From NCBI GenBank assembly GCA_013822585.1, contig PNKG01000004.1, forward strand, positions 1 to 41,770: 41,770 nucleotides of DNA, written 5' to 3'. The first letter of the stretch is position 1, and every line of letters starts with the position of its first letter. The notes below the pieces were generated by a model. It made no database searches, was not told the DNA's origin, and saw nothing but the letters and a program-made list of their open reading frames with translations. Source of the DNA: Opitutus sp. (GTDB lineage Bacteria > Verrucomicrobiota > Verrucomicrobiia > Opitutales > Opitutaceae). The translations under genes and the position numbers were made by a program. Below are positions 1 through 41,770 of the stretch, piece after piece.

Positions 1-1055
1 GTGCTGAGCCACACGCGCACGCCCTCGGCATCGAGCGCGGCGACGGCGCGACTCACGATCGGCCGGCCGAGGCCGGTGCGGCGCGATTGCACGCCGAGGA
101 GCGAGAGATTCTCGAGGCTCGTGACGCAGGTGGGGCGCGACGGATCGGGATTGCCCGCGGCATCGATGCGCGTGCCGGGCGCGTCGGGTTGCGTCGTGCT
201 GCGGATGACCAGCGCCGCGCCGCACTCGCGCAGCGGGATGATCGTGCGCGAGTGGAACATCCGGGTGCCGAAATACGCCAGCTCCAGCGCTTCGTCGTAG
301 GAGAGCCGGTCGACCGGCGCCGCCTCGCGCACCAGGTTCGGATCGGCGGTCATGACGCCGAGCACGTCGGTCCACACGGTCACCGCCTCCGCCTTGAACA
401 GCGAGGCGAGCAGCGTGGCGGTGTAGTCGGAGCCGTTGCGCCCGAGCGTCGTGGTGTGCCCGTCCCTGGTGCGGCCGATGAAGCCGGTCACGATCGGCAC
501 GACGCCTTCGAAGCCGGGTCGCAACGCCGCGAACTTCTCCGCGGTCGCAGCCTTGTCGACCGCGGCGTTGCCGAAGGCGGCGTCGGTCGTGACGAAGTCG
601 CGCGCGTCGACCGCCTTCGCCGGACAGCCGCGCTCGGCGAGGGCGCGCGCGACGAGGGCGACGGAGATGCGTTCACCGGCGCTGATCACGGCGTCGAGCG
701 ACCGCGGCGAACACTCGCGCGTCAGCTCGATGCCGGAGAGCGTGCGCTCGACCGGGGTGAGCACTTCGTCGACGTCGGCCTTGAAGGCCCGCAGCCCGTG
801 CGGCGTGAGCAACGGACGGGCGATCGTCACCGCCAGTTCGCGCACGCGGGCGAGTTCGCCGCGCGCCTGCGCGATCTCGCCGTCCGCGGCCGAGCGCGCC
901 GAGAGGATCAGCCAGTCCGTCGTGTCGCCGGGGGCGGAGACGACCACGGCCAGCGGCCTGGGGGCCGCGGCGATGAGGCCGAGCACGCGCGGCAGCCGGC
1001 CGGGCGTGCCGACGGACGTGCCGCCGAACTTGTAGATCTGCCAGGAGGCGCTCAT
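1..1055 (-). CDS. Aspartate kinase (N-terminal part; 3' end truncated by window start)
   Basis: Reading the minus strand from ATG at 1055 gives MSASWQIYKFGGTSVGTPGRLPRVLGLIAAAPRPLAVVVSAPGDTTDWL... with the KFGGTSV aspartokinase motif. The frame stays open to base 1. It could be monofunctional or fused to homoserine dehydrogenase; this cannot be told here. Confidence 0.85.
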   Translation of the reverse strand, partial: MSASWQIYKFGGTSVGTPGRLPRVLGLIAAAPRPLAVVVSAPGDTTDWLILSARSAADGEIAQARGELARVRELAVTIARPLLTPHGLRAFKADVDEVLTPVERTLSGIELTRECSPRSLDAVISAGERISVALVARALAERGCPAKAVDARDFVTTDAAFGNAAVDKAATAEKFAALRPGFEGVVPIVTGFIGRTRDGHTTTLGRNGSDYTATLLASLFKAEAVTVWTDVLGVMTADPNLVREAAPVDRLSYDEALELAYFGTRMFHSRTIIPLRECGAALVIRSTTQPDAPGTRIDAAGNPDPSRPTCVTSLENLSLLGVQSRRTGLGRPIVSRAVAALDAEGVRVWLS

Positions 1056-2128
1056 GCGGGGGGAAGCCGGAGGGCGCGGCGGACGATCCGGTCGAGCTGC
1101 CGCCATTCGAGGAGAAATGCGTCGTGTCCGTGCGGGCTGCGGATCGTGGCCCGCGCCACGCGGGCGCCGCCGGCCCGCAGCGCGCGGGCGAGCGCGACGG
1201 ATTGCGCGGGGGTGAAGAGCTGGTCGCTGTCGACGTCGACCACCAGCGCCGGCGCCTTGATCCTCCGCAGGGCTGGGCCGCGGCCGCCCGGGAGCGGCCG
1301 GAACAGGTCGTGCGCATCCATCGCGTCGAGCTGCGACTCGTAGCAGTCCGCCGTGAACCGGCCGTGCAGCTTGCGGCCGTGGTGCTCGAGGTAGGCGCCG
1401 ATGGTGCGCGCATCGTGTTTCTCCGCGAGCCCCGGTTCGGCGCGGTAGGTGAGCATCGCCAGCTGCCGCGCGACCTCGAGCCCGCGCGCGGCATGGCGCG
1501 GATAACCGGCATCGGCGCGCAGGAGACATCGCGCCACATGGTTCCAGCCCGCCACCCACGCGCTCGTCTGCGCCGTGGTGGCGATCGGCAGCAGCCGTTG
1601 GAAGCGGCGCGGCGCGAGCGCGGCCAGCGTGAGCACGATCATGCCGCCGAGCGAGCCGCCCGCCGCGAGGTGGACCTCGCGGACGCCGAGCGCGTCGAGC
1701 CCCTGCAGGATGGCGCGCGCGAGGTCGGGCGTCGTCAGGCGCGCGCGGCGGTGGCGCGGGAAGCCCGGCGCGCCGGGCGCGCTGCTGCCGTAGAAGGAGC
1801 CCAGATTGTTGAAACAAACGATGCGGTGCTTCGCCGGGTCGAGCGCGCGGCCGGGGCCGATCAACGGTTCCCACCAGCCGCCCGGACCGCCGGCCTGCGC
1901 GCTGCCGGTCAGCGCATGCACCAGCAGCACCGTGGGCACGTCGCGCCGCGGGGCCGCGGGCGTGTCGCCCCCGCGGCTCCACCACCAGGCGGCCGCGCGG
2001 TGCGCGCGCACCCGCCCGCCGCGCACAAGCGGGAGCGGCGGCAGCGACAGCAGGAACGTGTGCGGAGGGGTGGGCACGGGGCAATTGGACCGGTTCGGAT
2101 TCCCCGCCTCAACGGCACGCCAAGTCAT
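1052..2128 (-). CDS. metX: Homoserine O-acetyltransferase (MetX-like alpha/beta hydrolase)
   Basis: ORF 1052..2215 with probable start MTWRAVEAGNP at 2128. Contains VLLVHALTGSAQ, NNLGSFYGSSAP, GGSLGGM nucleophile elbow and PHGHDAFL. Overlaps the start of the aspartokinase gene. Confidence 0.85.
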   Translation of the reverse strand: MTWRAVEAGNPNRSNCPVPTPPHTFLLSLPPLPLVRGGRVRAHRAAAWWWSRGGDTPAAPRRDVPTVLLVHALTGSAQAGGPGGWWEPLIGPGRALDPAKHRIVCFNNLGSFYGSSAPGAPGFPRHRRARLTTPDLARAILQGLDALGVREVHLAAGGSLGGMIVLTLAALAPRRFQRLLPIATTAQTSAWVAGWNHVARCLLRADAGYPRHAARGLEVARQLAMLTYRAEPGLAEKHDARTIGAYLEHHGRKLHGRFTADCYESQLDAMDAHDLFRPLPGGRGPALRRIKAPALVVDVDSDQLFTPAQSVALARALRAGGARVARATIRSPHGHDAFLLEWRQLDRIVRRALRLPPA

Positions 2129-2222
2129 ACCCCCGCCGCCGGCGCGGAAATATGACAGGGAATCGCCGCCGGTGACGCGGCGGCGCGTTGCCGCGCGGCA
2201 CGCGCGGTGGGGCAATCGCGGC

Positions 2223-3713
2223 GTGTCCAGCTCCCCGCAGATCCCCCTCGGTCACCCGATCCCCGGCTCGCCGCACTCCGTCTCGTGCAGCCTGCCGCGG
2301 ATGGCGGACATCGTCGGTTACGAGGAGCGCGATCCCGCCGTGCTCGGCGCGATGCGGGCCGGCTACCCGCGCTTCGCGGTGCATCCGTTCGTGCGTGCCC
2401 TGATCGAGGATGCCGCGCCGCAGGCGCGCGCCGGCGAGCAGGTCTGGCCCGTCCTTTCCGCCCGCGCCGCCGGAGCCCTCGTGCAACACCTCGGCGAGGG
2501 GCGCGTGTTCGAGGCGGACCGGGTCGTGTTCGTTGCGCACCGCGCCGACCCCGCGCTCGCGCAGCGGGCCAAGCTCTGGCTGCAGCACACCGGCGGGCTG
2601 CTCAGCTCGCGCGGGGCCGAGGACGCGCTCGGACGCCGCGGCCGGCGGGCGGGCGCCGCGCCGGAGCGGATCTTCGCCGGCGACGCGCGGGCCGAGGTGC
2701 GCCGCGTGCTCGGGCCGCTTTTCGCCGCGCCGCCGGAGCATCTCGTGCTCGCCGCCAGCGGCATGGGCGCGGTGCACGCCGCCTTCCGCGCCGTCGGCGC
2801 CGAGCAGGCCGCGCGCGGCCGCACCGCGTGGGTGCAGCTGGGCTGGCTCTACCTCGACACCCTCGCGCTGTTGAGGAAATTCACCGCCGATCCCGCGCGC
2901 GACCACCTCGTGCAACTCGACGTGACCGACCTCGCGGCGCTCGAACGGCTGTTCGCCGAGCACGGGCCCCGCATCGCCGGGGTGATCACGGAAATCCCGA
3001 CCAACCCCCTGCTCCAGACCGGCGATCTCCCCGCCATCGCCTCGCTGGCTTGGAAGCACGGCGCGCGGGTGATCGCCGACCCGTCGATGGTCTCGCCCTT
3101 CAACGCCGACGTGCTCCCGCACGCAGACGTCGTCACGTTCAGCCTGACCAAATACGCCTCGCATGCCGGCGACGTGATGGCCGGGGCCGCGGTCGTGAAC
3201 CCCGCCCGGCCCGGCGCGGAGGCCCTGCGCGCCGCGCTCGCGGCCCAGCTCGACGCCCCCTACCCGCGCGACCTCGCGCGACTGGCGGCCGAGATCGGAT
3301 CGGCGCCGGCCGTCGTCGGGCAAATCAACCGCAACACGCCGCAGGTGGCGGATTTCCTCTCGCGCCATCCCGCGGTGGAGCGCGTCTGGTGGTCGCTGCA
3401 GGAGGACACCGCGGCGAACTACCGCCGCCTCGCGCGCCGGCCGGAGGCGTGCGGCGCGGTCATCTCCTTCACGCTGCGGAAGCCGCTGGCGGAATTCTAC
3501 GATCGCGTCGCCCTGGCCAAGGGTCCGAGCTTCGGCATGAGCACGACGCTGCTTTGTCCCTACGTCTACCTCGCGCACTACGACCTGCTGCCCGGGCGCG
3601 GTGACGGGCGCGAGCTTGCGCAGGCGGGATTGTCCCCGGAATTGCTGCGGCTGTCCGTCGGCACGGAGCCGGTGGAGGGCATCCTCGCGGCGCTGGCCGC
3701 GGCGCTCGAATAG
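2223..3713 (+). CDS. PLP-dependent trans-sulfuration enzyme (cystathionine gamma-synthase / O-acylhomoserine sulfhydrylase-like)
   Basis: VSSPQIPLGHPIPGSPHSVSCSLPRMADIVGYEE N-terminus (GTG start 2223, or ATG 2301); ITEIPTNPLLQTGDL and SLTKYASHAGDVMAGA, typical of Cys/Met metabolism PLP enzymes. Divergent from metX. Confidence 0.85.
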   Translation: MSSSPQIPLGHPIPGSPHSVSCSLPRMADIVGYEERDPAVLGAMRAGYPRFAVHPFVRALIEDAAPQARAGEQVWPVLSARAAGALVQHLGEGRVFEADRVVFVAHRADPALAQRAKLWLQHTGGLLSSRGAEDALGRRGRRAGAAPERIFAGDARAEVRRVLGPLFAAPPEHLVLAASGMGAVHAAFRAVGAEQAARGRTAWVQLGWLYLDTLALLRKFTADPARDHLVQLDVTDLAALERLFAEHGPRIAGVITEIPTNPLLQTGDLPAIASLAWKHGARVIADPSMVSPFNADVLPHADVVTFSLTKYASHAGDVMAGAAVVNPARPGAEALRAALAAQLDAPYPRDLARLAAEIGSAPAVVGQINRNTPQVADFLSRHPAVERVWWSLQEDTAANYRRLARRPEACGAVISFTLRKPLAEFYDRVALAKGPSFGMSTTLLCPYVYLAHYDLLPGRGDGRELAQAGLSPELLRLSVGTEPVEGILAALAAALE

Positions 3714-3723
3714 ACGGGAAACA

Positions 3724-3756
3724 CACAGCCCGCCCTCGGTCGGAGGACGGGCTGTG
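3724..3756 (+). terminator. Hairpin after the PLP enzyme, terminator-like but without T-tract
   Basis: CACAGCCCG-c-CCTC ggtcg GAGG-a-CGGGCTGTG directly downstream of the stop codon at 3713. Confidence 0.4.
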
Positions 3757-3875
3757 CACACATGCACTGATTCGAACCGCGGCATCCTGGCACCGGCCGG
3801 GCCGGCGCAACACTGGCCGAATGATCCGGGCCGGGGCCCGGATTAGCGCTGGCCCCGGGGCAGCGCAGCCCTTCA

Positions 3876-4592
3876 ATGGCCGCTTTCATGGCTGAAATTC
3901 CCGTTCAAACTCTGACCGAAGAGGCGCCTTGGCGCGCCGGCCTGCGCAGCGCGCGCGCGACGGCGCTGCCGGGCTTGGTGCTCGTGGGCGCGGCGGCGGC
4001 GGCGGTGGTCAGCTATTACCATGTGCCGGCCGTGCACGCCGCGCTGGAGCAGCTGGCGGCGTTTCGCGTGCGGGGCGGGTTCTACTACTCGGCGCTCTCG
4101 ACCTCGCTCTTCGCCGGGATCATCCCGTTCCTCTACCTGCACTTCAGCCCCTCGACCCGCGCCCGGCACCCGTGGCCGCACCTCGCGTTCTTCGCGCTGT
4201 TCTGGGCCTACAAGGGCGTGGAGGTCGATGGCCTCTACAAGCTGCAGGCCTGGATGTTCGGGACCGCGCCGGATTTCGCGACGATCGCCAGGAAGCTCGT
4301 GTTCGACCAGGCGGTCTACAACGGCATGTTCGCCGCGCCCTACGGCGTGCTGGTCTACGCCTGGAAGGACGCGGGTTTCCGCTGGGGCCCGCCGCTGGCC
4401 GACCTCCGCGCGCCGCGCTGGTATTACCGCCGGGTCTTTTCGGTCATGATCGCAGTGATGGGCGTCTGGATTCCGGCCGTCTGCTGCATCTACGCGCTGC
4501 CGCCGGCGCTGCAAATCCCGCTCAATTCCCTCGTGAACTGCTTCTGGGTCATCCTGTTTTCGCTGCTGACCGCCCGCGCCGCACCCGCCTGA
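3876..4592 (+). CDS. Conserved multi-pass membrane protein, possibly Mpv17/PMP22-like
   Basis: 238-aa ORF with several hydrophobic segments; C-terminus IPAVCCIYALPPALQIPLNSLVNCFWVILFSLL resembles the Mpv17 C-terminal region by eye. Confidence 0.65.
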   Translation: MAAFMAEIPVQTLTEEAPWRAGLRSARATALPGLVLVGAAAAAVVSYYHVPAVHAALEQLAAFRVRGGFYYSALSTSLFAGIIPFLYLHFSPSTRARHPWPHLAFFALFWAYKGVEVDGLYKLQAWMFGTAPDFATIARKLVFDQAVYNGMFAAPYGVLVYAWKDAGFRWGPPLADLRAPRWYYRRVFSVMIAVMGVWIPAVCCIYALPPALQIPLNSLVNCFWVILFSLLTARAAPA

Positions 4593-4693
4593 CCCGGCGC
4601 TTGGCCCGCAGAGCCGGCGGCTCCCGTCCGAAAATTCTGCTCGGAGCACGGACGCCGTTTGAAATAAGCCCGGCTCCGCCTACTCTCACCGCC

Positions 4694-6883
4694 ATGCCCC
4701 TCCGCCGCTTTGCCACTCTCCTGCTCGCCGCCAGCGCGCTCCTCGCCGCGCCCGCCCCCGCCACGGCCCAGCCCGTGCGCAACGGCGCCGTGGCCGTCGA
4801 ACTCGTCGCCGCCGACGCCTCCATCCAACCGGGCCGGCCGTTCTGGGTCGCGCTGAAGATGGACCACGACGAACACTGGCACAGCTACTGGATCAACCCC
4901 GGCACGGGTTATCCGACCTCGATCACGTGGACACTGCCGCCGGGCTTCACCGCCGGCCCGATCGTCTGGCCCGCCCCGCATGTGGTGAAGGACACCGCCG
5001 GCAAGGTCACCGGCAACGGCTATGAGGGCCGCGCGTTCCTGTTCACCCAGATCACCCCGCCGGCCGGCCTCGCCACCGGCTCCGACGTCACGCTGAAAGC
5101 CGCCGCCGAGTGGCTCATGTGCAAGGACTCGTGCATGCCCGGCGACGCCGAGGTCACGCTCGTGCGCCCGGTGAAGGCCGAGGCCCCCGCGCCGGACACG
5201 ACGCTTGCGCGCGATTTCAACCGCGCCTTCGCCAACCTCCCCTCCTCCATCGCCAAGGAGTGGGCCTTCACCGCCCAGCGCGAGGGCGGCAAGGTCACGC
5301 TCCGCGTCACGCCGCGCCAGGCCGGCGCCGCCGACCCGGGCGCGCTGCACTACTTCGACGAGAACGCCGTGGTCGACTACGCCGCGCCGCAAACGCTGCG
5401 CAAGGACGGCAACACCTACGTGCTGGAGATGGCGCTCGCCGGCGAGGACACCGCCGCGCAGGCACCCGGCCTGAAGGGCGTGCTCGTGAGCACGGGCGGC
5501 TTCGGCCCGACGGGTCCGAAGGCCACGCCGGTCGACGAGCCCTTCGTCGTCCGCGAACCGGTGAAGGCCGGTGGTGAAAAGACCGCGTCAGCCTCCACCA
5601 ACGGCAGCTCCGGCTCTCAACCCTCAACCCTCAACTCTCAACCTGCCTCGCTCCTCGGCACGCTCTTCCTCGCCTTCGTCGGCGGCCTCGTGCTCAACCT
5701 CATGCCCTGCGTCTTCCCCGTGCTGGGCATCAAGATCATGGGTTTCGTGCAGCAATCCGGCAGCGACCGCGCGAAGGTCGTGCAGCATGGCCTGATGTTC
5801 GCGCTCGGCGTGCTGCTGTCGTTCTGGGCGCTGGCGGGCGCGCTGCTCGCGCTCCGCGCCGGCGGCGCGCAGCTGGGCTGGGGCTTCCAGCTCCAGTCGC
5901 CCGGCTTTGTCTTCGGCATGGCGGCGTTCCTGCTGGTCTTCGCGCTCAACCTCAGCGGCCTGTTCGAGGTCGGCCTGAGCGCGACCGGCGCGGGCGCCTC
6001 GCTGCAGGGCAAGGAGGGTTTCGCCGGCTCGTTTTTCACCGGCATGCTCGCGACGCTCGTCGCGACGCCGTGTAGCGCGCCGTTCCTCGCCCCGGCGCTC
6101 GGCGCGGCGCTGACGCTCTCGGCCGTGGAATCGTTCGCGGTGTTCACCGCCATTGCCGCCGGCCTGGCGCTGCCCTACCTGCTGCTCTCGGTCTTCCCGC
6201 AGGCGATCAAGTTGCTGCCCAGGCCCGGCGCGTGGATGGAGACTTTCAAGCAATTCATGGCCTTCCCGCTCTACGCCACGGTCGGCTGGCTGCTCTGGGT
6301 GCTCGCCGCGCAGACCAAGGACGACGACTACGGGCTGCTCACGATCGTCTTCGCCTTCGTGCTGATCGCGATGGCGGCGTGGGCCTACGGGCGCTTCGGC
6401 CAGGCCTACGGCAAGCCCGGGCGGCGGATTTTCGGCCGGGGGTTCGCGGCGGCATTGCTCGTTGCCGGCCTCTGGCTGGGTTGGCCGAAGGACGCCGCCC
6501 CCGCGCCGGGCGCGACCGGCGCCGCGGCTTATCAGGTCGTCTGGGAAAAATGGTCGCCCGAAGCCGTCGCCGCCGCGCAAGCCGCCGGCAAGTTCGCCTA
6601 CGTCGATTTCACCGCCCGCTGGTGCGCCACCTGCCAGACGAACAAGGCCACGGTGTTCGCGTCGCAGGATGTGCTCGCGGAGTTCGCGAAGAAGGGGGTC
6701 GTGCTCTTCAAGGCCGACTGGACGAACCGGGACCCGAAGATCACGCAGGAGCTCGCGCGGTGGAACCGTTCCGCCGTGCCGTTCAACCTGATCTACGCCC
6801 CCGGCAAGAAGGATCCCATCGTGCTCCCCGAGCTGCTCACGCCAGGCATCGTCCTCGCCAAGCTCGCCGAGGCCGCGCCGTGA
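4694..6883 (+). CDS. Thiol:disulfide interchange protein DsbD/ScsB-like (secreted N-domain, CcdA-type TM core, thioredoxin domain)
   Basis: Signal peptide MPLRRFATLLLAASALLAAPAPATA; LNLMPCVFPVLGIKIMGF; ATPCSAPFLAPALG; FVDFTARWCATCQTNK-type thioredoxin motif (YVDFTARWCATCQTNKATVF). Confidence 0.9.
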   Translation: MPLRRFATLLLAASALLAAPAPATAQPVRNGAVAVELVAADASIQPGRPFWVALKMDHDEHWHSYWINPGTGYPTSITWTLPPGFTAGPIVWPAPHVVKDTAGKVTGNGYEGRAFLFTQITPPAGLATGSDVTLKAAAEWLMCKDSCMPGDAEVTLVRPVKAEAPAPDTTLARDFNRAFANLPSSIAKEWAFTAQREGGKVTLRVTPRQAGAADPGALHYFDENAVVDYAAPQTLRKDGNTYVLEMALAGEDTAAQAPGLKGVLVSTGGFGPTGPKATPVDEPFVVREPVKAGGEKTASASTNGSSGSQPSTLNSQPASLLGTLFLAFVGGLVLNLMPCVFPVLGIKIMGFVQQSGSDRAKVVQHGLMFALGVLLSFWALAGALLALRAGGAQLGWGFQLQSPGFVFGMAAFLLVFALNLSGLFEVGLSATGAGASLQGKEGFAGSFFTGMLATLVATPCSAPFLAPALGAALTLSAVESFAVFTAIAAGLALPYLLLSVFPQAIKLLPRPGAWMETFKQFMAFPLYATVGWLLWVLAAQTKDDDYGLLTIVFAFVLIAMAAWAYGRFGQAYGKPGRRIFGRGFAAALLVAGLWLGWPKDAAPAPGATGAAAYQVVWEKWSPEAVAAAQAAGKFAYVDFTARWCATCQTNKATVFASQDVLAEFAKKGVVLFKADWTNRDPKITQELARWNRSAVPFNLIYAPGKKDPIVLPELLTPGIVLAKLAEAAP

Positions 6884-6895
6884 GCCCCCGAAAAG

Positions 6896-6914
6896 TGTAA
6901 CCTATTAGGTTACA
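6896..6914. repeat. 19-bp palindrome TGTAACCTATTAGGTTACA (single copy)
   Basis: Perfect 9-1-9 palindrome between the convergent dsbD-like and GDPD gene ends; extends to AGTGTAACC...GGTTACACT. Confidence 0.95.
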
Positions 6915-6999
6915 CTCTCTCTTGCGGAGTGCTCTGCGAGGGAGGGGCGGGGGGGCTCGGGCCGGGGCGGGGTGGGGCGGAGGGGAAGCGAGGCGGCGC

Positions 7000-7881
7000 T
7001 CAGCGCGCGGCGCGGAGCGCAAGCGCCTTCCAGAGCAGCGGCGGGTGGTTGGTGATGATGCCGTCGACGCCGAGATCGAGGAGCCGCAGCGCGGTGGCGA
7101 CGTCGTCCACCGTGTAGACCCAGACGCGGAGGCCGCGGGCGTGGGCGGCGCGCACAGAATCGGGGCCGAGGTTCGCGTGGTTCCAAACGGCGATCGAGGC
7201 GCCGGCGGCGGCGAGCCGTTCGAGCTGTGCGGGGCCGAGGAGCTTGTCCGGTCCGGTGGGCGGCAAGCCGTCGCCGTGTTCCACCGGGCCGAGCGCGCCG
7301 AGCACCTGTTCGGGCGCGAGGGCGTGGAAGTCGCGGAGGTAGCTCCAATCGTAGCTTTGCACGACGACGCGGTTGAGGAGCCGGCGGCCGCGCAGGAACT
7401 CGACGCAGGTGCGGGCATCGCCGGCCTTGTGTTCGATGAGCGGCAGGGCGGCGGGGGCGATGAGGTCGAGCGCCTCGCCGAGGTCCGGCAAAACGGCGCC
7501 GGCGAAGCGCGCGTCGAACCAGCGGCCGGCGTCGAGCGTGCGCAGCTCGGCGAGGGTGCGGTCGGCCACGCGGTGTCGGGCGCCACCCCAGCGGGTGCGG
7601 GCGTCGGTGGTGCGGTCGGCAGTGGCATCGTGGATGACGACGAGCGCGCCGTCGCGCGTGGGGCGGTAGTCGAGCTCGACGAGGTCGGCGCCGGCGAGCA
7701 GGGCGGCGGAGAAGCTGGGGAGCGTGTTCTCCGGCGCGGCGCCGGAGTAGCCGCGGTGCGCGATGACGAGCGGGCGCGGGGATTTGAGCAGATCGGGTGC
7801 GGACGGCATCGCGGCGGCCACGGGCGCGAGGGCGCCGAGGGCGAAGAGGAGGCCGAGCCGCGAAAGGTGTTCAGGGTGCAT
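7000..7881 (-). CDS. Glycerophosphodiester phosphodiesterase family protein
   Basis: MHPEHLSRLGLLFALGALAPVAAA signal-like N-terminus, then LVIAHRGYSGAAPENTLPSFSAALLAGADLVELDYRPTRDGALVVIHDATADRTTD, the GDPD HRG and ELD motifs. Confidence 0.93.
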   Translation of the reverse strand: MHPEHLSRLGLLFALGALAPVAAAMPSAPDLLKSPRPLVIAHRGYSGAAPENTLPSFSAALLAGADLVELDYRPTRDGALVVIHDATADRTTDARTRWGGARHRVADRTLAELRTLDAGRWFDARFAGAVLPDLGEALDLIAPAALPLIEHKAGDARTCVEFLRGRRLLNRVVVQSYDWSYLRDFHALAPEQVLGALGPVEHGDGLPPTGPDKLLGPAQLERLAAAGASIAVWNHANLGPDSVRAAHARGLRVWVYTVDDVATALRLLDLGVDGIITNHPPLLWKALALRAAR

Positions 7882-7964
7882 CTCGGGGAGGGGCGGCGAG
7901 AACAACGGGGAGCAGGGTGGCGGCGCGGCGGCGGAGTGTTCCGGAGGCTCGGCGGAGATGGGGG

Positions 7965-8059
7965 AAAAACCCGGTCTGCCCATGGCTGCAGAGATCACAG
8001 CCAGGCGACTTGCCCGGATCATGCTCCCCCGTTAGGGCGTGAAACGCGGGCAGACCGGG
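7965..8059 (-). ncRNA. Candidate structured RNA / intrinsic terminator downstream of the TonB receptor
   Basis: Minus strand: CCCGGTCTGCCC (8059-8048) pairs perfectly with GGGCAGACCGGG (7981-7970), followed by TTTTT (7969-7965). The 66-nt loop contains TGGCTG/CAGCCA and CCC-TAAC-GGG hairpins. Confidence 0.5.
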
Positions 8060-8109
8060 AGATGATTCGCCGTGGAAGTCCTCCTTCGTGCGTGCGGGGG
8101 CGATCCGGC

Positions 8110-11100
8110 TCAGAAGGCGACCGTGGCGGTGAGGTTGAAGGCGCGGGGCTGGAGGTAGAGGTAGCTGGTGGGAACGGTGACGCGGTTGGGTTTCGAGATG
8201 TCGCCGTTCGGGGCGCGGAGGCCGGCGCCGATGTAGACGAGGCGGTCCTCGTCGAGCAGGTTGGTGATGGAGAGGGCGAGGTTGAGGGTGCGGCGGTCGC
8301 GGAGTTTGATCTCGTAGCCGAGCGTGCCGGTCATCGTGTAGTAGGTGGGCATGTAGACGCGGGTGGTGGCGTCGACTGCCGGGTCGTCGATGGCGGTGGC
8401 GGGGTTTGCGGGGTTGACGATGGTGTCGGCGCCGCGATTGCCGATGGCCTTGCGACCGATAAATTGCACGCCGGCGCCGACGCGGAGGTTTTTGAGGATG
8501 CCGCTGGGGAAGCGGTAGTCGGTGTAGAGGTTGGCGGTGAAGCGGGGCTGGTCGCTGTAGGTTTTCACGGTGGGGTCGCTGGTGCGCTTGAAGGTCTGGA
8601 TGTCGTTCCAGGCGGTGGCGGCGGCGGAGGCGTCGGGGGAGCGGTTCGCGACGGGAATGGCGGTGTCGACGGTGGCGACGTTGCTGGAGTCGATCAGCAC
8701 GCCGGCATCGAGGACGATCTGGCGGAGGGTGGATTCGTTGGCGTTGAGGTAGGCCCACTGCTGCTGATTGTCGTTCGAGGTGAGGGTCTCGGGGAAGCTC
8801 GCGTTGGCGCTGAGGCGCCAGTTCGGGGTGAGGTTGGCGACGATGTCGATTTCGTAGCCGTTGGCTTCCTGATCGCGGAAGTCGAAGGTGGGGGAGGGGA
8901 CTTCGGGGAGGCCGCGCGTGTTGAGGCCGTTGGGGTCCTGGTTGCCGACGGGGTTGGCGGCGGCGAGGGTGGCGTATTTGCGGGTCTGGCCGGTGTTGTC
9001 GAAGGAGTTGTTGTATTGGACGGAGTAGTATTTGCCGAAGCTGGCGCTGAGGCGGCCGCCGAGGAGGGTGAAGCGCAGGCCGGCGTCCCAGCCTTCGCTC
9101 CTGCCGGGGGGCAGGGCGCTGCCGTTGATGGTGATGCCGGCGCCGGGGGGGTTGAAGGATTCGGCGAAGTTGCCGTAGGCGCTGGCCCAGGGGAGCAGGT
9201 GAAGGACGCCGCCGTAGGTGAGGGTGTCGACGGTGACGTCGATGCCCGGGGAGGAGAAGTCGTCGCGGAAGCGGTCTTGGGCGTATTGGGGGAGCGGGAC
9301 GCCGTTGGCGTCGCGGGGGCGGGTGAGCGCGGGGAGGTTGGCGGTGCCGGTGACGTTGCCGTTGGCGTCGCGGGGGCGGTAGGCGAGGTTCCAGTAGTCG
9401 GCGGGGGCGAGGGGGCGGTAGTAGGCGGTCTGGCCGTTCCAGTTGGCCGGGTAGTCGGCGGCGACGGAGTTGGCGCTGCCGATCATGGTGTAGAGGTTGC
9501 GCTGGAGTTGGTCGCGGCGGGCGCCGGCGATGAGGTTGAGGCGGCCTTTGAGGAGCTTGGCGTTGAGGGCGGCCTGCAGGTAGGAGAAACTGGTGTCGGA
9601 GCGGCGGAAGTTGCCGGGGCTGCGCAGATCGAGGATCTTGGAGACTGGGTAGCTCTGGGTGGTGCCGGCGACGGGGTCGACGTAGCTGATTTGGTCGGGC
9701 ACCGTCATGGGGGAGTTGAGCTGGTTCCAGTAGTAGCGGTAGTTGAAGAAGTCGGCGTTGGCGCGGCGGCGGATGTCCGGGTTGCGGTTCATCACGAAGT
9801 TGTAGCCGAGGACTTGGTTGTCGACGGTGCGGAAGCCGGCGATGAGGTTGGCGCGGAAATCGCCCCAGCGGGTGTTGTTGAAGACGAGGGCGGCGGCGGC
9901 GCGGGCTTCGGTGATCTCGTTCTTGTAGTAGTAGGTGGCGAAGATGGAGTCGCTGTAGACCTGGCCGAAGTTGGGGTTGGTGGCGCCGCTGGGGAGGGTC
10001 TTGTTGATGTCGATGTAGGCGGTGCCCATGCGGGAGGCGACGGCCTCGACCGTCTTGGTGGTGGAGACGCGGGTGCCGGCGACCTCGAGGAAGAGGTGCT
10101 CGCCTTGCTGGTGCTCGAGGAAGGCGGCGATCGAATCGAATTTGTATTCGAGGGTGGGCGCGTTGGGCTGGATGACGGTCCGGCGGGTCGGGCGGCGGAA
10201 AGGCGAACCGGCTTCGGCGAGACGGTAGAGGGCGTCCATGTCGTAGACGTTGCCGAGGAAGGGGCCGCCGTTGATGTTGAGGTTGGCGGTGGAGAGGGCG
10301 AGGACGCCGCCGACCGGCACGGCGGCGTTGGCGCCGCCGCCCTGGGTGCGCCAGGTGTTGGCCCAGTTGATGACGGTGCTGCCATCGGAGCCGGGCACGT
10401 AGAGCGGATAGGGGGAGGTGCTGGAGCCGACGCGGGCGATGCCTTTGGCGTCGGAGTTGGTGATGGTGGCGATGGGGGCGGCGACGGTGGTGGCGCCGTC
10501 CCAGCCGGAGACGCCGTCGCTCATGGTCTCGCGGCCCATGATGGTGCTCTGCTTGTAGGTTTCGTATTCGGCGCGCACGACCGTGCGCTGAAACGGGCGC
10601 CAGGTCGTGGTGAAGTGGACGCCGCGGCGGTTGTCGAATTCGAGATCGCGCCAGGTGTCGGCATCCTGCCAGAGGGTGTTGAGGCGGAAGGCGAGCTGGC
10701 CGTTGAGGGCGTAATTGCCGTCGAGGTTGAAGCGGTATTTGTTCCACGAGCCGATGAGCACGGAGGCTTTGCCGAAGCTCTTGTCGGTGCGGGCTTGCTT
10801 GGTCATGCCGATGACGGTGCCGCCGAGGCCGGAGGTGCCGATGAGGAGGGCGTTGGGGCCGCGGGCGAAGTCGATGCGCTCCTGGCTGTAGGTGTCGGAG
10901 TTCATGCCGAGCTGGAAGAAGTTGCGCTGCTGGCCGCCGGCGATGCGGAGGCCGCGGGACATGACGGAGGAGTTGGCTTCGCCGTCGTTGTAACGGTAGG
11001 AGCTGGTGTCCTGGAGGGGCAGGTAGGAGCCGACGGCCCAAGTCATGGCTTTTTCGGTGTCGAACAGGCTGAGGACATCGAGGAAGTCCCGGGTGATGAC

Positions 11101-11628
11101 CGAGTAGGCGATGGGGGTGTCTTTCAGGTCGGTGGAGAGACGGCCGCCGGCGAGGGAGCTGGAAGCGACAAAACCGTCGTCCTTCTCGGTGACGACGGTG
11201 AAGGGGGAAAGCGTGAGGACGCCGTCGTCGCGGGGGGCGACGGTCGGTTCGGGGGCGCGCGGCGCGGGCGCGGGGTTTTCTTTCGGCGGAGCGGGTGGCG
11301 GCTCGCGGCGGAGGGTGAACGCGCCGGTCTTCACATCCTCGACGGCGGTGAGTCCGGTGCCGGCGAGCAGACGGTTGAGCGCCTCGCGCGCCGTCAGCTC
11401 TCCCTGCACCGCGGCGGTCCGCACGCCGGCCACGGTCTGGGCGGGGAAGACGATCTCGACGCCGCCTTGCTTGGCGGCCTGCTTCAAAGTCGTCGCCGCG
11501 TCGCCGGCGGGGACGTCGAAGTTCTTCCGCCGTTCGTTGGGCGCGGCGAAAGCCTGCGTGACGGCAATAAGCAGGAGAGCGAACGACGCCCAGCGGCGGG
11601 CGGCCGGGAAGCGGGGGATTTTTCTCAT
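8110..11628 (-). CDS. TonB-dependent receptor with N-terminal STN (secretin/TonB) signalling domain
   Basis: Signal peptide, NFDVPAGDAATTLKQAAKQGGVEIVFPAQTVAGVRTAAVQGELTAREALNRLLAGTGLTA (STN), then a plug/beta-barrel with GPNALLIGTSGLGGTVIGMTKQ and C-terminal aromatic strand RAFNLTATVAF. Confidence 0.9.
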   Translation of the reverse strand: MRKIPRFPAARRWASFALLLIAVTQAFAAPNERRKNFDVPAGDAATTLKQAAKQGGVEIVFPAQTVAGVRTAAVQGELTAREALNRLLAGTGLTAVEDVKTGAFTLRREPPPAPPKENPAPAPRAPEPTVAPRDDGVLTLSPFTVVTEKDDGFVASSSLAGGRLSTDLKDTPIAYSVITRDFLDVLSLFDTEKAMTWAVGSYLPLQDTSSYRYNDGEANSSVMSRGLRIAGGQQRNFFQLGMNSDTYSQERIDFARGPNALLIGTSGLGGTVIGMTKQARTDKSFGKASVLIGSWNKYRFNLDGNYALNGQLAFRLNTLWQDADTWRDLEFDNRRGVHFTTTWRPFQRTVVRAEYETYKQSTIMGRETMSDGVSGWDGATTVAAPIATITNSDAKGIARVGSSTSPYPLYVPGSDGSTVINWANTWRTQGGGANAAVPVGGVLALSTANLNINGGPFLGNVYDMDALYRLAEAGSPFRRPTRRTVIQPNAPTLEYKFDSIAAFLEHQQGEHLFLEVAGTRVSTTKTVEAVASRMGTAYIDINKTLPSGATNPNFGQVYSDSIFATYYYKNEITEARAAAALVFNNTRWGDFRANLIAGFRTVDNQVLGYNFVMNRNPDIRRRANADFFNYRYYWNQLNSPMTVPDQISYVDPVAGTTQSYPVSKILDLRSPGNFRRSDTSFSYLQAALNAKLLKGRLNLIAGARRDQLQRNLYTMIGSANSVAADYPANWNGQTAYYRPLAPADYWNLAYRPRDANGNVTGTANLPALTRPRDANGVPLPQYAQDRFRDDFSSPGIDVTVDTLTYGGVLHLLPWASAYGNFAESFNPPGAGITINGSALPPGRSEGWDAGLRFTLLGGRLSASFGKYYSVQYNNSFDNTGQTRKYATLAAANPVGNQDPNGLNTRGLPEVPSPTFDFRDQEANGYEIDIVANLTPNWRLSANASFPETLTSNDNQQQWAYLNANESTLRQIVLDAGVLIDSSNVATVDTAIPVANRSPDASAAATAWNDIQTFKRTSDPTVKTYSDQPRFTANLYTDYRFPSGILKNLRVGAGVQFIGRKAIGNRGADTIVNPANPATAIDDPAVDATTRVYMPTYYTMTGTLGYEIKLRDRRTLNLALSITNLLDEDRLVYIGAGLRAPNGDISKPNRVTVPTSYLYLQPRAFNLTATVAF

Positions 11629-11735
11629 CGGGGTGCGGTGGGTTCGGCTACAAGACGGGCGGGCGGGCAAATCACGCTAAAGCCTGTTGCGCGGCGGGCG
11701 CCGGGGCGGGCTCGTGCCCGCCGCCCGCGGGGGCG

Positions 11736-12749
11736 TCAACGCGCGGCGTGCAGCGCGATGCGATCGCCCGCGCGCTCGGCGCGGATGGCGCCGTTGGCCT
11801 CGAGCAGGCGGACGAATCCTTCGACGTTGTCGGAACGGAAAGTCAGCATGATCGGGAGTGACGCCGGCGCATCGGGCGCCAGCACGAGCTGGGTCGTGTT
11901 GCGGAGGTTGAACTCGGCGACGACTTCGGAGAGCGGCGTGGAGTTGAAGTCGAGCAGGCGCGGCTGCCAGGCGAGGGCGCGCGCGATCTCGGCCGCGGAA
12001 ACGGTCGCGACGGAGGGCGGGGCGGCCGCGGCGTCTGCGAGCGGCACGAGGGCGCGGCGGCCGGCCTCGAGCAACGGCAGCTCGGGCGCGAGCACGCCGG
12101 CGACGGGCGGCGGCGCCACGTGCACCTTGCCCTCGGTGACGAGGACTTCGACGGCGCCGGCGGCGAGGCGGACGTTGAATGCCGTGCCGACCGCGCGCAC
12201 GGCCACGCCTTCGGCGCTGACGATGAACGGGCGCGCGGGATTCTTCGCCACGGTGAAAAACGCCTCGCCGTGGCGCAGCACGACGCGGCGCTCGCCGGCG
12301 GTGTAATGCACCTCGACCTCGGAGCCGCCGCGTAATTCCACCGTCGAGCCGTCTTCGAGCACGCGCTGGCTGTAGCGGGGCGCCGTCGCCAGCGCCGCGG
12401 GCGCAGGCGCGGGTTTTTCCCAGAAGACCGCCACCGCGAACGCCGCGGCGGCGGCGAGCGGCACTCCCCAGCCGAGGGCGACCCGCCAAGGACGGCGCGG
12501 CCGCGGCTTGGCCAGCAGATCGGGGTTGGGTTCCGCGCTATGCTCGGGCCGCCATTGCGCGAGCAAGTTGAACTCCTTCCAAGTGCGCTGGTGCTGGGCC
12601 AAGCGCTCGCCGTGCCGGGGGTCGGCTGCAAGCCAGTGGAAAAACTCGTCCTGTTCGGCCGCGGTCAGACCGCGGTCGCGCCGGACGACCCAGGCGGCGG
12701 CGGCGCGGTCGATGCGCTCGGTTTCGGCGCTTTTCGTCGGATCCGTCAC
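11736..12749 (-). CDS. FecR-like anti-sigma factor
   Basis: HWLAADPRHGERLAQHQRTWKEF N-domain, one TM segment, YSQRVLEDGSTVELRGGSEVEVHYTAGERRVVLRHGEAFFTVAKNPARPFIVSAEGVAVRAVGTAFNVR FecR core. GTG start at 12749 overlaps the sigma factor stop. Confidence 0.9.
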   Translation of the reverse strand: MTDPTKSAETERIDRAAAAWVVRRDRGLTAAEQDEFFHWLAADPRHGERLAQHQRTWKEFNLLAQWRPEHSAEPNPDLLAKPRPRRPWRVALGWGVPLAAAAAFAVAVFWEKPAPAPAALATAPRYSQRVLEDGSTVELRGGSEVEVHYTAGERRVVLRHGEAFFTVAKNPARPFIVSAEGVAVRAVGTAFNVRLAAGAVEVLVTEGKVHVAPPPVAGVLAPELPLLEAGRRALVPLADAAAAPPSVATVSAAEIARALAWQPRLLDFNSTPLSEVVAEFNLRNTTQLVLAPDAPASLPIMLTFRSDNVEGFVRLLEANGAIRAERAGDRIALHAAR

Positions 12750-13282
12750 GGTGAACTCCTTTCGCGCCGGTATTTCGCCATGAACTGCGTGCATTTCTGC
12801 ACCCCGATCGTGAGCTGGGCGGAGACCGTGTGCTCGGAGATGCCGAGCCGCCGGGCGATGTCGGACTGCGACAGGCCGTAGACCTTGCGCAGGGTGAAGA
12901 CCTGGCGGCAGCGGTCGGGCAGGGATTGGATGGCTTCGGTCAAGAGTTCGAGTTCCTGGTTGCGGGCGACGGTCTCGGCGACGTCGTCGGCGTCATACAA
13001 GACGTCCCAGCCCTCGGCATCCACTAAAGGGGCGGAGGGCGCGACGTGCCGGTGGCGGATGCGGTCCAGCGCGAGATTGCGGGCGGTGGCGAAGAGAAAG
13101 GCCTTCGGCGAGTCGAGGCGCCCCCGGGCATGGGCGCGCAGCACGCGGAGGAAAGCCTCCTGCACCACGTCGTCCAGCTCCAGGCCCGAGGGGAAACGGC
13201 TGCGCAGCCACGCGCGGAGCATCGGCTCGTGCGGCAGCACGTGCGCGGCGAACCAGTGCGAATGGGGGGAGTCCTGGGGCAA
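12746..13282 (-). CDS. ECF (FecI-like) RNA polymerase sigma factor
   Basis: LRSRFPSGLELDDVVQEAFLRVLRAHARGRLDSPKAFLFATARNLALDRIRHR (region 2) and QSLPDRCRQVFTLRKVYGLSQSDIARRLGISEHTVSAQLTIGVQKC (region 4). Confidence 0.93.
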   Translation of the reverse strand: MPQDSPHSHWFAAHVLPHEPMLRAWLRSRFPSGLELDDVVQEAFLRVLRAHARGRLDSPKAFLFATARNLALDRIRHRHVAPSAPLVDAEGWDVLYDADDVAETVARNQELELLTEAIQSLPDRCRQVFTLRKVYGLSQSDIARRLGISEHTVSAQLTIGVQKCTQFMAKYRRERSSP

Positions 13283-13395
13283 GGGAGGGAGATCGGGCTG
13301 GCCAACCTTCCTAGACGTTTCACCGGCCCGGAGACACCAAGGAAATCTGCTTCGTTGTTTCCTTGGCGGCGCAAATCCGCCATCGCTGGGGCCCC

Positions 13396-14256
13396 GTGAG
13401 AGACCCCGCGCACACCCAATCCGTCGGCCTGCTGCTGCTCGCCGCGCTCTGCTGGAGCATCGGCGGAGTGCTGATGAAGCTGGTGGACTGGCCGCCGTTC
13501 GCCGTGGGCGGCGGGCGCGGCTTGGTCGCGGCGCTGTTCCTGCTCGCGGTGACGTGGCGCGAGCGGCCGCTGCGCTGGGGCTGGCTGCCGCTGGCCACGG
13601 CGCTGGCCTACACGGGCTGCACGCTGCTCTTCGCCGCGGCGACGAAGCTCACCACCGCCGCCAACGCCATCCTGCTCCAATACACCGCGCCCGCCTACGT
13701 CGCCCTGCTCGGCGCGTGGGTGCTGCGCGAGCACCCGACACGCGCGGACTGGCTGACCATCGCCGCGGTGTTCGCGGGCCTGGGCGTGTTCCTCTACGAC
13801 GGCCTGCGGCTCAACGACGTCGCCGGCATCCTGTTCGCCATCGCCAGCGGCGTGAGCTTCGCCGTCATGATCGTGCTGCTGCGCCTGCAAAAGGACAACG
13901 CGCCGCTCGGGGCGATCATCGTCGGCAATTTCCTCGGGTTTCTCATCGGGCTGCCGTCCATGCTGGCCGCGCCGCTGCCGGACGCGCGCAGCCTCGGCGC
14001 GCTGCTGCTCCTCGGCTGCGTGCAGCTCGGTTTCGCCTACCGGCTCTACACCCGCGCCATCCGGCACGTCACCGCGCTGGAAGGCGTGCTCATCCCCGTG
14101 ATCGAGCCGATCCTCAATCCGATCTGGGTCATGCTCGTCGTCGGCGAAAAACCCACGGCGCTCTCCCTGCTCGGCGGCGGGATCGTGCTCGCGGCGGTCA
14201 CGTGGCGCGCCGTCGCCTCGCTCCGCCGGTCGCCGCCGGAGGTGCGGCCGGGGTGA
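13396..14256 (+). CDS. EamA/DMT-family permease
   Basis: LLLLAALCWSIGGVLMKLVDWPP...; two repeated EamA halves; conserved VIEPILNPIWVMLVVGEKPT. Confidence 0.88.
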   Translation: MRDPAHTQSVGLLLLAALCWSIGGVLMKLVDWPPFAVGGGRGLVAALFLLAVTWRERPLRWGWLPLATALAYTGCTLLFAAATKLTTAANAILLQYTAPAYVALLGAWVLREHPTRADWLTIAAVFAGLGVFLYDGLRLNDVAGILFAIASGVSFAVMIVLLRLQKDNAPLGAIIVGNFLGFLIGLPSMLAAPLPDARSLGALLLLGCVQLGFAYRLYTRAIRHVTALEGVLIPVIEPILNPIWVMLVVGEKPTALSLLGGGIVLAAVTWRAVASLRRSPPEVRPG

Positions 14257-14927
14257 AGGGGGCCGCCGACTCCGACCCGCGCGAAGGCGTGGTGCTGTTG
14301 CACGGCGTGGCGCTCTCGGGCTGGGTGATGCGGCCGCTGGCGCGCGCGCTCGGGCGCGCCGGCTACCGGGTGGTGAACCTCGGTTATCCCTCGCGCACCA
14401 TGCCGGCCGCGCAGATCGCGGACCGGTGGCTGCCGGACGCGCTGCGCGCCCACGCCGTGGCGCGGGCGCCGCGCCTGCACTTCGTGGTCCATTCGCTCGG
14501 CAGCCTCGTCATGCGCCTCCACCTGCGCCGCCGCCGCCCGGCGAACCTCGGACGCGTGGTCATGCTCGGCCCGCCCAACCACGGCAGCGCCGCGGCCGAC
14601 CACGCGAGCCGGAACGGATTTCTGCGGTGGCTGATGGGCGTCAATCTCGGGCCGCTCGGCACGGGCGCCGGCTCGCTCGCCGCGCAGCTCGGCCCGGCGG
14701 ACTTCGAGGTCGGCATCATCGCCGGCACGGGGCGCCTCAATCCGCTGTTCAACGGCGTGTTGGCCGGCCACCGCCACGACGGCGTTGTGACGCTGGAATC
14801 GGCGCGGCTGGAGGGCATGGGCGACTTCCTGGTCGTGCCGCATTCGCACACGGCGATGCTCTGGCGGAGCGGCGTGATCGCGCAGGTGCTGGCCTTCCTG
14901 CGCGACGGCCGGTTCGCGCGGCCGTGA
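14253..14927 (+). CDS. Alpha/beta hydrolase (lipase/esterase-like)
   Basis: VVLLHGVALSGWVMRPLARAL oxyanion region and HFVVHSLGSLVMRL nucleophile elbow. GTG start overlaps the upstream TGA. Confidence 0.8.
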   Translation: MKGAADSDPREGVVLLHGVALSGWVMRPLARALGRAGYRVVNLGYPSRTMPAAQIADRWLPDALRAHAVARAPRLHFVVHSLGSLVMRLHLRRRRPANLGRVVMLGPPNHGSAAADHASRNGFLRWLMGVNLGPLGTGAGSLAAQLGPADFEVGIIAGTGRLNPLFNGVLAGHRHDGVVTLESARLEGMGDFLVVPHSHTAMLWRSGVIAQVLAFLRDGRFARP

Positions 14928-14959
14928 CCCACGGCGCCGCGCCAGTGCCCGGGAGCAGT

Positions 14960-15031
14960 TGTAACCTATTAGGTTACATTGGCATCATCCTTTCTGAGGG
15001 AGCCGGTGGATTTGTAACCTAATGGGTTACA
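14960..15031. repeat. Palindrome pair (14960-14978 and 15013-15031)
   Basis: TGTAACCTATTAGGTTACA and TGTAACCTAATGGGTTACA, 53 bp apart, in opposite centre-base orientation, between convergent genes. Confidence 0.93.
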
Positions 15032-15080
15032 ACTGAAGAACCGGGGCCGCGGCGCGGAACGCGGCTTTCGGCATCGCAGG

Positions 15081-16049
15081 TCAGGGCGTTGCGGGTTTCG
15101 GCGGGCGGAGCTGGATGAGGATGTTGGCCGCCGTGATCAGGCCGCCGCCGAGCAGCAGATGCCAGGTGAGCGACTCGTTCGGATAGTTGAAGCCGGCCCA
15201 GGCCGAGAGCAGCCCCGGCAGGAAGAGGGCCATGACCGAGGTGAAGATCGGCTCGGTGCAGTAGATCAGCCCGGCCTCGGTTGCGGTGATGGCGGGCTGC
15301 CACTTGTTCATCAGGGTGAATGACCCGATGGTGCAGAAGCCCGTGAGCAGCACCGTGAACGCGAGCCAGGGCATGTGCGTCCAAGGCACGAGCACGTCGG
15401 CCGGCGACGGGGCGCTGAGCAGGGCCATCGTGGAAAAGACCGCCGCCTCGGCGCCGAACATCACGGCGGTGACGGGGAGCGCGCGGTTGCCGGCGTAACC
15501 CTTGTTCTCAAGCACGAAGATCTGCCACATGAAGAAGCCGGAGCTGATCAGCGTCTCCAGTTCGCCGCGCCCCAGATGCAGGGTGCGGAAATTGAAGCCC
15601 GAGAGGATCGCGACGCCGGCCAGCACGAGCACGCTGCAAATCCAGACGACCGGGCGCGGCCAGTGGCGGGCGCGCACCGCGACGCAGATCGGGATCATCA
15701 GGGCGTAGAACTGGGTGAGGAAGGCCGAGGTCGAGGCGCTGGTGAATTGCAGGCCGTCGGTCTGGAGGAGCATGCCGCAGGAGGCCGACGCGCCGAGGAG
15801 CAGGCCCTGCCGGATCTCCGGGCGCGTGATGTCGGCGAGCTGGCGCCGGGCGATGGCCCACAGGAACGCCCCGCCGAGGATGAAGCGCGGCGCGATGCAC
15901 ATCGCCGTGATGAACCAGGTGCTGCTTGCCGGCAGGAGCTGCGCGTGCGCGGAGCCGATGGCCTTGATGAGCGGGAAGCTGATGCCCCAGAAGAAATTCG
16001 CCAGCAGCAGCATCCCGAGTGCGGTGGTGTGCGGGGCGCGGGCGTTCAT
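15081..16049 (-). CDS. EamA/DMT-family permease
   Basis: MNARAPHTTALGMLLLANFFWGISFPLIKAIG...; two EamA halves, AGLIYCTEPIFTSVMALFLPG. Confidence 0.88.
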   Translation of the reverse strand: MNARAPHTTALGMLLLANFFWGISFPLIKAIGSAHAQLLPASSTWFITAMCIAPRFILGGAFLWAIARRQLADITRPEIRQGLLLGASASCGMLLQTDGLQFTSASTSAFLTQFYALMIPICVAVRARHWPRPVVWICSVLVLAGVAILSGFNFRTLHLGRGELETLISSGFFMWQIFVLENKGYAGNRALPVTAVMFGAEAAVFSTMALLSAPSPADVLVPWTHMPWLAFTVLLTGFCTIGSFTLMNKWQPAITATEAGLIYCTEPIFTSVMALFLPGLLSAWAGFNYPNESLTWHLLLGGGLITAANILIQLRPPKPATP

Positions 16050-16087
16050 GGGCAAAGCAGGGGGCGTAGGCGCGGGCGCGGGCGGCG

Positions 16088-18256
16088 CTAGAGGAGATTT
16101 TTCAGCACGGCGTGGCCGAGCGTGTCCCGGAGCGGTTTTTTCAGCATGGCACGGAGGCAGCCGCGGAGTTCGTCGCGCAAGGCCGGGGGAACGCTCACGC
16201 CGATGAGGCCGACCACTGGCGCGGACTCCGCCCCGGCCTGCCGGCGGATCAGCTCGGGCCAGCGCGAGGCGTCGCGCGTGGGCACGTCGACCACCAGCAC
16301 GTCGTGATCGCGCGCGGCCGGCAGGGAGGCCAGGCTGTCGCAGGCCTGGACCCTGAGCCCCCAGCTCTCGAAGAGCCGGGTGTAATGGCGGCGGGCCCGG
16401 GAGTTGGCCGAGACGACCCTGACTTTCTTCGGCGGCAAGGCGGGCAAAGGCGTGGCGACCTCGAGCACGCGGACGGGCAGGTGGAACCTGAAAACCGAAC
16501 CGGCGCCGGCCGCGCTCGCGACCTCGATCTCGCCCTCCATCAGATGCACAAGGCTGCGGCTGATCGCCAGGCCGAGGCCGGCGCCGCCGTGCCGGCGTGT
16601 GCTGGAGGTGTCGATCTGGCTGAACGGCTTGAAGAGACGGTCCTGCTTGTCCGGGGCGATGCCCACGCCGGAATCGCGCACGGTGAATTCGAGCCGCGCG
16701 CGCGCGCCGGCCGGCCCCTCGGGCGGCTTGCCGGCCACCTCCACTTCGACCTCGCCAGCCGGGGTGAACTTGATGGCGTTGCCCAGCAGGTTGACCAGCA
16801 CTTGCCGGAGGCGGCCGGGATCGGCCATCACGTGGGCCGGCACGTCCGCGCCGATGGAGACGAGCATCTCGAGCTGTTTCTCCGCGGCGCGGGCCGAAAG
16901 GAGCTCGACGGCCTCCTCGACGACGAGCCGCGGCGAGCAGACTTGGAGATCCAGTTGCATGCGGCCGGCATCGAGACGCGAGTAGTCGAGCAGCTCGTTG
17001 GTCAGCGTCAGGAGCGCCTCGCCGCTCTTGCGGATCGTGTCGACGCAGTCGGCCTGCTCCCCCGAGAGGGGCGTGTCCTGCAGGAGCGTGGCGAACCCGA
17101 TGATGCCGTTGAGTGGCGTGCGCAGCTCGTGGCTCATGACGGCGAGGAACTCGCCCTTCGCGCGGTCGGCCGACTGGGCCTGGTCGCGCGCGACGCGCAG
17201 GGCGTCCTCGGCGCGCTTCACATCGGTGATGTCGTCGAGCACGGCGAGCAGGTTGGTCACGCGGCCGTCGGGCGCGCGCACGGGGGAGAAGAAGGCGCGG
17301 GCGGGAAACACCTCGCCGTTGCGGCGCCGGATGCGGATCTCGCCCTGCCAGCTCTCGCCTGCCAGGAGGCGGCGGAGCAGCTCGGCGCGATCGACCTCGG
17401 CGGCGTCGGCCGGCAGCAGCTTGCCGCTCGGCTGGCCGACGAGCTCCTCGCGTTTGTAGCCGGTGATGGCCAGGCAGCCGTCGTTGACGTATTCGATGAT
17501 CCGTTCCGGCGTGGTGATGAGCACGGCGGAATGGCTTTGCTGGATCGCGGCGGAAAGGCGGTGGATCTCGCGGTTGAGATGGCGCTCGTGGCGGACGAGC
17601 TGCCAGATGCCAAACGGCAGGCCGAGGAGAAGGAACGCCAGCCCGCCGCTTGTGAGGCCGGCGATCACCAGCTCGCGGCGCCAGCTGGAGGAATCGACAT
17701 CGAGGCCGAGCACGACGCGCGGCGCGCCGGGCAGCGGCCGGTCGCCGACCGGGGCATACGCCGTCACCCACTCGCCGAACGAGTCGCGGAGCGGGCCCTC
17801 GATGCTCGGCTGCTGGTCGCGCAGGATCGATTGCAGGCCCGGCGAGTTCAGGGCCTCGGGGTAATCGTCGCCCGGCAGCGAAACCTCGGGCGACTCGGGC
17901 GACTCCGAATCGGCCAGAAAGACCACCCGGCCGGGTTCGTCGGTGGTCCGGAAGAGATAGACGAACCGCACGCCCGATCCCGCCGCCTGCAGGCGCATCA
18001 GCCGCTCCTTCACCGCGCGGTAATCGGCCGCGTCGAGGTCGGCCCGCGTGCCGGTCAGCGCGGAGGTGTCCCCGGTCATGAAGGCCACCGCGCAGCGCCG
18101 GGCCTGCTCGATCAGCGCGTGATGGAGGCGGACCCGCCGCCGCTCCGCACTCCACCACCCTGCCGCCGCCGCGATCAGGAGGATCGCGAGCCAGACGAGG
18201 ATGGGACGGACGGTTGTCCAGGAAACGCGCACGGCGGAAAGATGGGGTGGAGCCAA
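16088..18256 (-). CDS. Membrane-bound PAS-domain hybrid-type sensor histidine kinase
   Basis: N-terminal TM and periplasmic segment, PAS (SAAIQQSHSAVLITTPERIIEYVNDGCLAITGYKREELVG), HisKA H-box FLAVMSHELRTPLNGIIGF, HATPase NLLGNAIKFTPAG, DSGVGI, GGAGLGLAISRSLVHLMEG. C-terminal REC-like region appears degenerate. Start may be further in (GTG ~18232). Confidence 0.9.
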   Translation of the reverse strand: MAPPHLSAVRVSWTTVRPILVWLAILLIAAAAGWWSAERRRVRLHHALIEQARRCAVAFMTGDTSALTGTRADLDAADYRAVKERLMRLQAAGSGVRFVYLFRTTDEPGRVVFLADSESPESPEVSLPGDDYPEALNSPGLQSILRDQQPSIEGPLRDSFGEWVTAYAPVGDRPLPGAPRVVLGLDVDSSSWRRELVIAGLTSGGLAFLLLGLPFGIWQLVRHERHLNREIHRLSAAIQQSHSAVLITTPERIIEYVNDGCLAITGYKREELVGQPSGKLLPADAAEVDRAELLRRLLAGESWQGEIRIRRRNGEVFPARAFFSPVRAPDGRVTNLLAVLDDITDVKRAEDALRVARDQAQSADRAKGEFLAVMSHELRTPLNGIIGFATLLQDTPLSGEQADCVDTIRKSGEALLTLTNELLDYSRLDAGRMQLDLQVCSPRLVVEEAVELLSARAAEKQLEMLVSIGADVPAHVMADPGRLRQVLVNLLGNAIKFTPAGEVEVEVAGKPPEGPAGARARLEFTVRDSGVGIAPDKQDRLFKPFSQIDTSSTRRHGGAGLGLAISRSLVHLMEGEIEVASAAGAGSVFRFHLPVRVLEVATPLPALPPKKVRVVSANSRARRHYTRLFESWGLRVQACDSLASLPAARDHDVLVVDVPTRDASRWPELIRRQAGAESAPVVGLIGVSVPPALRDELRGCLRAMLKKPLRDTLGHAVLKNLL

Positions 18257-18337
18257 TTCCGCCCGCGAATCCCGCGCAAAACAAAACCGCCGCGGATCGC
18301 TCCGCGGCGGTTCATCGAAAAGCGTTCGGGCTCCGTG

Positions 18338-18607
18338 TCAGGACACGTGCTTCGACACGAGCTTGGTCATGTCGAACATGGAGACCTGCGCCTTGCCGCC
18401 GAACACGGCCTTGAGGGCGTCGTCGGCGTTGATCATGCGCTTGTTCTTCTTGTCCTGGAGGCCGTTCTTCTTGATGTAGGCCCAGAGCTTCTTGGTCATT
18501 TCCGTGCGGGGAAGCGGCTTCGAGCCGACGACCGCGGCGAGAGTGGCGTCCGGCGTGACCGGGGCCATGAACTTTGCGTTGGGTTTGCGAGCAGATTTCT
18601 TTGCCAT
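18338..18607 (-). CDS. SWIB/MDM2-domain protein
   Basis: 89 aa: MAKKSARKPNAKFMAPVTPDATLAAVVGSKPLPRTEMTKKLWAYIKKNGLQDKKNKRMINADDALKAVFGGKAQVSMFDMTKLVSKHVS, a typical SWIB domain. Confidence 0.9.
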   Translation of the reverse strand: MAKKSARKPNAKFMAPVTPDATLAAVVGSKPLPRTEMTKKLWAYIKKNGLQDKKNKRMINADDALKAVFGGKAQVSMFDMTKLVSKHVS

Positions 18608-18740
18608 AGTGCTTCCCGTATTAGAACCGCACCGGGGCGATGCAATGATTTTCTAGAGGGGAAATCAGATTTTTTCAGAGGAGAAACGCGCTTGAATTTC
18701 CTCTCGCCGCACGGCAGGGGCCGCCCCAGGTTTCCGGGCG

Positions 18741-19316
18741 ATGCGGTTCCCGGCGGAATTTCCCGTGATCGAAACGCCGCGCCTCGTGCTCCGCGGCTTC
18801 GACCTCACCGATGCGCGCAACGTGCAGCGGCTCGCCGGCGCGCGCGAAATCGCGGACACCACCGCCCAGATCCCGCACCCCTACGAGGACGGCCTCGCCG
18901 AGCAGTGGATCGCCGCCCACGCCGCCGACTGGGCCGCGCACCGTGCCCTGCCGCTTGCGGTCACGTTCCGCCAGTCGGGCGAGCTGGCCGGGGCCGCCGG
19001 CCTGACCTTCGCCGGGGAGCATGCCCGGGCCGAGCTCGGCTACTGGATCGGCGTGCCCTTCTGGCGGAACGGGCTCGCCACCGAGGCGGCGGGCGCGCTG
19101 GTGGATTTCGGGTTCCGCGTCCTCGGGCTCAACCGCGTGCAGGCGCATCATTTCGCGCGCAACCCCGCCTCCGGCCGCGTGCTGCTCAAGCTCGGGATGA
19201 AGCGCGAGGGCGCCAGCCCGCGTTTCCTTTGCAAAAACGGCCGCTTCGAGGATGTGGTTTTCTACGGCGTGCTGCGCCGCGACTGGCCGGGGCTGGGCGA
19301 CATCCCGCCGGGCTGA
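18741..19316 (+). CDS. GNAT N-acetyltransferase (RimJ/RimL type)
   Basis: IETPRLVLRGFDLTDARNVQRLAGAREIADTTAQIPHPY...AELGYWIGVPFWRNGLATEAAGALVDFGFRVLGLNRVQAHHFARNPASGRVLLKLGMKREG. Confidence 0.92.
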   Translation: MRFPAEFPVIETPRLVLRGFDLTDARNVQRLAGAREIADTTAQIPHPYEDGLAEQWIAAHAADWAAHRALPLAVTFRQSGELAGAAGLTFAGEHARAELGYWIGVPFWRNGLATEAAGALVDFGFRVLGLNRVQAHHFARNPASGRVLLKLGMKREGASPRFLCKNGRFEDVVFYGVLRRDWPGLGDIPPG

Positions 19317-19514
19317 GCGCGGCGGCGGCGGGACCGAATGCGGCCTTGCCCCGCGCGCCCGCCGGGGCAGAATGCGCCGCGTTGGCTCGGTTGTTTGTCA
19401 GACTACCCCGCTACGCAGAATCGTCAGGTGAGCGCCGTGGCCGTGTTCGATGATGGTTTGAATCCCGGCAGTCGGGAACGGGCGGACAGGAAGCAGCACC
19501 GGTCGCATACTCCC

Positions 19515-19898
19515 ATGGACAACAGCAAGCTCTACGTCGGGAACATCCCGTTCGCCACCACCGCGCAGGACCTCGAGGCCCTGTTCGGCCAGGCCGGCAC
19601 CGTCAGCGTGGTCGAGATCGTCTTCGACAAATTCACCGGCCGCTCGCGCGGCTTCGCCTTCGTCACCATGGGCAGCCCCGCGGAGGCGCAGAAAGCCGTC
19701 GAGCAGTTCCACGACCACGACATGGGCGGCCGCAAGATCGCGGTGAACATCGCCCGGCCGCGCGAGGAACGCCCGCCCCGCGAGGGCGGCGGCTTCGGCG
19801 GAGGCCGGGGCGGCGGACGCGGCGGCCCGCGGCGCTTCGGCGGCGGCGGATTCCGCGGGGGCGACCGCGGCGGACGCGACTACGGCGACCGCGGATGA
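19515..19898 (+). CDS. RRM-type RNA-binding protein with Gly/Arg-rich tail
   Basis: MDNSKLYVGNIPFATTAQDLEALF (RNP2) ... GRSRGFAFVTM (RNP1) followed by GGGFGGGRGGGRGG tail. Confidence 0.94.
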   Translation: MDNSKLYVGNIPFATTAQDLEALFGQAGTVSVVEIVFDKFTGRSRGFAFVTMGSPAEAQKAVEQFHDHDMGGRKIAVNIARPREERPPREGGGFGGGRGGGRGGPRRFGGGGFRGGDRGGRDYGDRG

Positions 19899-19920
19899 CC
19901 GCCCGGTCCATGCCCTTCCG

Positions 19921-19947
19921 GCCGGAGGCTGGCGCCTCCGGCTTTTT
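19921..19947 (+). terminator. Rho-independent terminator of the RRM gene
   Basis: GCCGGAGGC-tggc-GCCTCCGGC followed by TTTTT, just after the stop codon. Confidence 0.85.
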
Positions 19948-20040
19948 CATGCCCGCGACCGACCGGGGCTTCCAGCCCGGGGGCCGGCGGACTTCGGTCT
20001 TGCGCGGAAACTACGGATACGTTTTGGGTTTCCTCAGACT

Positions 20041-20673
20041 ATGGCCGTTTCCCCCCCCATTGCCGCTCCCTCCGGCCGCGACCGCATCGTGCAGGCCGCG
20101 CGCGCGCAGCTCTTCCTCCGGGGCTACAGCGCGCTGACGATGGACGAGCTCGCCGTCGACCTCGGCATGAGCAAGAAGACCCTCTACCAGCATTTTGCCG
20201 GCAAGGAGGAGCTCGTGCGCGCCGCCATCGAAGCCTTCGCCCGCGAGGTCCGCACCGAGGCCGACCGGATCCTCTCCGACCGCCGCCTGACCTTCGCCGA
20301 GAAGCTCCGCGGCTTGACGGGCGGGCTGTTGCAACGCCTGTCCCAGCTCTCGCCGCACCTTTTCCGCGACCTGCAGCGCTTCGCCCCCGTCCTGCACGAG
20401 CTCGTGCTCGAGCTGCGCCGGAAGAACATCCCGCTGATCTTCGGCCGGCTGATCGAGCAGGGCCAGGCGAACGGCAAGGTGCGCGACGACATCGACCCCG
20501 GCTTCGCCGCGGAATTCCTCCTCCACGCCATGCAGGGCCTGATGCAGCCCCAGAGCCTCGATCACCTCCGGCTCGCCCCGCACGAGACTTTCGAACGCGC
20601 CATGAACCTCTTCTTCGGCGGGCTCCTCACCCCCGCCGGCCGCAAAGACTATGAAAAACTGTTCGGTCGCTAG
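20041..20673 (+). CDS. TetR/AcrR-family transcriptional regulator
   Basis: RDRIVQAARAQLFLRGYSALTMDELAVDLGMSKKTLYQHFAGKEELVRAAI. Confidence 0.93.
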   Translation: MAVSPPIAAPSGRDRIVQAARAQLFLRGYSALTMDELAVDLGMSKKTLYQHFAGKEELVRAAIEAFAREVRTEADRILSDRRLTFAEKLRGLTGGLLQRLSQLSPHLFRDLQRFAPVLHELVLELRRKNIPLIFGRLIEQGQANGKVRDDIDPGFAAEFLLHAMQGLMQPQSLDHLRLAPHETFERAMNLFFGGLLTPAGRKDYEKLFGR

Positions 20674-21616
20674 ACTCCTTGTCGCCGTCGTGACCGTGGC
20701 CACGCTGTCGTCCTGCCGGCGCGCCCCGGCGCCGGGCCAGTGGCAGGGCTACTTCGAAGGCGAGTTCGTCCACATCGCGGCCCCGCTGGCGGGCCGCCTC
20801 GAACACCTGGCCGTCACCCGCGGCTCGCGCATCGCGGCCGGCGCGCCGCTCTTCCGGCTCGAACAGGCGGCCGAACAGGCGACGCACCGCGAGGCGACGG
20901 AGCGCCTCCGGCAGGCCGAGGCCCGCCTCGCGGACCTGACCAAAGGGCAGCGGCCGAGCGAGCTCGCCGCCGCCGAGGCCCGCGTCGCCCAAGCCGCCGC
21001 CGCCGCCGACCTCTCCGCCCGCGACCTCGAGCGCATCGCCAAACTCCACTCCTCGGGCGCAGTGAGCGACGGCGACCTCGACCGCGTCCGCCTCACGCAC
21101 GAGGCGAACCGCAACCAAGTCGCCCAAGCCGAGGCCCAGCTCGCCACGGCCAAACTCGGCGCCCGCACCGATGCCCTCGCCGGCGCCGAGGCCGAGGTCG
21201 CGGCCGCCCGCGCGGCAGTGGAACGCGCGGCGTGGAGTCTCGCCCAAAAATCCCCCTCCGCCGCGACCGGCGCGCTGGTCTACGACACCCTTTACCGCGA
21301 AGGCGAATTCGTGCCCGCGGGTTCGCCCGTCGTCTCGCTGCTGCCGCCGGGACACCTCAAGGTCCGTTTCTTCGTGCCCGAGGCGGAATTCGCCGGGTTG
21401 AAGACGGGCGGCACCGTGCGTGTGGCCGTCACCGGCCTCGCCGCCCCGCTGGAGGCGCGCATCACCTACCTCGCACCGCAGCCGGAATACACGCCGCCCA
21501 TCCTCTACAACCGCGAGAACCGCGCGAAGCTGGTCTTCATGGTCGAGGCGCATCCTGTCGACCCGGCTGCCGCGCGCGATTTCCATCCCGGCCAGCCGGT
21601 CGACGTGCGCCGCTGA
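20651..21616 (+). CDS. HlyD-family membrane fusion lipoprotein
   Basis: MKNCSVARLLVAVVTVATLSSC lipobox; GYFEGEFVHIAAPLAGRLEHLAVTRGSRIAAGAPLFRLE; coiled-coil; EGEFVPAGSPVVSLLPPGHLKVRFFVPE. Confidence 0.9.
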   Translation: MKNCSVARLLVAVVTVATLSSCRRAPAPGQWQGYFEGEFVHIAAPLAGRLEHLAVTRGSRIAAGAPLFRLEQAAEQATHREATERLRQAEARLADLTKGQRPSELAAAEARVAQAAAAADLSARDLERIAKLHSSGAVSDGDLDRVRLTHEANRNQVAQAEAQLATAKLGARTDALAGAEAEVAAARAAVERAAWSLAQKSPSAATGALVYDTLYREGEFVPAGSPVVSLLPPGHLKVRFFVPEAEFAGLKTGGTVRVAVTGLAAPLEARITYLAPQPEYTPPILYNRENRAKLVFMVEAHPVDPAAARDFHPGQPVDVRR

Positions 21617-22548
21617 TGAGCACGGACGCCCAGGATTTCGTCATCGATGTCGCCGGCATCACCAAGCGGTTCGGCGACAAGACCGTCGTCAACGGCATCG
21701 ACTTGCAGGTGCGGCCGGGCGAGATCTACGGCTTCCTCGGCCCGAACGGCAGCGGCAAGACGACCTTCATCCGCATGCTCTGCGGCCTGCTCACGCCCGA
21801 CGGCGGCCACGGCACCTGCCTGGGCTACGACGTGCTCCGCCAGCAGCGCGAGATTCGCACGCATGTGGGCTACATGACGCAGAAGTTCAGTTACTACGAG
21901 GACCTGAGCATCCGCGAGAACCTCGACTTCATCGCCCGCGTCTACGACGTGTCGCGCCGCCGGGAGGCCGTCGGCCGCGCGCTCGAACGCCTCGGCCTCC
22001 AGGGGCGCAGCGCGCAGCTCGCCGGCCAGCTCTCCGGCGGCTGGAAACAGCGCCTCGCCCTCGCCGCCTGCCTCATCCATTCGCCCAGGCTCCTGCTGCT
22101 CGACGAACCGACGGCCGGCGTCGACCCGAAGGCGCGCCGCGACTTCTGGGACGAAATCCACGCGCTCGCCGCCGACGGGCTCACCGTGCTCATCACCACG
22201 CACTACATGGACGAGGCCGAGCGCTGCCACCGCCTCGCCTACATCGCCTACGGCAACATGCTCGCGCGCGGCACAGTGCACGAGGTGGTCGCCAACGCGC
22301 AGCTCACGACTTGGGAGGCGACCGGCCCCGGCCTGCACGAGATTGTGGCGCGCCTGCGCGGCCGGCCCGGTGTCGAGCAGGTCGTGCCCTTCGGCAACAC
22401 CCTGCACGTCTCCGGCCACGACCACGCCGCACTCGAGGCCGCCATCGCGCAGGTGCGCGACCCGCGCCACGCCTGGCGGCGCGTCGCGAGCAGCCTGGAG
22501 GACGTGTTCATCTGCTTGATGGATCACGCCAAGGACAACTTCAAATGA
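21616..22548 (+). CDS. ABC transporter ATP-binding protein
   Basis: GFLGPNGSGKTTFIRMLCGLL Walker A, LSGGWKQRLALAACLIHSPRLLLLDEPTAGVDP signature/Walker B, ITTHYMDEAERC. Confidence 0.95.
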   Translation: MSTDAQDFVIDVAGITKRFGDKTVVNGIDLQVRPGEIYGFLGPNGSGKTTFIRMLCGLLTPDGGHGTCLGYDVLRQQREIRTHVGYMTQKFSYYEDLSIRENLDFIARVYDVSRRREAVGRALERLGLQGRSAQLAGQLSGGWKQRLALAACLIHSPRLLLLDEPTAGVDPKARRDFWDEIHALAADGLTVLITTHYMDEAERCHRLAYIAYGNMLARGTVHEVVANAQLTTWEATGPGLHEIVARLRGRPGVEQVVPFGNTLHVSGHDHAALEAAIAQVRDPRHAWRRVASSLEDVFICLMDHAKDNFK

Positions 22549-22569
22549 TGCGCCGCCGCCCCACGCGCC

Positions 22570-22664
22570 CGCCCGCCGCTTGTAACCTATTAGGTTACAC
22601 CAGCACTCGTTTCACACGGCGCGGGACGTGCGCTTGTAACCTAATAGGTTACAAGCGGCGGGCG
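22570..22664. repeat. Palindrome pair (22581-22599 and 22635-22653) embedded in a perfect 30-nt inverted repeat
   Basis: CGCCCGCCGCTTGTAACCTATTAGGTTACA ... TGTAACCTAATAGGTTACAAGCGGCGGGCG, located between the ABC ATPase and permease genes. Confidence 0.95.
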
Positions 22665-22696
22665 TTACGGGCCCACGGGGGCGGGAGGCACGACGC

Positions 22697-23830
22697 ATGA
22701 GCCGCTTCAGCTTCTCCCGCTTCTGGGCCGTCGTGCTCAAGGAATTCGTGCAGATGAAGCGCGACCGCGTGACCTTCGCCATGATGGTGGGCATCCCGCT
22801 GATCCAGCTCATGCTCTTCGGGTTCGCCATCAATTCCGACCCGAAGCACCTGCCGACCGCCGTGCTGAGCGCGGACAACGGCCCGTTCGCCCGCACGCTC
22901 GTGTGGGCGATGCGCCACAGCGAGTATTTCTCCGTGGTGCGCGAGGTGCGCAGCGAGGCCGAAGCGCGGGAGCTGCTGCAGCTCGGCCGGGTGCAGTTCG
23001 TGGTGAACATCCCGGTCGACTTCTCGCGCAAGGTCCTCCGCGGCGAACGCCCCGCCCTGCTCCTCGAGGCCGACGCCACCGACCCGGCGGCCACCGGCCC
23101 GGCCGTGGCCGCCGTGCGCGCGCTGGCGGGCAATGTGCTCGACCGCGATCTCAAGGGCCCGCTCGCCGGGCTGCGCGACCGCGCCGGCCCGGTCGACCTG
23201 CGCCTCCACGCGCACTACAACCCGGAGAACATCACCCAATACAACGTCGTGCCCGGCCTGATGGGCGTCGTGCTCACCATGACGATGATCATCATCACCG
23301 CGCTGGCCATCACCCGCGAGCGCGAGCGCGGCACGATGGAGAACCTCCTCGCCACACCGGTCCGCCCCCTCGAGGTCATGGCCGGCAAGATCCTGCCCTA
23401 CATCATCGTCGGTTACGTGCAGCTCTCGCTCATCCTCCTCGCCGCGGTCTTCGTCTTCCGCGTGCCGCTGATGGGCAGCGTGCCGCTGGTCTACGCCGTG
23501 GCCCTCGTCTTCATCGCGGCCAACCTGGCCGTGGGCATCACCTTCTCCACCCTCGCGCAGAACCAGCTGCAGGCGGTGCAGATGGCGTTCTTCTTCTTCC
23601 TGCCCTCGATCCTGCTCTCCGGCTTCATGTTTCCGTTCCGCGGCATGCCCGAGTGGGCGCAGACGATCGGCTCGGCGCTGCCGCTGACGCACTTCCTGCG
23701 CATCGTCCGCGGCATTTTGCTCAAGGGCAACGGCGTCGCCGAAATCCTGCCCGAGCTCTGGCCGATCGCGCTGTTCATGGCCGTGGCGATGACCATCGGG
23801 CTGAAGCGCTACCGGCAGACCCTCGACTGA
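22697..23830 (+). CDS. ABC-2 type transporter permease
   Basis: FWAVVLKEFVQMKRDRVTFAMMVGIPLIQLMLFGFAIN; YNVVPGLMGVVLTMTMIIITALAITRERERGTMENLLATPVRPLEVMAGKILPYI. Confidence 0.93.
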   Translation: MSRFSFSRFWAVVLKEFVQMKRDRVTFAMMVGIPLIQLMLFGFAINSDPKHLPTAVLSADNGPFARTLVWAMRHSEYFSVVREVRSEAEARELLQLGRVQFVVNIPVDFSRKVLRGERPALLLEADATDPAATGPAVAAVRALAGNVLDRDLKGPLAGLRDRAGPVDLRLHAHYNPENITQYNVVPGLMGVVLTMTMIIITALAITRERERGTMENLLATPVRPLEVMAGKILPYIIVGYVQLSLILLAAVFVFRVPLMGSVPLVYAVALVFIAANLAVGITFSTLAQNQLQAVQMAFFFFLPSILLSGFMFPFRGMPEWAQTIGSALPLTHFLRIVRGILLKGNGVAEILPELWPIALFMAVAMTIGLKRYRQTLD

Positions 23831-23837
23831 GCCCCGT

Positions 23838-24278
23838 TCAGCGCGCGAGGAAGCGCCGCTCCCATTCCGGCACGGGCAGCGGCGCCGGCCGGTATGCGCC
23901 GAAGAGCCGGTAACGGAAGCGCGCGACGAGCTTGTAGACGGCGTCGCGCCCGGCGCGCGGCACCGCGCGCAATTCCGCCAGCGGGGCGACCCATCCGCCG
24001 GCAACCGCGCAGGCCGCGAGCACGGCGTCGGTGCGCACGAGGTGGCGTCCGGGCGCGGGCCGCGTCCAGTCGGGCACGAAGACCAGCGTGTCGGATTTCC
24101 CGGCCGGCAGCCCCTGCGCGCGCAGGAAGGCCTGCGCCGGCGGGCTCTGCAGGGGCGCGAACCTCAGCACGCCGGCGCGGTCGGCGCGCAGCAACAGGCG
24201 CACGCAGGCGTGGCACAGGCCGCACTCCCCGTCGTAGAGCAGCACGGGCTGCGGCGGGGGGTGGGCGGTGTCGCTCAT
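23838..24278 (-). CDS. DCC-family (DUF393) thiol-disulfide oxidoreductase-like protein
   Basis: VLLYDGECGLCHACVRLLLRADRAGVLRFAPLQS, typical DCC motif. Confidence 0.9.
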   Translation of the reverse strand: MSDTAHPPPQPVLLYDGECGLCHACVRLLLRADRAGVLRFAPLQSPPAQAFLRAQGLPAGKSDTLVFVPDWTRPAPGRHLVRTDAVLAACAVAGGWVAPLAELRAVPRAGRDAVYKLVARFRYRLFGAYRPAPLPVPEWERRFLAR

Positions 24279-24285
24279 CGGCGGA

Positions 24286-25458
24286 TCAGTTCTTCGCCGG
24301 CAGTGAGGCGATGTGCACGGTCTGCGTCGGGAAGGCAAAGGAGAGGCCGCGGGCCTCGACCGCGCGCATGATGGCGAGGTTGAGGCGCTGGCGCACCTGC
24401 ATGTGCTGGGCGAAGTCGGGGCTCTTCAGCACGTAGACGATCCAGATGTCCATCGACGAGGCGCTGAAGTCGCGGAAGTAGACGTGCGTATCTGGCGCGT
24501 GGACCGCCGGGTCGCTCTCGATGAGGCGCCGGATCTCGGCCACGAGGCCCTCGAGCTGATCGGCCTTGGCGCCGTAGGTGAGGCCGACGACCTGCTCGAC
24601 GCGGCGCGCGGTGAAGCGCGAGAGGTTGACGATCGACTCGTTGGCGACGGTGCGGTTCGGGACGGTGACGAGGGAACGGTCGACCTTGCGGATCTTGGTC
24701 GAGCGGAGGCCGATGTCCTCCACGGTGCCGGTGTGCGAGCCGATGGTGACAGTCTCGCCGATGCGGAAGGGCTGGTCGGTGGCGACGACCACCGAGCCGA
24801 AGATGTTGGCGATGGTGTCCTGCGCGGCGAGGGCGAAGGCCAGGCCGCCGATGCCGAGGGCGCCGAGGGCGGCCTTCACGTCGTAGCCGAGGCTCTGGAT
24901 CGTGACGAGCACGCCGAGGACGACGAAGAGCGTGATGAGCGTCTTTTTGATCCAGGGCATGAAGGCCGCGACGCCCATCTGTTTTTCGACGGCGATTTCG
25001 TGCGCGTGCTCGAGGATGGCGTTGAACGCCCGGTAGAGACCCCAGAAGATCGCGACCGAGAAGGCGACCGTCGACCCGAGGGAGAGGTAATGGTCGGTGT
25101 TGCCCGAGAGCTTCAGCACCTTGAGCGAGGTGAAGATGCCGAAGAGCATCACGAACGTCGCGGCGGGGCCTTCCATCGCGGGGAAGAGCTTGTCGTCGAG
25201 CGTCGTTTCGGTGCGCGAGGCGAGTTTCTTCAGGTAATGGAACACGATGTTCGTGACGACGCGCCGCAGGAGCACGCCGCCCACGAGGAAGCCCGCGGCG
25301 ATGACGTAGTGCGCGAGGGTGTTTTCGCCGGTGTTGGGCACATGGAACGCCGCGAGCACGACATCGACCAGATGTTCGAGGAAGTCGCCGGCCGGCGGGA
25401 GCGGCGCAGGGGTGTCCGCCGGCGCCGCGGTTTGGGCGAGCGCCAGGACGGGGGCCAT
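24286..25458 (-). CDS. MscS-family mechanosensitive ion channel
   Basis: VKAALGALGIGGLAFALAAQDTIANIFGSVVVATDQPFRIGETVTIGSHTGTVEDIGLRSTKIR. Start set at MAPVLALAQ (25458); the ORF is open to 25677, but the extension coincides with a dispersed repeat. Confidence 0.92.
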   Translation of the reverse strand: MAPVLALAQTAAPADTPAPLPPAGDFLEHLVDVVLAAFHVPNTGENTLAHYVIAAGFLVGGVLLRRVVTNIVFHYLKKLASRTETTLDDKLFPAMEGPAATFVMLFGIFTSLKVLKLSGNTDHYLSLGSTVAFSVAIFWGLYRAFNAILEHAHEIAVEKQMGVAAFMPWIKKTLITLFVVLGVLVTIQSLGYDVKAALGALGIGGLAFALAAQDTIANIFGSVVVATDQPFRIGETVTIGSHTGTVEDIGLRSTKIRKVDRSLVTVPNRTVANESIVNLSRFTARRVEQVVGLTYGAKADQLEGLVAEIRRLIESDPAVHAPDTHVYFRDFSASSMDIWIVYVLKSPDFAQHMQVRQRLNLAIMRAVEARGLSFAFPTQTVHIASLPAKN

Positions 25459-25492
25459 CGGTGCGGTGGCGGCGAGGAGGCGGCGGGAGCGG

Positions 25493-25681
25493 AAATTGAA
25501 CGCCGCCCTTCCGCCCGCGCTCCTCCCCGGAGCAAGCTCCGGGGAGGGCGGATTCTCGCCGGCGCCCGGCACGACGCGCGGCTTGCCCAGCCCCGCTGGC
25601 GCGGGACTGGCCGGGCGGTGTCCTAATCTCACTTGGGAAAGCCCGCAGCAAGCTGCGGGGAATGGGGCGGCATTCATGGGA
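25493..25681. repeat. Dispersed GC-rich hairpin repeat, split/expanded copy
   Basis: aaattgaacgccgcccttccgcccgcgct + CCTCCCCGGAGC-aa-GCTCCGGGGAGG (25522-25547), ~94 bp of other sequence, then CCCGCAGC-aa-GCTGCGGG + aatggggcggcattcat. Same blocks as the contiguous copy at 28269-28339. Confidence 0.85.
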
Positions 25682-25801
25682 GGAAGCTGTCTCTAGAAAA
25701 GCCGGCGCCGGGTGTTGTCAAAGATTTAGCCGGTCAACCGCGGGGTCGCCTGCTTTCTCCTGTTGCAGGCGGGCCGGGTGTTTCCAGACTCGGCGGGTTT
25801 C

Positions 25802-26752
25802 ATGGCACCACAGCTCGCATTATTCAGCTCCCTGCCCTGGTGGGCGTGGGCGGGTTTCCTCGGCTTCGTCGCCGTCATGCTGGCGCTCGACCTCGGTGTC
25901 TTCAACCGCCAGAGCCACGAGGTCGGCCTGCGCGAGGCGCTGGCGTGGTGCGCGGTGTGGTTCGGCCTGGCGATGGGGTTCAACCTGCTCGTGTCCTTCA
26001 AGCTCGGGTCGCAGCCGGCGCTGGAGTTCTTCACCGGCTACTTGGTCGAGCTCTGCCTGAGCGTCGACAACGTCTTCGTCTTCATCGTCATTTTCCAATA
26101 CTTCAAGGTCGAGCCGCGCTACCAGCACCGCGTGCTGTTCTGGGGCATCATCGGCGCGGTGGTGATGCGCGCGGTCTTCATCTTCGCCGGCATCAGCCTG
26201 ATCAACGCCTTCCACTGGATCATCTACGTCTTCGGCGCGTTCCTTGTCTACACCGGCATCAAGCTCGCGCTGCCGAAGAAGGACGACGGTCTCGAGCCGG
26301 AGAAGAACCCGCTGGTGAGGCTCGCGCGGCGCTTTCTGCCCGTGACCCCGCACTACGACGGCGGCCGGTTCTTCACCCATCCGCATGGCCGGCTGCACGC
26401 CACGCCGCTCTTCATTGTGCTGCTGGTGGTGGAGACGACGGATGTGATGTTCGCCCTCGACTCCATCCCCGCCGTGATCGCGATCACGCGCAACGAGTTC
26501 ATCGTTTTCACGTCGAACATCTTCGCGATCCTCGGCCTGCGCTCCCTCTACTTCGCGGTCTCGGGCATCATGCAGCTCTTCCGCTACCTGAACGTCGGCC
26601 TCGCCGTGATCCTCGTCTTCGTCGGCGGCAAGATGCTCGCCTCGCACTACATCGACGTGCCGATCAAGCTTTCGCTCGGCATCATCGGCTGCGTGCTCGC
26701 CGCCTCCATCCTCGCCTCCGTGCTGATCCCCTCGCAGCGGAAGGAGGGCTGA
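25802..26752 (+). CDS. TerC-family membrane protein
   Basis: FLGFVAVMLALDLGVFNRQSHEVGLREALAWCAVWFGLAMGFN; ELCLSVDNVFVFIVIFQYFKV; VETTDVMFALDSIPAVIAITRNEFIVFTSNIFAILGLRSLYF. Confidence 0.94.
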   Translation: MAPQLALFSSLPWWAWAGFLGFVAVMLALDLGVFNRQSHEVGLREALAWCAVWFGLAMGFNLLVSFKLGSQPALEFFTGYLVELCLSVDNVFVFIVIFQYFKVEPRYQHRVLFWGIIGAVVMRAVFIFAGISLINAFHWIIYVFGAFLVYTGIKLALPKKDDGLEPEKNPLVRLARRFLPVTPHYDGGRFFTHPHGRLHATPLFIVLLVVETTDVMFALDSIPAVIAITRNEFIVFTSNIFAILGLRSLYFAVSGIMQLFRYLNVGLAVILVFVGGKMLASHYIDVPIKLSLGIIGCVLAASILASVLIPSQRKEG

Positions 26753-27176
26753 TTTTCCGGCCTTTCACCGGCCGGCACCCGCGCACACTTCCGCGAGGGC
26801 GGCGAGGGCGGGCAGCAGGGGCGCAGGCCTTCCTGCGGCGCACCGTCGGCTCGCCGGCGAAGCCGCCCTGCTCCGTGTGGCAGGCCCAGCCTTCCTCCAG
26901 CTTGAGTTTGCCGCGGAGGCCGGCGGCGACCCGGATGCGGGGAGATTGGCCAGCGCGGCGCCGCTGCCGGACGGCAAACCCGACGATCAGCGTCATGAAG
27001 CCGATCCCCAGCGGCACGAGGCCGAAAACAGCCCTGCGATGATCCAACCCTGCCGCCCCGCCGGCGCGAGCGGGAATGCATCCCGGGGGAAGTGAAGGCC
27101 GCCGGGCCCGCTGGGCGGACTCCGGCGGCCGGTCCGGCGCACACGACACCGGCCGCTGTTACCCCTGAAAAGCGGA

Positions 27177-27593
27177 TCAGCTGACGGCGATCTTGCGCGG
27201 CTTCACGGCCTCAGTCTTGGGCAGCGAGACGCGGAGCACGCCGTCCTTGAGCTCGGCAACGATCTTGTCGGGGTCGATGGAGTTGTCGTGCGTCAGCTCG
27301 AGTTCGAACGCGGCGTCGACCGATTCGCGGTAGAGCTGCGTCCAGCCCTCGGGCTTGCGCCAGGCGCGGCGGCCGACAAGGCGGACAAGGCCCTCCTCGA
27401 CGGTGAGCTCGAGGCCGTCCTTCGCCACGCCGGGCAGTTGCACGACCAGACCCCAAGCCTCGGCGGTTTCCTGCAGGTCGTAGGCGGGCTTGAGGGTGAA
27501 TTCACTCCGGCGTGCCTCGTCGGTCGAGGCAGGCTCCTCGCGGCGGATGGCGCGGGAGAGACGGGGAACGATCTGGTTGAAGAGGTGGGTCAT
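27177..27593 (-). CDS. Hsp20/alpha-crystallin family small heat shock protein
   Basis: ETAEAWGLVVQLPGVAKDGLELTVEEGLVRLVGRR...ELKDGVLRVSLPKTEAVKPRKIAVS. Confidence 0.92.
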   Translation of the reverse strand: MTHLFNQIVPRLSRAIRREEPASTDEARRSEFTLKPAYDLQETAEAWGLVVQLPGVAKDGLELTVEEGLVRLVGRRAWRKPEGWTQLYRESVDAAFELELTHDNSIDPDKIVAELKDGVLRVSLPKTEAVKPRKIAVS

Positions 27594-27616
27594 GGTGATT
27601 CCTCCGATCGGGTGGT

Positions 27617-28036
27617 TCAGTTGACGTTGATGGCGATCTTGCGCGGCTTGGCCTGCTCCTGCTTCGGGAGCGTGACGGTGAGGATGCCATTCTCGAGCGC
27701 GGCGGTGACCTTGTCGGTTTGCACGTTCTCGGGCAGCGACACGGAGCGCGTGAGCGTGAACTCCTGCTCGCCGTCCTTGCGGGTGGCGGTGAGCGTGAGG
27801 TAGTTCTCAACGAGTTCGAGGTTGATGGCTTCGCGGGTCACGCCCGGGAGCTCGGCGCGGACGCAGACGTTGTCCTTGTCCTCGTAGAGGTCGACGGGGA
27901 AGCGCGGCGCCGACGGCGTCGCGAGTTCCGCCAGAGCGGTTTCGAAGAGACGATCGACTTCCGACTCCAGGCCGGACCACGGGGTGCGCGCCCGAAAGAG
28001 CGTCGCGGGATAGGTATGGCGGGTGAGGCGATACAT
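27617..28036 (-). CDS. Hsp20/alpha-crystallin family small heat shock protein
   Basis: MYRLTRHTYPATLFRARTPW...DKDNVCVRAELPGVTREAINLELVENYLTLTATRK...ALENGILTVTLPKQEQAKPRKIAINVN; start at 28036. Confidence 0.93.
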   Translation of the reverse strand: MYRLTRHTYPATLFRARTPWSGLESEVDRLFETALAELATPSAPRFPVDLYEDKDNVCVRAELPGVTREAINLELVENYLTLTATRKDGEQEFTLTRSVSLPENVQTDKVTAALENGILTVTLPKQEQAKPRKIAINVN

Positions 28037-28268
28037 GACGGTGTTCTCCTGTTGGATGGTTGTGGCCAACCCCTGCGCACCCGGCGTGCCGCGAGCCTGC
28101 GCGGCGCAAATCCGCGCAAATCCGCCACTTGCTTTTTTCATCACCCGGGCGGCGGGAAAAATTGTCCGGCCCGGTGACGCGGCAGGCGGGAAAATACGAC
28201 GCACGCGGGACCGCAAACACAGGATCGTGTCCGGTCCGGGCGGGAGGCGCACGACGGACGGACGGCCA

Positions 28269-28339
28269 GGAATTGAACGCCGCCCTTCCGCCCGCGCTGC
28301 TCCCCGCAGCAAGCTGCGGGGAATGGGGCAGCATTCATT
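28269..28339. repeat. Dispersed GC-rich hairpin repeat, contiguous copy
   Basis: ggaattgaacgccgcccttccgcccgcgctgctCCCCGCAGC-aa-GCTGCGGGGaatggggcagcattcattcc; near-identical blocks at 25493-25681. Confidence 0.88.
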
Positions 28340-28538
28340 CCAGACGGACAAATTACCCGAGCAACGCTTTGCTACCCGGCAGAGGTCGGTCAGCGCAGCG
28401 GCCTCGCCCCGGACCGCCCGGCGGATCACGCCCAGGGATTCGCGGCTCACCGGCACAGGCCACGCGGTTTGTGACACGGGGTCGATTTTCCCGTGGCCAC
28501 CGGTGCGGCCTCGCGCCACCAATACCGTCTTCCCCGCA

Positions 28539-29696
28539 ATGAGATTCGATTTCGACCATCCCATCGACCGCCGCGCCAGCGACAGCCGCAAATGGAACCG
28601 CTACGGCGGCCGCGACATCCTCCCCCTCTGGGTGGCGGATATGGATTTTGCTGCGCCGCCCGTCGTCGTCGACGCCCTGCGCGCCCGCGTGGAGCACGGT
28701 GTGTTCGGCTACGGCTACGAGACGCGCGGACTGAAGGAAGCCACGGTCGACTACGTCGCCCGGCGCTACGGCTGGAAGATCGACGAGGCCTGGTTGGTCT
28801 GGTTGCCCGGGCTCGTGTGCGGCCTGAACGTCGCCGCCGCCGCCATCGGCGAGGCCGGCGACGAGATCCTCTGCGCCACGCCCGTCTACCCGCCCTTCAT
28901 GAGCGCGCCGACGAACCAGCGTCGCCGCACGGTCACAGCGCCGATGGTGCGGCGCGGCGGGCGCTGGGAACTGGACTTCGATGCGCTGGAGCGCGCCGTG
29001 ACGCCGCGCACGCAGCAGTTCTTCCTCTGCAGTCCGCACAATCCGGTCGGCCGGGCCTTCTCCCGCGCCGAGTTGGAGCAGGTCGCGGCCTTTTGCGAAC
29101 GGCACAACCTCGTGCTCGTCTCCGACGAAATCCACTGCGACCTCGTGCTCGACGCCATCGCGCATGTGCCGGCCGCGACCCTGTCGCCCGCGGTCGCGGC
29201 CCGCACCATCACGCTCATGGCGCCAAGCAAGACCTTCAACGTGCCCGGGCTCGGCTGCTCCTTTGCCGTCATCCCCCACGCGGAGCTCCGGACGAAGTTC
29301 GCGCGCGCCACCCAGGGCATCGTGCCCGACGTGAATGTGCTCGGCTACATCGCCTGCGAGGCGGCGATGCGCCACGGCGAGCCTTGGCGCCAGGAGCTGC
29401 TCGCCTACCTGCGCGGCAACCGCGACCTCATCGAGCAGACCGTCGCGCGCGGCGAATTGCCCGGCCTGACGATGACCCACATCGAAGCCACCTACCTCGC
29501 CTGGTTGAACATCGAGCCGCTCAAGCTGACCCACGCCGCGGCGTTCTTCGAGCAGCACGGCCTCGGCTTCTCCGACGGCGCCCCCTTCGGCGCCGCCAAG
29601 AACACGCACCTGCGGCTCAACTTCGGCTGCACCCGCGCGACGCTGATCGAGGCCCTCGCCCGCCTCCGGCGCGCCCTCGCCGCCGCGGCGCGTTGA
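28539..29696 (+). CDS. MalY/PatB-like PLP aminotransferase (putative C-S lyase / cystathionine beta-lyase)
   Basis: MRFDFDHPIDRRASDSRKWNRYGGRDILPLWVADMDFAAPPVVVDALRARVEHGVFGY; LCSPHNPVGRAFSRAEL; LVSDEIHCDLVL; MAPSKTFNVPGLGCSFAVIP. Confidence 0.93.
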   Translation: MRFDFDHPIDRRASDSRKWNRYGGRDILPLWVADMDFAAPPVVVDALRARVEHGVFGYGYETRGLKEATVDYVARRYGWKIDEAWLVWLPGLVCGLNVAAAAIGEAGDEILCATPVYPPFMSAPTNQRRRTVTAPMVRRGGRWELDFDALERAVTPRTQQFFLCSPHNPVGRAFSRAELEQVAAFCERHNLVLVSDEIHCDLVLDAIAHVPAATLSPAVAARTITLMAPSKTFNVPGLGCSFAVIPHAELRTKFARATQGIVPDVNVLGYIACEAAMRHGEPWRQELLAYLRGNRDLIEQTVARGELPGLTMTHIEATYLAWLNIEPLKLTHAAAFFEQHGLGFSDGAPFGAAKNTHLRLNFGCTRATLIEALARLRRALAAAAR

Positions 29697-29744
29697 CCGC
29701 GCGAACCCGGCGCCCGCTACCCCAGCCCAGTGCTCCGTCCGCCT

Positions 29745-30251
29745 TGTCACCCAATAGGTGACAGCCCGAACACTCTCCCGAGCGCAAAAAGGGCGTGACG
29801 CCAGTGTCCGTGTCACCTATTAGGTGACAATGAGACCCCACCCACGACTCCAGATGTGGCTGGATATCGGCCGCGCGCTGTTTGCCGCCGGCGAGAGACT
29901 GGTCGATGAGGCCCGGCAAAAGACCAGGCCGCGTCGCTGGCAGTCCTACCACACCGTCCGCCCCGGAGCGGCGACTCCGCTTTGGAACATCCTCGCCGAT
30001 CAGCTTCGCTCCGAACTGGCGGGACACGGCGCCAAGGTCCGCCTCGCACGCTATCTCGGCATCCCGCGCCAGAGGCTCCACAATTTCCTGACCGACACCA
30101 GCCGCATGCCGGATGCCGAACTGACCTTGCGACTTCTCCACTGGCTGGCCGAGAAACGTGCCGGGCGCGATGTCTCATTGTAAGAATGCCGCGTCTTCCG
30201 GGTGAGTCTTCCGCAGTGCGGAGCGCGGATTCTGTCACCTAATAGGTGACA
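29745..30251 (+). mobile_element. 507-bp palindrome-bracketed HTH unit, TGTCACC variant (putative REPIN/MITE-like element)
   Basis: Palindromes at 29745-29763 (TGTCACCCAATAGGTGACA), 29811-29829 (TGTCACCTATTAGGTGACA) and 30233-30251 (TGTCACCTAATAGGTGACA) enclosing an HTH ORF. Mobility is inferred only. Confidence 0.6.
29830..30183 (+). CDS. Small helix-turn-helix (XRE/Cro-like) DNA-binding protein, copy 1
   Basis: 117 aa MRPHPRLQMWLDIGRALFAAGERL...GAKVRLARYLGIPRQRLHNFLTDTSRMPDAELTLRLLHWLAEKRAGRDVSL. About 75% identical by eye to the 40099-40455 product. ATG directly abuts the palindrome end. Confidence 0.85.
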   Translation: MRPHPRLQMWLDIGRALFAAGERLVDEARQKTRPRRWQSYHTVRPGAATPLWNILADQLRSELAGHGAKVRLARYLGIPRQRLHNFLTDTSRMPDAELTLRLLHWLAEKRAGRDVSL

Positions 30252-30269
30252 AATCTCCAGGGTTGCCGG

Positions 30270-31415
30270 GTGAAGCGCGGTGGGCACGGTGGGGGCGTGC
30301 GCATCGGCCCGCATGAGTTTCCGTCGAATTTGTTTCTCTCGCCGTTGGCGGGTTACACCAACCTGCCCTTCCGGCTCGTCGTGCGCGAGATCGGCGGACT
30401 GGATTGGGCGACGACCGACCTGATCAATGCCCGCTCGCTGCTCGAGCGGAGCCGCAAGGCCCTGCAGCTCGCGCAGACCTCGCCCGCGGAAAAGCTGCTG
30501 TCCGTGCAGCTCTTCGGCGCCGTGCCCGAGGAGATGCGCGACGCCGCGGCGATGGTCGAGTCGATGGGCATCGCCTCGGTCGACATCAACATGGGCTGCC
30601 CAGTCCGCAAGGTTGTGGGCATCGGCGGCGGCTCGGCGATGATGACCGAGCTGAAGAAGACGCAGGCGCTCGTGCGCGGCATGGTCGGGGCGGTGCAGAT
30701 CCCGATCACGGCGAAGATGCGGCTCGGCTGGGACGAGAACAACCTCACGGCGCCCGACCTCGCGCGCGCCCTCGAGGACGTCGGCGTGGCGGCGATCTTC
30801 GTGCACGGCCGCACGCGCGCGCAGGGCTTTTCCGGCACGGTGAACCTCGCGGGCATCCGCGCGGTCGTGGAGGCGGTAAAGGCGATCCCGGTGATCGGCA
30901 ACGGCGACGTCACCACGCCCGACGCGGCGAAAAGGATGTTCGACGAGACGGGTTGCGCGGGCGTGAGCATCGGCCGCGGCGCATTCTACAATCCGTGGAT
31001 TTTCCGCGACACGCGCGACCACCTGCGCACGGGGGCGGCGCCGCCGGAGGCCGGCTTCGCCGAGCGGATCGCGGTGATGCGGCGGCATCTCGACCTGGCG
31101 TGCGAGGTGTTCGGCGAGGAGCTCGGCTGCCGGCTCTTCCGCAAACCCGCGGCGTGGTATGCGAAGCGCTTCGGCCCCGCGAAGGAGTTCAAGAAGGCGG
31201 TCGTCGGACTGAGGACGCGCGCGGAGTTCGAGGAGATTGTCGCGGCGTTCGAGAAGTGGCGCGCGCCGTTTTGCGACGAACACGGGAACCTGCTGCCACG
31301 CTTCCGACCGGACCCGCTCGTGGCGTCTTTCATGCGCGAAGGCGACCCGGACGATCCGGCGAGCGTGCGGCGCGACGCGATCCCCGTGCCGAAGGGCCCT
31401 GTGGATACGTGGTGA
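30270..31415 (+). CDS. tRNA-dihydrouridine synthase (Dus family)
   Basis: LFLSPLAGYTNLPFRLVVREIGGLDWATTDLINARSLL; VDINMGCPVRKVVGIGGGSAMM; IFVHGRTRAQGFSG; VIGNGDVTTPDAAKRMF. ORF open from 30246; start GTG 30270 or 30297. Confidence 0.93.
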   Translation: MKRGGHGGGVRIGPHEFPSNLFLSPLAGYTNLPFRLVVREIGGLDWATTDLINARSLLERSRKALQLAQTSPAEKLLSVQLFGAVPEEMRDAAAMVESMGIASVDINMGCPVRKVVGIGGGSAMMTELKKTQALVRGMVGAVQIPITAKMRLGWDENNLTAPDLARALEDVGVAAIFVHGRTRAQGFSGTVNLAGIRAVVEAVKAIPVIGNGDVTTPDAAKRMFDETGCAGVSIGRGAFYNPWIFRDTRDHLRTGAAPPEAGFAERIAVMRRHLDLACEVFGEELGCRLFRKPAAWYAKRFGPAKEFKKAVVGLRTRAEFEEIVAAFEKWRAPFCDEHGNLLPRFRPDPLVASFMREGDPDDPASVRRDAIPVPKGPVDTW

Positions 31416-31595
31416 GGTGGCGCGCGGCGCCCCGACACTCGGCGCACGTTCAACGTCGGGGCGCAAAGCCCCTCCCCCCACGCCGGATGAGGTGAGCGCC
31501 GACGTCCTCGGCGGCGCCGGCGTGCGCGGACTCGGCGCGCTTTGCGGCGCAAAAAGAGTGGCCCGCCCGGAGTTTTTGGCCCTCACTGCGCATCG

Positions 31596-32270
31596 ATGCT
31601 CAATCTCGTCCACCTGTGGGGCATCTTCCTCGGCACGGTGATCGGCCTTTTGCCGATCATCAATCCGCTGGCGGCCGCGCCCACGTTCCTCGCCATCACC
31701 GAGGGCGACTCGGATGCGCGTCGCCGCGAGCAGGCGCGCAAAGGCTGCCTCTACATGGTGAGCATCCTCGTGAGTTTCCTGATCGGCGGCACCTTCATCA
31801 TGAATTTCTTCGGCATCTCGATCCCCGGCCTGCGCATCGCGGGCGGCATCCTGATGACCGGCATCGGCATGAGCATGCTCGCGGCGCACAAGACCACCGA
31901 GGAAGACCGCGAGGAGCGCGAGGCCGCCCGCAAGAAGGTCGACGTGTCCTTCTCGCCGCTGGCCATGCCGATGTTGAGCGGCCCGGGCTCGATCGCGGTC
32001 ACGCTCGGCTTCACCTCGCTCGCTTCGGACTGGACCGACTACGGCGCGATCATCGCCGGCATCGTCGTGGTGGCGTTCATCACCTACCTCGTGCTGCGGC
32101 TTGCGGGCCGGATCGTGACGTTCATCGGGCCGGTCGGCATGAACGCGATGACGAAAATCATGGGCTTCCTGATCATGTGCATCGGCGTGCAGTTCGTGGT
32201 GAACGGCATCCTCGGCATCGCCACCGACCCGGAGCTGCTCCGCGGCATCAAGGCCGCGCTGGCCCACTGA
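31596..32270 (+). CDS. MarC-family membrane protein
   Basis: LLPIINPLAAAPTFLAITEGDSDARRREQARKGCLYMVSILVSFLIGGTFIMNFFGISIPGLRIAGGILMTGIGMSML; FSPLAMPMLSGPGSIAVTLGF. Confidence 0.93.
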   Translation: MLNLVHLWGIFLGTVIGLLPIINPLAAAPTFLAITEGDSDARRREQARKGCLYMVSILVSFLIGGTFIMNFFGISIPGLRIAGGILMTGIGMSMLAAHKTTEEDREEREAARKKVDVSFSPLAMPMLSGPGSIAVTLGFTSLASDWTDYGAIIAGIVVVAFITYLVLRLAGRIVTFIGPVGMNAMTKIMGFLIMCIGVQFVVNGILGIATDPELLRGIKAALAH

Positions 32271-32352
32271 CGGTTCAGCCGGGCCGAGCAGCCCAAAGGC
32301 GCGGGCTTGTCTGCGCCGCGGCGCCCTGTATGGTGCCGCGCAGATCGCCGCC

Positions 32353-32904
32353 ATGAGTTCCCCCGTCCCCGCCCCGCCCGCGGTGCTTGCGCCGCTGCTC
32401 AGCTACCTGCACAGCCTGACAACCGCGCGCGCGGACCTGGAGACCTTGAAGCGGCGGCTGACCGAATCGCGCGTCACTCTCGACGACGTGCGCGGCTACC
32501 TGCGCTTCGAGGACGACTGCTACTGCCGCAACCTCGTGGCGGAGAGCCCGTGGTTCAACGTGCTTCTGCTGTGCTGGAAGAGCGGGCAGCGTTCGCCGAT
32601 CCACGACCACGCACAGTCGGTGTGCGTGTTCAAGGTGCTGACGGGCGTCTGCAGCGAGACGAGCTATGCGTTTTCCCCCTGCGGCCAGGTGGTGCCGCTG
32701 CGGACGAAGGACCTGCACGCCGGCGAGATCGTCGCTTCGCACGACAGCGAGACGCACCAGGTGTCGAACCTGCAGCCCGAAGGCACGGCACTCGTCACCC
32801 TGCACGTCTATTCGCCGCCGCTGAAAACGATGAAGGTCTTCTCGATCATGGGCAGAAGCGGCGGCGAATGGCTCGCCCCCGAGCACAAGGCCGTCGGGGC
32901 GTAG
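32353..32904 (+). CDS. Cysteine dioxygenase-family cupin protein
   Basis: YLRFEDDCYCRNLVAESPWFNVLLLCWKSGQRSPIHDHAQSVCVFKVLTG, with the cupin HDH motif and CDO-like spacing; SHDSETHQVSNL. Confidence 0.88.
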   Translation: MSSPVPAPPAVLAPLLSYLHSLTTARADLETLKRRLTESRVTLDDVRGYLRFEDDCYCRNLVAESPWFNVLLLCWKSGQRSPIHDHAQSVCVFKVLTGVCSETSYAFSPCGQVVPLRTKDLHAGEIVASHDSETHQVSNLQPEGTALVTLHVYSPPLKTMKVFSIMGRSGGEWLAPEHKAVGA

Positions 32905-33106
32905 TCGCGGCCGCTCAACCGCGGTTCAGCCTTCGGGTCCGACGGGGGGCGGCGCTCCGCCACTTGAAGCTCCGGGTGCCGGCTGCCGGCTGCTTGACCC
33001 GGGCGGGCGGCGCGGTCGAGACGTTCGCGCGGGGACTGCGGCGGCGCGCCCCGGACCGGACCGGCACAGAAGCCCTGCAGCTTGGCCGAAAACCGGCCCG
33101 CGGAGG

Positions 33107-34411
33107 TCAGTTCCGGCGCTCGACGATCGCGCCGGTCTTGTCCTTGAACACCAGCAGGCGTGTCTCGGTGTTGTAAGACTCGAACGATATGCCCAGCTGC
33201 GGGTTCACCAAGTCGCCCGGGCCGTAGGCCGTGCGCTCGATGAACACGCGCGGATTGGCCCCGCCGCGCACGCCGCTGACCTTCAGGTTTTGCACCCAAG
33301 CCTTGAACGCCGCGCTCGCGGGCGGCGCCGCGACCGGCTGCGGTGCCGGCGGCTCGGGCCTGGCCACTGCGGGGGCGGCTGGCTGGGGGTCGCCTGTTGA
33401 TTTCTCCGCCGCGGGTGGCGGCGTGGACTGGGCCGCTTCTGCAGGCGCGGGCGCAGCGGCTGCAACGACCTCGCGGGTCGGATCGGTGTGGCCCTGCTGG
33501 GTCTTGGCGATCATGTCCTTGGTCCTGCCGACCGGTCCCGTGCCACCGGTGGGGGGTTCGGCCGGCGCGGTTGGTGGCGGCGGAGCCACGGCTTCCGCCT
33601 GGGCGGGTCCGGGCGCGGGTTCGACCGTCTTCTTGGCCACCGGCGCAGCCTTGCGCACCGGCGGCGGCTCGGGCGGCGGGGCGGCGAGGAATTTCATGGC
33701 CGCCAAGCCGCCGCCCGCGAGCACGGCGACCGCAACGGCCGCCAGGAACAGTTTCTTCCGCTTGTCGCCCGCCGCAAGGGGAGCAGGCGCGGGCTCCTGC
33801 CCTTCCGCCACCTGGGGCGGAGGCGGCAGACCGCCGGCTCCGGATGGCGCCACCATCCTGAACCCGGGCGGGGGTGGAAATTTTTTGCCCGGAGGCGGCG
33901 GGAATTTCGGGGCGGCCGGCACCTCCGCCGCGGCCGGGGGCGGGGTTTCCGCGGCGGGTGGAGGCGGCGCGGCAGCGGGTGGCGCGGCGGCGGGTGGAGG
34001 AGCTTCCGGAGGCGGCACGATCGGTCCCGCGGCCGCAGGGACGGGAGCGGCGGACGGATCGCGGGGCTTGAGGGAGAATTTCGCGCGGCCTTCCGCGGGT
34101 TTCGGCGATTCGGCCGGGGCATCCGGCGCCGACGGGGGCGGCATCGGCGGCGCGCTTGGTGCCGGTGCAGGCGGCGGAGACGGCTCGGGTGCCGCGGCGG
34201 GAACCGGGGTCGCCGGCGTCGAATCGCCTCCGCCGATGCGCGGCTTCAGGCGCGGCATGGGCGGAATCGACGATGTGGAAGACGCAGCGGGGGCGGGCGG
34301 GGGCGACGGAGGTTGGGGCGCGGAGTCCGCGGGGGTCGGCGGATTGGTGGCCGGAGACTCGCCTCCGAGCCTGGGCTTGAGGCGGAGCTTCTGGGAGTTC
34401 TCGTCGCTCAT
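33107..34411 (-). CDS. Pro/Ala-rich single-TM protein of unknown function
   Basis: 434-aa ORF, N-terminal low-complexity Pro/Ala region with repeated LKPRIGG-type motifs, TM KKLFLAAVAVAVLAGGGLAAMKFLA, C-terminal domain FKAWVQNLKVSGVRGGANPRVFIERTAYGPGDLVNPQLGISFESYN. Confidence 0.7.
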   Translation of the reverse strand: MSDENSQKLRLKPRLGGESPATNPPTPADSAPQPPSPPPAPAASSTSSIPPMPRLKPRIGGGDSTPATPVPAAAPEPSPPPAPAPSAPPMPPPSAPDAPAESPKPAEGRAKFSLKPRDPSAAPVPAAAGPIVPPPEAPPPAAAPPAAAPPPPAAETPPPAAAEVPAAPKFPPPPGKKFPPPPGFRMVAPSGAGGLPPPPQVAEGQEPAPAPLAAGDKRKKLFLAAVAVAVLAGGGLAAMKFLAAPPPEPPPVRKAAPVAKKTVEPAPGPAQAEAVAPPPPTAPAEPPTGGTGPVGRTKDMIAKTQQGHTDPTREVVAAAAPAPAEAAQSTPPPAAEKSTGDPQPAAPAVARPEPPAPQPVAAPPASAAFKAWVQNLKVSGVRGGANPRVFIERTAYGPGDLVNPQLGISFESYNTETRLLVFKDKTGAIVERRN

Positions 34412-34513
34412 GCGGCCGGAAGGCTGGAGGATTTTGCGGACGGCGGAAACAAAAAGATGCCGTCAACCGGCCAAGCGTGACAATTCGCCGCCCTTGGACA
34501 GAGTGACGCTGCC

Positions 34514-34975
34514 ATGCGCCCCGACCGCACGTTTCGTTCCAAGGTGGATGTGTGGCTGGTCGTTTTGTTGGGCGTGTCCGCCGCCCTGCCCTTGCTGGCC
34601 GCGGGCTGGCTCGTCTGGCGCGGGGAGTTTCGCGGCGTCCTGCTCCTGGGCCTGTGGGGCGCGGTGATGCTGCTGGCCGTCGGGGTGCTCACCGTGCCGC
34701 TGCGCTATGTCTTCCGAGCGGACCGGCTGCACATCCAGAGCGGCTGGCTCGAATGGGATGTCCCCTATGCCGGGCTGCGGAAAGCCGCGCCTTCCCTGAA
34801 CCCGCTCTCGGCCCCGGCGTGGTCGATCCATCGCGTGAAACTCGAGTCGGCCGGCGGCTCCTTCATCCTCGTCTCGCCAGACGACCGGAAATCGTTCATG
34901 GATGAACTCGCCGCCCGCTGCCCGCACCTCGTGCGGACCGCCGACGGCCTTGCCGCCCGCCCTCCTTCCCCATGA
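34514..34975 (+). CDS. PH-domain-containing membrane protein
   Basis: Two N-terminal TM segments, then LTVPLRYVFRADRLHIQSGWLEWDVPYAGLRKAAPSLNPLSAPAWSIHRVKLESAGGSFILVSPDDRKSFMDEL. Confidence 0.75.
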   Translation: MRPDRTFRSKVDVWLVVLLGVSAALPLLAAGWLVWRGEFRGVLLLGLWGAVMLLAVGVLTVPLRYVFRADRLHIQSGWLEWDVPYAGLRKAAPSLNPLSAPAWSIHRVKLESAGGSFILVSPDDRKSFMDELAARCPHLVRTADGLAARPPSP

Positions 34976-35532
34976 AGCGCACGACCGCCAAGCTCGCCGG
35001 CATCACCGCCGCGGCGGTGAAGAAAGCCACCGGCCGCGACTGGGCCGACTGGGTCGAGCTGCTCGACGCCGCGGGGGCGAAGTCCTGGCCCCACCCCGAG
35101 ATCGCGCTCTGGCTGCACAAGAAGCACCAGATCGCCGACTGGTGGTGCCAGATGGTGACCGTCGGCTACGAGCAGGCCGCCGGCCGGCGCGTGAAGCACC
35201 AGAAGACCGACGGCTTCGAGGTCAGCGTGAGCAAGACGATCGCCGCGCCCGTCGCCAACGCCTTCGAGGCGTGGCGCGACGCCGCGCTGCGCGAGCAATG
35301 GCTGCCGCGCACCCCCCTCTCCGTCCGCAAGGCCACCCCGCACAAATCCATCCGCATCCGCTGGCCCGACGACACCAGCGTGTCGGTCAATTTCTGGCCC
35401 AAGGGGCCGCTGAAGTGCCAGGTCGTCCCCCAGCACGGCAAATTGCCGAGCGCCGCCGCCGCGGAGGAGATGAAGGCCTATTGGAACACGCAGCTCGAGG
35501 CGCTCCGCGTGTTTCTCGAGCGCAAGGCCTGA
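34972..35532 (+). CDS. DUF4287/SRPBCC-domain protein
   Basis: GRDWADWVELLDAAGAKSWPHPEIALWLHKKHQIADWWCQMVTVGYEQAAGRR; VSVSKTIAAPVANAFEAWRDAALREQWLP. Confidence 0.85.
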   Translation: MKRTTAKLAGITAAAVKKATGRDWADWVELLDAAGAKSWPHPEIALWLHKKHQIADWWCQMVTVGYEQAAGRRVKHQKTDGFEVSVSKTIAAPVANAFEAWRDAALREQWLPRTPLSVRKATPHKSIRIRWPDDTSVSVNFWPKGPLKCQVVPQHGKLPSAAAAEEMKAYWNTQLEALRVFLERKA

Positions 35533-35597
35533 TCGCCGGCGGTTGCCCCGGGCTCATCTTCTTGCGCCCGCACGGCGCGGCGGCCAAATAGGCGGCG

Positions 35598-36269
35598 ATG
35601 CCCCGCCTGTTCCGCCTCGCGTTGCTGACGCTCGTCCTCCTCCCCGCCCTGCCCGCGCAGGAGGTGCAGCGGCACGGCCTCGTCTTCGAGCGCTGGGTGC
35701 GGGATTCGTTCTTTGGCGGCCACCGGCCGAAGAGCTACACGCAGCGCTGGGACATTCCCGCCGAAGCCAACAAGGACCACGGCGGCGTGCCGGTGAATCC
35801 CAAGGCCGTGAAATACGGCGCGCCGGTCGACCTCGGCGACGCGCTGCGCCAATACGAGATCGACACGCCGTTCATCCTGCTCCTCGGCTTCTGGCGGCAG
35901 GAAGGCGACTTCAAGCGTTTCACCAACCTGCTCGCCCCGCGCGTCACGCCCGAGCAATGGCGCCGGCTCTGGGCGCCCATCACCTACGCCGACTTGCTCA
36001 AGCTCGATGCGATCGTGAAGGATCCCGCCCTCCGCCTCGAGGAGGCGCGGCGGCAAGTCCTGAAAATCAAGAGCGCCCCGCCCTTCACCCAGGCGGTCAT
36101 CCAGGTGAACCCGAAGCTCGATGCCCGGCAGCGCCGCCTGCAGTGCTCGATCCGCTTCGACGACGTCTTCCGGCATCTCGCGCCCGAAGCCGACCCACGG
36201 CCGCAGGCCGCGCCGGCGTTGTGGGGCCGGGAGTTTCCCGGCCCCATCGCCTCGCCCCCGCGCAACTGA
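35598..36269 (+). CDS. Secreted protein of unknown function
   Basis: Signal peptide MPRLFRLALLTLVLLPALPAQ; YTQRWDIPAEANKDHGGVPVNPKAVKYGAPVDLGDALRQYEIDTPFILLLGFW; good codon bias and 223-aa length. Confidence 0.7.
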   Translation: MPRLFRLALLTLVLLPALPAQEVQRHGLVFERWVRDSFFGGHRPKSYTQRWDIPAEANKDHGGVPVNPKAVKYGAPVDLGDALRQYEIDTPFILLLGFWRQEGDFKRFTNLLAPRVTPEQWRRLWAPITYADLLKLDAIVKDPALRLEEARRQVLKIKSAPPFTQAVIQVNPKLDARQRRLQCSIRFDDVFRHLAPEADPRPQAAPALWGREFPGPIASPPRN

Positions 36270-36423
36270 CCGGCACGGGACGATAACTTCTGGTGATTGG
36301 CCGCAGCAGCGGGCTGCAATTCACCACTGCGGACTCGCCCGGCGCGACGCCGGTGTTACACTACCCTTGCGGCGGAGCGCACCGCCCGCCGCCAGTCCGC
36401 AACCCCAACCGAAGGAGGCTCCC

Positions 36424-37164
36424 ATGGCACCGCACACCTACCTCGAACAAGGTCTCTCCGTCCTGCGCGCGCGCCTGCGCACACCGTCCTCCATCCCGGG
36501 CGCACGGCAGGAAATCCGGCCCTTTGTCACGCTCTCGCGCGAGGCCGGCGCCGGCGCGACGACCCTCGGCCGCGAGCTGATCCCGCTGCTCGACCGCGAA
36601 TTCCGCGATCCCGCGCACGCCTGGGTCTTTCTCGACCGCGACCTGCTGACCCAGGCGCTCACGCACCATCAGCTGCCGGCGCGCCTCGCCGAATACTTGC
36701 CGGAGGACCGCGTCTCGGAAATCCGCGCCGCCATCGGCGAACTCGTCGGCCTGCATCCCTCGCTCTGGCAGCTCGGGCAGAAAGTCAGCGAGGCCATCCT
36801 CCAACTCGCGCATGTCGGCCACGTCGTCTTCTCCGGCCGCGCGGCCCATCTCGTCACGCGCGCCCTGCCCGGCGGCCTGCACGTCCGGCTCGTCGCCCCG
36901 CGCGACGTCCGCATCGCCCGGACCGCGACGGCATTGAAGCTGAGCCGCGAGAAAGCCGAGGCGCACATCGACCGACAGGACGAGGCCCGCCGGCGCTTCG
37001 TCCGGTCGAACTTCGACCAGGACATCGAGGATCCGCACAGCTACGATCTGGTGATCAACACGGACCGCGTCTCCGCCGCCAGCGCCGCGCGGCTCGTGGT
37101 CGCCGCGCTGCGCGAGCGCATGGCGCAGGCCCAACCCGCCCCGGCCCCGCTCGTCACCGCCTGA
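36424..37164 (+). CDS. Cytidylate kinase-like family protein
   Basis: FVTLSREAGAGATTLGRELIPLLDREF P-loop-like; WVFLDRDLLTQAL; VVFSGRAAHLVTRALPGGLHVRLVAPRDVRIARTATALKLSREKAEAHIDRQDEARRRFVRSNFDQDIEDPHSYDLVINTDR. Confidence 0.87.
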   Translation: MAPHTYLEQGLSVLRARLRTPSSIPGARQEIRPFVTLSREAGAGATTLGRELIPLLDREFRDPAHAWVFLDRDLLTQALTHHQLPARLAEYLPEDRVSEIRAAIGELVGLHPSLWQLGQKVSEAILQLAHVGHVVFSGRAAHLVTRALPGGLHVRLVAPRDVRIARTATALKLSREKAEAHIDRQDEARRRFVRSNFDQDIEDPHSYDLVINTDRVSAASAARLVVAALRERMAQAQPAPAPLVTA

Positions 37165-37240
37165 TCCCATCGGCATTCCGGGGCTCCCCCGCGCGCCGTC
37201 GGTTGACTCGCGCGGGCCGCCCCCGCAGCGTCGCGGGCGC

Positions 37241-38533
37241 ATGACGAACCCCGCGTCGCCCCCGCCACTCGTGCGCGCCCTCGGCCGCTGGACGATGGTC
37301 GCCCTCGTCATCAACGCCGTGCTCGGCTCCGCCATCTTCGGCCTGCCGGGCAGCATCGTGAAGCTCGTCGGCGCCGCCGCGCCGCTCGCCTACCTGCTCT
37401 CCGCGGCGGCGATGCTCGTGTTCATCGCGGTGTTCGCCGAGCTCAGCTCGCAGTTCAGCGAGCCCGGCGGCCCCTACCTCTACGCGCGCGAGGCCTTCGG
37501 GCGCTTCTGGGGCATCGAGATGGGCTGGTTCATCTGGCTCGTGCGCCTCACCGCCGCCGCGGCCAACGCCAACCTCTTCGTCATCTACCTCGGCGAATTC
37601 TGGCCCGCCGCCACGTCGCCGCTCCCGCGCGCGCTCGTGCTCGCCGCGCTGCTCGGCGGGCTGATGCTCGTCAACTACCGCGGCGTCTCCGGCGCGGCGC
37701 GGCTCTCCAACGTCTTCACCGCCGCCAAACTCCTGCCGCTCGCGCTGCTCGCCGTCGCCGGCTTCGCGCTCACGCCGTCGGCGCCCGTCGCACCCGTGCC
37801 CGAGCCGGCCGGGACGAAATGGCTGGGCGCCTTCCTCATCCTGCTCTTCACCTACGGCGGCTTCGAGACGGCGCTCATCCCCGCCGGCGAATGCCGCGAC
37901 GCCCGCCGCGACCTGCCCTTCGCCCTCGGTGTCGGCCTCGCCGTCATCACCGCCATCTACGTGCTGCTGCAGATCGTGGCCATGCGCGCCGTGCCGAACC
38001 TCGCCGACAGCGCGCGTCCGCTGGCCGACGCCGCGCGGGCGCTCATCGGACCGCCCGGCGCGGCATTCATCGCCCTCGGCGCGATGATCTCCACCTCCGG
38101 CTACCTCAGCGCGCAGCTCCTCGCCGTGCCGCGACTCACGATGGCCCTCGCCCAACGCGGCGACTTCCCCGCGCCGCTCGGCGCCGTGCATCCGGTCCAC
38201 CGCACGCCGCACCTCTCCATCCTCGCGTGGGGCGCGCTCGCCTGCGGTCTCGCGCTCTACGGCAGCTTCACGTGGAACGTCGCGCTCTACGGCGCCGCGC
38301 GCCTGCTCACCTACGGCCTCTCCTGCGCCGCGCTGCTCAAGCTCCGCCGCGCGCGCCCCGACGCCCCCGCGCTGCGCATCCCGGCCGGCAATGCCCTCGC
38401 CGTCCTCGGCCTCGTGCTCTGCCTGCTCATGGCGCAGGCGATGGAGCTCAGCCACCTGTGGGCCATCGCCCTCGTGGCGGCGGTGGCGGCGACCAACTGG
38501 TTTTTCGTCCGCCGCCCCGGGCCGGGCCGCTGA
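37241..38533 (+). CDS. APC-family amino acid permease
   Basis: VINAVLGSAIFGLPGSIVKLVGAAAPLAYLLSAAAMLVFIAVFAELSSQFSEPGGPYLYAREAFGRFWG. Confidence 0.93.
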   Translation: MTNPASPPPLVRALGRWTMVALVINAVLGSAIFGLPGSIVKLVGAAAPLAYLLSAAAMLVFIAVFAELSSQFSEPGGPYLYAREAFGRFWGIEMGWFIWLVRLTAAAANANLFVIYLGEFWPAATSPLPRALVLAALLGGLMLVNYRGVSGAARLSNVFTAAKLLPLALLAVAGFALTPSAPVAPVPEPAGTKWLGAFLILLFTYGGFETALIPAGECRDARRDLPFALGVGLAVITAIYVLLQIVAMRAVPNLADSARPLADAARALIGPPGAAFIALGAMISTSGYLSAQLLAVPRLTMALAQRGDFPAPLGAVHPVHRTPHLSILAWGALACGLALYGSFTWNVALYGAARLLTYGLSCAALLKLRRARPDAPALRIPAGNALAVLGLVLCLLMAQAMELSHLWAIALVAAVAATNWFFVRRPGPGR

Positions 38534-38592
38534 CACCGCGCACAACCGGTGCGCATGTTTCGCCAAGATAATCAGGTCAGGAACCGGTTGCT

Positions 38593-39957
38593 TTGGTTTT
38601 AATAGGGTGGCACCATCTGCGTGGCCGCCCCGTGCTCGACACTCCGCTCATCGACGCCTACCTGCTGAAGCTCTTCCGCTTCCGCACCCGCGCTTTCCTG
38701 CACATGGAGGACGCCCCGGGCACGGTGCCGCCGCTGCCGCGCGGAAGCCCCGGCTACCTCTACGTCCACATTCCCTTCTGCGAAGTGCTGTGCCCGTTCT
38801 GTTCCTTCCACCGCGTGCAGCACCGGCACTCGCAGGCCGAGCGCTATTTCACCGCCTTGCGCCGGGAGATACGTCTCTACCATGCCGCGGGATTCAGGTT
38901 CACCGGTGTCTACTTCGGCGGCGGCACGCCGACCGTCGAGCCGCAGGACCTCGTGATGACGATCAACCTCGTGCGCGAGCTCTTCGGCGTGACGGAAATC
39001 TCGGTCGAGACCAACCCCAAGGACCTGCGCCCCGACGTGCTCGGGCCGCTGCGCGAGACCGGGGTCACGCGGCTCTCGGTGGGCGTGCAGAGCTTCGACG
39101 ACCGGCTGCTGCGCGAGATGGACCGCTACGAGAAATACGGCAGCGGCGCCGAGACGACCGGGCGCATCCGCGCCGTGGCCGGGATGTTCCCCACGTTGAA
39201 CGTCGACCTCATCTTCAACCAGCCGCACCAGACCCTCGCCTCGCTCGAGCGCGACATCGCGATCTTCCGCGGCCTCGGCGCAAACCAGGTGTCGTTCTAC
39301 CCGCTGATGACCTCGCCGACGGTCGAGCGCCGCATGGTCGGCGCGATGGGCCTGCCCGACCAGCGCCGGCTGCGCCAGTTCTACCACACCATCGTGCAGC
39401 GGCTCGGCCGCGAGTTCCGGCCCTCGTCGGCGTGGTGCTTCACCAAGCGCGGCCAGGGCATCGACGAATACATCGTCGCGGCCGACAACTACGTCGGCGT
39501 GGGCAGCGGGGCCTTCAGCTATCTCGACGGCACGCTCTACTCCACGACGTTCTCGCTCGCCGGCTACGAGCAGCGCATTGCCCAGGGCCTGACCGGCATC
39601 ACGACCTGCCACCACCTGAGCGACACCGACCGCATGCGCTACAGCCTCCTCGTGCGGATGTTCGGCCTGCACATGGACGAAGCCGCGGTCCGCGCGCAGC
39701 ACGGCGCGAAATTCTTCCGCAAGCTCTGGGGCGAGCTGCTCACCCTGCGCGTGCTCGGCGCCGCGCGGCGCGACGAACGCGGCTGGCACCTCAACGAGCG
39801 CGGCATGTATTGGCTGATGCTGATGATGTCGGCGTTCTTCGAGTCGGTGAACAACTACCGCGACGCCATGCGCGCCCATGTGAATCAGGAATTGCACGAG
39901 CCGACGACGATGTGCCCCCCGATCGGAGGCACGCTCAGCCCCGCGCCGGCGAAGTGA
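38593..39957 (+). CDS. Radical SAM protein, coproporphyrinogen III oxidase (HemN/HemW)-like family
   Basis: YLYVHIPFCEVLCPFCSFHR (CX3CX2C), FTGVYFGGGTPTVEPQDL, ISVETNPKDLRPDVLGPLRETGVTRLSVGVQSFDDRLLREMDR. Start may be GTG at 38632. Confidence 0.9.
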   Translation: MVLIGWHHLRGRPVLDTPLIDAYLLKLFRFRTRAFLHMEDAPGTVPPLPRGSPGYLYVHIPFCEVLCPFCSFHRVQHRHSQAERYFTALRREIRLYHAAGFRFTGVYFGGGTPTVEPQDLVMTINLVRELFGVTEISVETNPKDLRPDVLGPLRETGVTRLSVGVQSFDDRLLREMDRYEKYGSGAETTGRIRAVAGMFPTLNVDLIFNQPHQTLASLERDIAIFRGLGANQVSFYPLMTSPTVERRMVGAMGLPDQRRLRQFYHTIVQRLGREFRPSSAWCFTKRGQGIDEYIVAADNYVGVGSGAFSYLDGTLYSTTFSLAGYEQRIAQGLTGITTCHHLSDTDRMRYSLLVRMFGLHMDEAAVRAQHGAKFFRKLWGELLTLRVLGAARRDERGWHLNERGMYWLMLMMSAFFESVNNYRDAMRAHVNQELHEPTTMCPPIGGTLSPAPAK

Positions 39958-40032
39958 CCGCACCTCCCGCGCCGCATTGTCCGAGAACTTCAGCCGGCCC
40001 CATCCCGCCGACCCACGCCCCCCCGAGACAGT

Positions 40033-40532
40033 TGTAACCTATTAGGTTACACTTTCAGAATTTCCCTGTCCGATGATTTTTGACTGTAACCTAATAGGTT
40101 ACATCGACAGATCGCGCCCGGCGCGCTTTTCGGCCAGCCAATGCAGCATCCGCAGCGTCAGCTCCGCATCCGGCATGCGGCTGCGCCCGGTGAGAAAATC
40201 GTTCAGGCGCTGGCGCGGCACGCCAAGATGGCGGGCCAATCTCACCTTCGCGCCGTAACCACTCAACTCCGTGCGGAGTTGCGCCTGCAGGATGTTCCAG
40301 AACGGTGTGGCCGCGCCGGGGCGGACGGTCGCATACGACTGCCATCGCTTCGTGCGCAGGTTCTTTCTCGCCTCCTCGGCGAGTCTCTCGCCCGCCGCAA
40401 ACAGGGCGCCGCCGATATCCGCCCAGACAGCCAGTCGTGGATGCAGGTCTTTCATGATATGTAACCCATTAGGTTACATATTCTGTGAACACGAGGGAGA
40501 AAGAGATGGGATTTGTAACCTAATAGGTTACA
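40033..40532 (-). mobile_element. 500-bp palindrome-bracketed HTH unit, TGTAACC variant (putative REPIN/MITE-like element)
   Basis: Palindromes at 40033-40051, 40085-40103, 40460-40478 and 40514-40532: one pair on each side of the HTH ORF. Mobility is inferred only. Confidence 0.6.
40099..40455 (-). CDS. Small helix-turn-helix (XRE/Cro-like) DNA-binding protein, copy 2
   Basis: 118 aa MKDLHPRLAVWADIGGALFAAGERLAEEARKN...GAKVRLARHLGVPRQRLNDFLTGRSRMPDAELTLRMLHWLAEKRAGRDLSM. Stop codon lies inside a palindrome. Confidence 0.85.
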   Translation of the reverse strand: MKDLHPRLAVWADIGGALFAAGERLAEEARKNLRTKRWQSYATVRPGAATPFWNILQAQLRTELSGYGAKVRLARHLGVPRQRLNDFLTGRSRMPDAELTLRMLHWLAEKRAGRDLSM

Positions 40533-41770
40533 TGAGATCGGAGTGGGGCGGCGGAGCGACCTCGTCGCCCGCGCGGATCGACCCCGGGTTGAGCCGGAAG
40601 GTCAGCGACAGGGCCACGAGCAACATCGCGACCTCGAAGACGAAGAGCGCGGTGTAGGCCGTCAGCGCGCTGCCGGTGGCGAGCCGCATGGTGTCGACCA
40701 CGATGCCGCCCAGCAGGCTGCCCGTCGCATGACCGAGGAGGTTGGCCACGCCCCACACGCCCATCAGCAGGCCGGCGCGCACGGGCGTGGTGAATTCCAC
40801 CACGCTGCCGAGCATGCCGGCGCCGGCCAGCCCGGTGCCGAAGCCCATCGCCAACACGAGCCAGCGGAACAGCCCCGGCGCGCCCGCGAGGCCGGCTGCC
40901 GCCACGGCGGCGAAGGCCGCGATGCTGCAGGCGAGCCCGGCACGCATCAGCTTCAGCGGCCCGAGCACCCGCAGCAGCCACACCCCGGAGAGCAGCATCG
41001 CCGCCAGCACGCCGAGCCCCCAGAACATCGTCAGCCGCGTCGTCTCGCCCACGCTCATGCCGAGCACGAGCGCGCCGTAGGGCTCGAGCAGCACGTCCTG
41101 CGCGAGCGTGCCGATGAAGGTGCAGATCACCACCGCGAAGAGCCGGCGCACCTGCGGGTCCGCCCACACGTAGTCGCGGAAAACCTCGCCGAAGGGCTTG
41201 CCCCGCGCCTGCGCCGCGTGGGCGGCCACACCCGCCGCGCACGGCTCTTGGCCGGGCACGGCGAGGAAGGCGAGCAGCACCACGAGCACGCCGACGGTAT
41301 TCGCCACCGCGAGCAACCGCCCCGGGTCGTAGTGCTCGAGCGCCCGTCCGAGCGCGCCGGCGCCCGCCACGGAACCGAGCAGTGTCACGACTTCATACAG
41401 GGTCACCGCCCGCGCCCGCGTGGCGCCCGAGAACTTCTCCGCCAGCAGGGCCTGATAGGTGTTGTGCGCGAGATTGCGGCCCACGCCGTAGAGCAGGAAC
41501 GCCCCCAGCGCGGCGGGCACGAAGGTCCCCAGCGCCGCCGACAGCTGCACCGCCGACGCCGCGACCGCGGCCACGCCGGCGCCGATGAGCAGCGCGCCGA
41601 GCAGCATGTAGGGCTCGCGCCGCCGGCCGAGGATCGGGAAACCGTCCGACCGATACCCCAGCCACAGCCGCAGCGGCGAGATCAGCAGCGGCAGCGCAAA
41701 GAGGGCGGCCACGAGCGTCGCCGGCAGCTTCAGCTCGGCGATCATCACGCGGTTCAGCGTGCCGCCGATG
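40528..41770 (-). CDS. MFS transporter of the PucC/LhaA (BCD) type; N-terminus truncated by window end
   Basis: Minus strand reads IGGTLNRVMIAELKLPATLVAALFALPLLISPLRLWLGYRSDGFPILGRRREPYMLLGALLIGAG, matching PucC-like hallmarks (TLNRVMI.EL..PA.LVA..., GYRSD). Frame open through 41770. Confidence 0.8.
   Translation of the reverse strand, partial: IGGTLNRVMIAELKLPATLVAALFALPLLISPLRLWLGYRSDGFPILGRRREPYMLLGALLIGAGVAAVAASAVQLSAALGTFVPAALGAFLLYGVGRNLAHNTYQALLAEKFSGATRARAVTLYEVVTLLGSVAGAGALGRALEHYDPGRLLAVANTVGVLVVLLAFLAVPGQEPCAAGVAAHAAQARGKPFGEVFRDYVWADPQVRRLFAVVICTFIGTLAQDVLLEPYGALVLGMSVGETTRLTMFWGLGVLAAMLLSGVWLLRVLGPLKLMRAGLACSIAAFAAVAAAGLAGAPGLFRWLVLAMGFGTGLAGAGMLGSVVEFTTPVRAGLLMGVWGVANLLGHATGSLLGGIVVDTMRLATGSALTAYTALFVFEVAMLLVALSLTFRLNPGSIRAGDEVAPPPHSDLM

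Follow-up and report, generated by a model that had tools for sequence, protein, structure and literature searches.

In REP/REPIN systems with a RAYT gene (REPtrons), dispersed palindromes occur singly or in pairs with diverse spacers, a dedicated gene is flanked by them, and several classes are present per genome (PMC3733652, PMC8049555). The palindromes described here, from an Opitutus genome, resemble REPtrons in being short and dispersed, in forming pairs with diverse spacers, in flanking a dedicated gene, and in having intragenic copies, including one in uvrA. In contrast to REPtrons, the dedicated protein is a predicted Cro-like helix-turn-helix (HTH) protein without a catalytic motif and not a Y1 HUH transposase; the palindromes are odd, with a TA-N-TA core and no GTAG tag, they are present in a genome without a Y1 gene (G029), and their class follows the residues of the HTH protein. 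Palindromic insertions of about 150 bp lying in frame within genes are known as Rickettsia palindromic elements (RPEs; PMC10969869). In-frame palindromic insertions are likewise found here, in uvrA, fmt, an epimerase gene and others, although the palindromes are smaller. For RPEs, we are aware of neither a dedicated DNA-binding protein nor a change of class at orthologous positions. The HTH fold, the recognition-helix specificity and a palindromic operator (predicted) at the gene's own start are reminiscent of XRE/Cro autorepressors (YdaS-like, HigA-like), but here the predicted operator also lies at the 3′ end of the gene and is dispersed tens of times off promoters. Tens of high-fidelity sites for one protein are known from parS/ParB-Noc and matS/MatP; these differ from the present system, which has many classes, a patchy distribution and sites that are insertions into genes. 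No description of this palindrome-HTH pairing was found among open-licence papers, and the bracketing and co-evolution reported below point to a type of repeated element that has not been reported before. We would class the system as REP-like in its working and not as a member of REPIN-RAYT, since the defining features of the latter, a linked Y1 transposase and the GTAG tag, are missing here.

The window analysed is the whole 41,770-nucleotide (42-kb) stretch of contig PNKG01000004.1 of Opitutus sp. All 12 palindrome copies reported by the initial annotation were found at their coordinates, against 0.01 expected by dinucleotide shuffles, which bears out its view that they are not due to chance. 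The consensus is TGT(A/C)ACCTANTAGGT(T/G)ACA with AAG/AAT flanks, and two sub-types were distinguished, A (TGTAACC; TGTAACCTANTAGGTTACA) and C (TGTCACC; TGTCACCTANTAGGTGACA). The copies are mainly paired, with centre-to-centre distances of 52-54 or 66-67 bp. The palindromes, for which no strand is assigned, and the two HTH genes are as follows.

6896..6914: single A-type palindrome, in the convergent gap where a dsbD-like gene (end 6883) faces a GDPD phosphodiesterase gene
14960..15031: A-type pair (14960-14978 and 15013-15031), centre distance 53 bp, in a convergent gap
22581..22653: A-type pair, centre distance 54 bp, flanked by ABC ATPase and ABC-2 permease genes
29745..29829: C-type pair (29745-29763 and 29811-29829), centre distance 66 bp, directly upstream of an HTH gene
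29830..30183, + strand: C-class HTH gene, 117 aa, His in the recognition helix (PRQRLHNFL), flanked by aminotransferase and dus genes
30233..30251: C-type palindrome, downstream of the C-class HTH gene
40033..40103: A-type pair (40033-40051 and 40085-40103), centre distance 52 bp, at the 3′ end of the A-class HTH gene
40099..40455, − strand: A-class HTH gene, 118 aa, Asn in the recognition helix (PRQRLNDFL)
40460..40532: A-type pair (40460-40478 and 40514-40532), centre distance 54 bp, 4 bp upstream of the A-class HTH start codon

Nine of the 12 copies match TGTNACCTANTAGGTNACA exactly, and those at 15013, 29745 and 40460 carry a single change, in the T/A pair beside the centre (CCCA or TGGG). 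The bracketing of two HTH genes proved real: C-type copies lie on either side of 29830-30183, and A-type pairs on either side of 40099-40455, the stop codon of the latter gene being inside a palindrome of the 40033..40103 pair. That no copy lies inside a gene is correct for the window but not genome-wide, where 8 of 48 copies, at 6 places, lie in frame within ORFs, as do many in congeners. The spacer of the 29745..29829 pair contains a CTCCCGAG motif, the 22581..22653 pair has an outer inverted repeat of 11 bp and could form a long hairpin, and the boundary holding the 14960..15031 pair is also occupied in congeners G007 and G001. The window also encodes a 1172-aa STN-domain protein (8110-13222, − strand), probably a TonB receptor, whose gene shows strong GC skew and precedes FecR-like and ECF sigma factor genes. 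A small RNA-recognition-motif (RRM) protein is encoded at 19338-19898 (+ strand).

Genome-wide counts were obtained by pattern searches. The source genome, G000 (2.55 Mb, 73% complete), contains 48 copies, whereas the reversed-pattern control gave none in the same search, which answers the question of genome-wide frequency that the initial annotation had raised. Allowing up to 3 mismatches lifted the count only to 52, of which 41 were exact, at least 9 had one mismatch and at most 2 were others; there is therefore almost no decayed tail. The variation tolerated in G000 is nearly always a T/C change at half-site base −2. Within the one genus, copy numbers range from 0 to about 50 per genome. 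Arm self-complementarity extends at most 2-3 bp past the 19 bp in Opitutus-genus sites (consensus AAG/AAT), long extended arms being found mainly at brackets in other genera. Two single A-type sites, around position 4001 of L020 and L038, have a common longer flanking repeat (GGCAAG arms and further bases outside them), which may reflect recent copying.

The two window HTH proteins are 76% identical over their aligned part, and proteins of the family are about 118 aa in size. The AF2 model of the 40099-40455 protein (pLDDT 87.7) consists of a long N-terminal helix (6-33) and a Cro-like helix bundle (51-63, 69-77, 81-89 and 97-111). Its PDB matches are mostly XRE/Cro repressors (CylR2, P22 c2, SinR-type) but partial, covering about 55 residues with TMt 0.57-0.63 and weak E-values, near 1 or above. 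No curated family matched above its cut-off; Pfam YdaS/HTH_3 fell below it, which sets the protein apart from YdaS- and HigA-like proteins, and PHROGs matches were marginal. Nor does a toxin partner gene adjoin either window HTH gene, each being bracketed singly by palindromes; their neighbours are dus, aminotransferase, PUCC-type transporter and radical SAM genes. Both genes have atypical codon usage, one scoring just above and the other below the threshold of the gene caller. A profile built from 28 homologues found members in 18 searched genomes, all Opitutaceae by their titles and including Opitutus, Lacunisphaera, Rariglobus and Candidatus Didemnitutus MAGs, and none in 20 genomes from other families of the order. 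Every match scored at least 117 bits except one 23-bit stretch. A phage or plasmid origin was considered and is unsupported, there being no relatives in viral contigs, plasmids or phages at the thresholds used.

Other HTH homologues are bracketed by palindromes with other half-sites (TGTAACGTA, TGTCACGTA, TGTCAACTA, TGCCGTA, CTCCGTA, TTGCGTA, TGGCGTA, GTTCGTA and more), each palindrome being laid out as a half-site, one base and the reverse complement, and 14 half-site types were seen. At 33 of the 34 bracketed HTH loci the same class is present on both sides (permuted mean 4.4, maximum 12). The bracketing classes are also dispersed in the host genome: there are 37 dispersed CACGTA-type copies in G015 and 34 in G018, 31 of CGTA-type in G006, and 31 of TCATNTA-type in G010 (one mismatch allowed), including the two copies on either side of an HTH gene there. 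Genomes rich in a class usually encode the cognate HTH protein. Three populations were found without a detected cognate, namely 18 CACGTA-class copies in the complete genome G032, 18 in G034 and 10 TCATNTA-class copies in G004, which shows that such populations can persist, at least in the short term, without strictly requiring the protein. In G004, an HTH-less congener, a 10-copy TGTCATATAATAGATGACA family with unequal arms, 7 copies being identical, is spread over contigs C5, C9, C12, C20, C22 and C27; the idea that HTH-less congeners hold only decayed sites is wrong, as this class is near-identical.

Residues within and after the recognition helix covary with the half-site bases. At base −3, C occurs with Arg 28:2 and other bases 0:24, and at base −6, A occurs with Asn/Gln 15:4 and C with His/Asp 19:1, with the qualification that contingency-table p-values overstate independence because the HTH sequences are related by descent. 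A at base −4 is confined to the sites of proteins that have lost the final Arg of PRQR. On the protein tree, each of the 5 changes in the residue that determines base −3 lies on a branch with a base change (0.33 expected), a count that rests on few changes. The window pair fits this code, the 40099 protein having Asn and A-type sites and the 29830 protein His and C-type sites. The location of 29830-30183, which is ancestral, is the same as that of A-type, Gln-bearing homologues in G006 and G007; given these shared neighbours, protein and brackets seem to have changed class jointly. Judged from sequence, the palindrome and the HTH protein change together in evolution, and from this covariation we infer that the palindromes are operators.

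The initial annotation had proposed an operator regulon as one possibility. Its operator part is favoured by the covariation, and a classical regulon, with HTH proteins as transcription factors and sites as promoter operators of target genes, would also agree with the Cro/XRE fold, the dimer-sized palindromic sites, their presence beside the start of the HTH gene itself, and the set spacing of pairs, which suits cooperative binding. The regulon part does not fit where the sites lie. With a codon-usage gene caller, 88 places in four congeners were sorted into 25 in convergent gaps, 36 between tandem genes, 3 in divergent gaps and 24 within ORFs. Divergent gaps hold 3 of 64 intergenic places but make up 26% of gap bases (p=2e-5), whereas convergent gaps and 3′ ends are enriched. 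The palindromes inside ORFs, in uvrA, fmt, the epimerase gene and others, add extra codons and are read in the only frame that is open through them, most often as C(N/H)L(L/I)G(Y/D), except for two copies at extreme 3′ ends. The scarcity of divergent places, the 25 convergent ones and the 24 of 88 inside genes disfavour a regulon, for which the scarcity of degenerate sites would also be unusual, and we regard it as unlikely.

Many intergenic places are common to congeners. In those sharing positions, which have diverged by 10-30% in protein sequence, spacers have diverged and palindromes are intact: over 12 orthologous comparisons, identity is 97% in palindromes against 82% in flanks and 72% in spacers, so it is the palindromes and not whole elements that are kept. 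This constraint, with a few dozen paired, high-fidelity sites per genome that avoid promoters, could be expected of chromosome-organising sites, bridged or marked by the proteins as in matS-MatP, parS-ParB and Noc and kept perfect by nucleoid selection. Such a role is nevertheless improbable: several classes coexist per genome, sites are inserted into gene loops, and the system is missing from about half of the family genomes searched and varies from none to some 50 copies within one genus. The annotation had suggested an active or recently active dispersed repeat; dispersal is confirmed, but the common positions speak partly against recent activity. Conservation of positions is only partial, however, and copies are far more numerous than the 12 of the window. 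Gain or loss is evident at uvrA, where G007 and G000 carry a 75-bp element that is cleanly missing from G001, G006, G002, G008 and G009. Evidently, palindromes inside ORFs are insertions, as element-free orthologues such as those of uvrA demonstrate.

In G004, the same position of uvrA (L306) holds a GTAG-like REP pair (GTAGGGCGGGGTCGCC...GGCGATCCCGCCCTAC) exactly where G007 and G000 have HTH palindromes, and GTAG REPs interrupt uvrA in Opitutus terrae (PMC3733652). The uvrA position is thus an insertion hot spot common to unrelated palindrome families. Together with the anatomy of single or inverted-pair palindromes, diverse spacers, and gene-flanking and intragenic copies, these observations would suit palindromes that are REPs or REPINs moved by a Y1 (RAYT) transposase, with the HTH gene as passenger. 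We consider this improbable as well. The GTAG tag is absent from the palindrome consensus and flanks, class tracks HTH residues, and 8 Y1 genes each are present in G004 and G003, which have no A/C-type population. Conversely, G029 (97% complete) has 17 sites and the HTH protein without any match to the Y1 transposase family (PF01797); a Y1 transposase is therefore not needed and was rejected as the driver.

At one position in fmt, the palindromes are A-type in G007 and G000 and C-type in G001, and other or degraded palindromes are found there in G006, G008, G010 and G004. The flanks are alignable despite the difference in class, G007 and G001 agreeing at 111 of 120 bases. What look like class switches in place may instead be independent insertions into the same hot spots. 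Decay within a pair was seen in L171 (about 3430-3500), where a degraded C-type palindrome and spacer lie next to an intact A-type site.

The explanation that we favour, and hold to be probable, is that the palindromes are operators of HTH homodimers, dispersed as REP-like units and kept and rewritten alongside the cognate protein. Homodimers of small Cro/XRE-fold HTH proteins are predicted to bind the palindromes as operators of about 19 bp, and an HTH gene between its own palindromes at start and stop would probably repress itself. The same class would be dispersed as units of one to three palindromes, often in pairs about 45, 54 or 66 bp apart with a weakly conserved spacer, and inserted at tolerated positions (3′ ends, convergent gaps, protein loops), the sites not being mainly promoter operators. 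While the cognate protein is present it would keep the palindromes near-perfect as spacers and flanks drift, and when its specificity shifts, resident sites could be rewritten in place to the new class. A stronger version, in which a transposase-less, repressor-like HTH protein maintains dispersed palindromes and rewrites them on specificity change, is speculative and rather doubtful; such protein-driven concerted evolution might proceed by biased repair, conversion or re-insertion at old sites.

Dispersed palindromes associated with transposases are known; here the partner, which has so far turned up in Opitutaceae alone, has the features of a DNA-binding protein and nothing more. The 14 natural half-site classes form a ready data set for HTH recognition rules, a testable natural DNA-recognition code, and the system catches a regulator and dozens of its putative sites changing specificity jointly, which is normally hard to observe. 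In-frame insertions at one codon across many species, as in uvrA and fmt, make turnover directly traceable.

The spacings of 59 unique palindrome pairs cluster at 44-46, 52-55 and 65-69, and their spacers have diverged. A weak CTCCCGAGTGARAACG spacer motif is present in 9 pairs against 0.24 expected, a descriptive figure since the motif was derived from the same pairs. The pairs fold into strong long hairpins (-39 to -74 kcal/mol) and may have a role in RNA or single strands. Such hairpins, and the enrichment at 3′ ends and in convergent gaps, would be expected of transcription terminators or mRNA 3′-end hairpins with only a secondary link to the HTH protein. This is very improbable: the window copies are not followed by a T-run, translation runs through the copies inside genes, conservation applies to the 19-bp sequence and not just to its pairing, and class covaries with HTH residues. 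In the orthologous pairs L167/L033 and L172/L133, both central bases are flipped (A..T versus T..A), as would be expected if the stretch from one palindrome to the other had been inverted.
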